A stretch of DNA of 64,000 nucleotides from Nymphaea colorata. Taxonomy: Eukaryota; Streptophyta; Magnoliopsida; Nymphaeales; Nymphaeaceae. The translations under genes were made by a program, and so were the position numbers. The stretch's first letter is position 1; the number at the start of each line of letters is the position of its first letter. This document shows, piece by piece, positions 1 through 64,000 of this stretch. Location: contig NC_045144.1 of assembly GCF_008831285.2 (NCBI RefSeq), positions 4,642,268-4,706,267 on the forward strand. Reading direction: 5' to 3'. The notes beneath the pieces were generated by a model. It made no database searches, was not told the DNA's origin, and saw nothing but the letters and a program-made list of their open reading frames with translations.

Positions 1-243
1 TCTATACCACATTGTTATACGATTACTTAACATATGTGATTCTATCGGATCCACACGAGTCCTCCGGTTCAGGAACTCATCAAATGTGAAATTGATTATA
101 TAAATTAAACGCTCCAATCTTTTATGAAACTTCAACAGCTCGGTTTCTAGGACATTAATTTGTTCAAAGTCGAAAACTTCAGTTTCTTTAATTACATCAA
201 CAAGGCCTCAAATGCACTTAACGCTTCTTGTTCATGGGCACAA

Positions 244-251
244 TATATATA
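244..251 (+). promoter_or_regulatory. Probable TATA box of the 325-696 gene
   Basis: TATATATA lies about 80 bp upstream of the ATG. The upstream region (about 1-320) is clearly similar to the region before the paralogue at 4491, where a TATATAT occupies the equivalent place (4394-4400). This suggests the promoter was duplicated with the gene. The transcription start was not determined. Confidence 0.45.
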
Positions 252-324
252 TGCATGTATGCGTTAATCTATGGCGAGAAATCCAAAAGAACAAAGTTGG
301 AAAATTATTTGCTAATCAGTCAAG

Positions 325-696
325 ATGAAGATGAGCATGATCAAGGCGTCGTTGCTGGTCGTGCTGGTGTTGGCTCCACTGGCCACACAGCTCGCCTGGG
401 CTGCAGCACCAGCAGATGAGGCGAAGAAACCAGAATCGCTGATACCGATTCGCATCGGTATACCGTCCGTCCCTCTCATGGAGGCCATCCGGTGCTTGTC
501 CTCGCTGAGAGCCCACGGGTTCGAGATTTTCAGCTTCGTCCTGCGCGGCGCTCCTCTCAGCAAGCTCGCCTGCGACGCCATCAGGGGCCTGCCGGCGTCC
601 TGCACCGACGGCTTGAATCAAATTCTTGGCGACTTTGGCGTACCATCCAACCAGATACTCTCCCACTGCGGAGCTGCTGCTCCATCACCTCTCTAG
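325..696 (+). CDS. Small secreted four-cysteine protein, prolamin-like (ECA1/EC1-like) type, copy A1
   Basis: An intronless ORF of 123 codons. Residues 1-26 form a signal peptide: basic start, hydrophobic LLVVLVLAPLA core, likely cleavage after AWA. The mature part is about 97 residues and has exactly four cysteines spaced C-x25-C-x9-C-x21-C, ending in an Ala/Pro-rich tail. The order (C followed by LSSL, a helix ending EIFSF, then LACDAI, ASCTDGL and a final C) resembles the prolamin-like domain of egg-cell EC1 and ECA1 gametogenesis-related proteins, but lacks their second cysteine and one of the paired CC. That family assignment is inferred by eye. Paralogues lie at 4491 (+) and 23486 (-). 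A canonical AATAAA follows at 853-858. Expected to be secreted; its function is unknown. Confidence 0.8.
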   Translation: MKMSMIKASLLVVLVLAPLATQLAWAAAPADEAKKPESLIPIRIGIPSVPLMEAIRCLSSLRAHGFEIFSFVLRGAPLSKLACDAIRGLPASCTDGLNQILGDFGVPSNQILSHCGAAAPSPL

Positions 697-852
697 TCGG
701 CCACCGGCCGGCATGGATGATCTGCCTGGAACCCGGGCAGTAAAGGGAGAAACTGATTATCGAGGCAGTGGAGGGATCTCTTTGTTTTCATTGTTTTAGT
801 TAAGCCGTGTTCTTTTAGTGTGCTGGAAATTGTATTGGTGCATGATTTCTCC

Positions 853-858
853 AATAAA
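853..858 (+). terminator. Poly(A) signal AATAAA of the 325-696 gene
   Basis: AATAAA occurs about 155 bp after the stop codon in a 3' UTR stretch (TTTCTCCAATAAAGTATTC). Almost the same stretch follows the paralogue at 23486-23848 on the other strand (TTTATT at 23325-23330). Confidence 0.6.
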
Positions 859-1084
859 GTATTCGACAAGAGATCTCAACTTATTTATTTATTTTGAAAC
901 TTTTGACCGGTTCCTATAGAAACTCAGACCTGAATTGATTATCTCTTCACTTACAGAGCGTTGATAGCATCTGCTTCGAGATCCTTAGGATTTAAGATCA
1001 AACATTCCTTCATTGAATCTTAAATTCGACTTTTTTTTTCAATGTAAAAAAAAAAAAAAACTTAAGTCTATCCTAAGATGCTTA

Positions 1085-1425
1085 ATGAACCATGAATTCC
1101 ACAATTTGAATTCAAACTAAATTCAGTTTTTAAGTTGATATCTGAATCTGAATTTTGAATCGAATTTGGCCCGTTTTCAAAATGTAAAAGCATTAAAGAT
1201 ATAAGATATTTAGTGAAAATAAATCTGATCCAAATCCGTATCCAAATCCAAATTGAATATGAATATATCTGAATCCAAATAAAATCCGATTGGATGTCCT
1301 TTCTTAAATCCGAATTTGATCTCATTTCTGAATGGAACATTAAGTTTTTTTTGTTTTTCATATCCAGTTTTTTTCAAAATGGTTCAGTCAAATCAGATAT
1401 CCAATTTAAATCGAATATATGTTAC
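1085..1425. repeat. Dispersed AT-rich repeat (ATCCGAATCC-like motif), copy 1
   Basis: A stretch built of iterated degenerate words such as AATCCAAAT, GAATTTGAAT and ATCTGAATC on both strands. Similar stretches occur at 5222-5480, 27480-27830, 29130-29520, 44590-44850 and 52020-52280. No ORF is convincing. It looks like a decayed, low-complexity non-autonomous repeat family. Confidence 0.45.
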
Positions 1426-2270
1426 ATTCAACACTTTGACCGTCCATCGGATTGAATTCGACGACAAAACAAGCCTCTGACAAGGACGAATATGTAGATA
1501 GACGATCCATGCCTTCCGAATCTTTACTGGAAATTCAAAACAGAAGTGAGCCCCATAAGTTTAACTATTTATTAATTTATATATATTGGAGGACCCGTAA
1601 GGACAAAACGTGTTTTTTTGAAGAAAAAACATGAAGAATAAAAAAAATGCATTTTTAACGCGTTTTTCACGTTTTTTTTTTATTTTGTTTTAAATGTCAA
1701 ATAATTTTTATATTTTATTTATTACAAAACTACTTGTCATGTTTGTGTTATTATTTTCTCACTTATTTTATCATATTTTTAGTTTTTTTTTTAATACCTT
1801 TTTCCCTGTATTTTTTATTTGTAACTATGGGGCCCTCAATAGAGACCTGCATAGAAGCATGCCTCTAATTTGATTCTTATAAATAATTTGGGTCAAGTGA
1901 TGGAACTTGGAACCTAAATTGATGGGGTGTCATCGTTGACGGCAATGCAGAAGGATTAGTGGAGGAACCTTAGCGCTTTTTTTTTTTTCAAACAATAGGA
2001 AAACTGATGCAGGTGAGAACCCCCAAAAAATAACTCTGAAAGTTTTATGTCCCATTGGAGCCAAGGTTAGAAGAAAAACTTAAAACTCGACTTAAGGAAA
2101 AGAAATACGCATTAATATGTTATGTCTCCTCCGTGATCTGTGCTTATCATCGATCGAAGTTCAAACATATCATAAGCTCCAGTATATCATGAAATAGATA
2201 CGGCCATTTAAGCAAATCAAGCTGCAAGTACCAACATGGCGTAAAGAAATTATTGTATTGGGGAAATATC
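1426..2270. other. AT-rich intergenic DNA, nothing recognised
   Basis: Contains T-rich tracts (for example around 1670-1800) and no ORF or RNA gene that could be supported. The last part may be the 3' flank of the minus-strand gene at 2341. The words CAACAGCACTCTGAA (near 2277) recur downstream of its paralogue near 26185. Confidence 0.4.
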
Positions 2271-2340
2271 CCCTTCAACAGCACTCTGAATATTTGGTGG
2301 ACATAAGACGCTCCAATCAGACTTTAGATTTTGATTTTGC

Positions 2341-2718
2341 TTAGTTTGAGGGGATTGGCGCATAGGCGGGGCTGATACCCGGCAGCCCACAGGCAGCATG
2401 TATTGCTCCGGCGTCGAATTCCGCAAGGCCCAGCACGAAACTGAGGGCATCCTGGCAGACGGGCTGGTCGGCCAGAACCTTGCAGCCAAATTCCATGAGC
2501 CCCTTCCCCTGCATCATGATCGCATACAACTCTTGAAATTGAACGTGTTCGACCAATGCGTCTAGGCAACCAAGAACTAACTTGACTTGAGGAACGAGGA
2601 TGTCTGATGCCTCCGGCCCGCCGGCCTCAGGACCGCCGGCCTCCAGCGCCCGGGCCTGCTGCATGGCCAATGGAACCAACACCATGAAGGCCACCAACAA
2701 CGCCTTGGTCATCTTCAT
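2341..2718 (-). CDS. Small secreted four-cysteine protein, prolamin-like type, copy B1
   Basis: An intronless ORF of 125 codons. The signal peptide covers about residues 1-24 (MKMTKALLVAFMVLVPLA then MQQARA). It is followed by an acidic Gly/Pro/Glu linker with the doubled word EAGGP. The C-terminal domain has four cysteines spaced C-x27-C-x8-C-x21-C and ends CGLPGISPAYAPIPSN. It is a close paralogue of 26220-26609 (-), with the same tail and linker, and a more distant relative of 325, 4491 and 23486. The start is the first ATG of the MKMTK context, preceded by AACAAG. A TATA motif lies about 90 bp upstream at 2808-2815. Assignment to the EC1/ECA1 prolamin-like group rests on cysteine spacing only; the biochemical role is unknown. 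Confidence 0.78.
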   Translation of the reverse strand: MKMTKALLVAFMVLVPLAMQQARALEAGGPEAGGPEASDILVPQVKLVLGCLDALVEHVQFQELYAIMMQGKGLMEFGCKVLADQPVCQDALSFVLGLAEFDAGAIHAACGLPGISPAYAPIPSN

Positions 2719-2807
2719 CTTGTTTCTTCTAGCTGGCCGCTGCTGCTACTGCTTGCTTCTGTTGCTGGTTCGGGTCTGCTCACAACAATGTCCTGCCTAA
2801 AGCCTTT

Positions 2808-2815
2808 ATTTATAA
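2808..2815 (-). promoter_or_regulatory. Probable TATA box of the 2341-2718 gene
   Basis: The minus strand reads CCTTATAAATAAAGG. The equivalent TATAAATAC is conserved upstream of the paralogue (26704-26711), at a similar distance from the ATG, which supports function. Confidence 0.55.
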
Positions 2816-2820
2816 GGTTT

Positions 2821-4110
2821 GCATGAATAAGTAACATCCAGATAATTGATTATAACATTCACTCCCCATGGTTTAATGACAATTAAAAAATTTGTAACTC
2901 TTTTAACGTTAATGTCATGAATGTTAAATTAATGTCATTAAATTGCATGGAAGAAGGTCGGATGAGACTTAGAAAACAAAGGAGGATAATTATATGTAGA
3001 TCTTCTATAGTTGTATGAGCCGACTACTTTTTGTAACAATTGATGTGCATGTGCATGTGCATGTTTAAATGCACATTCTTTTAATTTAAGTGCGTGCAAC
3101 GTTGAGGTACTTGTTTTTTCTATACAGCGTTGTCCTTGTTTCAACAAGTATATCAAATGATAGTTGGCAAACTCATGACTGGGATTAGCCTCTCTGATGA
3201 CTCAGCCACCAAGTCCATGAGTCGACTCATCGACTCAATCGACTTTTAAAATAACCATAATGTAAATTAGTGCAGCTGAATCGGGTGAATCAGGATGCTT
3301 CAGGCCGGAGTAATGGGCAAGTCAGGTGGAGTCCAGGGTAAATCGGGCCAACATTGACTCGTAGCCAGGTTTTTTAACAATCCGAGCCGATTCTTGAACC
3401 AACCCGGTGATTCAGCGAACTATGGATCAAATATGGCACTCATCAAATGACGACCAGCGGCACCACACTAAAATTTTAGTAATAGAAAAATCAGTATTTC
3501 TTGTAAAAACAACTTGAACTAAGATATGTTTTGTGTTAAATTAGTATATGTAGACATATTATAATGGTTGTATTTTTGTTTAAGCATTTGTGAGGCGTGG
3601 TTTTTGTCCCCCAGATAAATGGCCTAGCACAAACTAATTTCTCTATAAATATTTATCAGTCACTGGTAGATCCTAGAGAACAACGTCAAGGGAAAAACCA
3701 GACCAGTCAGAATTGATTGTTGAATATATCTGTTGTGCAATCTAACTATGTAAATATGATCTCATGATTTTTTTTAATGAGAAACATATATGAAGTTCAT
3801 CATCTTTTGTACTTAATTAATTAACAATGTTCGAATACATATAAATCCAAAAATAAATGACATCAATGCTTTCATAATAGAAAAATAATAAATATTTTTC
3901 ATAATAAAAACTTGAATTAATACATGTTTATGTCAAATTAGTAACCTTAAGCATATCAGAATGGCCTTATTGTGTTTAAAATATTCTTTTCACAAGAATT
4001 TAAGAGGTCTTGTTTGGTCCATGAGCTAAGTGTGGTGTGTGTGTATATATATATATATAACTCCTTATTGGCTCAAATTAGATTGTGTTAGGTCTACAAG
4101 CACCAAGTGT
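2821..4110. other. Intergenic DNA with a dispersed repeat near 3190-3440
   Basis: No gene was recognised. The part about 3190-3440 is rich in the words GACTCA, GAGTCGACTC and TGATTCAG. The theme ACTCATTAACCCAGTGATTCAGTCA recurs near 46303-46335 and 57820-57845. This is probably a decayed repeat family. The remainder is AT-rich. Confidence 0.35.
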
Positions 4111-4393
4111 ATAACTTGGTTGATAATGGCATTGTTATCCGACTACTCTTTTAACACATGTAAATGACTTTCCTATGGGATCCGCGCGAGTCCTCAGGTT
4201 CAAGATCTAATCAAATGTGAAATTGATTATATAATAAAGAAATTAAAAGCTCCAAATTTGATGAAACTTCAACAGCTCGGTTTATAGGACATTAATTTGT
4301 TCAAAGTCGATAACTTCAGTTTCTTTAGTTACACCAAGAAGGCCTCACACAGAAATAAATGCTCTTAACGTTTCTTGTTCATCATGGGCAACG

Positions 4394-4400
4394 TATATAT
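4394..4400 (+). promoter_or_regulatory. Probable TATA box of the 4491-4859 gene
   Basis: TATATAT in a context (TATATATGTATGCGT) shared with the upstream region of the 325-696 paralogue. The whole interval about 4115-4490 aligns by eye to about 1-324. Confidence 0.45.
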
Positions 4401-4490
4401 GTATGCGTCAATCTATCGTTAGAGAAACACAGGCATCCAAAAGATCAGATCAAAGTTCAGAAAATTATCTGCTAATCTGCCAAAACGAAG

Positions 4491-4859
4491 ATGAGAATGA
4501 TGAAGTTGTCGTTGTTGGTCGTGCTGGTGTTGGCTCCGCTGGCCACAGAGCTTGCCTGGGCTGCAGCACCAGCAGATGGGGCGAAGAAGCCAGAAGGGTG
4601 GATACCAGAACTCCCCAGCTTCCTCCTGCCGGTCCCATTTTTAGAGATCATCCAGTGCGTCTCCTCACTCAGCGCCTACGTAAGCGAGATTTTCGGCTTC
4701 ATCCAGCACCACACCCCTCTCAGTGAGCTCGCCTGCAACGCCATCAGGGGCCTGCCGGCGGCCTGCACCGACGGCCTCCACCACTTGCTCAACATACCAT
4801 TCGACCAGAGCCAGTTACTCGCCGTCGTCTGCGGAGCAGCTCCTCCGGCGCCTCTCTAG
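4491..4859 (+). CDS. Small secreted four-cysteine protein, prolamin-like type, copy A2
   Basis: An intronless ORF of 122 codons. The signal peptide covers residues 1-25 (MRMMKLSLLVVLVLAPLATE then LAWA). The mature domain has four cysteines spaced C-x25-C-x9-C-x21-C and a C-terminal CGAAPPAPL tail. It is closest to 23486-23848 (-): both have the block SFLLPVPFLEIIQC and the LLxIPFDQ motif near the C-terminus. The 325-696 copy is more diverged in the middle. Together with its homologous 5' flank this is a direct duplication of the 325-696 unit. The EC1/ECA1-like family assignment is inferred from spacing (CxSL, EIFGF, LACNAI, AACTDGL). Function unknown, probably extracellular. Confidence 0.8.
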   Translation: MRMMKLSLLVVLVLAPLATELAWAAAPADGAKKPEGWIPELPSFLLPVPFLEIIQCVSSLSAYVSEIFGFIQHHTPLSELACNAIRGLPAACTDGLHHLLNIPFDQSQLLAVVCGAAPPAPL

Positions 4860-5178
4860 AAGAACCCCGACGGGGAAGCGAGATACTGATTAGCTAGCTA
4901 GGCGATGGAGTGGAGTCCTCTTCACTCTGGTTCTAGTTTTGGTTTTTGGTCCGTCCACCTTTATGCTTTTTAGTTTAAGCACTGTTCTTTCCTAGAAATT
5001 CTATTGGCGTATGGGTTTTCCAACAAAGTATGTGATATTTGATCTCAAGTTTTTCTTGGCGGTTTAATTAATTTTTTAATTTTGATTGTTTCCAAGAAAC
5101 TTTTTTTTTTTAATGAAACAGGTGTTAGCCATTTATGAAACATATATGAGCATTCTTGACATATATGGCCATAGAATG

Positions 5179-5181
<3 letters not shown>

Positions 5182-5221
<40 letters not shown>
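5182..5221. repeat. (TA)n microsatellite
   Basis: About 20 uninterrupted AT/TA units at the edge of an AT-rich dispersed repeat (5222-5480). Confidence 0.9.
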
Positions 5222-5224
<3 letters not shown>

Positions 5225-5480
5225 CGGATTAGAATCCAATCTATATATAATTAAATCTGAATTCAAATATGAATCAGATCAGACGCCATTTATTAAATCT
5301 CAATTCGACCCGAATTTTTAGTTGGATGTTAAATTATAATCCAAGAATATGATCAGAGTTGAATTGGTTGACATCCATAGCTACTTGTGTCTTGGATAAA
5401 GACACCTGCGTGAGCATGACGTTCAAAAATTTAACCGGATATTTAGTGTTGAGTCTTGACCTGACCTGGAATCGGAGTTT
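5222..5480. repeat. Dispersed AT-rich repeat (ATCCGAATCC-like), copy 2
   Basis: Degenerate words such as AATCCAATC, GAATTCAAATATGAATC and CAATTCGACCCGAAT recur here, as in the stretch at 1085-1425. No coding potential. Confidence 0.4.
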
Positions 5481-5850
5481 GAATTCCGTTAATATATTAA
5501 AAAATACAAAATAATATTTAAATTATACTCGATACTCTTGTGACGCAGCAGAAAGCTGCGTTACAATTTGATGAGTTAACATTTATCAATCCTTTCTGTG
5601 ACGAAGTAAATGCCGCATCACTAAAGGCCAGACTAGTTCCTTAATTAATGACAAAATTCTCTTGCGCATATCTTTTCTTTTATGTTCTGCCGCGGGTTCC
5701 CCTTTTTTCTCGCGAAAGTTACTGTTCCGAGCACCGATTCGGAACTTCTTTCTCGGCTTCCGATGATCGACCCATTTGTTTCTGGCGATAGATCCATCAA
5801 TTGGACTATCCAGGCTTGGATTCTCGTGTTTTTTTTTTCTTCCGGTGGCA
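5481..5850. other. Host flank left of retrotransposon A, nothing recognised
   Basis: Contains short words resembling a MITE (GTGACGCAGCAGAAAGCTGCGTTAC near 5540) and a more GC-balanced stretch 5680-5850. The sequence was interrupted by element A: it ends in TTGTG, and host sequence resumes after the same TTGTG at 11396-11400. Confidence 0.4.
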
Positions 5851-5855
5851 TTGTG
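5851..5855. repeat. Target site duplication (left) of element A
   Basis: TTGTG lies immediately before the 5' LTR and is repeated immediately after the 3' LTR at 11396-11400. Five bases is the usual length for Copia integration. Confidence 0.85.
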
Positions 5856-6481
5856 TGTTGCTCTAACTCCTGTTGTTGTGGAGGAGCTCATGGGAACATG
5901 TGTAAGTGTGAGTGCGTGAAGGAGCTCGTGGGTACGTGAGTTCCATCGGTTCTAAATCATTAGTTAAAGAAGAATGGAGAAATTGGTGGAGTAAAAAGTG
6001 GAGAAGTGAGGAGAACTTGTGAATGCGTGCGGTTCCCAAGATCATGGGTGATAGAGAAAATGGTGCGAGACTTGAGGGCTGAAATGGTGGAGATCATGGG
6101 AGTTACCAGCGGTTACTAAGTTGAGGGCTGAAATGGAGGAGATCATGGCACGACCAGCGGTTACTAAACTTTAGCATCAAGTTCCAGTTTTTTTTAAAAT
6201 GTTGTTTTCCTTTTTAGTGTACATGTGATGTTGAGAAGAGTACGCCCAAAAGAATGAAGAAATTTTTTTACTTTAACCTCTTCCCTCAACCCGTGAAGTC
6301 CCTCTCGCTCTTTACTCTCTCTCTCCTGCCGTCTCCTTTTCTCTCTCTTTGCCCAAGAACGCTGCTCCCTCTCTCTCTGCGCTTTCCCTCCTTGGTGTGT
6401 TGCAGTCTACGGCCTCCTCTCCTCATTTTGCCCTTACCAAAAGAGAGGCGATTGAGTGTGAATCAAGAGAGATCGCCAACA
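5856..6481 (+). repeat. 5' LTR of element A
   Basis: Starts TGTTGCTCTAACTCC and ends GATCGCCAACA. It includes an internal near-duplication of about 50 bp (6071-6119 and 6122-6170, both containing GAGGGCTGAAATGG). A CT-rich stretch 6300-6420 is probably the R/U5 part. Confidence 0.92.
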
Positions 6482-6483
6482 TT

Positions 6484-6495
6484 TGGTATCAGAGC
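6484..6495 (+). other. Primer binding site of element A
   Basis: TGGTATCAGAGC is complementary to the 3' end of plant initiator tRNA-Met, in the standard position just after the 5' LTR. Confidence 0.9.
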
Positions 6496-6530
6496 CAGGT
6501 TGTACGCCAAAGCTCCCACGATTCCAGCCG

Positions 6531-7430
6531 ATGTCGATCACAAACGAGGCAGCGCGGGAAATCACCAGTGGGACGTTCCAATATCTGCTGCTCACGACGA
6601 CCAACTACACCAGCTGGGTGATTAGGGTCCAGGCCATGATGGAAGATCAAGGCGTCTGGGAGGCAGTCGAGCCGACGGTCGGTGTGACTGTCGACACGAG
6701 GAAGGACAAGAAGGCGAGGTCGCATCTTCTCCAAGCCCTCCCAAAGGATCTCCTAATGCAGGTGGCAAAGAAGGTAACGACGAAGGAGGTCTGGGATTGC
6801 CTCAAAACGAGATTCGCCGGGGCAGATCGCGTGAGGAATGCACGCTTACAAACCTTGAAGAGCGACTTTGACGCCATGCGAATGCAGGAATGAGAGACTT
6901 TGGATCAATATGCGGGCAGACTCTCACCGGAATGTCCGTCAAGTAAGCCAATTTGGGGGGAACCCTGAGCGATGCCGCCTTGGTGAAGAAGCTGTTTGAC
7001 ACCGTTCCAAATCGGTTTCTCAGCGTGATCGCCAGCATAGAGCAGTTTTGCGACCTCGACAGAATGCTGTTTGAAGAGGCCGTGGGACGACTCAAGGCCT
7101 ACGAAGAACTGTTCGGTACCGGTGGCAATGGTGATGCTCAATTGCTTCTCACTCAGGCCGAGTGGGAGGCACGACAAAAGAGAAGCGGCAGCGATCCATC
7201 ATTGACCCGAAAGGAGAGGACTCACGGGGAAGGAGGGGTTCACAGCTGGGGTGGACGTGGACGCGGGAGAGGCGGATGAGGCGACTTCCCAAAGGACAGA
7301 GCAGGTGGCTCTGGAGGCGGTGGTCGTGACAAGAGTCACATCCGTTGCTTCAATTGCAAGGAATTGGGGCATTATGCGAACCAGTGCAAGGCTCCCAAAA
7401 GGAAGGAGGAAGCGCATCTTACACAAGCTG
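6531..7430 (+). pseudogene. Element A gag (nucleocapsid) region, broken
   Basis: The gag reading frame starts at ATG 6531 (MSITNEAARE) and contains the usual Copia gag block (YTSWVIRVQAMMEDQGVWEA, then KEVWDCL). An in-frame TGA at 6891-6893 and a frameshift before about 6953 separate it from the second half (LVKKLFDTVPNRF). A Gly/Arg-rich stretch and a CCHC zinc knuckle (CFNCKELGHYANQC, about 7350-7390) follow after another frame change. It would have made the capsid and nucleocapsid that package element RNA. Confidence 0.85.
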
Positions 7431-8978
7431 ACGACACCGAACCAGCCCTGCTGCTTGCAGAGTTGGAAGAAGTGGTGCCTGCAACACTTGAGAGACAAGA
7501 ATGGCAGGAACGACAGGAAGCCGTCATGTTGAATGAAGAGCAAGTATGGCCCGAACTGCATGGGACCGAGCACGGTAAGGAAACTACCGACATCTGGTAC
7601 TTGGATAACAGTGCCAGCAACCACATGACCAGAGACAGGGTCAAGTTTCGGGAGTTGGACGAGGCAATCACCGGCAAGGTGAAGTTCGGCGACGGCTCAT
7701 CGGTGCAGATCATAGGTAAGGGTTCAATTCTTTTTAGATGCAAAAATGATGATCAATGGCTGCTCAATGAAGTATATTATATTCCAAGGCTTCGCAGCAA
7801 CATCGTGAGTCTCGGACAACTCACTGAGGCAGGCCATAAGGTGGTTATGGATGAGGATGAACTGGAGGTGTTCGTCAAAAATCCATGGCTACTGATCATG
7901 AATGTGAGACGCACGCCAAATCGTCTCTGTCGCATCGAGCTGCAGATTGCAAGGCCAGTGTGTCTCCTGGCAAACCTCGAGGATCCGTCATGGTTGTGGC
8001 ATGCTCGTCTCGTCCATGTCAACTTTCAAGCAATGAAGATGCTTGTAAACAAGAAGATGGCAACCGGGGTACCGCCGGATCACTCATCCCGCTCAGTTAT
8101 GTCAAGAGTGTTTGGTGGCGAAGCAGACGAGATAGTCGTTCCCGTCGGCAGCCAACTATCGAGCGAAGGAGCCACTCGAACTCATGCACGCTGATCTTTG
8201 CGGCCCGATCACGCCACCCACCCCTGTCGGTAATAGCTATTTCTTACTAATCGTTGATGACTTCACTCGTTGGATGTGGATGTGCGTGATTAGAACAAAA
8301 GACCAGGCATGCTCGACGTTTATGAGGATCAAGGCGTTGGCCGAGAATGCGTGCGGGCATCGCATCAAGACGCTCCAGACCGATCGGGGAGGCGAGTTCC
8401 TCTCTCTCGAGTTCGCTAATGTGTGTGAACAGGCGGGCATTGCGCGACACCTCATTGCACCATACTCACCACAGCAACACAGTGTGGTGGAGCGGAGGAA
8501 CAGGACAGTGATGGCGATGGCTAGGTCCCTCCTCAAGAGCATGAGCATGCCAGGAAGGTTTTGGAGGGAGGCGGTACGACATTCGTCACCACAGCAAACC
8601 GCTTGCCTACGAAGGCCATGGGCGAGCGCACACCGTATGAAGCTTGGAGTGGTAGGAAGCCGGATCTTGCACATCTTCGATTGTTATGTTGCACGACGCA
8701 TGCCATGGTGGCATGCCATGGTGACAATGCCAAACCTCAAGAAACTTGATGATCGCAGCCGGCCAATGGTGTATCTCGGCGTCGAGGATGGCTGCAAGGC
8801 GCATCGACTTTTCAATCCACAGTGCGGGAGAATCCATGTAAGTCGTGACGTTAAATTTGAAGAAAAATTGAAGTGGAATTGGAACATGGATGCAAGAGTC
8901 AGTGAATCGTCGAATTTCATTATGGAGGATGAATCCAATGATAAGTCACCAGTGGACAACTCAGTTGCAAGTGGATAA
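7431..8978 (+). pseudogene. Element A protease and integrase region, broken
   Basis: The protease block is WYLDNSASNHM near 7596-7628. The usual D-[ST]-G-A is D-N-S-A here, so the catalytic triad glycine is replaced. The pre-integrase block WLWHARLVHVNF lies near 7993. After a frameshift the integrase runs from about 8170 to 8860, with HADLCGP, TDRGGEF and VVERRNRT supplying the D, D and E of the DDE catalytic core. Later motifs (NLKKLDDRSRPMVYLG) are typical of Copia integrase C-terminal regions. Multiple frame changes make it non-functional. Confidence 0.85.
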
Positions 8979-9339
8979 GCAAGAAGGTTGTTATCCATGG
9001 AGTCAGGCTACCCGACTTCTTCATTGACATCGATGGGTGGCGAAGCAACGCCGGCTCAAAGATTGCTGAAAAATGAAACTGCCGCGGCCTCAGAGATGGA
9101 ACACAGTAATGACGGACCTGTTCGGTATAGACATATCGATGATATCATGTGAGACGCTCGGCGTGTCGAGATCGATGATGAAGTCGTCGAAGAAGAGGCA
9201 TGCTTGCGGCAACAGAGGAGTCGTCGTGTTACCAAGAGGCAGCTGGTCAGCCGGCATGGGTGGAAGCGATGGCCAAGGAGATTGAGTCCATTGAAAAAAC
9301 TCGACTTGGACGCTGACAACCCTACCGGCCGGAACCAAA

Positions 9340-10736
9340 ACAATCAGACTCAAATGGGTGTTCAAATTAAAAAAAAACTCAGACAAAGAGGTGATCAAGC
9401 ACAAGGCCAGATCAGTCGCGAAAGGCTATGTCCAACGACAAGGGATTGACTTCGAGGAGGTGTTTGCGCCAGTCGCCAGACTCGACACTTTACGAGTCAT
9501 CCTTGCTGTCGTAGCCAATCGTGGGTGGCAAGTCCATTACCTCGACGTCAAATCTGCATTCCTCAACGGCGAACTTGAGGAGGAGGTCTATGTAACCTAA
9601 CCAGAGGGTTTCACAGTAAAGAACAAGGAGCATATGGTACTCAAATTGAGCAAGGCATTGTACGGTCTTCGACAAGCACCACGCGCCTGGGACACGTGCC
9701 TGGATCGGAGCTTGAAGCACCTTGGGTTCTCAAAGTGCGCACTGGAACAATCCGTGTATACGAGGGGAAAAGACCGCACCGGCGTCATCACTAGAATTTA
9801 TGTTGATGATCTAATTGTAACAGGAGAGCATTCGGAGGCAATCGTTGCATACAAGCAGCAGATGATGGCTGAGTTCGAGATGAGTGACCTCGGCCTGCTC
9901 ACCTATTACCTTGGGATTGAAGTGGCACAAAGCGAAGACGGTATCCGGATCAAGCAAACAGCCTATGCCAAGAAGGTGTTAATGCAATTTGATATGCTTG
10001 ATTGTAATCCCACAAAACTTCCCATGGATCCAAGGTCGCAGCTGCACAAGGATCCCGAAGGACAGCCGGTGGATGCAACAGAGTATCGACGAATCATCAG
10101 ATGTCTGAGGTATCTTCTCCACACAATGCCAGATCTTTCGTATGCCGTCGGTGTATCTAATAGATTCATGGGGAGACCCACAGTGATGCACCACAAGGCA
10201 GTGAAGCAGATTTTGCGATATTTAAAAGGCACAATCCACTTCGGTCTTGTATATACCAGAGGAAGAGGAGAAGAGGTAATTGTCGGGTTCACGGATAGTG
10301 ACTTGGTGGGCGACGTCGATGACCGGAAAAGCACCAGAGACATGGCATTCTATGTAAATGAAAGCCTAGTCTCATGGAACTCGCAGAAGCAGAAGACCGT
10401 TGCTCTGTCTTCGTGCGAAGCTGAGTTCATGGCGGCAACTGCAGCAACATGTTAGGCACTTTGGCTTAGAGGACTACTGGCTGAGCTAGTTGGAAAAGAG
10501 CCGCATGTGGTAAAGTTATATGTGGATAATAAGTCCACAATCGCATTAATGAAGAACCCAGTTTTACATGGACGTAGCGAACACATTGACACAAAGTTCC
10601 ATTTCATACGCGAATGTGTTGAAAGAGGACAAATTATTATAGATTTTGTGCGAACAGATGAGCAACAAGCTGATCTATTGACAAAGGCGTTGCTGGTGAC
10701 AAGGTTGGCAACAATGTGACATTTGCTAGGTGTTCG
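9340..10736 (+). pseudogene. Element A reverse transcriptase/RNase H region, broken
   Basis: The reverse transcriptase is recognisable from KARSVAKGYVQRQGIDFEE (about 9403), LDVKSAFLNGELEEEVYV (about 9544-9597), ALYGLRQAPRAW and YVDDLIVTG, the catalytic YVDD at about 9800. RNase H motifs follow: FTDSDLVGDVDDRKST, SSCEAEFMAA and LYVDNKSTIALMKNP. In-frame stops TAA at 9598-9600, TAG at 10453-10455 and TGA at 10717-10719 interrupt it. The remaining frame is long, so decay is moderate. Confidence 0.88.
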
Positions 10737-10760
10737 AGATCTCGAGCCACACCAGGATTA

Positions 10761-10770
10761 AGGGGGAGAA
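10761..10770 (+). other. Polypurine tract of element A
   Basis: AGGGGGAGAA lies immediately before the 3' LTR; it would prime plus-strand synthesis. Confidence 0.85.
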
Positions 10771-11395
10771 TGTTGCTCTAACTCCTGTTGTGGAGGAGCT
10801 CGTGGGAACGTGTGTAAGTGTGAGTGCGTGAAGGAGCTCGTGGGTACGTGAGTTCCATCGGTTCCAAATCATGGATAGTTAAAGAAGAATGGAGAAATTG
10901 GTGGAGTGAAAAGTGGAGACGTGACGAGAACTTGTGAATGTGTGTGTGGTTCCCAAGATTATGGGTGATAGAGAAATGGTGCGAGACTTGAGGGTTGAAA
11001 TGGAAGAGGTCATGGGAGTGACGAGCGGTTACTAAGTTGAGGGCTGAAATGGAGGAGATCATGGCATGACCAGCGGTCACTAAACTTTAGCGTCAATTCC
11101 AGTTTTTTTTAAAATGTTGTTTTCTTTTTAGTGTAAATGTGATGTTGACAAGAGTACGCCCCAAAGAAGGAAGAAAATTTTTTATTTAACCACTTCCCTC
11201 TCCCTCTTTACTCTCTCTCCTGCCATCTCCTTTTCTCTCTCTCTGCCCAAGAACGCTGCTCCCTCTCTCTCTGCGCTTTTCCTCTTTGGTGTGTCCCTCC
11301 TTAGTGTGTTGCAGTCAACAGCCTCCTCTCCTCATTTTGCCCTTACCAAAAGAGAGGCGATTGAGTGTGAGTGTGAATAAGGGAGATCGCCAACA
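10771..11395 (+). repeat. 3' LTR of element A
   Basis: Starts TGTTGCTCTAACTCC and ends GATCGCCAACA. It differs from the 5' LTR at scattered substitutions and a few small indels. It is followed by the TTGTG target duplication (11396-11400). Confidence 0.92.
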
Positions 11396-11400
11396 TTGTG

Positions 11401-11964
11401 CTGTTCCGACAAAATACCTTGCTATTTTACTATTCCCGACAGCTAGTTTCATTCCTCCTCCAGTGACATTGTCCACTTTGCCATCATTCCTACTTGGATG
11501 ACCTGATTTTTGATATCTGAGGTCTTCTTTCGTCATTTTGGAGGTGAAAGGAAGCACCTCTGAATTTCTGCTCTTTTATCGTTCAGTGTCGCTTTTCCTC
11601 TAGGGACCTGCTTCTGCCTGCATCCATCATGCCATTCACAAGGGTTTTTCATCTTGCAGGCTAGGATCAATGTGTTCTCTCTCACTCTCTTCCCCCCACC
11701 TCCCCCCCTCCCCCTTTTCGTTGTTTATTTCTAATGACAGTAGCTACTTTTTCTGTGAATATGAGTGCTTCTGGCATCTCGGCTTCCCGCTTTTAGTTTC
11801 CCTCACACAATGCGGTCGACATTTATCTCATTTCCTGCCTTCGGGAACATGATTAATCATAAGGATTTTGGGAAAAAAAATTCCAACTTGCGTTATTTTT
11901 GATGTTCTTCATGATTGGTTGGATATTTTTGGATTATCCCTGTTGTTTGTCATTGGCTATAGAA
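11401..11964. other. Host sequence between the two retrotransposons
   Basis: About 560 bp of non-element DNA, continuous with 5481-5850 before insertion A and with 18814 onward before insertion B. It contains CT- and C-rich stretches (near 11690-11720) and no ORF that could be supported. Confidence 0.5.
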
Positions 11965-11969
11965 GCATG

Positions 11970-12522
11970 TGTTGGATAGTGGCCATTTGAGCAGGGGCGG
12001 AGCCAGAATTTTCCTTAGGGGCGGGCCGACAGTCCAACCTCTGGATCTGGGTAGGGCCAAATTGAATTCAACTCTAGAAAATACATTGGGCACTTAAAAA
12101 ATTATATTTTTTTAATGTAATTTTTTTTTTCATTTGCCAGGGTGGGGCCATGGCCTAGGCGGGCCCCCTCTTCCCTCCGCCCCTGCATTTGAGCCCTATC
12201 CGAATATCTACGAGATCAACCCAATAAACACTCACGAGATAAAGTTAAAGCTTATCTCAACCTTTTCCTAAAATCTCTCACTTTAACCGCAACTGGGGTT
12301 TGGGAAAAACCTAAGGGGCTGGACTATATATTCCTAGCAAGCTCTCTTCAACGATTTATCGGTGAGCAACCCCTTGGAAGTAAACCCCAAAATCTGACTT
12401 GTTCTTCTTCCTCTTTCTCTTGCTAGAGGTTGCTGTTCTTTACAGGGGACTCTCGAAGACGCTGGAGATCTTGCTGCAGGCAACAAAGAGACACTTTTGC
12501 TGCAACGTCAAAACATCCAACA
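11970..12522 (+). repeat. 5' LTR of element B (interrupted by a MITE)
   Basis: TGTTGGATAGTGGCCATTTGA, then the inserted element, then GCCCTATCCGAATATC through to ATCCAACA. The 3' LTR reads straight through the equivalent point (CCATTTGAACCCTATCC) and so represents the empty site. Confidence 0.93.
11992..12185. mobile_element. hAT-type MITE inserted in the LTR of element B
   Basis: 194 bp with perfect 11-bp terminal inverted repeats CAGGGGCGGAG and CTCCGCCCCTG, flanked by an 8-bp target duplication CATTTGAG (11984-11991 and 12186-12193). The eight-base duplication and CAGGGGCGG-type ends are characteristic of hAT non-autonomous elements. It has no ORF. It inserted after element B was already in place, because the 3' LTR lacks it. 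Confidence 0.92.
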
Positions 12523-12523
12523 G

Positions 12524-12535
12524 TGGTATCAGAGC
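12524..12535 (+). other. Primer binding site of element B
   Basis: TGGTATCAGAGC, one base after the 5' LTR; initiator tRNA-Met type. Confidence 0.9.
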
Positions 12536-14252
12536 CAGGTTTAGCGATCTCAAGTAAGTCTGTTCAGACTTCTCTTATGCCCTTGGTGAATGCCTAAGTT
12601 TGTATCATGTTTCTCGAATCATGTTTCATGAATGATGAAAGCATGCTAGATCAAAGGTTTAGAACTATGCTGCGTGGATGAAGCAAGTTAAGGCTTTCTG
12701 TACGCAAATCAACATGCATAGTTATTTCTGTGCATGTTATTCAAGAAGCATGACGACTGCAAATCGATCGATATAATTTTTGTGCCTATAATTCTAGAAC
12801 ATGGTATTTCGTGAACGTGCGTGAGCATGCTAGTCGCCTGTGTATCATGTTGTTTGAAGTTCTATTTTCTGAAAGTAAAACATGATAGTATTGATTGGGT
12901 TTGGAGCTCTCTGCTTTACATATTATGTCGTCTCCTTTTTCTTTCTGTGAACAGGAGACCAGACCAGAGCTAACCCTAAAACAGAGCATCGATATCTTTC
13001 TTTTAAGAGCTTCCTCAGAGGGTTCCGAACCAAATGCAAGCAAGAGTTGTTCTCTTGAACCCTCTTCAAGGGCATGGCTACAGAGCTTGCTACGCAAGTC
13101 TCTGCTGTCATCCCGAACTCTACTATTTTCAATGGATGCAGAGCCTGCTCTACCCAGCTACAACAAAATTAAAACCTATAAACAAATAAGAGGGATGAAA
13201 ACGTCGCTGAACCTACAAACTTCCTCCTGTCCTTTCTCTGTGCGTCGCTTGAGAAACTGGTCCAATGGCCACCCTGAAAAGAGCCCGGTCTGTCTGTCAA
13301 AACCAGGGGATTAGACACCAAGATTTTGTCGCTATTGGGCCTCAAATTTTTTAACTCCCTCACTTTGCCCTTGTCTTCTCTACCGACGAGCAGAAGCAGT
13401 CGCCCAACTGATTGAAGCCAGTCGTTTCCCTCATTCTCAAAAGCACAAATCTCATGCCTGAAACGGAGCTCTCCTCTTGATGGTAGCAGAGAGGGAGTTC
13501 AGGCAGGAGGGTAGACTACAACAGAAACCCTAGGAGTCTTGATGATGCTTCTCATTCCCCGCTGCCTGTCGAGTGAAGTTCTTCCCGCCACTGGTAAAAG
13601 AAAAGCTCGGGATCTTGAGAGTCGACGGCCGAAAGTGGCAGATATTGAAAATCAAAACCCGAAAGAGAAATAGGCACCTCACCATGCTTGCTCACCGTCG
13701 GACTTGACTACTACCGTCTTCTGTGCGGTAGAAGTCGAGGAAAACGGGAAGAGGGACGGCGACGGTGGAAGAAAACTCGCAGAGGCAACGGTGGAAGTGC
13801 GTCGGGCTAACCCTAGGAGAGAGAAGCTCCCGCGAGGAGAGAGAAAGAAAACGAAAAAATGAGAAAAAAAATTGTTCGGAAGGGTATTTATAGCAATATT
13901 CTGAAAATTTTATACGAAATTGCTTTTGGAAACCCTCAGAATTATTAAAAATTGCTAAAAGAGGGTTCCAGGAAATTATTGCACTTTTTTAGCTGGAGAC
14001 TGTGAATTTATGAGAATTTCGTGGAGCTCTCACAAGCTTGTTAGAAAATTATAAAAGAAGGGTTCTGAAAAGAGATTATGTATGTTTCATATTTAATCTA
14101 ATGTCTTGTTATTCTAAATATTATTTTAGAATGTTGTTTGAGACTCATGTACATGCTCTAGAATACTTTCTTTAAGGTCTCTTGATGTAATATTGTGAAC
14201 TTTTTTCTTTGTTATGGTTGTTCTTTACTTGCCATCAAAAATTAATTTAGAA
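12536..14252 (+). other. Long untranslated leader of element B
   Basis: About 1.7 kb between the PBS and the gag ATG. The first part (to about 13300) has mixed composition. 13400-13850 is GC-richer, with GAGAGAGAAG and GACGGCGACGGTGG words that look like the reverse complement of a plant gene 5' region. 13860-14250 is AT-rich. No gag-like or host protein was recognised in any frame, and short ORFs here look fortuitous. It may hold packaging and translation signals or captured host DNA. Confidence 0.55.
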
Positions 14253-15653
14253 ATGACATCAAGAGTGGGAGCATCTGAATTAGCTAAGACTGAAAAACTG
14301 AATGAGACAAATTTTCATGCATGGAAGCGTAGAATAATGTTGGCCTTGACTTTGAAAAGAGTCATTTATGTGATCAATCAGCCTTTTCCCACTTTAGGAG
14401 ACAAACCCACAGATGAAGAAAAAAAAACATATGAGTCATTTACTTCTGATGATCTAATGGCTACAACTATAATGTTAGCCTTCATGGAAGATGATCAAAT
14501 CAGAGTCTTTGAGGATTGTCCAACTGCCAAGGATATGTTTGCTACTATCACTTCTAAATACAACACCATGACTGCGATGCACATTCAGTTACTGAAAGAA
14601 CAATACAATTCCTATAAGACGAAAGAGTCAGACAATGTTATGAACCATGTTAATAAGATGATAGTCATGGCTAAAGATTTAGCCGTTGTGGGGAATGTCA
14701 TATCTGACAATATGCAGATAAGCACAATTCTGAACAGCCTACCTCCTTCTTGGGATATGGCAGTTACTGCCTTGAGTGTCCAATTTGACAATCTTAATTT
14801 AGAAAAACTTCCTATACAGTTAACTCTACAGCAACAACGTCTGACCGAGAGAAATAGAGCAGAGTTGATGACTGTTCAGGAAAAAACTACTGGTAGTTAT
14901 GTGCCTGTAAAACCAAAACAATTTAAAAATCGAAACGATGGCAAGTTCAAGGACAATTATGCAGGTACTAAGAAATCTCAAGGAACAGTAGTGAAATGCT
15001 ACAGATGCGAAAACCCTGGACATATAAAGAAGAACTGCAGGACAAAATTCTCAAGTAAGAAAGACAACAATGGTCAGGGCAACTACAACAAAAGGAAGCC
15101 TCAAGAGGACTCTGACAGAGAAGTCATCTGTGTCGTGTCGGAATGTCTGTTTGCAGATGGAGATATAACTGGATGGTGGGTTGATTCGGGAGCTACTCGT
15201 CACATTGCAAAGACAAAAGAAAGAGTGATCCACACGAAAAATCTGAGTCCGGGAACCCACAAGATCTATATGGGAAACAACTCATATTGTGATGTCATGA
15301 GAATTGGGGCATACCGTCTAAATGTTGGGGGTACAAGTATTGTACTTAACGAGGTTTTATATGTCCCTTCCATGAGGAGGAATCTAGTGTCTGTTCCTAT
15401 ACTAATGGGGAAAAGTTTTGAAATACGTTTTATTTCAGGAAAAGTAACTGTGGGAAAACATGAAAGGTTCATGTTTGGTGGAAAATTTGTAAAAGAACAT
15501 GGTATGTTCAACCTGAATGATATGAATAAAGCTTCCAGTTCTGCTTATTTCGATTGTGCAATGTGTGTAAACGTAAACTTATGGCATGAAAGATTAAGCC
15601 ATATAAGCATAAAAAAAGATGAAGACTCTAACACAACAAGAGTTAATACCTGA
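14253..15653 (+). pseudogene. Element B gag and protease frame
   Basis: A long open frame from ATG 14253 (MTSRVGASELAKTEKLNETN). Gag homology covers the N-terminal 230 codons. The CCHC knuckle CYRCENPGHIKKNC lies near 14998-15040 and the protease WWVDSGATRHIAKT near 15175-15217, with an intact D-S-G-A. The pre-integrase block LWHERLSH lies near 15580. The frame is lost at about 15615 by a frameshift. Gag and protease themselves look undamaged, unlike in element A. Confidence 0.88.
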
Positions 15654-16424
15654 CATAAATTTAAATGATTTTGCGAAATGCGAGTAATGTGTATACGGAT
15701 AAATGACAAGAAAATCATTTCCGTCTGAAGTAGTTTGGGCCACTGAACTATTGGAAATAATTCATACTGATATCTATGAACCTTTCAGAATCCAAACTCA
15801 TAGTGGCAAGTTATACTTCATCACGTTTATTGACGACTTCTCAAGATTTGGTTATATATACTTAATCAGACATAAATTGGAAGTATTTGAGAAATTCAAG
15901 GAATACAAATCTGAAATCGAGAGACAACTTGGAAGAAATATCAAAATTGTAAGGTCTGATCGAGGAGGAAAATACACTTCTAGTGAATTCCTCGAATACT
16001 GTAAAGTCATTGTAATTAATAGGCAAAAGACAACGCCTAGGACACCACAACAAAATGGTGTGGCTGAGAGGTGTAATAGAACCCTCTTGAACATGGTGCG
16101 ATCCATATTGGCAGGAGCACAGTTACCAAAAGTTTTTTGGGAGAAGCTGTGTTGACAGCTATGTATACAATAAACCGAGTGCTATGTAAAGCAGTCTCAA
16201 CCACTTCTTATGATAGATGGACTGGTGTAAAACCAGATCTGAGAAATTTAAGGAGATGGGGATCTGTAGCACACGTAAAAATTCTAGATCCAAAACTAGA
16301 TAAACTAGATAACAGATCAGTGAGATGTATATTTATTGGATATCCCAAAGGATCCAATGGTTACAGATTGTATCATTCATCTATGAGACTTATAGAAAGC
16401 AGAAATGTAGAGTTCATAGAATAA
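15616..16424 (+). pseudogene. Element B integrase region, broken
   Basis: After the frameshift at about 15615 there are in-frame TAA codons at 15685-15687 and 15700-15702. The integrase then follows from 15703, with HTDIYEPF, SDRGGKYTS and GVAERCNRT marking the D, D and E of the catalytic core. A second frameshift at a T/G run near 16131-16141 moves the remainder (VLTAMYTINRV, LDNRSVRCIFIGYPKG) into the frame starting near 16137. A TAA closes it at 16422-16424. Confidence 0.85.
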
Positions 16425-18292
16425 CTCAATAATAAAGTTTTTGATCCAGTAGAATATCAAAATGATACACTGGATGATCTGATTTACTCAGAGGAACAGT
16501 CTGACAATCAACCGGCTGGAGGTCAGGTTGGTAATGAACCAACTGAGCAGGAATCGTCTGAGGAAGAGTCAGACAATGAACCGACTGAAGACCAGTTAGA
16601 ACCAACTGATCTGAATACCTCATCATCTCAGACGTTATCAGGTCATAAAAGACTTAGGGCTCCTCCTTCATATTTGAATGATTATTATGTATATCTGGCA
16701 GAGGATCTATGCTATTTAGCAGATATTGAAGAAATGTCTGACAACCTGACATATGACGAAGCCATTACCTCGCATGAATCGTCGAATTGGGTGAATGCTA
16801 TGGATGAAGAAATTGAATCGATAGAAAAGAATAATGTTTGGGAATTAGTAGATCTTCCCAATGATAGAAAACCCATTGGGTGTAAATGGGTGCTGAGGAA
16901 GAAATATAAAGCTGACAGATCAGTCAAAAAATTTAAAGCCAGACTGGTAGCAAAAGGTTTTTTCCAAAAAGAAGGAATTGATTACTCAGAGACCTATTCG
17001 CCGGTTACAAAGTTTGCATCAATCAGAATAATTTTGGCTATCGCAGCATTCTATGACTTGAATATTTGTCAGATGGATGTGAAGACTGCCTTTCTGAATG
17101 GTGAGTTGAAAGAAACTATATATATGACTCAACCACAGGGATATGTGATCAAGGAAAAAGAAGACAAAGTGTACAAGTTGAATAAATCATTGTATGGACT
17201 GAAACAGTCTCCTAAACAGTGGTATTTTGCTTTTCACAAAGCAATTATAAAACTTAGGTTCGTTACAAACCAACTATACCACTATGTATATGTTTGGAAA
17301 AGTGAGAGCCTTTTCTGTATTCTATCATTATACGTTGATGACATATTACTAACAGGAAATGAAACGACATGATTGTCAAAATGAAGACTTGGCTGAACAA
17401 AAACTTCGAAATGAAGGATTTGGGCGAAACATCCTACATATTAGGAATAAAAATCACTTGAGATAGAAACTCAAAAATCCTGAGTCTAAGCCAAGAACGA
17501 TATATTGATTATATCTTTAAGAAACTTCGGATGTCAGACTACAAAGCAATTGGGACTCCTATTGCTAAAGGAGCAAACTTGAGTAGGAGCAATTGTCAGG
17601 GTGAAAGACAACAAAAATTAAGTGTTCCCTATGCACGAGTTGTTGGCAGTCTAATGTATCTAATGCTGTGTACCAGACCTGACATAAGTTTCCCTATCGG
17701 TCTCATGAGTCGTTATCAAAGTAATATTGGATGGCTTAATTGGCAAGCAGTCAAAAGGATTTTTCGATATATTAAAGGAACAAAGGGACTGAAATTGTCC
17801 TACCAAGCTGATGAGCTTACCTTAGTTGGCTATTCAGATGCAGATTTTGCAGGTTGCAAGGATGACAGTAAGTCTACTTCTGGTTATGTATTCTTCTTTG
17901 GAGGTGGGGCGATAGCCTGGTCCTGTAAGAAACAGGATTGTGTTGCTCAGCACACTCAGGAAGTAGAGAATGTAGCATGTAACATTGCAACAATTTTTGC
18001 TGTCTGGATAAATCAATTCTTGAAAGACTTGAAATTAGATCTTGATCATGAACCGGTTCAACTGTACTGTGATAATCATGCAGCAATATCGCTTATGAAA
18101 AATGGAGTTGTTAGCTCAAAGAGTAAACATATAATGGTGAAATACCGTTACGTTCATGAAATGATTGAGAAAAATAAAATCTCGGTTGATTATTTGCCTA
18201 CCAATGATATGGTGGTTGATCCCTTAACCAAGGGAATATCTGAAGACTTGTTTTCAAAACATGTAATTCATACGGGTTTGAGATATATTTGA
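16425..18292 (+). pseudogene. Element B reverse transcriptase/RNase H region, broken
   Basis: A spacer rich in Glu/Ser/Asp/Pro is followed by the reverse transcriptase from about 16780 (WVNAMDEEIESIE, IGCKWVLRKKYKADRS, KARLVAKGF, MDVKTAFLNGEL, SLYGLKQSPKQW and the catalytic YVDDILLTGN near 17330). Frame changes and stops lie at 17370-17372 and 17459-17461. The RNase H half continues from 17531 to 18292 (VGYSDADFAGCKDDSKSTSG, YCDNHAAISLMKN, DPLTKGIS). RNase H usually carries an EAEY-like block; here it reads TQEVENVA. Confidence 0.87.
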
Positions 18293-18448
18293 AAGGTTGC
18301 GAAGGAAAAACAAGTAAATGGAAAACCTCGCTGTAAACCTTGAAAAAGGTCCAAGTTGCGTTGAATAAGCCAAGTATGGAAAACCACGTAACAAATTGAA
18401 TAAAGAAAACCCACATATAGTGGAAGCAAACTGGCGGTCTCATGGCTA

Positions 18449-18457
18449 AGTGGGAAA
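18449..18457 (+). other. Polypurine tract of element B
   Basis: AGTGGGAAA lies directly before the 3' LTR; it is short but in the expected place. Confidence 0.65.
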
Positions 18458-18808
18458 TGTTGGATAGTGGCCATTTGAACCCTATCCGAATATCTCGTAA
18501 AGATCAACCCAATAAACACTCACGAGATAAAGTTAAAGCTTATCTCAACCTTTTCCTAAAATCTCTCACTTTAACCGCAACTGGGGTTTGGGGAAAACCT
18601 AAGGGGCTGGACTATATATTCCCAGCAAGCTCTCTTCAATGATTTATCGGTGAGCAGTCCCTTGAAAGTAAACCCCAAAATCTGACTTGTTCTTCTTCCT
18701 CTTTTTCTTGCTAGAGGTTGCTGTTCTTTACAGGGGACTCTCGAAGACGCTGGAGATCTTGTTGCAGGCAACAAAGAGACACTTCTGCTGCAGTCAAAAC
18801 ATCCAACA
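18458..18808 (+). repeat. 3' LTR of element B
   Basis: Starts TGTTGGATAG and ends ATCCAACA, followed by the GCATG target duplication. It lacks the MITE present in the 5' LTR. Confidence 0.93.
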
Positions 18809-18813
18809 GCATG

Positions 18814-20924
18814 TTCATTTTTAGACATCAATCGGCCCCACACAAACCCCACACCACCCACCCCACCTTTCCTTCTTGCATGTGCAGCTTCTTCATCATT
18901 TAAGAAGAAGTGAAGCCCAGGCTTGCAAGCTGACCGTGTAGGGATACTTGCTGTAACTCTGCATTGGTACTCTACTTGAAACCACAAGTGAGACCATATT
19001 CTACTGTGTCCTTATTCGAGTAATTTCATGACTGTGATGCTTGGCATTCCAATGCAACTCGTTAATCCAAATGTTTGCGATCTTCTTCTTCTTCACGATG
19101 AACTAGGAACAGAGAGATGTATGGATGCATAGAAAGTTTCCTTTTCCCACAGAAGTTTTCTGATGTTACATCGTTGTAGCAGTACATAGTTCATTTCGCC
19201 CTTCTTCTGTTGGAGAAAAGGGAGTTGTTTGATTAACAGATGTCATTGACAACCATGAAAATTATAAATTAAATCGATAAAATTTTTCTTGATTTTCTTT
19301 TTTCTTTTTCAAAATTGGTTCTGTTTTTTGGAGTATGATCTTAACAAATGTCTCTGGTTTCATTTGGTTTTGCAGATAAGCCTATTGCTTGCATCAGGCG
19401 GTATTTAATGGCTTTTGTATAGTTAGAAAAATGCTGAAATAAATAGCAACTACTGGTAGCATTGGACTGTATCATATTTTTTTCAGCGTTTTTTTCTTGA
19501 GAAAATTAGGAAAATCCATTTCAGTTTTGGACTAGCTGTAGTTTTGCTTTCTCTATAGACTCTATACCAATACTTTTTCTTTTGTAACAATGCATGATTT
19601 GTGGTTCACATTTTGGTGCAATGAGTCATTTCTGACAATATGTTGTGATAGGTCATTGATAGATATAATAGGAAGCTACCTTTTTGTTTCCTTTTCATTT
19701 CTGCAAATCTCAACGGATGTACGCTAATGCAGACACCCATAATTACTTCTTGTATAGATGCGTAATCCTACCGTGTTCCTTCCATTTTTTCTGTTTAGTT
19801 TAATATCGAAAATCAGTAGAAACACTTATTTTCATAAACTGCTGTTTTCTTTCTTGAGATGATAGTTGACCTTGCATTAGGAATATAGGCATGCCTTTCA
19901 CAATTTTCATTAGCCATCTTCCTCAAACCTTTTGTTGTAATTAATCCAACAAACATTCTGAGACAAGGTGACGCTTTTTGACAACTATACGTACATGCTT
20001 TCAAATGATAATCAAGAGAAGCCTATTTGATTGGCACTGATCATCTCGTAGTTCTAGCCTTCTGCCTAACTTATACTACCAGAAACACTGCTGTTGAAGG
20101 CATTACAGATAGTAACGTAAGGCTTGAACGCCAGCAAAAGTGTTCCATTTACAAACAATGAACAACAGAAGCGTGTGATTACGATCTTGAAAACTGCATG
20201 CTGTACTGATCCATAAATTTTACTTTTTTTTTGGCTAAACAGTTAGTTTTTATATAACGGACACTGTTCGTATGGTCCAGGTGCTAATAATGGAACCTTG
20301 AACGATGCATGTTTCTTGATGAAGCTACTGAGTTTATGAAAATAAAATAGTTGCGAAGATTTTGGGTCTTTAGTTTTTTAACTGTTGCAAACCACTGTTG
20401 GTGGTGACGAAAGTAGGACAGACTTGATTACCATGATGCCACCGAGTTTATATGCAGCAGCCAAGAGATCACTGATTTTTATATGCAGTGGGGAACACGA
20501 CAAAAACTACCACCAAGGGCTATTGGGTTTGTTATTTGGTCATAAAACATTGAGTTTTCAGTAGGTGATTTTTTAGTACAAGTAAAATGAAAGAACTTTA
20601 GCTACTATACATCATTTTTCTGTTGTATTTTTGAGGTCTTAGGTCCTGTTATTCGTTTCATTGGTCAGGCATTGTGATTCATTTTCTTGTTATACTCTTG
20701 AGATCATACAAGGATTTGACTGAAAAGAGTCGAAAACAAAGGTTCTTATGACATTCCAAGGTGTACTTATGGGTTTTGGGATGGAACCAGAACACCGACA
20801 GGCTTATCTGATTTGACTGATTCTGGTTTGCTGATCTCTAGTGGATCCAGAGTAATTGATTCTAGAGGATCCTCCCATCACAGCATGGAGCAGCGCATGT
20901 CGTTGTCTGTAAAGATGGAATAGA
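18814..20924. other. Host sequence right of element B, nothing recognised
   Basis: Moderately AT-rich DNA with T-rich stretches of intron-like character and several TTTTGCAG-like words (for example near 19375). No conserved protein block could be read in any frame. It might include introns of a former gene interrupted by elements A and B, but this cannot be supported. Confidence 0.35.
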
Positions 20925-21221
20925 ATGTTCTATGCACGAATATTCTATGTACCCAGAGAAGCCATTGTTTCCAGTGGGCTTGCCAATTTTCACTTCTACA
21001 ACAACGAGGTGGTACAACCTTTCACTGTGGAGGCGAATAGGCTTCTCAGCATGGTCCCTGACATATGGGAACAGAGTCTCATGCTAGGGAAGATGCAACA
21101 GCCATTTGCTGGGGTTGCAGCATCAGGCCTGTGCCCTGTGGTGAATTGCCTTATAGATCCAGTGGTAGACTTGATGATGCGGTACGTGTGCAGAAAATTT
21201 CTGCATCCAGAACGGGGTTAG
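20925..21221 (+). CDS. Hypothetical ORF, 98 codons, unrecognised
   Basis: An open frame starting MFYARIFYVPREAIVSSG and ending RKFLHPERG. It has mixed hydrophobic/polar composition, no signal peptide and no recognised domain. The last few bases enter an 86-bp tandem duplication (21218-21389). Codon use does not stand out, and there is no obvious promoter or poly(A) signal. It could be part of an exon of a gene interrupted by the two retrotransposons, or a chance ORF; the latter is at least as likely. Confidence 0.2.
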   Translation: MFYARIFYVPREAIVSSGLANFHFYNNEVVQPFTVEANRLLSMVPDIWEQSLMLGKMQQPFAGVAASGLCPVVNCLIDPVVDLMMRYVCRKFLHPERG

Positions 21222-21389
21222 AGAAGAGGACAAGTGAAGTGAAGATATAAACAGAGCTAGGAGAAGGGAAAACTACGCTAGGAGGTTCTGCCTACTGGTG
21301 GCATTAGAGAAGAGGACAAGTGAAGTGAGGATATAAACAGAGATAGGAGAAGGGAAAACTACGCTGGGAGGTTCTGCCTACTGGTGGCA
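21218..21389. repeat. Tandem duplication, 2 x 86 bp
   Basis: Copies at 21218-21303 and 21304-21389 both start TTAGAGAAGAGGACAAGTGA and end CTACTGGTGGCA, with only a few substitutions between them. Confidence 0.95.
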
Positions 21390-23300
21390 TCTTTGGCCAC
21401 TTTGTATATTCTTTTTGTAACTTGAAACAAAGCGAAATTGAAAAGAAAAAAGATGAAAGCGTGGAGGATGGCTTGTCCTTCTTTTTTAGGGCATGTATCT
21501 TGCTATATATTGTATTTTTGTCGATTGATGAAAATGTGCTACTGATGAATTAGTAGGACACGTTTTCGTCACAGATCGAAATGCCTGATCTCCATTAGCC
21601 AAAAAAGGGTAATTAATTTGTTTAGTGACACTACTGTATGTGCACATAAAGTTTTCCAGTGGCGCAGCTTTGCCACTTTCACTTTCAGTGACGGTAACTA
21701 GAGTAACGACCTAAGCGGCCCAAAGTTTTTGTGACTGAAGATCATTAGTGACTCGCATTTGCGCTACTAAATGTGAAGCCTGTTTTAGTGATTATTGTAT
21801 TGTTTTTGAAGTGTGCAAGACCGATGTTGCATTACAATATCGAACCTGGCATCCTTAGGGAACTTCCTAATATATATATATATATACAGAAAGGAATTGC
21901 CACACTAATTTCATCAAGTTCTCATACAATGGTGTGTGATTAAAGTCTACACTATAACAACAATGTCTTCTCAACCTGTGAAATTGCACCATGGTTAGAG
22001 ACATGCATCCAGTCAGCGCTTGGATGTGTCTGGGAGAGCGGAGGCGAGCATCCAAAAATGAAGGTGCAATAAATTTTGTGAGACGTGTTCAGATATTTCC
22101 CTCCAAAAAGTTTTACTTGTTATAATCTTTTAAAAAAAAATATTATATTTGGACCGTTTAAAAGTCTCCAAAAATACAATTTAACCTAGTTTTCAAAATT
22201 ATAGTTCGGCTTCTCTGACAAGAAATTCCTACGTCATCCAAACACCACTTCAACAGCTAATTGTATAGGTTCTTTGCATGTTCAAATTACCATGTACGTT
22301 CAAATAGATCAAACGCCAGCACCACCATAATTATGGCAGATCGAATCTGTGTAAGCAACAAGTAAAAAGCAAAGAGGATGGCGGGTACTTTTGAATTTTT
22401 TTTATAAAACAATGGATTTTTTTTTTCTTTTTCACGTTCCTTTTTCACCTTTTTAAAAAGTTTTTTTTTTAATTTATTTTAATGAAAGTATTTTGGTCAT
22501 TACACACTCATATGCATTTGTGCACCCTTTCACAATAATAATAGGGTTATTTTAGTAGTTTCCAGTAACCAATACAGGTTTGGCCACAAGCAGTAACCCA
22601 ATGTTCATTTCCATCCCCAAGCGACAAGTTTAAATTAACCATATTTAACAAAGCTTTTTTACTTTTTAATCCAAGTTACTTATAGGGTGGAAAAATTTTA
22701 TTACTTGGATAATAATGACTTTTTGGGGAGGTCACAACATAGATTGATAAGGCCATTTTAATTAGTAAGATAAAAAAAAAATAGCTCTCAAATTTCATGA
22801 AGTTTGGAGCTAATTAGAGAAAGGTGTGAAGTGTGTTAAAGTTGAAAACCTTGGATCAAGTCTTTACAATGGCACCTTTTTTTTTTGGAGGTGTTTGATT
22901 ACTTTAGATTTTGTGCTTTTGTTGATGTAACAAAAGACCTGGTTTATTAGTGGTAGTGTACTGGACCGCAAAGGCGGTCCATTTAAGAACTCGTGTTCAA
23001 AAGTCACTATCACGTTCTAGTGTGTTCTATTTGTTAATTCAAGAGCGGTGTATAAAAAAAAGCCAATGGTCTTTTTTAGAGAATGAACCACTCCCCTTAA
23101 AAAAGAGAAAAAAAAGCTGAAGTAAGGAAAGAGTTCGACCTTAAATCTATGATTCTCAAATCTTAACTCCACGGCCTTTGTATATTACGCTTGTATATTA
23201 CGCTGGAGGACATGATCAATTCAAGTCTGAGTTGTATTGGAACCGATCAAAAGTTCGAAAAACATTAAACCGCCAAAAGAAGGAAAAAAAAAAAACAAAG
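21390..23300. other. AT-rich intergenic DNA, nothing firm
   Basis: 21618-21795 contains words such as TTTAGTGACA, CAGTGACGG and GTGACTCGC on both strands that resemble a decayed MITE. 22940-23020 has a weak tRNA-like pattern (AGTGGTAGTGTACTGG, then GTGTTCAAAAGTC) that could be a SINE relic. No ORF could be supported. Confidence 0.3.
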
Positions 23301-23324
23301 ATGTTGAGAACTCTTATTGAATAC

Positions 23325-23330
23325 TTTATT
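23325..23330 (-). terminator. Poly(A) signal of the 23486-23848 gene
   Basis: The minus strand reads AATAAA within CTCCAATAAAGTATTC, the same 3' UTR words as after the paralogue at 325-696. Confidence 0.6.
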
Positions 23331-23485
23331 GGAGAAATCATGCACCAAAACAATTTCCGGCACACTAAAAGAACACAGCTTAACTAAAAGCATAGGAACA
23401 AAGAGACTCCACCGTCTAGATACTTAATCAGTTTTTCTCCCTTCCCTGCCCGGGTTCCAGGCAGACCAACCATGCTGGTTGTCGA

Positions 23486-23848
23486 CTAAAGAGGTGGCGG
23501 AGGAGCAGCTCCACAGATGGCGGCGATCGCCTGGTCGAATGGTATGCCGAGCAACTGATGGAGGCCGTCGGTGCAGGACGCCGGCAGGCCCCTGATGGCG
23601 TCGCAGGCAAGCTCGCTGATAGGAGTCCGGTGCTGGATGAAGCCCACAATCTCGTTGACGTAGGCTTTGAGTGAGGAGATGCACTGGATGATCTCCAAGA
23701 AGGGGACGGGCAGGAGGAAGGAGGGGAATTCTGGAAGCAGCCATTCTGGTTTCTTCCCCTCACCTGCTGCAGCCCAGGCAAGCTGCGTGGCCAATGGGGC
23801 CAACACGAGCACGACCAACAGCGACCCATTGATCATGCTCATCTTCAT
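23486..23848 (-). CDS. Small secreted four-cysteine protein, prolamin-like type, copy A3
   Basis: An intronless ORF of 120 codons. The signal peptide covers residues 1-26 (MKMSMINGSLLVVLVLAPLA then TQLAWA), almost identical to that of the 325-696 copy. The mature domain has four cysteines spaced C-x25-C-x9-C-x19-C and a CGAAPPPPL tail. The region SFLLPVPFLEIIQC and LLGIPFDQ is shared with the 4491 copy, so this copy combines features of both. The upstream flank also shares words with those two genes (AATGCTCTTAAG and GTTCATGAGCAT on the minus strand). It lies beyond the two retrotransposons in inverted orientation. EC1/ECA1-like family assignment by spacing; function unknown. Confidence 0.8.
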   Translation of the reverse strand: MKMSMINGSLLVVLVLAPLATQLAWAAAGEGKKPEWLLPEFPSFLLPVPFLEIIQCISSLKAYVNEIVGFIQHRTPISELACDAIRGLPASCTDGLHQLLGIPFDQAIAAICGAAPPPPL

Positions 23849-23992
23849 CTTTACTGGTTACCAGATAAAATTTTTTGAACTTTGGCCTAATCTTTCAGAT
23901 GCCTGTATTTTTTCACAGTAGAACGGACGTATATCTAATGCTCATGAACAGAAACGTCCTTAAGAGCATTTATTTCTATGTAAGCGACGCAG

Positions 23993-23998
<6 letters not shown>

Positions 23999-24023
<25 letters not shown>

Positions 24024-24025
24024 AT
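23999..24025. repeat. (AG)n microsatellite in the 5' flank of the 23486-23848 gene
   Basis: About 13 AG units roughly 150 bp upstream of the start codon, in the likely promoter or 5' UTR. Confidence 0.9.
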
Positions 24026-25600
24026 AAAAGAAGAAACTCATGAAGTTTAATTTGTCGTCCGAGAAACAGATTTGTTGAAGTTTCGTTAAGATTTCGAGCT
24101 TTTAATTTCCTTGGAATACAATCACTTTAATTCTCGTTTCATTTGCTCCTGATCAATTTGAGCGCTTGGATTCAATAAGACATTAATTCACGCATATAAG
24201 ATAAGCAATTAATGTTCAGATGCCAATGTGGTAAAAGATTTAATTTTCTTACTGAATTGGACGAATATCGGAAATTTGATAACAATAAAAGTAAAATCAA
24301 AATATGATTTTGTATTTTTAACATATTGGAATCCAGAATCAGGTTCCAGGCAGTTAGATTAAGCAATAGTATCTGGTGAAATCTTTTAACATCACGAACC
24401 CAATTGCGTATGGATTAATATGAATCGGCAGATCATGTTTGAACACAACAAACTAAGTTCCGAACCTAAACAAATGCATCTAATAAAGAGTAGAGGATCT
24501 GCTTTGAATATTTCTTACATTCAGCCCCTTTGATTTTGTTTCCATTCAATTCATTCTCTGTAAAGTTAATGTCATCTTCAATTTTGTTCAGTTTTTGGGG
24601 CTCGGGATTAAGCAAAATCCTATTAACTGCATCATAAACGTGATTTCATTGTAACTTATGTTACCATTTCGAGTACTGTAAGATCTCCTGGAAAGGGTGT
24701 CTGATAAGAAGAAGATGTATTATGTTCTTGAAACACATATTTGAAGAAGGCCACACATAAAAAAATATCTTAGTCAGTTAATCGGTGTAACTCAATTAAG
24801 CTCACTACACAAACTACCTACTTAAATCAAAATACTGCTCCTTTGCATTTAATCACACAAGTAGATTATTATTTTTTTTAAAAAAAAAAGCAAATTGGAA
24901 AGAAAAACACAGAAAAAAAAACGATAAAACAATATATTTCTAATGAAGGAGCACAAACCAAGTTATGCCATACAGTAACAAACAAGATAAACTACTACTC
25001 TTGCCTTCAGTAAAAGGGGAAAAAAAAAAAGACTTGCTTCAAACTTCTTTATGCAACAAACTCAGCTGCGTTCCCAATCTAACCACCCAAACCATGAACA
25101 ACACATCGAACTCCAATTACAAAGACCAAATTCTTGAAAACCTATCTTAGATCTTTGAAATGCGCTTGTTTTTAACTAGAAACTTGTATTAATTTTAAAC
25201 ACCCCCTAAGTCTCTTCGTGCAACAAAATTAATGAGAAAATTTTCAAAAAATCACATAAAGATTAGGCACAGCAATGAAAAACACGAATAAATACTTCAC
25301 CATATTGTTAAAACACATACCAATGATTTTCCATCTTGCATGATTAACAAACGAATCCACGCACAAACTGTTTTTCTGCAAATTAGATACTAAATCAGTA
25401 AATAATTAAGTTTTCCTTGAACAATTTCCTAGCTTGTGTTAATAGATAAAAAAAACGAACATTCATGTAATTATTCTAGACATTGTTAAGAAAAAGGGTA
25501 GCATGTTTGGATATAGTTGACGATGTTCGCTGGTGCAAACAGATGAACTTAGAGCATTTCAGCAATCTTTTCGTCATATTAATTAATTCCAACAGTGACT
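24026..25600. other. AT-rich intergenic DNA, nothing recognised
   Basis: Numerous A-runs and T-runs; no ORF with recognisable content and no RNA gene. Confidence 0.4.
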
Positions 25601-25606
25601 AAGTTA

Positions 25607-25765
25607 CATAGGGGCTGGTGTGGGTCGCCCACCCACATCAGCCTCCGAAAAGTTTCATTGAAAAATTGAAAACGATGTTGTGATGACTTAAAAATTTTAT
25701 GGAGTCAATTTAAATTATAATTGAGCGCCCATCAGGCAAAATATCCTGGCTCTGCCGCTGGACCT
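25607..25765. mobile_element. Probable hAT-type MITE relic
   Basis: Left part GGGGCTGGTGTGGGTCGCCCACCC; right end reads CCTGGCTCTGCCGCTG, matching the reverse complement of the CAGnGGCGGAGCCAG end seen in the intact MITE at 11992-12185. Boundaries and target duplication could not be fixed. Confidence 0.4.
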
Positions 25766-26219
25766 AATTTAAATTAGTAATAACCTAAGGTTTGTTTTTT
25801 GAATAGTTCTTCATGCCCTTTTTTTCAATTTTTCTTCTTTAATTCTTTGACAAGTGCACATTTTGCTATTAAATTATGCATGGCATAAATGATGTTCGAT
25901 ACCGTTTCTAGCCGCGCTTGCTACAAGCAGTGTCAGTAAAACTTTTACCGACCCTTCTTACCTCTTTAACGACCCAAAAAAAGAAAAAAAAATCGTATGC
26001 GTATTTTTAATTAATTTTCACCAACTCAACTCGTAGAAATGAAGAAAGTTATTGTCATTATATCCCCTTCAACTGCAAGTAACAAGCTAATTGGCGATGC
26101 ATGAATAATGATGATGCTCCTTTTCATGGATGAGATCTAAGCATTTCAGCAGACTGAAGACGCTTTAACATTTTTGTTTAAACAACAGCACTCTGAAACG
26201 TAACGCACATTAGATTTGC

Positions 26220-26609
26220 TTAGATGGTGGGAATTGGTGCATCGGCGGGGCTGATACCCGGCAGTCCGCAGGCAGCACGTACATCTCCGGCCTCATAATG
26301 GACAAGGTCCAGCAGGAAATGGAGGGCGTCCAGGCACAGGGGTTTGTCGGCCAGAACCTTGCAGGCAAGCTCCCCGAGGTACTTTCCCTGCCCCAAGTTC
26401 AAGAAGAACTCGTCAACGTGTTCAGCCAATCCGTCCAGGCAACCAAGAACGGCCTTTACTTGAGTAGTCAGGACTTCTTCTGCTTCTGCTGACTCGGGCC
26501 CGCCTGCCTCTGGACCGCTCGCCTCCAGCGCCCTCGCCCTCGCCTGCTGTATGGCCAATGGAGCCAACACCACGAAGGCCAGCAACAGCACCTTGGTAAT
26601 CTTCATCAT
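26220..26609 (-). CDS. Small secreted four-cysteine protein, prolamin-like type, copy B2
   Basis: An intronless ORF. The open frame extends 24 codons further upstream (to 26681) through a poly-alanine tract encoded by GCT/GCA repeats. I choose the MMKITKVLLLAF start at 26609, because it gives a normal signal peptide and matches the start context of the paralogue at 2341-2718. The product is 129 residues: signal peptide about 1-26, Gly/Pro/Glu linker with the repeat GPEAGGPES, then four cysteines spaced C-x25-C-x8-C-x21-C and the tail CGLPGISPADAPIPTI. TATA at 26704-26711 on the minus strand. Group assignment and function as for the other cluster members: secreted, EC1/ECA1-like by spacing, role unknown. 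Confidence 0.78.
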   Translation of the reverse strand: MMKITKVLLLAFVVLAPLAIQQARARALEASGPEAGGPESAEAEEVLTTQVKAVLGCLDGLAEHVDEFFLNLGQGKYLGELACKVLADKPLCLDALHFLLDLVHYEAGDVRAACGLPGISPADAPIPTI

Positions 26610-26636
26610 CTTGCCTCTGCTAGCTGCTTTTGTTTC

Positions 26637-26660
26637 TGCTGCTGCTGCTGCTGCTGCTGC
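26637..26660. repeat. (GCT)n trinucleotide repeat in the 5' UTR of the 26220-26609 gene
   Basis: About eight GCT units. If translation started at 26681 instead, they would encode a poly-alanine run ahead of the signal peptide. Confidence 0.85.
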
Positions 26661-26703
26661 TTCTGCCTGCTTTTTGGTCACAGAAATGTTTTCTCTAAAG
26701 CAT

Positions 26704-26711
26704 GTATTTAT
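26704..26711 (-). promoter_or_regulatory. Probable TATA box of the 26220-26609 gene
   Basis: The minus strand reads TATAAATAC, conserved with the TATAAATA upstream of the paralogue (2808-2815). Confidence 0.5.
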
Positions 26712-26829
26712 ACAGTTTCGATGATCAAGTAACGGCCAGGTAATTCATTACAACCTTCACTCCCCAAGGTTTAATGAGAACTGAAAATTTTATGAGGTAC
26801 TGTTAATGTGCTTAATGCCATTAATTAAT

Positions 26830-29800
26830 TGCACAGAAGAAGGACTACTTAAGGAAACGTTGCGGAGCAATGGAGGAGGAAGAAGGGAGAAAAGAGACTG
26901 ACATGTATGGATTTTAGGTAGAGATTAGACAGTTAGATAGATTATAATTTTTCAATACATATTCTAGATGGTAACAAGTTCTGGTATGGAACTAAAATGT
27001 TTTATAACCATAACGTGCACGCATTTGAACGTTATGCTTTTTCTCCGTTGTACATTTATTATAATTATATTTTCACCTTTTCTCGAAGACAGGTTAAACA
27101 CGTATTTTGTTTCCTCGTATAGGCTTATGATCATCAAATGACACAGGCAGGCTTAATTTCTTTTAAAATTGCTTAATAGTGCTTATAAAAAGCATATGAT
27201 TCTCCAATAAGCATACTCGAACCACTAAGATTCAGATTCTATTAAATCTGTCTTGGCTACTCACTTGGTACCTACTCATACCTCGAAGCGGGTTATGTAC
27301 GTCTTACTGGTACACCAAATTTTCTGGTGTCAGTATTCTTGGTTAATGACAAAAGCATTCTTGGTTAATAAAAAAAATTGTAAAGACAAAAAAAAAACCA
27401 AAAAACTTAAAAAGAATAAAAAGAAATATTTTTTAAATAAATTGAGGATCTCTAACCTACTTTTCTCATAGGGGTAAAATCCTATTATAGGTTCCGTATA
27501 AAAGGAATTTTAGATCAGCATCAAATTTTGCCTTAATTAACATATGATATGAAATCAGATACCCATGCACCATATGATTTTTCTTACTCAATTTGATCAA
27601 CATATATCGAAATTTGATACAAAGTGAAATTTAAATATAGTTTTGTATTTTTGAAGATTCAAATAGATATCCTAAATAAAACAACATCTTTTCATTTTGA
27701 AGATCGGTTCTTTATGTATCATAATATGGTTCATATTCAATTGTTCATCTAAAAGTCGAATAAATCTGAATGTGAAAATAAAAGCCGGATTCAAATCATG
27801 AATTTAAAAACCGAATTCAAATATGATGTAAATAAAAATACTGGCCACAAGGACAAGATAGAAGATGAACACAGATCTGCTTCTGCTTTCAGGGAAGACC
27901 CCAAAAAGATTTTTTTTTTTTTTAACATATCGTATCTCGGTCGCTTTATCGGATTGCTCTGTCTACAATTGATTTGCTGATAGTTTTTCTCCTTGCTTTT
28001 TGTTGCTCTCTGTCCCTGTACTCTTCCACCGCCTCTTGCCTCGTTGTTCACTGGCGAGTCTCAAAGCATCTACTACATTAACAAAGGAGTTATCAACAGC
28101 GCAGAACTTGGCTTTGCTCGGGGAAAAGGAACCGGAAAAGAGAATAGCAACAGAGAAAAAGAAAAAACGGATGGGAACGATAGCTCACCTGAAGCGGAGG
28201 CCTATTTTCCAGCGAGAACGGAGAAACCTGTTTTTCCGGGGGACTCTATTCGACTTCTCTCTCTCTCTTCACTATTTTGTTTTGGGTTTCTTCACTTCAC
28301 TATTCCAGAACTTCTTCTTTAGTTTTTTCGTCCTTATCAATCGTATAAAAACTATGGAAAAAATATTGATGATCAATACACAAAACAGTTAGTAGTATAG
28401 AAGAATACAGATCCAGAAACCATTGTTAAACGTCATGCAGAAAACAAGAGATTGATTTTTCCTTTTGTTTTTTTAACTTTCTCAACCCATGGCAAGGTTT
28501 GAAACCATTAGAATCATATTGGCCGCAATTGCATAATTTAGTTAGCAATTTTTTCAATTTGATGTAAATCAACAGTTTTTAAATGGTCTTTCAGATAAGG
28601 GCATATTTTAATTGGTGGCAATTTTCATTGCAATTAGTTAAAAAGAAAAGTTGGAAGAGGAAGACACATTAACTAAAGGTTGTGTCAGAGATCAATACCT
28701 TAGCTTCTTTCTTAAATGTTGAATCTGTATTTTTTTGTTACCAAATTTGTTCCCCCTACATCAAATTTAAAATATCAAAAATGTTTTCTCAGTTTGTTAA
28801 AACTTAGAAAAACCTTGGTCTTGTGTTCTATGATCTCCCATTTCTCGACCTTGTGTCCCAAACATTTTTTCAGATTTGGGCATTGCATGTATATGAACTG
28901 GGAGAAAATTATCGACATTTAAATTCCTTACATATATGAATTGGGAGAAAATTCCTTATGTATGAACTGGTAGAAAACTATTAATGTTTAAAAGGAAATG
29001 GAAGGTTTATATATGGGGTGCTTAAAAGTGGCGCAAAAACTAACAACTAACTTTCAATACGAACATTAAGAAGTAAGCAAGTTTTACAATTTTAACTATA
29101 CAAATAATGGTGGTGTGTTTATAGGGAAGTCATTTGAAACGGATATCCGACCAAACCATTCCGAGAAAGACATATATAGAAAAAAAAATGTAACATTCGA
29201 TTAAAAAATCAGATAAGAAATGACATCTGATCAGATTTGGATTCAGATGTACATAAACATCCTATCGGATTCAGATTCAGATCGGATTTAGTTTTAAATA
29301 ATTATTCTATATTCAATGCTCTTATATTTAAAATATCGGCCAGAATCGACCCACAATTTGAATTCAAATTTGGATTCAGATATGAATGTAAAAATCAGAT
29401 TCAGATTTAACTTCTCATTCATGTTTAAATTTCAATTTGAATTCGAGTATATGAATATCCAAAAAAGTCGATATTGTTAAAATTATATATGATTCAAATT
29501 CGATCCATTGACATATCGAGACTCGAACACTCTTTCTTCCATCACACTCGTCAAAGGTACCACAATTTCAGTTCAATTTTAAGATAATGAAACTGAGCAC
29601 CTCAATGTATGAAAATGTTTTTGCATTTTTTAAGCCAAATATCCCAAAATACATCTCTTGGTAATCAAACATGCCTAAAGAGTGTACTCGAACTATGATT
29701 GAGACAAGACAATTTGTTTCATTTGTACTCTTCATCATTCAAACATGGTAAAAAGGTGTTCCAAGGCATCTTCGAAATTGGTTCAATTTTTTTGTGTTTT

Positions 29801-30204
29801 AATGCCTTGGAAACTGAAAGCCTTTACACTGGAGGAAGTGATAAAGTTTGGGGGTACAAAAGAAGAGGCAAGATTAGAAAGGGGAAGCGATTTTTTCATG
29901 ATTTAATTTCTATTTCCTCCTCTCGAACATGAGTTGCCGCGCATTTTGCTTGAAAAGGTAATATATCTATATATAAGAGGGAGTACTTTGGCTGAGCTTG
30001 ATGCCCTTAATAACTCTGTCTCTGCATATATTCAAATGTGAACTTTAGGCATGTCTGTCATCTGAGGTAAAATCTTAGGTTTTAAATCATCAGATGCTCA
30101 TGCATAGTAGGTAGTTGTTCTCTTTTAGCACAAACTATATGAGATGATTTAATGATAAGGCTAGAGCTGGTGCATATATACCATCTAATCACTCATCTCT
30201 ACAT
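26830..30204. other. AT-rich intergenic DNA with dispersed repeats
   Basis: Contains ATCCGAATCC-like repeat stretches at 27480-27830 and 29130-29520, and three loose tandem units containing GAACTGGGAGAAAATT at 28885-28985. Overlapping ORFs at 27990-28390 carry no recognisable protein block. Nothing else could be supported. Confidence 0.4.
29130..29520. repeat. Dispersed AT-rich repeat (ATCCGAATCC-like), best copy
   Basis: Dense words such as CATCTGATCAGATTTGGATTC, ATCGGATTCAGATTCAGATC and AATTTGAATTCAAATTTGGA, in both orientations. Related stretches are listed under 1085-1425. Confidence 0.5.
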
Positions 30205-30214
30205 GTGCATATAT

Positions 30215-30228
30215 GTCTCTCTCTCTCT

Positions 30229-30326
<98 letters not shown>

Positions 30327-30330
30327 TGAG
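30215..30330. repeat. Compound microsatellite (CT)n(TA)n(GA)n
   Basis: About 8 CT units, about 36 uninterrupted TA units (30231-30303) and about 13 GA units. The order makes the whole tract close to its own reverse complement. Confidence 0.95.
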
Positions 30331-30724
30331 AGGCCCCGGTGGCTGGTAGCTAGATGGCTAGTTGCTGGTTTAAGTACTAGCATGGGGTCAATGATTAACA
30401 AGAGTAAAGGGAAAAAGGGAGCCTTAGTTTCTCAAGGCCTCATATCCAAAAGGGGAAAAGAGAGAGAACAAGAGAGATGAAGCCAACCAAATGGAAAATC
30501 ATTAATAAAAACTTGGTGACAAGAAGTCACCACAGTACAAAACAGGAAAAAAAGCAGCGAACAAAAGAAGACAACAGAAAAGAGAGAAGTAGGAGAGAAA
30601 GAGGGAGAGAGCACATGGATATGAAATTGTATAACGCTCAAAAGTGACATAACATATCTAACAGAGATTTCAACCAACAGTAATTAGAATATGTTGCCTA
30701 TTAAGCTGCATTTAACATACATCA

Positions 30725-33369
30725 TCATACGTGAAATATTTGGTCTTCTATGGTGAGTGGATATGGAATGTCTTCCATCATTTGGAACGCATTGTAGATG
30801 CCAGTCTGCTCTATTATCTGCACCAAGAATTCCCACTGTTACATTTCTCTAGGACACCATAAAGACAATAAACACATTGCTAAATCTAAGAAACTAGGAG
30901 TACCTATTTGATATGAATCACTGGTAAACCCAATACAATTACAAGTGCCAGAGATATTAAAAGCAACGACTAGCAACCTTCAAAGTGGTGCACAATTATT
31001 AATATGCTGAACTTATGCTTGTATTAACTTATGCTGGACTACGAAGATTATGTTGAATGTTCAGTGCTTTTTTAACGTTTTGAGCATTAGGCCCTGGGTC
31101 TCTTCACAATCAAATTAGAAGGGCATTTATTACCAAATTCTGAAAAAAGAGCTATAGTTTAAAAGACACCTTTTCCTTGTGGGGGTGTACACATAATCCT
31201 CTTTATATCTAAGGACATTTGATAGGGAGCCGAACATCTAGCTTGTTGCACATATTTCTTATAATTATTTACTTTAATAGTGCTTCATAGCAAAAAATTT
31301 CTGGCTCTACCACTACACGATTCGCCTATTTTATATCTTTTCATCATGGGCAGATCACGTCATAAATCTAACAAGAACAAGGAATACATGTTCTCAATTT
31401 GATTTCCTTAATGTCTCAAGTTCAATTTCACACGGATTCCCCAATATCCTGCATAATCATAACGTTCTACCAACATTTTCTCGTCATGGAAAGTCTAGTA
31501 ATAAATTAAAAACGTTCATCTTCACTAAAAAATATAGGAGAATATGTATATAAAGCCTCTAAAATTAAATAATTTAAAATAAAATATTGCAACAAAATTA
31601 CGACACTTCAAAAACTTTTGGCATGAATAACTCATATGAATTTCATACACTCTATTTAACTAGGAAGTGGGCATCCATATTTGATCTATTAATAGAGCTA
31701 GTAAACAATGGTAGCGTTTTTTTTTAATTTTATGATTTCAATGCGAGAGAGAAGACTGCGTACCTTCTCTCGCAAAACCTCATTTGTTGCCTTGAGTATG
31801 TTCTCCTTCAAACGAAATTCAAATTTCAGCTACAACTTCACTTGATATACATTGCAGAAGTAGGAGTAATTTCAAAGTAGGAAGGAAAAAAGAGGTACAT
31901 AGTCTATGTATTGCTTAATAAATATTATCAACATTGTACAAAAACAGGCGTGGCATCTCAAACTAAAACATCTTTATTGCTCATCAGTGTTGTTGAACGT
32001 TGAATTGAATTTGGCCAGTTCAGGAATTTAACTGAATCATTTGTGAATCGGCAAAAAGTATTAAACAGGTAGTTACTGACTCTTATATACTAGACTTGAT
32101 AGGAATCATGTAGGCAACTGATTATAGTCAGATCAGGCACTGAAGATTAAGTTATAATATAAAATTCAAGTTGTTTTTTCAAGAGTTGAAACAACCCTCA
32201 GAGGAGACAAGAAGCTTCATTTAAGGAAAACTCATTTGTCCACTCTATTTTGGACTTTTGAAAAAACAGCTTGGCTTTCATATTTACAAATTAGTCTTTA
32301 CCTTCTGATCATCTTGGAATTCATGGCCCCACAATGTCTTGTATATGGGTGTCTGATAGCTATCTGTTTACCTTATTATATTCATCCTTTGTAAAAATAA
32401 ATAAATAAAAGTATAAAGTTAATCATAAAAGCCTTTAATATATTTTCAATTAGTAAAAAATGTCACATGGTACTCCTTATAATGACCACTAATTCAAAAT
32501 ATAATCGGCTTGCTACCAATTCAATTCAAATCAGTTAAGTTTGGTTTTTGCATCAGTACATATTTTTTTTTAAGTATCCACATTGTTTTGTGGTTTTACT
32601 TTACTTGTATGCTAACTTTTTGTATAGAAGCTCTTTGTATCAATATTATTTTGCTAAAGATAGAGCTTTAATAAAGGCCATGACAGTTCAGTAGTACTTT
32701 TTCCCAAGAATGGCATATAATGTCCATTCCTAACTACATGAATTTGTACATATTTGAGATGCCCCTTGTGCTGGCTGTACTAACTCTCTTTTCTGTTGGT
32801 ACTTGAAGAAAAGTGGCAAACTTAACTTGCAATATGTGTTTCCAGTATTTACAGTAAACATGTCTTATGTAGAGCAAGTTTTGGGTTTGCATTAATACTA
32901 TAGGGGGATTTGAATACCTTTGATCTTGTTTCTCAAGTAATTTGAGATCTTTAGATTTTTTTTTTAATACACCGGGGTTCTGAAGTAATAGTTGAAACAC
33001 TTCGGAACTCAAATCACTTCATATCTTCTTAAGTTTCTTGTTTCTGAAGTGGTCTGAGAACTTCAGATTTGATTTCAATCAAGGATTCCTTTGTCATATA
33101 TTTTCTACATTTTGTCTTCATGTTCACAAGTTGATCGCATCTTGTTTTCTTTTCAAAAACAAGTGCCAGCTTATTAATTCAGGACTCATGGCTCTAGGCA
33201 GAGGTTCACCTTTTGGCGCGTGCTTTTGATAATTCAATGCCTTGTACACTGCAAAACCAGCACCGCTAATGGAGGTAAGATCCGATTCGTGTGGCCGGTT
33301 CAAGAGTTCCACATGCCAGTATCTTTTAAACGTGCTGAAAATATCTTAAGAATTCGTAAATTATTCTTC

Positions 33370-33419
<50 letters not shown>

Positions 33420-34000
33420 CAATTCATATTAAATTCAACTACATTGGTGGATCGGTTGATTTGCCAAATCAATAACTTCATTGATTCTATTCACCAACCT
33501 AGTTATTACTTCATGAATAGTACTGCAAATCAGTTCCTATGGAAATTGGTTGCAATTTTATTGCAATTAATTAACAGGCAAAGTTTCTAGTGAACCAGGA
33601 AGACACAGCAAACCCGACGTAGGTGTAAAAGAGTTAATTAAGGATAGCTTCGTACCTTGTTTCTCAAAACTTGAATCTCTTGGAGCATGACTTCATCCTG
33701 AGATGGATTAAGTTATCAAATTAGATCATACGAAATTTGTAGTTATAGCAAATGAAAATATATAGCAATACATAAATAGATACATGTATATATATGTGTG
33801 TGTGTGTGTGTTCACCTTCATTGATCGTACGTGACAGATCCACAGCTGGAGGTGCTTTTCCAACGATTGCAGCTCTTCTAGCGTCATGTTCCCCATTCCC
33901 TCTCCCATCATGTAGCTGAAAACATATATATGCTGGTGAACTAGAACCCAACACATTTTTCTTGCTCTCTCTCTCTCTCTCGCTCCCTCTCTCTCTCTTG

Positions 34001-34032
<32 letters not shown>

Positions 34033-35074
34033 GTATATATATATATATATATACATATATATAGTATTAACTAATTTTAAGCCATTAAATAAAGAAAGTT
34101 GCATTGCTAAGTAATCAAGTTAAGTACTTCTACAGAAGAAGAAAAATACCCGTGAGAAAAGTGGACTCCTGTATCTCTCATTTAACAGTTATAGTTCGCA
34201 CTTTACACACACACAAATATGTGGTTAATTGTTAGCTACTTAATAATTTGGAGTAGCTCGCGAAGCTATTGGGGAATTACTTAGTTACTTCACACACACA
34301 CACACATTCTATAGTTAATTTGTTAGCTTCTTAATAATTTGGAGTTGTAGCAAAGCTATTGGGGAATTACTTAGTTACCTCACGAGACCCTTTTGCAGTA
34401 ACTGTATCTGCTGCTTCGTCATCGCTATATCTCTTTGTCCTTCCTGCATCAAGAAGAGATGGGTATCAACAAGCAATTTTGAAACTCTTATCAGGATCAT
34501 AGAATTCCATTAGCCTTAAGGGCATCCATCATATATTTGCAAAGTAAAACGTCAACCAAAACTGTCATGTTTCACAGTTGTTTATATCTAGAATGGGATT
34601 AAATCTATGATTGGTTTAGCTTTCTGGTGTAAGCTCCAATTAGAAAAAATTGAAGAAAAAAACACATTGAAGCTTCTCATAGCTGCTGTTGCAGATGTTT
34701 GCTTGTTCTGTTGTGTGAATGTTTCAGCGGAGTTAATGCAGAATATAAACATGCAGATGTATGAGCACATGGCGCCTCAGTGATCAGGAATTCAGTATTG
34801 CCAAACACCATGCCCTAGTCATGATCTCTTCCCAACTCGAGTAGGCGAACAGCACGCTTCCAGTCAATGGTGTTTATGGTACATACCTGGTTGGAACAGA
34901 CAACTGATCCAACTTCTCCCATGCATGAACTCCGAGTTGACTTCATGTACCTCTCAATCAACTCTTCCATAGTCCTTCCATTGTTTAACAAAGTAAATGT
35001 TAACATCATTAGGAAAGGTAAGCTACGATCCACAGTTTATGCATATAATCAACAGATGATTCACACTACACACA

Positions 35075-35132
<58 letters not shown>

Positions 35133-36141
35133 TTCCTTCAATAAAAATAGTAGAAATAGGTTTAAGAAGGGTTCATTTTGCTCCTACCAACTTGATCTTG
35201 TTGGCTCAGCAACAAACACGCCATTTCAAAAGGAAACCCCGACCTGAACCAATATTCATATAGCCTGATGGTTCTAATCTCATATTTAAACCCTCTTGAA
35301 AGCTGGGAACAATGGGAATCAGGGTTCTAGTACATGCATGACAGCCAATTAATGGATCTATTCCTTTAAGATGCGTTTGATTGCATGAAGTGTTCCATCA
35401 GTTGAAACACATGTTTGATCGCAACCTAGAGATGGTGAAGGAACTTTTCACAAAATTAAGAAGTATGCCTAATAAAAGCTCATCACCCATCCATCAAAAA
35501 ATTTAATGGAAACTATGTCTTAACACAGCTGCCTGCTTATTTAGATGAGACCTTTCTCCTCTCATGCTCACTTCTTTATCCCATCTTCTTGCTGACTCCA
35601 GGTATCGAACTTTAGACATCCTGAAAGTTGGAGGCTTTAACCTAGCCAGGTGCACGTGAGAACGTTTGTTTCTTATTTATCGTTTTGCATCTGTAACATG
35701 AGTTTTAGACGCCTGCACCTCTGCTTGGGGGTGTTTATGAGATTTGAACTCTGACTGCTTTTTCTGACTGCCCAAAACTTCGGGCTCTTTGTTGTGAAAT
35801 TTCAGAGAAAGCAATCTTGACTTGACTCTCTGCAAGTGGAGAGAGAAAAAAGCCGACGACAAATTATCAACACCAAAGTAGAAAAGTAGAGGGAGAGAGA
35901 GGTTTTAAATGGTCTTGGTAAAGAAGTTAAAAAAAGGAAGAAGAATAGTCGCCGCTAACCCGTTGGTGGTGAGCTCGTACAGTTTGCCGTGAGTGGAGAA
36001 GATGATGAGGCCGATATCAGCATCGCAGAGCACGGACAGCTCCTTGGCCTTCTTCAGCAGCCCGGCTCTGCGCTTGCAGAAGGTAACCTGCCGGTGCACG
36101 GCGTTCTCGATCCGCCTCAGCTGGATCTTCCCTCGGGCCAT
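30725..36141 (-). CDS. AGL12: MIKC-type MADS-box transcription factor, AGL12 (XAL1) class
   Basis: Seven coding exons (high to low coordinates): 36141-35960, 34974-34887, 34443-34379, 33915-33816, 33697-33656, 31805-31764 and 30817-30725. Lengths are 182, 88, 65, 100, 42, 42 and 93 nt: 203 codons plus stop, all with GT-AG junctions in phase. Exon 1 gives the full MADS domain ([40 protein letters not shown]). Exon 2 starts [11 protein letters not shown]. Exons 3-6 form the K-box ([33 protein letters not shown]). The C-terminus is short and reads [12 protein letters not shown], close to the YPLTMPSEIF end of Arabidopsis AGL12. AGL12 is a nuclear DNA-binding protein that acts through CArG boxes in root meristem growth and flowering time. 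A TATA motif lies about 155 bp upstream of the ATG. Introns carry several microsatellites. Splicing was inferred from sequence, not from transcripts. Confidence 0.93.
33375..33417. repeat. (TA)n microsatellite in intron 5 of the AGL12-like gene
   Basis: About 21 TA units between coding exons 5 and 6. Confidence 0.9.
33961..34069. repeat. Compound (CT)n(TA)n microsatellite in intron 3 of the AGL12-like gene
   Basis: CT units with a few interruptions (33961-34026) run into TATA-type repeats. It lies only about 45 bp upstream (in gene sense) of the exon 4 acceptor at 33915. In the sense strand this reads (TA)n(GA)n. Confidence 0.9.
35066..35129. repeat. Compound (CA)n(GA)n microsatellite in intron 1 of the AGL12-like gene
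   Basis: About 12 CA units followed directly by about 18 GA units, some 90 bp upstream of the exon 2 acceptor in gene sense. Confidence 0.92.
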
Positions 36142-36292
36142 GAGATATTAATCGCTTCTTGATCGTAAACTCCTTAATTCTGAATCCTCTCCTTCTTACA
36201 GACAACCAGCTTCCACTAGTTTGGACTAGCTTGACTGCTTCTGCACTCTCCTTTCTCCCTCCCTCCCTTTTTTCTTACCAAAACAAGTTTCA

Positions 36293-36300
36293 TATATATA
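36293..36300 (-). promoter_or_regulatory. Probable TATA box of the AGL12-like gene
   Basis: The minus strand reads CTATATATATGAAAC about 155 bp upstream of the ATG. A purine/pyrimidine-rich leader (GGAGGGAGGGAGAAAGG on the minus strand) follows. Confidence 0.5.
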
Positions 36301-36301
36301 G

Positions 36302-38097
36302 ATAGGGGATGAACGAACGGCTTAAAAGATGCTCGTGTTGTCGCTCAATGTATAGTCCTTTCTTTACTAGACAAATTTCAAACACACCGTCTCCTTAATT
36401 ATAATACTTTTACCTAAAATCCATTCCCCTTTCCTTATTAAGCATTAGGAAATCATCCCCATCTACTCATCTAGGTGACATATTTATATGTGAGAGAGAG
36501 AAAGACAGATGCAGGACGATTAAAATTTAAAAAATTATTTTCAAAAGAATCATAATTATCATCAAAGCTACCATAAACTATAACTAATGTCAATGTAGTG
36601 ATTATTTCTTAGCAGCAAATTTTTAATTTTAACCGTGCAGCTAGCATGCATATATATACCTCTAGTTAGTCACCAAGATTCCATACAGTTCTAAGGAGGT
36701 CCAATAAAGAAGACAATGAGAGAGAGACAAAGTGGTTACGGTTCTTGAAAACCAAATATAAAAAAAAAACTTAAGGTTGCGTTTGACTACTGTGGACTTA
36801 AGGTCCGGGGTGATCTTAGATACGATGATCTCAGACCGCCATGGATCTTATGTCTATGGTTTTGAGATGCAACACTAGCCTGCCCTTGGGTCAGACATTA
36901 AAGCCCCTCACATGCGCTGCAATTATTTCAGTTATTCACTTGTTTGTTAGTGCAATACACTATTGCCAACTAAAGTTCAGTGATGCCTAAGCAGCGATGT
37001 GATATCCCTGCTTTGAAGCGACCTCAAATGCATGTACAAACAAGATGATAAATCCCTAGTGGTATTGAGTGTTTCATTAAACAAGTATTCTAAATAATGT
37101 CCTTTCAACTTGTGCCCATTTTCTTGCAATATGAAAATCAATCGTTGTGCATCTAAAAAATATTACAAAATTATGTACCGTGGGCCTTAAACATGTATAT
37201 GTTTCTATACGTCCATCTATGTGCATGTGAGCGAAAAATATGTCCTTCAACTTAGCAATGGAGTCCATTTAATTATCATGCATTTGCTCTATCTAACTGC
37301 ATAGTTTAGCTGGTCAGACTGGCGCCCATGAACATGTTGAAAGCACATCGTCAGTTCAATTCCTGTAGATAATACTTCCTTGAGACTGCAAACGATCCTT
37401 GAAAGGTATACCATACCCCACCAAAGTTCTCGATGTACACAACAACTCGATGCACCATTGAGCAACTGCTCTATTTGGTCGCAACCTGTATGAAATGAAG
37501 AAGTTTTCAACAGAAAAAGGTGCAATTTTGGAGAAACTTCACTCAGTTATCAAACACTTAATTTTGTGTACCACCCAAACACGTGGGAGTACCCCAATGG
37601 CAAGGTTTGGATCCAAAGCTGGCGTTCCACTTTATTTGAAGGACGAGCATCTCCTCCAAATCACACACATAAATTATTTGGATACTTTCCCGTGCTTCGG
37701 ATTCGGCATCCAAAATATGTGGATTAGGGTTTCATCATGCAATGAGGAAGCTCCACCTGTGCCACGGCGGTGTCCGCTACCGCCGCGGACCTCTTCCAAC
37801 GCTGACACGTGGATTTGAATGTCTTACTTTGTTCAAAGCAAAAGTTATATTCTGTGATGATAAAAGCATGCAACATTTAATTAAATTAGCTTTGGTGGGG
37901 AGCACGTAACTTAGAATAAAAGATTGTTCCAAATTCGCTTATTATAATATTAGCAAAGTTTAACCCCTGAAATCGATGATGTAGAAAGAAGCTTGGAGTC
38001 CCAAGAACGGTCAATTAATCAAAGCAATTTAAGAAAAGGAAAGCCAGTCTTTTTCAACAAATAGAAAATTTTGAATGATTATCGTGACGACTTTTTA
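36302..38097. other. Intergenic DNA upstream of the AGL12-like gene
   Basis: No gene was recognised. Stretches 36770-36900 and 39340-39500 share GCGTTTGA/GCATTTGA starts and GATC-rich words, suggesting decayed non-coding transposons. The ORF at 37495-37818 has no recognisable content. Confidence 0.35.
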
Positions 38098-38510
38098 GGG
38101 CTGCACAACGAGTCGAGTCGACTTCAACTCGCTCAAAAAAACTCAGCTCGTGCTCGACTTGTTTATAAACAAGTCAAGTTTGAACTTACAATGATAGTCG
38201 AAAAGATAAATGAGTCAGGTTCGAGTTTTAGGAACTCGACTCGTTTTAGCATATTACTAAAACCGGTTTTACAATATTGCTAAAACCGGTTTTACAAGTT
38301 ATACGAGTTAAACAAGTTGAACGACACGAGTTAGTGCTTAAACAAGTTAAATGGATTAAACAAATTGAGTTCGAGCATGATTTTGTATAGTCTAGTCGAG
38401 CTCAAGCTTGCTATAAAGAACTCCAGTCAAGTTTGAGCCGAGCTCGAGTTTTTTAAGCCAAGTTGAGTTCGAATAGGCCAAGTTCGGGCTCGACTCAACT
38501 CGTGTGCAGC
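38098..38510. mobile_element. Short non-autonomous element, GCTGCACA/GAGCTCGA family, copy 1
   Basis: Ends are GGGCTGCACAACGAG on the left and CTCGTGTGCAGC on the right, an imperfect terminal inverted repeat. The interior is a mosaic of CTCGACTCG, GAGTTCGAG and AAACAAGTT words, plus the marker CTAAAACCGGTTTTAC (twice). The same markers recur near 46810-47035, 50770-51122 and 57912-58312. No ORF. The superfamily cannot be assigned without a clean target duplication. Confidence 0.6.
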
Positions 38511-39849
38511 TTTCTCGCTTCTTCTTCTTCTGTATTTTTTTTGTTTTTATATTTCTTATTGTTGTGTTTTTTAAGGCTATACCCTGGCATCCATTGCTCT
38601 CTTTGAATGTTTTAATTTTGTTTTTAGTGAAAGTTCTATAACTCTTTTTCTCTTGTATGTATTTGTACACGTGTCCGCAACCCAATAAACTACTTTTTCT
38701 TTCGGCCAAAACCCCAAATAATTTATGATCAATTGAACTTTACGTTGCTAACACCATCTGAAGATAAAGTGGGGATTCTTCCCTGTGCTCTCCCATCTGA
38801 AGATAAAGTGAGGATCTGAAGAATATTTTACGTGTAGCAGCCACGGAGCTTGGGGCTTGTTTACGAAATCCCCTTTGTTTTTTAATTCAAGCGGCAAACA
38901 AGACCCATATTGGTTTCGCAGACTTTCGGGATCCAGATTAATTTATTCGGTGTGTATTTACGTGGTGGTGGAGTTTGTCTCCTCCATACACTTACGCATC
39001 AAACGGAGAAAAAAGTTTTCCTTTACGTACATTGCACATCGTATTTGATTACAGATTCTCTAAAATATAAATATATATGTTACTGGCTGGAATCCCTGAG
39101 TACGATTCACTTTCAAAATGTTTTTCACTTTTTTGTCCTGATCAGAAAAAAGTTTCGATTTTTTCTCCAGAACACTTCTGCCCATCAAACACCACATAAA
39201 ATTTCGAAAAGTAAAACAACCTTCTTCTTTTTTTCCAGAATGAATGAAGTACTGCAGCTAACCTTTTAATTATGTACAGCACAGAAGTGTAAGGTGATGA
39301 TGATGATAATATCTAGTGGGTAGGGAATATTAGGCTGCATTTGATAGCCTTGGATATACCGTGATTTTAGATCTGTGTTATGTTTGTTAAATCCACTGTT
39401 TAAACAAATTGTAGATTTTATAAGATCCGCGGTTGAATCCAAATATGTAGATTTGTGGTCTGATGCGGAGCTCAGTCACAGAAATCCAAGGATTTGGGAT
39501 CACTTCATTTAGCATGAGTGTGGGCAGTTGCCCACACAATCCCATGGAAGGCATTTATTTACATATTAGCCCGTTCATATATGGTGTCTCTCGATCATTT
39601 TACTATATATTTGAAAGGTTTAAGACTTTGTGAATTAACGCCCCCTCAGCTAAAAATTTCTAGCTTCGTCAATGGTTAGTATAATGTTCCTACAACCATA
39701 AGTACTTGGTTTCTAATGATTTGCAAAGCCGCATGCCATAATCAACTTATTACGTATGCAGAGAAGCTATACTGGGCCGAGAGACTTAGTCAGCTATAGC
39801 ACCTCTAATGAGTCACTTGGTAGTAAGAACATTCAGGAAGTGCTCAATG

Positions 39850-39891
<42 letters not shown>

Positions 39892-42800
39892 GAGCAGATT
39901 CATGAAATATTAGCAAACCGCCCCTAAGACTATATATATTCTTTGGTTAGGTCTGTAGAGAGAGAATTGAGACTGCCATGGTTAATTTTTAAAGAATGAT
40001 GGCTTTTACAACTCATTCACATTTTGGCACCTCATCTTTTATCAAAATCAGGCCTAATTTTAGAATTGAAAGATTAGAGAAAACCGTACAAGTGATTCTG
40101 TGAAATGGTAAAATATTTCCAGAATTGTCTCTTTCACTGTTTGTTTAGCGAGAATAAGTTCTTCTTGAAAAGTACACTTCAGGGACAAAAAAAATCTGGG
40201 CATTAAGTACGCCCTAATATAACTAAGAGAACCTAACAGGCTGTTTGAAAACCGGGTTGGACTGTGAACTTTAGATAACCATAGACTGATTACTGTGAAA
40301 ATTTGCAGAAATATGCCTAACTTTTGGTGATACAGCAATAGCCAGGCTAAGTTCGATTTTCTTTCGACTTTAATGGTGTTTTTGAATTCAAACACGAGCA
40401 TGTTCTAGCTAATCTCTTTCAAAAGTTGAGCAAGATTTTGTAAAAATTTTTTGGTCAATAGATGTTCTTTCCCGAGTTGAGGGAATTTGAAAAGCAAATT
40501 TCTTAGTGAATTTTTTTTTTATTTTAGGAGGAACAAAGGCTTCTTTGGAACTTTTCAGGTTTGGGATGACACGAGCTTGAGAGAGAGAGAGAGAGAGGAA
40601 TAGAGAGAGAAAGGCGCAAAAGATGCTGATTGTAAAAAAGGTACTCAATCTTTTCTTGGGGCAAATTCTACTTCACCAAGTGCCAAATTTAGTAATGAAT
40701 TTGTAATTTTTCAAACCGTATACAGTTCTTTACAAATAAGTAAAAAGTTGAACTTTTTTTTTTTATTTTTAAAAAACTGTAGCTAGCATACCATAGTTGG
40801 TTGGGCTGATGAGTGTGGAGGTTTAATGTTCATCCAAGTGACAAGGTAGTGATGTCAATAAATCAGTTTGGATTGGATATCAAAAATGGACTCATTAAAT
40901 AAGTTGGATATGTAAAAGTACTTGACATTGACATTGTGTGTTTGATGATAGAAAATTTCAGAATGATAATTCCTCAAACCAAAACCAGAATAGAATCAAA
41001 ATTTCGGACTTCAGTTTCTTAATTTTGAAAACAAAATACCTCGTTTGTTTTTGTTTAATAGCTTCAGTTGAAAAATAAGCATTTTGATTCTGGGTGCATC
41101 AAACGCATCATGTTAGATTTGGGTTTAGGAAATGACATTTGATTGGTTTCTTTAAACAAATATCTGATTGCATAATAAGCAAACAGTTAGATTTTATTTT
41201 TTTATTCAATATCCAAAAATATTTTGAAACTCGGTCCCCTAACGTATCATGTTCCGTTGGGATTTAGTCTGTGAAATTTAAAAAAGTCGACTGATGATCG
41301 GATTTATATTGTGAATCTAAAAAATAGAATCATACATGGTATAAACTTTCATTCATTTGAATTCAAATTTAAAAATTTGAATTTGAATATCTCATAAGTT
41401 ACACATGATAAAAGGTACATCCGATTCCAATTTCTTTAAATTCCATTTTTGTCCTTATAGAAGGGACTAGAATAGTGTTTTGACCATTTTCAACCCATAA
41501 CACATGGCCCCTTGTTAGAGGTCATCACCAGTTATAACTTGGTGACTTGTCATTTCATTGAATGGAAAAAAAAAAAAAAAAAGTTAAATGATTTTAGCAG
41601 TTATGTTAGCAGGAGGCTAACAGAAACATATGAAGGTGCACTCTTCCTATACCTTGACTTGTTACTGCTGCCTTTTCAGTTGTTGATCATGAACAGAAAT
41701 GATTTTACTCTACTTGGCTTTGTCAAAGCAGCATAAATGGTGAAAGTTCTTTTCCCTTGTTCCTCTTGCAAACTAACCTCTCACTCGACTTCCTTGTCTG
41801 GGATCTGTTACTTGTTGCGTTAGAATATCCATGGACCATGACCATGACTTCTCTTCCCTTTAAGGCTGGTTTCATATCTGATTGTTTGTACTCAGGGTGG
41901 ATCAACATACGGTCAAGATGGTTTCACAGTGACCGTGACTGCCGAGACCTTGTGAGCATTATCATCTCTTCAAAATTAGGTTAATTGACACAATAGAGTG
42001 CTTAATTCAATGTTTTTCATTTGAAAGAATGATACACTTGATTGGTATCAGTGTATCCCTTTACGACGTAATGTGCGAGTCACTCACGTAATATGGAACA
42101 TGCATTCAAAGTTCAAAGAATGACACAGTTGTTGGTTTTAGATAAAAACGTCTTTGCTTCGTTAGTTATCAGGTGTTGGCATACGGCAGATCTATTCTAT
42201 TCGTTAGTTATTGGATTTTTTGTATGCTATGCATGAAATTCTCAAAGCATATATATATTGTTGAATCACTTTCTTTTTTTCCTACATGTAATAACTTTGA
42301 GAGCAAGGTAAACAATAAATACGGTACCTTGAAAGAGGACACATTCAAGCATGCGAATGGTGGTAAAAACTAAAGTTTTTTTACACCAACTTCTAAATTT
42401 AGGGAGAGATGATATGTAAACTCGTGTGAAGAGGGTAAAACAATAAGGTAATGCTGTAAATGATGGAAAAATTAGATTTAATCATTCAACGTTCCATTAG
42501 GCACTATGTTTCTCATGTCCTAACATTTTAAAGCAGTGAATGTGAAAGAGCTTACTTTCCACATGCCAAGCAGGATATAACCACGTTCTACATGAGGAAG
42601 ACCTCACTTATCTACCTCTCTCTCTCTCTCTCACCCACACAAACGAAAACACAATGAGGCAGCTGACCCATAAAAGAACTTGTCTTTATTACTGCTACCT
42701 CAGGGTAATTTTTTATTTAAATATTGAGGCCTTCTCTAAATTTATTACCATTCATCTTACAAACTTGTTCGAAGTTTTTGAACCAACATACAAAACAAAG

Positions 42801-43140
42801 AGAGAAAAAAAAGAGAGCAAAATGGATAAGAACAAGATTGCAATCGATTTTGAGTTGGTTTTGTATATAAAGATTACAAGAGTGCTGCTCTTAAGTTTCT
42901 CTACACATCACAAGAGATTATTACCAGCGTACTTAAAGCCTTTTAAGGTAAAGGTCTAGGCAAAATCAAACTGGTTTCAAGAATGCAAAAATGCAGGTTT
43001 AAGTAAGCTCAATGCATTACACAAACTTTGAAGTGCCAAAAGCTCTTTGACATTAAGATCCAACATTTACACACACACATAATATATATAGATATAAGCA
43101 AATGATGACTCTAGATATTTCGAGTCACCCGCCATCTAAC
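38511..43140. other. AT-rich intergenic DNA with microsatellites and MITE relics
   Basis: A (TA)n tract lies at 39852-39885. A probable hAT MITE relic at about 39530-39670 ends with words (CCCCTCAGCTAAAAATTTCTAG) typical of such ends read in reverse. 40860-41420 has AT-rich repeat words. The short ORFs show no recognisable protein block. Confidence 0.4.
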
Positions 43141-43146
43141 AAAAGT

Positions 43147-43508
43147 CTTGGAGGCGAAGGGCCAATCGGCGGCCGATGGTGTCGTATGCTTTCGAGTTGG
43201 CGGCCATAAAAGCGAAGCCTCCCCCGTGGAAGAAGACGATCACTGGGAGCTTCTTCCCTTCGGGGACTTCCGTAGGGATGAAGAGGCGAAACCAGAGGCC
43301 GGCGGAAGAGTCCACAGTAAAATCGACGGTGGAGGCGCCCTTCACCGGGCGGCTGCTTGCGGAGGAGGTCCAGTCAAGGAACCCTGACAGCCGGCGATTT
43401 GACCGTACCGTCCTTCCGCAAGCAAGAGTCCAAGAACGTCCCCGCGAGTGTACAGAAAACCCTTGTGCGCCACGGAAGGTTCCTGGAAACCGCCTTCGAC
43501 GCCGCCAT
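43147..43508 (-). pseudogene. Truncated carboxylesterase (CXE18-like) pseudogene
   Basis: Nearly identical to the first third of the gene at 49336-50346. The ATG is at 43508 (MAASKAVSRNLPWRTRVFC). The frame breaks at a one-base insertion in GCGATTTGACC (near 43400; intact copies read GCGATTGACC). Homology then resumes (TVDFTVDSSAGLWFRLFIPT, FFHGGGFAFMAANSKAYD) and stops abruptly at about 43147, inside codons for the RRLALRLQ region. The nucleophile GDSAG, catalytic Asp and His are absent, so it cannot encode an active esterase. Flanking upstream DNA (to about 45490) is also duplicated from the 49985-52830 segment or vice versa. Confidence 0.9.
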
Positions 43509-44339
43509 GGGTCTATCGACAGTTTCCGGCCACTCTCCGCCTCTGGTTCTCACTGTCATCCGCGTCTGCACCACTCTCTCCCGCCGCTAGAGTCCTGGTC
43601 ACGACGGACTCTTTCACCCGCAACGCGTGGGTGCAGGTGCGAGCTCAAAGAAAAACGCACCCAGGTGACATAGTGTACCAGTTGTGCTAGCTAAATCTAG
43701 AAACGCCATTATTGGTGGTACCAGTTGTTCTCCTAGTTAAAATTTTTTAGCTCCATTCCTGTGATGACACAAAGTTAATCTCCAATGAATACTCCATAAC
43801 CCATAGTAGATTTTCTAGTTGGCATCCGGAAAAAAAAAAACTTTTAGCTGTAATTGATTTCTAGTTGGTATGAGAATTCCTTGCGCTCAAGGCATTCACA
43901 GAGACCAATATCTCAGGACATGTAATTCTGTGGTAAATTAGTTTACTTATCAAACTTTGATGCGTCTTTGAGTGGTTCTCTTTCTGTTTCAGAGAGGAAC
44001 TGGCATTGCCCTATTGAAATAATTGTAGGCTTTAGGAGCCCATCTTATCTAATCACTCGAAAATCTCGCAATATTTACAAGAAAAGCAAGTAAAACAAAA
44101 ATATCATATCAGGAAAATTTTGCGATGTTTTGAAAATCTCGGCACAATGAATATCTCATCTATTTGCTTTGGAAATTTTTTATTATTTTCACTTTTTATT
44201 AGTTGCTCATTTAATTTTTTTCTAATTTTTAGTATTTTTATTTATTTAAATTCGCCAATATTTTTTCCTGAAATTTTCCCTAAAAAACAAGGCATTGTCG
44301 ATATTTTTCCCGAAAATGATATTCGTGACATTGTATCTA

Positions 44340-44589
44340 ATACACTTTTTCTGTATGATAGATAGTCGATGTCATTCCTACTCCTTGCAAGCACAATACC
44401 AATAAACAATATCTGTTCTTCTAAATCATTCATGTGATGTGAAAGGTTAATCTGCTCCTCCTGATTTCCTGCGTTGATTAGATTGTCTACATAGACCAAC
44501 GCTACAATACAACCATCATTTCTTGTCAAGGTGAAAAGTGAGTAGTCACATTTGGATTGAATATACCCATGATCATATAGGATCCGCAT
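44340..44589 (-). pseudogene. Copia reverse-transcriptase relic, copy 1
   Basis: The minus-strand frame reads YDHGYIQSKCDYSLFTLTRN, VALVYVDNLINAGN, then IGIVLARSRND and YRKSVLDTM. This is the region around the YVDD catalytic box of Copia reverse transcriptase, with D changed to N and the adjacent segment shortened. The relic is interrupted on one side by an AT-rich insertion (about 44090-44340). Confidence 0.7.
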
Positions 44590-45044
44590 TCAGATTTGGT
44601 AAATATCCTATATCCAATGTTCGTATATTTTGAAAATCAAGTTAGATTCGGTTCAAAAATTCAGATTTGGATTCAGATATGATTGTAAAAATTGAATTCA
44701 GTTTGGATTCTAATTGTGGATTCTGATGTTAGATTTTGATTCAGATGTTGCTTTTCTCTTTGTTCACATTCAAACCCTCGAATACGTGAACATATAAAAA
44801 GTGGATATGGTTAATGGTATATTTGGTTTGAATCCAATCAATTGGCATTCCTATGTGAACCATGACCTGTTCATTCCGCTCTAAAATTCATGGCGACTCA
44901 TATTCCAATAAGAATCTCTTAAAATTGTTGTCCATTGAGTTATGACAGATAGGACGTGTTGTCCACCATACTACTGTCTTGTCTCAATAGACAAGGACGT
45001 TCTTTTGTCTATTGCTTGAATAATATAGTAGCAGGACAATGTGT

Positions 45045-45126
45045 CTGTTCTGTCCAATATTTGGTTCACATAGTATATATCATGGCTGTTCTGTCCAATA
45101 TTTGGTTCACATAGTATATATCATGG
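45045..45126. repeat. Tandem duplication, 2 x 41 bp
   Basis: The unit starting CTGTTCTGTCCAATATTTGG and ending TATATATCATGG is present twice (45045-45085 and 45086-45126) with no difference seen. The equivalent place in the duplicated segment (near 52450-52505) has one unit. Confidence 0.95.
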
Positions 45127-45634
45127 CTGTTCTGTCTGTTTTGTTTGTTCCATTCATCGTTTGATGTTTGTTCTGTTTGTTTGTCTTATATTTTGTTTGT
45201 GCTGTCTGTACTGTTCCGCATTTGTCTTCTGTTCTGTCCGTTATGTACAGGGTTTGTGAAGTAGAATACCCTACTTATTTGTGTTGTCTAGTGATACCAT
45301 ATAAAATCACAATTATTTATATCATTAAGACAATTACAAACTGCTGTGTCATTCAATAAATCTGGTTATACATAAATATCAAACAGCGAAATCATCTCAT
45401 TTTATAAATTTGTCTGACACAAACATCAACAACATTTAAAACTTAGTCAGTCGATAGGCTCGGGTGAAACCATAACATCGAGATTAAAAAAAAAATAAAT
45501 AAATTAAATGTTGTTGATGTTTGAAGCTGACGCCAATCGGGTCAAGATGCATTTCGAACCACTACCATATCAATGTACAATCAATGGGTTTTCTTTCAAC
45601 TCAAGTTGGATTGATATGATAGACATTTATTTAA

Positions 45635-45727
45635 ACGACGAAGTCCTTTTCAATGTCAGTAAAGTTGGTTCATGAACCAACCAACCAACTCACCCGAATC
45701 GGTTTTCAACAGGCCAATAATATTTAA
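45635..45727. repeat. Dispersed block shared with 57157-57250
   Basis: AACGACGAAGTCCTTTTCAA through to GGCCAATAATATTTAA is nearly identical to the block upstream of the esterase at 55467-56477. Confidence 0.9.
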
Positions 45728-46809
45728 GAAATAAATAAAGAAATAAAGAACCTTTGTTAATTCAAAAATTTCAAATAACAATAAATAGTTAAAAGTTGAG
45801 ATTTGGCATCCTTAAATCGAATCGGTTTGATCTAAAACCGGACCTCAAATCCTCTGCTATCAAATTAATATAGCTTTAAGAAGCATTTGATTATCCTGGA
45901 ATATGTGGGTCCGATCTAACGTCGGCCCAATTCAAGTTCATTGTCGTAATAAATTGTTGATTTGGAAAGTATAAAGTTAAAGTCTCCATTATGCCAGAAA
46001 TCAAATAAGAGGAGGGCGAATATCAGACTTCACATCCATGAATTTTTAAAATATAAAGATTATAAATTCATATATCTGACAACAAAAAAATTGCAAATCC
46101 TTTTGTAAACTTTATATTTAGGATCCCATTATCTCAAACCACCCTGGATTTCAGATCTAGTGTGACTAAATGTTCATTTACCGCTTGTTTGGATACAAGG
46201 GAAAGAAAAGCAAATAGAGAGGAAGAAGAAAAAATGTTTTATGTAATTTGAACGCCTACAAAATTATTTTGTAGTTATTTTCAAACTTGAGCTTAATTGA
46301 CAAGTCAACTCATTAACCCAGTGATTCAGTCATTTGCTGATCTGGGTTCGAGTCATGTCATGGGTTTGACAACTTGTGGTGGGCCCCAATATATTACAAT
46401 AGTATATAATTATATATGCTAGTCCATGAATAATGTAGCTTCTAGGGACAAGAACATTGCATATGATTTATTAAAAAATTAAAAATAGAGAAAAATCATT
46501 GGAAAAGTGTTCTATGTCAAAAACTCATCATATACAAAATAAAAGTTTATGATTCATCGTTATAAGTCATGACATGATGACAACACATTAAAAAGATAAA
46601 ACAAAACCTCATAAAATAAATGGAAACAATGTTGTAAACTTTTCAAAACAATAAAGTTAAGTTGAAATTAAGAGATTGTATACATAAGAGCCATCTTTTA
46701 ATAAACACAATTGGATCTCCCACAAGCAAATCTTCCTTTAAACCGGCGGTCTCTTACTCAAATCGAAGATTTATTTGACAATTGTTAATCCAAAACCATT
46801 ATATATCTA
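45728..46809. other. AT-rich intergenic DNA
   Basis: Contains the CTCATTAACCCAGTGATTCAGTCA theme near 46303-46335, shared with 3190-3440 and 57820-57845. No gene was recognised. Confidence 0.35.
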
Positions 46810-47035
46810 TATCTCTACTCGGCTCAAAAAACTCAAGTTGAGCTCTTTACAACAAGCTCCAACTCGATTTGTTTAACCCATTTAACTCATTTAGGCGTAA
46901 AATCGTTTAATGTTAATTTGTGCAAGCATTAACTCATTTAACTCGTGTAACTTGTGAAATTTTGTTTTTATGGTAAAACTTAAAACGGATGATTTGGTGA
47001 ACTGGTTTTGACAATATTATATAGAGTGCCGGTTT
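46810..47035. mobile_element. GCTGCACA/GAGCTCGA family element, partial copy 2
   Basis: Shares CTCGGCTCAAAAAACTCAAG, TTGAGCTCTTTAC, TTTAACTCGTGTAACTTGTG and ACAATATTATATAGAGTGCC with the related copies, especially 57912-58312. Terminal repeats are missing or decayed. Confidence 0.5.
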
Positions 47036-47410
47036 GCAAGCAGTAGTGGAGCTATCGTGTGGGCTGGCGTGGATAAGCTCTGTGTGGAAAGGAGCTTCAC
47101 GCTCGTGTTGCCCATGCCAGAAATGGATGGGGTCCAGCTCCAGAAAGCATAAAGCAATGGAATGATATAGAATTTGACGAAGCAAAGTTGCCTGCAGATC
47201 CTACGCTTCGTCCTCCTATGTCAACTTATTGTTCAAATGTTCGGGAAAGTATTCGCAGAGCTTAACTTCAGCGAGGCCTTTGTCAGCCTCGTAATTGTGA
47301 TTTTCAACCCAACAATCAAAAGTGAAACTTTAATCCAAAATGGTTTGATGAGTATAGAATTGATTGGAGTATAGTCCAAGCAAACATAGAGCAACATTTT
47401 GAGGCCAAAG

Positions 47411-47500
47411 GCATTTGTATATGATGGGTTTAACAATTGGAAAGAGAATAAAAGATTTGATTTACATATTGAAGGCCCTACTAGTCATCATAATGTACCA
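47411..47500 (+). pseudogene. hAT-type transposase (TTF zinc-finger region) fragment
   Basis: The plus-strand frame reads AFVYDGFNNWKENKRF and then HIEGPTSHHN. This resembles the GFNNWKK...H...SPHN block of TTF-type/ZMYM1-like hAT transposase-derived proteins. Only about 30 codons are visible. It ends where the Copia gag relic on the other strand begins. Confidence 0.4.
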
Positions 47501-47539
47501 GGAACGAAATATGTGTCAAATTGCTGGCTGTAGAATTCC

Positions 47540-47935
47540 TTGGGTGAGGTCCAAATTTCCTCGGCTGTTTCAAGAAATTGAAAGCTAGCAGAGATTTTCA
47601 GCCCGATGGGGTTTACCAGCCATGAGGCCGTTGTGTCATTTGTGGATCTCCGTTTACCTAGGTCATTCAAAGCAGGTTTGCTAATGCTACCATCAATATA
47701 TCTCAGCTTCAATTTTTCACTTAAGAATCGAGTGACGGCTTTTGACTAAGGCAAGCAATTGAATCCGTCAAGCAAGGAGTTGGTGATTTTCAGATTACGG
47801 CGACCTTGTTGATGAAGGACCATTTTCTGTGTAGCTCCATCGCTCGTTTGAATGAAGGTCTGAGATCCATCGTCGGCCCTATCTTCACCATTCTGCTCCA
47901 TAGTAGACGTTTCAGAGAGGACCTCTTGAATCAAC
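47540..47935 (-). pseudogene. Copia gag N-terminal relic
   Basis: Minus-strand frames read LKITNSLLDGFNCLP, a stop, SKAVTRFLSEKLKLRYIDGS, SKPALND and NPIGLKISASFQFLETAEEI. These correspond to the conserved start of Copia gag (LDGxNYLxWSRAV, LRYIDGSIxKP, WLxNSMxxxI, TAxEIW). One in-frame stop and frame slips make it a pseudogene. It belongs to neither element A nor B. Confidence 0.65.
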
Positions 47936-48138
47936 TCCGTAACAGCAGGATAAACGCTCTTGTCTAGGAAAGCATTGAAGAAGCCCTGCAGTTTTAAAGT
48001 GGTTCCGTCTATGATGACCTACATCCACGGTGGGAGAGACAAGACAAGACAACATTCGATATTCATTCACAGAAAAGAAAAACTGTACAAGCGATATTCT
48101 GTCTCCCAACGTTGAAATCTCTTTCTATCAACCAAAAC

Positions 48139-48265
48139 AGCCGGCGATTGATTGTCTCGTCCTCCCGAAGCAACGGGAGGTCCGTAATCGTCCCCATGAG
48201 TGAAGAGAAGAGCCTTGTGCGCCACGGAAGGCTCCCGGAATCCCCCGCCCCTTCGACGTCGCCAT
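48139..48265 (-). pseudogene. N-terminal relic of a CXE18-like carboxylesterase
   Basis: The DNA from the ATG at 48265 down to the INRR codons (near 48139) aligns to the first 40 codons of the esterase at 56477. Shared text includes GACGTCGCCATGGGGCTATC and CCGGCGATTGAT. It carries indels that break the frame. Homology also covers the 5' flank (TATCGGCAGTTTCCGGCC). No downstream esterase sequence follows, so it is a remnant of another array unit. Confidence 0.75.
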
Positions 48266-48360
48266 GGGGCTATCGGCAGTTTCCGGCCTCTCTCTATCTC
48301 TCCTCTCCCTCTCCTTTTTTTCAAATCAGCCACAAACCATTTTGTGAACTTATCAAGATT

Positions 48361-49200
48361 AATTGCTTAAACTAGAACTTGAAAAAAAAAAGAAAGAAAG
48401 AAGAGAACATGAATTTAAGTATGCGTAAGAATAGATGTTCCTATATTAAAAAGACAAAAGGAAAAATCACATCCCACATCTAGAAATCAAGAGAATCAAT
48501 GACTATAAACCAGAATTTGAAAAACAAAAAAACAGAACTTGAGTCTAGAACTAGGCATAAAGTAAACAAATCCTCTATTAAAAAGTCGAAACAAAACTTT
48601 GAAAAATATAAGTGTAAACTTTTAACATTTTTGCTCCATACCTAGACTGCCCCTGCTTGAGTGCATGCGAAAAAAACACGTTTTTATCGCGATAAAAACA
48701 ATTTATTTTTTTTTTCACGATAGTTTTTCCTTTTTCTGTTTTCTTGTTTTTTTTTTTTTTATAAATACTGCGATATTTTCAAAAGTATTGCAATTTGTGG
48801 ACATGGTTTTACTAAAAATAAAAACTTCATTATCTTTTCTCATGTCACCTCTGATTGTGATATTTTCATCACCATCGTGGAAGAGATCTTTTTACTTTTC
48901 TTGTCTGAAAATAAAATTTTTATGCATTAAAGAAAACTAATGCTCATGACCGTGAATATCTATAATACCAATTATCAATTGTCCATGTTTGACTATTTCA
49001 TGCCTCGTATTCAATTGAAACAAAAGAATCAGATGACAAACAATAGAGAAACGTTTAACACAGATGCCCACCAAATATGCTTGTTGAAGAGCAGAGGCTT
49101 CGGTTCACTCCTCTCCTCTGCCTATCTGCATTGAATGGTGCTTCGAATCGACTTATTTATTAGTAAATAAGAGTAATTAAGATTAAATTTTAATACGAAT
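48361..49200. other. AT-rich intergenic DNA
   Basis: A- and T-runs. The words ATCGCGATAAAAAC and GCGATATTTTCAAAAG resemble the interior of the MITE at 61803-62239, suggesting a relic. No ORF could be supported. Confidence 0.35.
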
Positions 49201-49335
49201 TTTCAAATGCTCACACCGTCAGCCATGGCAGATAACGCAGAGTGTTGAACGGCCGGCAACTGAAATTTAACGGCACGGCGAAGTGTGTTCTTATCGTAAT
49301 GGAACGGGCAGAGATGAGCGTACGGGATCTGATCT

Positions 49336-50346
49336 TCAGAGACCGCGGCCGTGCTCTTCCATGAAGGACTTCAACTCGGACATGAACTCCCGGCATTCCT
49401 GCGACTTGGGGAAGATGTGGAAGCCGTGGATGGCCTCCGGGTAGTCGAGCATCCTCGCCTGGACGCCGGCCTCACGCAGAGCCTCGTAGTACCGCCTCTG
49501 CCAGTCCTGCAGGGTGTCGAGCCCTCCGACGACCACGAGGGTCGGCGGGAGCCCGATATCCGCCAGCGGCGGCGCGTTCGGGCCCGTGACGTTCGCCGCC
49601 GGATGGTCGCGATTCGCTCCTTCCGGCAGGAATGCGCGCCACATGAAGTCCGCCCGCTTGACCGTCACCATCGGGGCCTTTCTCAGGCGGAGCTCCGACG
49701 GGAGTCGCTCCTCGCCGCCAAAGAACGGCTGGATCAGCACGTGCCCTGCGATCTTCAGTGGCCGGAAGTCCTCTCCTGCGGACGAGGCAGCTGCTACGCG
49801 GTGGCCGACGTGGTGGACGATGTTCCCGCCCGCGCTGTCCCCGACTAGGAAGCATCGGCCGAGATCCGCGGACTCAGGCAGACGGCCGGGAGTCGAGATC
49901 CAGCGTAGAGTAGCCTCGCCGTCGTCGTAGGCCGTCGGGAACCGGTGCTCCGGCGCCAGACGATAATTCACGGAGACGACGAAGGCTTGGAGGCGACGGG
50001 CCAATCGGCGGCCGATGGTGTCGTATGCTTTCGAGTTGGCGGCCATAAGAGCGAAGCCTCCCCCGTGGAAGAAGACGATCACTGGGAGCTTCTTCCCTTC
50101 GGGGACTTCCGTAGGGATGAAGAGGCGAAACCAGAGGCCGGCGGAAGAGTCCACAGTAAAATCGACGGTGGAGGCGCCCTTCACCGGGCGGCTGCTTGCG
50201 GAGGAGGTCCAGTCAAGGAACCCTGACAGCCGGCGATTGACCGTACCGTCCTTCCGCACGCAAGAGTCCAAGAACGTCCCCGCGAGTGAACAGAAAACCC
50301 TTGTGCGCCACGGAAGGTTGCTGGAAACCGCCTTCGACGCCGCCAT
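49336..50346 (-). CDS. CXE18: Carboxylesterase, HSL-like (CXE18-type), copy 1
   Basis: An intronless 336-residue alpha/beta hydrolase. The open frame runs 15 codons further upstream, but I take ATG 50346 (MAASKAVSSNLPWRTRVFC) because it matches the start of the paralogue at 56477. Motifs: GTVNRR near 34, oxyanion-hole HGGG at 94-97, nucleophile elbow GDSAG at 169-173, catalytic Asp in GGLD (277) and His in AIHGF (307). The IQPFFGGEER and DWQRRYYE blocks match Arabidopsis CXE18. The presence of the catalytic His and of HGGG separates it from the gibberellin receptor GID1, which belongs to the same family. Expected to hydrolyse carboxylic esters, substrate unknown, with no signal peptide and so probably cytosolic. 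The coding GC is very high compared with flanking DNA. Confidence 0.93.
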   Translation of the reverse strand: MAASKAVSSNLPWRTRVFCSLAGTFLDSCVRKDGTVNRRLSGFLDWTSSASSRPVKGASTVDFTVDSSAGLWFRLFIPTEVPEGKKLPVIVFFHGGGFALMAANSKAYDTIGRRLARRLQAFVVSVNYRLAPEHRFPTAYDDGEATLRWISTPGRLPESADLGRCFLVGDSAGGNIVHHVGHRVAAASSAGEDFRPLKIAGHVLIQPFFGGEERLPSELRLRKAPMVTVKRADFMWRAFLPEGANRDHPAANVTGPNAPPLADIGLPPTLVVVGGLDTLQDWQRRYYEALREAGVQARMLDYPEAIHGFHIFPKSQECREFMSELKSFMEEHGRGL

Positions 50347-50769
50347 GGGGCTATCGACAGTTTCCGGCCACTCTCCGCCTCTGGTTCTCACTCTCTCTCA
50401 GGTTATCCGCGTCTGCACTACCGGCAGCAAGAGAACGACTGGCCGTCTCTCCCGCCGCTCAACTCACAGAAAGAAGAATCCAGTGACAATGGACTCTTTC
50501 ACCCTCGTCCGCAGGTTGAAGTGCAGAAAGAGCTGAAAGCAAACCTGTGAAAACCCCACTCACCCATATTGTTGAATGTTTTCCATGGTCCCTGTTTGAT
50601 TAAGACAGGCTGTTTTTGAATGGATCGCCAACTAAAGATAAAAATGCCATTATTGGTGGTACCAGTTGTGCTTTGAAATGAAGAAATTTTTGTAACCAGT
50701 GTCTCTTAGTCAATTTTTTTCGCTCCACCCCTGCCATGACACAAGATAATCTTCCATGAATACTTCGTT

Positions 50770-51122
50770 CTGCACATGAGCCGATTCAAGCCGGAGCTCG
50801 AGCTCGGCTTGAACTCGAATTGAGCTCGACTTAACTACACAAAATCAAGCTCAAACTCAACCTATTTAACTCGTTTAGTCGTTAACTCACATAATCATTA
50901 ACTCGTTTAACTTGTGTAACTTGTTAAACCGGTTTTAGTAATATTATATAAAGTACCGGTTTATGAGTCCAGTCGAGTTCTTGAAACTCGAACTCAACTT
51001 GTTTACCATTTCGAGTGTCTCTGTAAGTGCAAACTCGGCTCGTTTATAAACGAGTTGAGCACGAACCAAGTTTTTTCAAGTGAGTTCGAGTCGAACCTGA
51101 ATTGGCTCGGCTCATTGTGCAG
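50770..51122. mobile_element. GCTGCACA/GAGCTCGA family element, copy 3, with empty site in the duplicate
   Basis: Ends are CTGCACATGAGCCGA and TCGGCTCATTGTGCAG, inverted repeats with one gap. The interior shares AACCGGTTTTAGTAATATTATA and the CTCGAACTCAA words with the related copies. The duplicated segment reads AATGAATACTCCATAACCC at the equivalent point (43783-43801), so it is an empty site. Confidence 0.8.
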
Positions 51123-51724
51123 CCCTACTGTTGCTCCATAACCCATAGTAGATTTCTTTGGCTACCCACTTGGCATCGCTAAAAGACTTTTAGCTGTAAT
51201 TGATTTCTAGCTGATATCAGAATTCTTTGCTCTTTATTATGCTTGATATGCCTGAACATGGTTTACGCATGAATCTGCTCAAGGCATTCACAGAGACCAA
51301 TATCTCTGGACATGTAATTGTGAGAAAAATTAGTTTACTTATCAAACGCCTATACTTTGGCGCTTCTTTGAGTGGTTCTCTTTCTGTTTCAGATAGGAAC
51401 TGGCATTGCTCTATTGAAATAATTGTAGGTTTTACATTGAGGAGCTCATCCTATCTAATCACTCGAAAATCTCGCAATATTTACAAGAAAAGCAAATAAA
51501 ATGAAAATATTAGGAAAATTTTGTGACGTTTTGAAAAGCTCGGCACAGTGAAAATCTCATGCTTTTCTCTCTATTTGTTTTGGGATTTTTTTTATTATTT
51601 TCACTTTTTATTAGTTGCTCATTAATTTTTTTCTAATTTTTAATATTTTTATTTTTTTTAATTCGACCAAAAAATACCCGTGAAAAACCTTGTCGATATT
51701 TTTCCAAAAACGATTTTTGTGACA

Positions 51725-52015
51725 TTGTATGTAACGCACTCCTTCAAAATGATAGAAGATGTCATTCCTACTCCTTGCAAGCACAATACCAATAAACAAT
51801 CTCTGTTCTTCTAAATCATTCGTGTGAAAGGCCGTGATTCAAGTATTTTTTTAAAAAGAAAAACTGTTAATCTATTCTTCCTGATTTCCTGTGATGATTA
51901 GATTGTCTACATATACCAATGCTACAATACAACCACCATCTCTTGTCAAGGTGAAAAGTGAGTAGTCACATTTGAATTGAATATACCCATGATCATATAG
52001 GATCCGCATTCGGAT
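51725..52015 (-). pseudogene. Copia reverse-transcriptase relic, copy 2
   Basis: Duplicate of the relic at 44340-44589. It keeps the IGIVLARSRND text but has further indels, including an insertion near 51840-51865. Confidence 0.65.
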
Positions 52016-52806
52016 TTGGTAAATATCCTATATCTAATGTTCTTATATTTTGAAAATCAGTTACATTTGGTTCAAAATTCAAATTGGATTTAAGTATGAA
52101 TATAAAAGTTGGGTTCCGTTTGGATTCAAATTGTTGAATCAGATTTTAGATTTTGATTCAGATATTGCTTTTTTTGTTCATATTCAAAACCCCGAATATA
52201 TGATCATATAACAAATGGATATGATTAAAGGTATATTTAATTTGAATTTGATCAATTAGCATCCCTATGTAAACCCTGCTCATTTGGCTGTAAAAGTCAT
52301 CGTATTCCACTAAAAATCTTTGAAGAGGCCATGTCATTGCTGTCCTTTAAAGCATGACAGAGAGGACATGCTGTCCACGGTCCACCACACTAATGTCTTG
52401 TCTCAACAGACAAACTTTTTCTGTCCATTGTTTTAATAATATAGGAACAGAACAGTCTGTTTGCTCTGTCCAGTTTCGGTTCACACACTACATATCATGT
52501 CCTGTTCCATTCATCCTCCGTACTGTTCCATATTTGTCTTGTGGAGTTTGTTTTGGCTGTTATGTCCTGCGTTTGTGAAGTAGAATACCCTACTTATTTG
52601 TGTTATCTAGTGATACCATATAAAATCATAATTATTTATACCATATAATAATATGACTAGTTATATTAAGAAAATTACAAAAACTGCTATGTAATTCAAT
52701 CAATCTTGTTATCCATAAATATCACACAACAAAATAATCTCATTGAATAAATCTGTCTAACAAAAACATCAACAACATTAGAAACTTAGCCAGTCGATAG
52801 GCTGGG

Positions 52807-53292
52807 ATGAAACCACAACATCGAGATAAAAAAAAAAAAAAGAATAATAAATGTTCAAATATTCATCCTGCATGTTCACAGACTCAGCACACATGGACAC
52901 TAAAACCAGGATTCAACATTCATAGACACAAAAACAAGAAAACTAGAGACTGTACAAGCACAGACACACTCATGATAACTCCTCAACAACAAGTCTTCTT
53001 CAATGTCTTCTTTGATGTGTATTGTCCCTCGAATTACCAAGAAGCTGATAAGAGTAAATCAGCAAGACGAGAATTTAGGGATACCCAAAATTCTCGGCCG
53101 CTGAAAATCAATGAGATCCTTGAAGATACTAAGGATGAGAGCGTATTTATTGAAAAAGCAAAAATCAAGGAACTCGTTGAGGATGAAAGGCATGGTAACC
53201 AAAATAATAGAAAGCCAAAAATCAAGGAAGAAGTTGAGGATAAAAACGTAATCAATGGAAAGGAAATTGAGGGAGACGTTGAGGAAACTTAA
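52807..53292 (+). CDS. Hypothetical Lys/Glu-rich ORF, 161 codons
   Basis: An open frame starting MKPQHRDKKKKKNN. The first third overlaps the end of the duplicated segment. The last 60 codons are charged and loosely repetitive (KINEILEDTKDES, KIKELVEDERHGN, KIKEEVEDKN), suggesting coiled coil or disorder. No family was recognised. It is followed by TATATATATGTGCTTG and AGTGAAATACACG words near 53383-53420 that look like a gene or LTR 3' end. It could be a fragment of a retroelement spacer region or a chance ORF in A-rich DNA. Confidence 0.25.
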   Translation: MKPQHRDKKKKKNNKCSNIHPACSQTQHTWTLKPGFNIHRHKNKKTRDCTSTDTLMITPQQQVFFNVFFDVYCPSNYQEADKSKSARREFRDTQNSRPLKINEILEDTKDESVFIEKAKIKELVEDERHGNQNNRKPKIKEEVEDKNVINGKEIEGDVEET

Positions 53293-55340
53293 ATGACAAT
53301 CATGTCTGCCTAATTATGATCTTCCTTCATCCACTCCAAAATTAGTGGATATTGTAAATCTTCGTAAATCTTCTCTTTTTCTGTATATATATGTGCTTGT
53401 AACAATTAGTGAAATACACGTGAGAAATTCCCTTTCCTCTTTGTGCTCTCAATTTTCTCAGAAGCACCTTCACTTCCGATTTGTTCAGTCTTTATCATGA
53501 ACTGATCATGTCTAAGGAAGAAGAAACTGTGTTTTTCACTAGGAGATGAAAGTATGCGAAGAGCATCATCCCACTAATAGATAGCACGCAATCGGCTGAA
53601 TTAACCTTGTAAGAGATCAGAAGGTTTGCCCTCTCTTTGTGATCGACATAGCTGAATTGTTCTAAGTTGAGGCTTGTCAGCCTGTTTTTAGTCTTCAAAA
53701 ATTGAGGCTGACTTGTGTTGCTGGTCACAGGTTCAACAAGTATGTGATCTGATTCAAGGGATTGTTGGTCCGACTTGGGAGTCTGAGGATGGTTCAAAGA
53801 ATCATCTAGACCTGGTAATTATGCATCTCAGTTGGTATTTGGACTCATATGATCTTCCATTGGTAATGGCAAAACTGAATGCATTGTTTTGATTTTCACA
53901 TTACCCTTTATATACATGATACTTATAACGTTAACATATCCGTCTATAAGAATTAGGGTCGAACTGTTGATTTTGTACTTTAACTGAACTGCTTAATTTC
54001 CACACGGCTGAGTCTGAAAAAGTCTTAAATAATACATAAACAGCAACTATCAGTATTCGGCCAGATCAAGGGCCCTGTTTTGAAGAGGCTGACATCACCA
54101 ACTAGGTCCAAAACTCAAATGGGCAGTCGATTACTTTTCTTTTTTTTTTATCATATCAGCAAAAGAAAAAGGGTGGTTTTCCGGTGAGCTAGAGGTTACT
54201 TAAGGTCCTCCATTCTCTCTATTTTCGGTATTACTTGGGGGCTGCTTGACGGAATGCACTCTAGACTGAAGTTTCAGGTGAGCAGGGCTTCCCATCACTT
54301 GACAAAAGGCCCAAGCTTCCTCCCAAATCTTCATCCATGTAATATATAAAATATGTTTTTGGTTGCCTATGAATCCCCTACCATTGTGCCAATCTCTTCA
54401 AAGATAAAAAGACTAGACATAGAATTGCATGGCATGGAAATGAATGGACTGCTGAAGATAATTGCAGATATATCTTCAATTTTAACACTGTGCAAGATTG
54501 TAAAATCTGCGTTTGTGGCTGCACCTACCTGGAGGAAGTCGTTGATTTTTTTTTTTTTCCCATGTATAGGAAACAGGGACGTGGCAGTTGCTTTGCATTT
54601 TCAACTGTAAACAAAATCTAGTTTACGAACTGTAACCCCATTTTGCAAGTCTTACAGATTCTCTGTCTAACGCTCTCAGCTCGTTTTCTAGTTAAAGGAA
54701 ACACCTAAGGGCCACACTTTTTTTTTTTCTTTTGATAAAACTGTCAAATAAATGCCCGAAGTGACTATTTTATGAGTGTTGTCCTCTTTTAACTAGATGT
54801 TGGGTAACGCTTTCTTTTGTTTCGCATGAATGCATGACCTTTTTGTCAAAAGTACAGCTGTCTCAAAAAAAAAACAAAACAAGACTATAAAGATTTCTCA
54901 AACTTCCCTATAAGACTGAAAAATCAATCAGTTTTGGGATTTTTTTTTTCGTAAAATTCATTTTAAATATTCAGAAGAATTTATGTCATGCTTTATATTT
55001 CAAAGTACGCGTTCAGTCCAGTTTTTCAAAAAAAAAAAAAAATCTTTCAAATTTGTGAGTCATCCGGTCACTTCCCACGCATTTCTCTTGTGAAATAAAG
55101 ACGAAAAGAAGCTGTTCATGCACTTTTCCTGGCCGTCAGTTGATGATCTCCACCGCCCATTAAAAGAATTGAATTGAAATTGATCGGACCGTAGACTCAG
55201 TTAGTTGATCGAATTAATTATTTGTTGTACATATTACTTAAAAATAAGAAATAGAAAATAAGAAAATTAATTAAAAGTCATGGCCGATACAAGCGGACGC
55301 ATATAAGCTATACGACGAATTTTTAAATGGTATTCACATT
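53293..55340. other. Intergenic DNA, nothing recognised
   Basis: ORFs at 53495-53797 (-) and 54353-54610 (+) have no recognisable domains. 53340-53470 could be a decayed LTR end. The final part (about 55340-55466) is the 3' flank of the esterase gene and is homologous to 49225-49335 (GAACGGCCGGCAACT, TGGAACGGGCGGAGATGA). Confidence 0.4.
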
Positions 55341-55466
55341 TTACGTACGACAGAGATGGTAGAACGTAGAATGTCGAACGGCCGGCAACTAACATTTAAC
55401 GGAATATGGTGGAGAACGTTATTACCGTACTGGAACGGGCGGAGATGAACGTACTGGGTCGGATCT

Positions 55467-56477
55467 TCAGAGCCCGCGGCCGTGCTCTTCCATGAAGGAC
55501 TTCATCTCAGCCATGAACTCGCGGTATTCCTTCGACTTAGGGAAGATGTAGAAGGCGTGGATGGCCTTCGGGTAGTCGAGCATCCTCGCCTGGACGCCGG
55601 CCTCACGCAGTGCCTCGTAGTACCGCCTCTGCCAGTCCTGCAGGGGGTCGAGCCCTCCCACGACCACGAGGGTCGGCGGGAGCCCGATATCCGCCAGGGG
55701 CGGCGCGTTCGGCCCCGTGACGTTCGCCGCCGGATGGTCGCGATTCGCTCCTTCAGGCAGGAATGCACGCCACATGAAGTCCGTCCGCTTGAGCGTCACC
55801 ATCGGGACCTTCCTCAGGCGGAGCTCTGATGGGAGTCTCTCCTCGCCGCCGAAGAACGGCTGGATCAGGACGTGCCCTGCGATCTTCAGTGGCCGGAAGT
55901 CCTCTCCCGCGGACGAGGCAGCTGCTACGCGGTGGCCGACGTGGTGGACGATGTTCCCGCCCGCGCTGTCCCCGACTAGGAAGCATCGGCCGAGATCCGC
56001 GGACTCAGGCAGACGGCCGGGCGTCGAGATCCAGCGCAGAGTAGCCTCCGCGTCGTCGTAGGCCGTCGGGAACCTGTGCTCCGGCGCAAGGCGGTAATTC
56101 ACCGAGACAACAAAGGCTTGGAGACGACGGGCGAACCGCCGGCAGAGGGCGACGAAGTCTCTGGAGTTGGCGGACATCAAAGCGAAGCCTCCGCCGTGGA
56201 AGAAGACGATCACCGGGAGCTTCTTCCCCGCAGGGACTTCCGTAGGGGTGAATAGGCGAAACCAGAGGCCGGCAGAAGAGTCCACAGTGAAATCGGCGGT
56301 GGAGACACCCTTCACTGGTCGGCGTCTCGCGGAGGACGTCCAGTCAAGGAACCATACTAGCCGGCGATTGATCGTTCCGTCCTTCCGAAGGGACAAGACA
56401 GCCGACGCCCCCACGAGTGAACAGAAGATCCTTGTGCCCAACGGAATGCTCCGGGAAGCCGCCTTCGACGTCGCCAT
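55467..56477 (-). CDS. CXE18: Carboxylesterase, HSL-like (CXE18-type), copy 2
   Basis: An intronless 336-residue alpha/beta hydrolase, the same length as its paralogue at 49336-50346. Start MATSKAASRSIPLGTRIFC; HGGG at 94-97; GDSAG at 169-173 with Ser171; Asp277 in GGLDPLQDW; His307 in AIHAFY. It keeps the FAL..ANSRDF and CRRFARRLQAFVVSVNYRLA blocks seen in Arabidopsis CXE18. It differs from copy 1 mainly in the first 125 residues and the last 60, while residues about 127-222 are almost identical, also at silent sites. Predicted soluble carboxylesterase; physiological substrate unknown. No signal peptide. The catalytic His and HGGG argue against a gibberellin receptor role. Confidence 0.93.
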   Translation of the reverse strand: MATSKAASRSIPLGTRIFCSLVGASAVLSLRKDGTINRRLVWFLDWTSSARRRPVKGVSTADFTVDSSAGLWFRLFTPTEVPAGKKLPVIVFFHGGGFALMSANSRDFVALCRRFARRLQAFVVSVNYRLAPEHRFPTAYDDAEATLRWISTPGRLPESADLGRCFLVGDSAGGNIVHHVGHRVAAASSAGEDFRPLKIAGHVLIQPFFGGEERLPSELRLRKVPMVTLKRTDFMWRAFLPEGANRDHPAANVTGPNAPPLADIGLPPTLVVVGGLDPLQDWQRRYYEALREAGVQARMLDYPKAIHAFYIFPKSKEYREFMAEMKSFMEEHGRGL

Positions 56478-56799
56478 GGGGCTATCGGCAGTTTCCGGCC
56501 TCTCTCTCTTTCAGGTCTCCGCTTCTGTATGGCGCCAGCAGCAAGAGAACACTCTGTGCTCTCTCCCGGTTAGAAGACCGGAGCTGTTCATAAAGGACGC
56601 TTTCACCCTCACGATTTTCCAATCTTACGGACATGCCCTAGCCCACTTCGGTCATCTCCTCGCAGTCACACCAGTCGGGTCGATGGATCTGATAGAGGCT
56701 CGAATAACCCGGACTTCTGACTCGAACCAAGCGTTTTTCAAACCTAAAATAACTCCAGTTTGCAATAAAAAGCTTCAAGTGGTCATGCACTGACGTAAT

Positions 56800-57900
56800 T
56801 TAAATTTCGTCCCCATTCTTCGAAAGCGTTGTAAGTTTAATTTTAACGTTACAAATACATACATACTTACCCAAGAATCGGACATGATTTGTCGAGACAT
56901 ACCACCTCTAATCCATACTCTTAAAATTGTGGCGTTTGAGGTGGTCTGAAATTGTTATTTTTTATGAATTGAGAAATGTTGTCAAACAAAGAATTTTAAT
57001 TCTGAAATTATAAGTTTGTTCTTGAATCAAAAAATTCTAAAATTGTGATTCTACATTGAAATTTGAGGGTGGAATTATGGTTCCAGAATTTCCGATTTTT
57101 TTTTTTATCTCTTTAAAGCACGTGTCATGATGGTTTTAATTCATAATTTATTTAAACGACGAAGTCCTTTTCAATGTCAGTAAAGTTGGTTCATGAACCA
57201 ACCAGCCAACTCACCCGAATCGGTTTTCAACAGGCCAATAATATTTAAAAAAAAAACACACACACACACACACTTTGGACAAATAAATTAAAAACCTGTA
57301 AAAAAAAAATCGTTAATTTAAAATTTTCAAATAATAAAAATTTTATTATTTGTTAACAACTTAAAAAAAAAAAATCCAAATCTGATCTGCGTCACCACCA
57401 TGATTTTAAGGCAGTCCCTGGGCGCCATTATAACCCGGGTCCCGCCAATGACAGATCCAAATGCAAAGTATTCGTGGCAATTGTTTGGTTTGCTTGGGAA
57501 AGACGAGAGGGTTTAAAAGCTTTCAACGCAATCAATCCAAGCCTGTTGAGAGAATCGGGTCATGGATATTCATGGATCCGTGATAATGATAGACTCGGGT
57601 CTCCGCATTAATTTGGACTACCTGTTCATAAATCGCAGGCTCAAAAGTTACTGCTATCGAATTTTCGTTTTTGGTGTTCAATATTTAACTGGGAGTATTT
57701 CATCCTGCTGGTTAAATATGAGATCCAAAATCCACATTTTCCCGGCCGCCTAGTGTGACTCGCCCGGTTGGTTGGTTAGAGAATCACACAAGTCGGTTCG
57801 GATCGAGTCGACGAGCCAACTTATTAACCCGGTGATTCAGTCAGTCATTGATTTATCATATACGTTTTGCTAACATATACAATATTATTGTGCAACATAG
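56800..57900. other. Upstream flank of esterase copy 2 with shared repeat blocks
   Basis: 57157-57250 is nearly identical to 45635-45727. A (CA)n tract lies near 57257-57274. 57740-57850 carries the CCCGGTGATTCAGTCAGTCA theme. No gene was recognised. Confidence 0.5.
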
Positions 57901-57911
57901 TTATATGTTTA

Positions 57912-58312
57912 TATCTCGACTCAGCTCAAAAAACTCAAGTTGAGCTCTTTACAAGAAGCTCGAGCTCTACTCGACTATACAAAATAGAACTCAAACTCGA
58001 TTTGTTTAACTCATTTAAGCGTAAACTCGTTTAACATTAACTTGTATAAGTATTAATTCTTTTAACTCGTATAACTTGTAAAACTTTGTTTTTACTGTAA
58101 AACTTTGTTTTTACTGTAAAACTTAAAACGGGTGATTGATGAACAGGTTTTGACAATATTATATAGAATATCGGTTTATAAGTCTAGTCAATTTCATGAA
58201 ATTGGAACTCAATTCGTTTATCGTTTCAAGTATTTTTGTAAGCTTGAATTTGACTCGTTTATAAACAAGTCAAGTTAGAATTAAGCCCTATTTGGATCGG
58301 TTCGTTGTGCAG
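57912..58312. mobile_element. GCTGCACA/GAGCTCGA family element, copy 4
   Basis: Right end GGTTCGTTGTGCAG; the interior shares CTCAGCTCAAAAAACTCAAG, TTGAGCTCTTTAC and CGTTTATAAACAAGTCAAG with the other copies. A 21-bp tandem duplication containing CTTTGTTTTTACTGTAAAA lies near 58077-58118. The left terminus is decayed. Confidence 0.55.
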
Positions 58313-59220
58313 ACCTACCCCATTCTTCATTAAAAAAAATAAAAAATAAACTTATAAACTTATAAAAAAAATGTGTACCTATGCCACTTTATTTTTTCTT
58401 AGAGAAGGTAGCATTATACGTGTATAAATTTTCGGTTAGACATACATTTACATCGAAAGATCAGTAAGAACCAGCTTTTCACGTTCTTATGAGAGTTTAA
58501 TATTTTTTTACAATAGACAGCAAAGTTAAAGTTTTCCATTACCAAAAAATACAAACAATTATCAGTAAACATAAAATATTAATATTTATTTTCTGTTATT
58601 TAGTTAGTTTTACAAGCAGAGAAACCAGGAAACTAATGAACTCATAAAATTACGGCTGTTTAGTTTAAAAATGAAAACTATTTAAAACCTTACATAAGGA
58701 TATTGTGGACAAAAATATATCTAATGACATTAACGTCCCTTTTAAGAAATTTTCGTAAAGATATTTACAATATAAATTTTGGAATACAAAATATGAAAAT
58801 ATATAATAAGAACTGTAGAATAAATACAATACAACTTAAAAAATGTAAAAATTTTAAGAAAATGTGATTGTTTAATATTATTTAGGTATAATATATTTAA
58901 AAAGATGATTTTTATTTGTTGTAATTCAAATACAATAATATGCTTTAAAATTTTAAATTAAATTTATAGTTAAACGTTTGTGCTCCCCCAAAAAACTTCT
59001 GGCTCCTTATTCCTCATGAAAGAGCCTCCTGCTATTATTTTTCACAGATCTCAATTCGCCAATCGGCCAAAAACCAGCAACTGCTCTTTAAATTCAAAGT
59101 TATTATTCATTGAGGAGCAAATCTTAGAATGTATGTGCGCCTGTGCGTGTGAATCGAGAGAGCAGAGAAATTTCACTCGAAAAAGGTCGGAACCGAGAGT
59201 AATACGATTTTTTCTGCAGG
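58313..59220. other. Very AT-rich intergenic DNA
   Basis: Long AT-rich stretch with no ORF or RNA gene recognised. The end leads into the possible 5' exon of UTP11. Confidence 0.4.
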
Positions 59221-59234
59221 AAAAATTTTGTTTG

Positions 59235-59375
59235 CCTGTTAGGGCTTCGTCTTCACCTCTATCTCTCTCTCCCCCTTTTTCAGCTTCCCGCGGTTCTTCC
59301 TCATCCGCATCGTTTCAGCAGGAAAACGTTGTGGGCATCTCCTCAGCAGCGCAGCCTCTCAGCAACGGTGAAAGG
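59235..59375 (+). other. Possible non-coding first exon of UTP11
   Basis: A GC-balanced, CT-rich stretch (GTTAGGGCTTCGTCTTCACC to CAACGGTGAAAG) ends at a good splice donor, AAAG|GTAAAC, and is followed by CT-rich, intron-like sequence. No ORF continues. It resembles a plant 5' UTR exon and is the only such region upstream of the UTP11 ATG, but the 3.5-kb gap and lack of transcript data make the link an inference. It could belong to another gene. Confidence 0.3.
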
Positions 59376-61480
59376 TAAACCTCTCTCCCTCTGTATCTAT
59401 CTCTTTCTCTCCTTCCTCCATTTTCCAATCGTCAATGGCAGGCTGCCGTATTTGGTTATCTTTTTCATTGTTTTGTGTCATCTCTGTCTCTCTCTCTCTT
59501 CCCCCCTCTCTGTCTCTGTGTGTGTGTGCCATTTTCAGCAAGCACCCTGAGCACTCTTTTTCCAGCGATGGGAAGAGAGGGATGAGAGTGCACTCTTTCT
59601 CTCATTGATTGAAGAGGGTTTTGAAGCTTGCTTTCCAGAAAATGTGTTGCATACTACTTTGAATATATTAACATGTAATTGGGGTGTTTCTGGCTCTCCT
59701 TCTGGGGCTTTGTTAGTTTTTTTCTTTGCAAGTGTTCATGATATTGAGGGAAAAACTTTTAGGCTGTTAGGCAGAAGAATCACAGATCACTGCCAACAAA
59801 TACTTGAAATACCGTACGCATCAGAAAGAAGCTTGGCTCAGTAACTTTGTAGGTGAGGGCTGGCAATGGCCCTCCCTCTCGCATCCATCCCTCACTGGAC
59901 TGTATGTATGTTACCTTTTTCTTCTTCTGTTGTCTTCTTCTTTTCAATAGGATGCTGATAATTTGATTTAATAAACATCCAGCTTAAGGCAAAAAGCTTA
60001 TAGGTGACCAAGTCATGGAGTTCAACACTTCAACCTGCTATTTCTAGTTTCCCGATAGCATCAGGTCACCACCAAGCATGAGAATAATCCTAGTGAGTGG
60101 CTACAAATTAATGCTTGAAACTGATGGTTTTATAAAGTGAGTTTTTAAATGATGTTCATTTTGAGAATTCAGAATATTGAATTGCATCGGATCAGCTAGA
60201 TTTAATTAAATCTGGTCGACTGATTTGGCAGCTGGGATCAGTTTTACATTGAACGATTGGCACATGATGAAAGCAATTAGTGAGGTCATATAACGGACAG
60301 GGACAGAGAAACGTGATGATGGTTTCGAAGAGTTGTTGTTTAATTCGTTCCTTATCAATGTAATAGCAGCCTAAATGATACGTTCCAACAAGAGTGTAAG
60401 CTGTGCAAAGATAAAGCTGGTTTTCGACTTTATCTTTTCATACGTACCATGAATTGTTTTTGAGCGAATGAAATGGGAAGCGAAAGCCTGGATAATCTAT
60501 GTTTCTACCAAATCCTTGTGTAGTCACTGTATAAAGAAATAGGGAAGTACCAACCATGGATGAACTATGAGTTGTTATTTGATTATTTCTCTAACCCCAC
60601 ATTGTATTCATCCTTCCTGAAAAGTTTTCGTGACTGAGTTTGGTAAGTTGTTGAGATATTCTATAATTATTAGTCTTCATCCTGGAATTTTATCACCGTA
60701 GACATTTCTGTAGCTTTTAATGCTGTTCTTTTTCCGAAAATATCAAGGAGGTTTAATTTGAGGAAGTTGAAGGTCTGTGAAGAATGTCAAGGTGTCTGAT
60801 TTGGATTTGTGAAACAATAGAGGATTTGGCTTATTTTATATTGATTGCAACTGAGGTATGCTAAGGCAGAATATTTTTTCATGTAGTAGGTATTGTTAGG
60901 AAAGGAGATACTATTGTTTAGAAGATTTTGCTGTGCCAGGTCCATTTGGGGGTGACCTCATGTTTGTTTAAGTTGCTTTCAGTATAATTTCTTGATTGTA
61001 GATATAACTTGTTTTATCTGCATTGTGAATGTAACTTGACTGTAATTTGCATGTGTACAAAAGATGGTTAACACAAGTAATATGTACTTTTATATTGTTG
61101 CTTGCTTACTTACATACTTGTCATTTTGGTTGTTCTTTTATATTATCTCATTATTTTTATGGATATTATATATATTTAACCATTTTGAATTTGAACCTTC
61201 AGCATGCCTCAAGAATTACGCCTTCCCTCATGATAACATAATGCCCCGCTTCCCCCATCGCCTTTAATGACATTGAGAAACATAATGATGCATTTTCTTG
61301 ATAGGTTTCACTTTTGCTTCTCATGAATGTAGCAACATTAATATTACTTACGTGAGTTGTTCCTTTCTTCTTCTTGGTGGATTTGAAATATTCCTTTACA
61401 AACAAAACAAAAGTGAAGTTATGGAATCAATCATTAAATGCTAAATTGTAATGTATCACTCATTGCAGCCTAATATGGTG
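59376..61480. other. Intron-like or intergenic DNA, nothing recognised
   Basis: CT- and GT-rich near 59480-59530 (TCTCTCTCTC, GTGTGTGTGTG), then AT-rich. The ORF at 59605-59844 shows no recognisable domain. Confidence 0.35.
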
Positions 61481-61795
61481 ATTTTCCCCAAGTACCGGTA
61501 CGGTGGTGCTGGTACGTGGGTACGGCAATGGTACGTTTGGATTAGTTTCGGGTTGAAACCAATCCAAACCATAAAATTTCCTTTTGTAAGTTTTAAGCAT
61601 TGTCTTTGTGATGTATTGAGTATGAATTTTGTTTTAAATTTGCGTTTTTTTGTGGAATTACACATACACACACATATTTGTGTATATCTAACTTGTTCAT
61701 ACATTCTTTTTTTGCCATACCCAGATTTTCTAAAATCACGATACCAAAACCTAGACCCGTAACCGTACCATACCTATGCGGCTTAGATTACAGCT
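61481..61795. repeat. Possible short element with GGTACGG-type words at both ends
   Basis: Left CCGGTACGGTGGTGCTGGTACG; right GTAACCGTACCATACC, partly inverted. The ends are imperfect and no target duplication was found. Confidence 0.3.
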
Positions 61796-61802
61796 TGTTA
61801 GA

Positions 61803-62239
61803 CGCATAGCCACAAATATGGTGATATTTTTGAAAATATCACGATATTAAAGAGAAAAATAAAGAAAACGATAAAAACGGGAAAATATAATGATATATTG
61901 ATAAATAGTTAAAACTGAATTTATCATGATTTTAACGTGATTTTATCTCGATGTCATCGTAATTTTTTCATTTATTTATTTTATTTCATTTTCTGTTTTT
62001 ATTTTTTCATCCTTTGGTTCATTGTTTTATTTTCTCTTGTTTTAAGTATTTAACATAACCTCCTAATACAATACAATACTTATTAGTTTTTCATTTCTTG
62101 TATTTTTACCTAACATTTTATTTTTTTTATGTTTTTAAAAAACACTAAGATTTTCCGAAGAAAAAAAAAACAACTTTGCTGATAAACACCCAAGAAAAAC
62201 CTTGCCGATAAAAACCCGAGAACGATATTTGTGGCTATG
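61803..62239. mobile_element. MITE-like element with 15-bp terminal inverted repeats
   Basis: CATAGCCACAAATAT (61805-61819) is a perfect inverted match to ATATTTGTGGCTATG (62225-62239). The direct repeat GTTAGA lies on both sides (61797-61802 and 62240-62245). The interior is AT-rich with AAAATATCACGATATT and GATAAAAACGGGAAAA words and no ORF. Confidence 0.8.
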
Positions 62240-62548
62240 GTTAGAACATCCAAAGTGTTTGCCTTATTGTGAGCGATTTACTAAACTTTTGAGGTTATTG
62301 TTGGATATTTATCTTGTTGTTTAAAACATATATTGTCCAAGAAATATTAATAATATATATGTATATATATTGCTGAAAGAAATATTTACTGTTATATAAA
62401 ATATTTGTTGATCATATATTGTTATATGAAATGTTTGTCACCCCTTGATCCATGTCTCTCTCTCTCCCTCTCTCTGCTGACCGAAGTATTTCCACAACTA
62501 GTGCACACTTTTGTGTTTTTTTGAATAATAGACATACTATGTGACTTA

Positions 62549-62641
62549 GGAATCAACCAGACAAGTAAAGCGCCGAGGAACTTTTGATGACCAAGATTTA
62601 AGTCATAGGATGTGCTTGAGAAAGCTGAGACTGAAAAGAAG
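62549..62641 (+). pseudogene. Decayed duplicate of UTP11 exon 4
   Basis: Aligns from the acceptor side (ACTATGTGACTTAG|GAATC) to UTP11 exon 4 (ACTATGTATCTCAG|GAATC). It shares GCCGAGGAACT, TTGATGA, TGTGCTT and CTGAAAAGAAG. In the original phase it hits a stop after five codons (AACCAGACAAGTAA), and the donor has become GAAGAAAAAT, so it cannot splice like exon 4. It lies about 370 bp before the ATG exon. Confidence 0.8.
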
Positions 62642-62919
62642 AAAAATATCATTGTTGTTGTCTGATAGAAATATTTTGCCGAATGACAACTCCTGGTCCA
62701 GATCATGCTAGATAGGAACCTGAAACATGCAAAGTCTGGTTCTGAGTCCAAATATGGATTTAAAACATATGTAAGGTATACTTCTGTTTTCTGTAGATTT
62801 TTTTTTGAAAAGTTATGGTTAGGTTAATCATGCTGCAGTCTTGCACAGAGGAAGTACTGAGATCGTGGGGCATTAATTAAGAAGTCAACTTTTTGAGGCC
62901 TCCACTTTTCAGTCTCAAA

Positions 62920-63731
62920 ATGTCATCCTTGAAGAATGTAATCCATAGGCGCATTCACAAAGAGCGGTCCCAGCCGTGAGTATTACTACTTTCAAAGCTT
63001 TGATTCTTTTTTATTATACAATTCTAATTCTAAGGTGTTGGTTGGTGTACTGCAGAGAATCAAGGAAAAAGTTTGGTTTCCTTCAGAAACACAAAGACTA
63101 TGTTCTAAGGGCTCGGGATTTTCATAAAAAAGAGGAAACGATCCGAGTAGGCTCTCTCTCTCTCTCTTGGACACACACACACCCCCCACACTAAGCACAT
63201 TTCAGGTCATTTTTTTTAATGTACAACAAAGCAGTACTATTAGTGGCTGTCATTGGTGAAGTATGTTTAGCTTATTATTGTGCTTGCTTGGCTTGCAGAA
63301 ACTTAAAGAGAAAGCAGCGTTCAAGAACCCTGATGAATTTTACTTTAAGATGGTCAACACAAGGACTGTTGACGGAGTACACAAGCCTGCGTAATATGAA
63401 AACTATTATAGTTTTTGTTTCTAATGATCCTTTAAAAGAGATGTTCAGTTAATTTTTTTGGGACTATGTATCTCAGGAATCGAGCCAACAAATACAGTGC
63501 CGAGGAACTCTTGATGATGAGGACTCAAGATATGGGCTATGTGCTTCAGAAATCTCAGAGTGAAAAGAAGGTCTTTCTTTTTGGTTAAAAATTTGTATTT
63601 GTCGTATGCAACTTTTGAAATTGAACTGATTTTTGGATTTTCTTTTAGCAGAAAATTGAAAGATTGTCCTCCACATTACATTATCTAGGCAATCGTCCGG
63701 CAAGTAAACACATTTACTTTGCTGATGATAG
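62920..63731 (+). CDS. UTP11: U3 small nucleolar RNA-associated protein 11 (UTP11), N-terminal part, continues past the window
   Basis: Five coding exons: 62920-62975, 63056-63146, 63299-63390, 63477-63570 and 63649-63731, with in-phase GT-AG junctions. The product starts MSSLKNVIHRRIHKERSQP. Key blocks are SRKKFGFLQKHKDYVLRARD, FHKKEETIRKLKEKA, KNPDEFYFKMVNTRTVDGVH, NKYSAEELLMMRTQDMGYVL and KHIYFADD, which follow the order of eukaryotic UTP11. UTP11 is a nucleolar component of the SSU processome that binds U3 snoRNA particles and is needed for early 18S pre-rRNA cleavage. The last visible donor (ATAG|GTAACA) opens an intron, and the C-terminal half (typically another 120 or so residues) lies beyond the window. 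Exon 5 has two adjacent acceptors (TAGCAG). Exon 1 contains the ATG, and a 5' UTR exon may lie far upstream. Confidence 0.93.
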
Positions 63732-64000
63732 GTAACAGCTTTTCATATTTCTGATTTGGAGCCTTCTTTTAAGATGACTTATACAGTCCCTTAAATATTA
63801 GAAGTTGGAAATAAAGTATGTGTCATGCAGCAATGTTCACCGTACTCCTTTCTCATGTTATTAATTCAAAATTTTGGTGTCAGGGGATTGCAGTAACTAG
63901 TGAAATCTTTAATTTCTAAATGACTGGATAATCTAGTGTTTTACTAATAAATAACCACTAGATAACTGCTGGTGATCAGTACATACTGTTTCTTTTGTGA
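63732..64000 (+). other. UTP11 intron 5, truncated by the window end
   Basis: Begins GTAACAGC, T- and A-rich. No further UTP11 coding block could be read before the end of the window. Confidence 0.6.

Follow-up and report, generated by a model that had tools for sequence, protein, structure and literature searches.

Small four-cysteine proteins of Nymphaea colorata: a candidate divergent branch of the EC1/Prolamin-like family

Do the small cysteine-bearing proteins encoded close together in a water-lily genome belong to a family of their own, and from what might they descend? The question is raised by a stretch of 64,000 nucleotides of Nymphaea colorata (contig C7:4642268-4706267, here called the window), in which a first-pass annotation made from the letters alone described a five-member cluster of secreted four-cysteine proteins and correctly took the source to be a plant.

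Five genes in the window and a larger family

The ORF list and translations contain five uninterrupted ATG-to-stop frames at the positions, on the strands and within the length range (120-129 aa) given in the first-pass annotation:

325..696, plus strand: A-type gene (locus L007), 123 aa, four cysteines, signal-like N-terminus
2341..2718, minus strand: B-type gene (locus L018), 125 aa
4491..4859, plus strand: A-type gene (locus L004), 122 aa, mature part modelled
23486..23848, minus strand: A-type gene (locus L006), 120 aa
26220..26609, minus strand: B-type gene (locus L011), 129 aa from the ATG at 26609, mature part modelled (poorly)

In the ORF list gene 26220 begins earlier, with an upstream GTG; we used the ATG instead. 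The five window genes are real; their GC3 is 0.67-0.75, and the window as a whole is 39% GC. All five have the four-cysteine spacing described earlier, with gaps of 25/9/21 in 325 and 4491, 25/9/19 in 23486, 27/8/21 in 2341 and 25/8/21 in 26220. Their N-termini are strongly hydrophobic by measurement and are followed by A-x-A-like sites recognized by eye. From these signal-like N-termini we infer that the family proteins are probably secreted, in line with the signal peptide predicted before.

The division into two subfamilies within the window also holds. The three A types end in CGAAAPSPL, CGAAPPAPL and CGAAPPPPL, as described, and the B-type tail differs from its description only by two residues beyond APIP (SN and TI). 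Compared with 325, the other A types are 63 and 66% identical, whereas the B types reach 32 and 33%. In tblastn comparisons within the window, A-A matches have E values of 2e-23 to 5e-50 (6 directed pairs) and B-B matches 6e-45 and 1e-44. Nine of the 12 directed A-B pairs fall between 1.6e-10 and 8.4e-4 and one lies at 6.8, while 2341 and 23486 do not match in either direction. Judged by sequence similarity, the resemblance within the family is far beyond chance, and the A-B link alone is weaker than the family as a whole. Aligned DNA blocks are 521-653 columns long for pairs of A genes and 583 columns long for the B pair, more than the ~370-base coding regions, so some flanking sequence is shared.

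The set does not stop at five members, as had been supposed. Searching the host genome (407,766,735 bases, 783 contigs) with gene 4491 gave 22 matches, and 19 loci were retained. Loci L023-L025 (E >= 0.5) were left out, and the weakest four retained, L019-L022 (E 0.001-0.03), were kept because of their cysteine spacing. A second query, a member of the C1 clade, gave 18 matches, 14 of them within the 19 loci, and no clear new member (L036, L040, L042 and L043, with E >= 0.66, were left out). The family therefore has at least 19 loci by these two queries, which may have missed a six-cysteine intermediate. Eight loci lie on contig C7 and 11 elsewhere (six on C3, three on C1, one each on C2 and C6). 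Those on C7 all fall between 4640 and 4893 kb, that is, within ~250 kb; beyond the window there is a sixth gene ~1.5 kb to the left and two more ~185 kb to the right. An open frame from ATG to stop and the four conserved cysteines are found in 19 of 19 members. Extra cysteines occur in L008 (one, between the last two conserved cysteines), L013 (one, at the C-terminus) and L009 (two, upstream of the aligned start).

Contig C3 carries two further four-cysteine subgroups, L014-L016 and L020-L022, each made up of recent copies that are nearly identical; the proteins of L021 and L022 do not differ at all, although the two loci lie ~0.6 Mb apart. Two members, L013 and L009, have Ser-Pro repeat tails, which we take to be reminiscent of arabinogalactan-type tails.

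The libraries searched do not name this expanded family, in agreement with the first-pass annotation, which had recognized no named family. Neither Pfam nor NCBIfam matched any of the five window proteins at E up to 10, and Pfam over the 19 members gave only chance-level matches to six families (best E 0.057, DREV). A literature search for a four-cysteine ECA1 or prolamin family showed none among the papers listed. The PDB sequence search returned no convincing match, and no LTP was among the matches listed. Matches found there by phmmer (best E 0.003, to entries named O13, with several others to leucine-rich-repeat proteins) were absent from profile searches, so we treated them as leucine-pattern noise and rejected them.

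Comparison with EC1 and other prolamin-type proteins

The explanation that we favour, and hold to be probable, is that the family has a divergent prolamin-type helical fold and comes from the EC1/Prolamin-like (ECA1) branch, minus cysteines 2 and 3. The first-pass annotation had pointed to Prolamin-like (PF05617) as a comparison; at the Pfam level this failed, with 0 of 19 members matching, whereas profile and fold comparisons lean in its direction. Searching the host genome for PF05617 gave three loci on three different contigs, none of them a family member: two intact EC1s (L001 and L002) and a broken EC1 fragment (L003), against 19 loci for the family.

In profile comparisons with the native EC1s, the family gives P values of 0.0003 (five members) and 0.002 (19 members), and the alignment places its four cysteines in register with C1, C4, C5 and C6 of EC1. 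Under other column settings the real family-EC1 pair has an E value of 0.0024. Column shuffles never reached the real score, either with cysteines fixed (0/300) or free (0/300). When a 72-column family profile was scored against 92 single targets (two EC1s, 60 shuffles made from one of them, and the best 30 among 74 LTP_2 hits), the two native EC1s ranked 1 and 2; the EC1s were entered at full length and the LTPs as domains. A further 417 ORFs, taken from the window and the fetched loci, served as decoys; most are not genes, some are LTPs, and one scored above both EC1s. This decoy is an antisense ORF (18571-18987) that adjoins and partly overlies a retroelement LTR, and its match covers 26 columns. 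The profile likeness is thus suggestive of a relationship with EC1 and falls short of proof.

Other features point both ways. The native EC1 spacing C4-x9-C5-x21-C6 is exact in 14 of 19 members (the others have x8/x21 in four cases and x9/x19 in one), and a glutamate plus a hydrophobic residue follows the first helix stretch in 13 of 19. As in EC1, the proteins are small and encoded in one open frame, with a signal-type N-terminus and a proline-containing tail past the last cysteine. EC1/ECA1 genes are described as having one exon and a signal peptide, with tryptophan after the first and fifth cysteines (PMC8702097). In contrast, no family member has tryptophan after the cysteines matching C1 or C5, and the four conserved cysteines, without C2 and C3, differ from the six plus CC dyad of EC1/Prolamin-like proteins.

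We also predicted structures for the mature parts of A-type 4491 and B-type 26220, from an alignment of five sequences only. The A-type model has four helices, and its first 14 rows in the structural comparison are all prolamin-superfamily proteins, all with Z < 5. The poor B-type model gave no prolamin-superfamily row, and Foldseek gave no significant match. The EC1 spacing, the profile ranking and the structural rows are each weak alone and concordant together; it is from them that we infer common descent with EC1.

These same data bear on three other explanations. One is descent from eight-cysteine nsLTPs with loss of four cysteines, lipid binding being kept, for example in DIR1-like defence. 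The family resembles nsLTP/DIR1 (LTP_2, PF14368) in size, in its signal-type N-terminus, in the four helices of the A-type model and in the best structural rows of that model. We consider this origin unlikely, given that none of the 30 LTPs tested (the best of 74) scores as high as either EC1 against the family profile, that the C-x9-C-x21-C spacing is that of EC1, that the PDB sequence search listed no LTP, and that the family lacks both the CxC and the CC dyad of the motif C..C..CC..CxC..C..C. The weak profile scores, the decoy above EC1, the uninformative B-type model and the lack of a convincing match in Pfam, NCBIfam or PDB would all suit an unrelated helical four-cysteine family, perhaps lineage-specific, that converged on a prolamin-fold look. 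Such convergence is improbable in our estimation, because the cysteines are in register with EC1 across the whole domain, none of 600 column shuffles reaches the real score and the A-type model retrieves prolamin-superfamily proteins in its first 14 rows. Those top rows include Ara h 2, Ber e 1 and Moringa albumins, as might be expected of seed-storage-like (2S-albumin-like) proteins. Storage albumins, however, are rich in Q and R, whereas Q, N and R together make up only 4-9% of the five mature window proteins, and the CC dyad is missing here too, which makes a storage role very hard to credit.

Disulphide pairing and possible function

If the family does descend from the EC1 branch, the absence of C2 and C3 has a potential explanation. 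LTPs of type 1 are described with bonds C1-C6, C2-C3, C4-C7 and C5-C8, and those of type 2 with C1-C5, C2-C3, C4-C7 and C6-C8 (PMC5052319, PMC9832785). By extension from the LTP types, the six cysteines of EC1 would pair as C1-C5, C2-C3 and C4-C6. Because C2 and C3 are bonded to each other in both described LTP types, losing both would remove one whole disulphide, the one that holds the first two helices of lipid-transfer proteins together, and leave two whole bonds, which would explain their joint absence. The remaining bonds, C1-C5 and C4-C6 in EC1 numbering, would join the first to the third and the second to the fourth cysteine of the family. The products would be proteins of ~10 kDa, probably apoplastic, with a four-helix prolamin-type fold.

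EC1 proteins are described as triggering HAP2 transport to the surface of the sperm, and the Arabidopsis mutant as being rescued by an EC1-like protein from Amborella (PMC12069490). Since intact EC1s are kept in the host genome, the four-cysteine family is unlikely to replace them. Whether its members are secreted proteins that act at short range in floral or gametophyte tissue and owe their diversity to duplication seems to us about evenly balanced; the main alternative is apoplastic defence or lipid binding. A more specific proposal, which we offer tentatively and regard as doubtful, is that they are new four-cysteine EC1-related secreted signals for pollen-ovule or gamete communication, diversifying between paralogues, and that they multiplied in the water-lily lineage whereas the canonical Prolamin-like genes stayed at two intact copies.

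Should the EC1 reading hold, a family built on the EC1/Prolamin-like scaffold can expand even after losing an entire disulphide, branches of this kind escape standard profile searches, and reproductive cysteine-rich proteins are undercounted in early-diverging angiosperms. The family would then provide a well-delimited group of genes in which to study the diversification of gamete or ovule signalling near the base of the flowering plants.

Duplication history and neighbouring features

The tree contains groups A and B and the copies of contigs C1/C6 and C3, with strong support in only 3 of 15 inner branches and long branches that meet. To the first-pass annotation, the A/B arrangement on both sides of the retrotransposons looked like a gene pair that had been expanded and partly inverted. 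The lowest dS of 23486 is with the copy at C7:4891 kb (0.11); for 2341 the lowest values are with contig C2 (0.08) and then C7:4640 kb (0.10). All these relatives lie outside the window, so the duplication history is not that of one inverted A/B pair. Within the window, the pairs 4491-23486 and 2341-26220 have similar dS (0.33-0.37), which would fit one old pair duplication, although the standard errors are ~0.08. Within A and within B, dN/dS is 0.26-1.0, a range that fits reproductive or defence proteins evolving fast. Of the 10 A pairs, 7 have dS above dN at z > 2; none of the 6 B pairs does. Constraint is therefore established for the A type but not for the B type taken individually.

Two retroelements sit between genes 4491 and 23486:

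5856..11397, plus strand: decayed Copia-type LTR retrotransposon, LTR pieces 5856-6483 and 10771-11397, 87% alike
12186..18809, plus strand: second Copia-type LTR retrotransposon, LTR pieces 12186-12523 and 18472-18809, 95% alike

Two tandem 86-bp units, 97% alike, lie at 21218-21389, ~2 kb from gene 23486. Farther along the window are two tandem Abhydrolase_3 (carboxylesterase-type) genes on the minus strand (49336-50391 and 55467-56477, 86% identical). A truncated copy of them occupies 43139-43553 (95% and 90% for its two pieces), and a remnant sits around 48123-48280.
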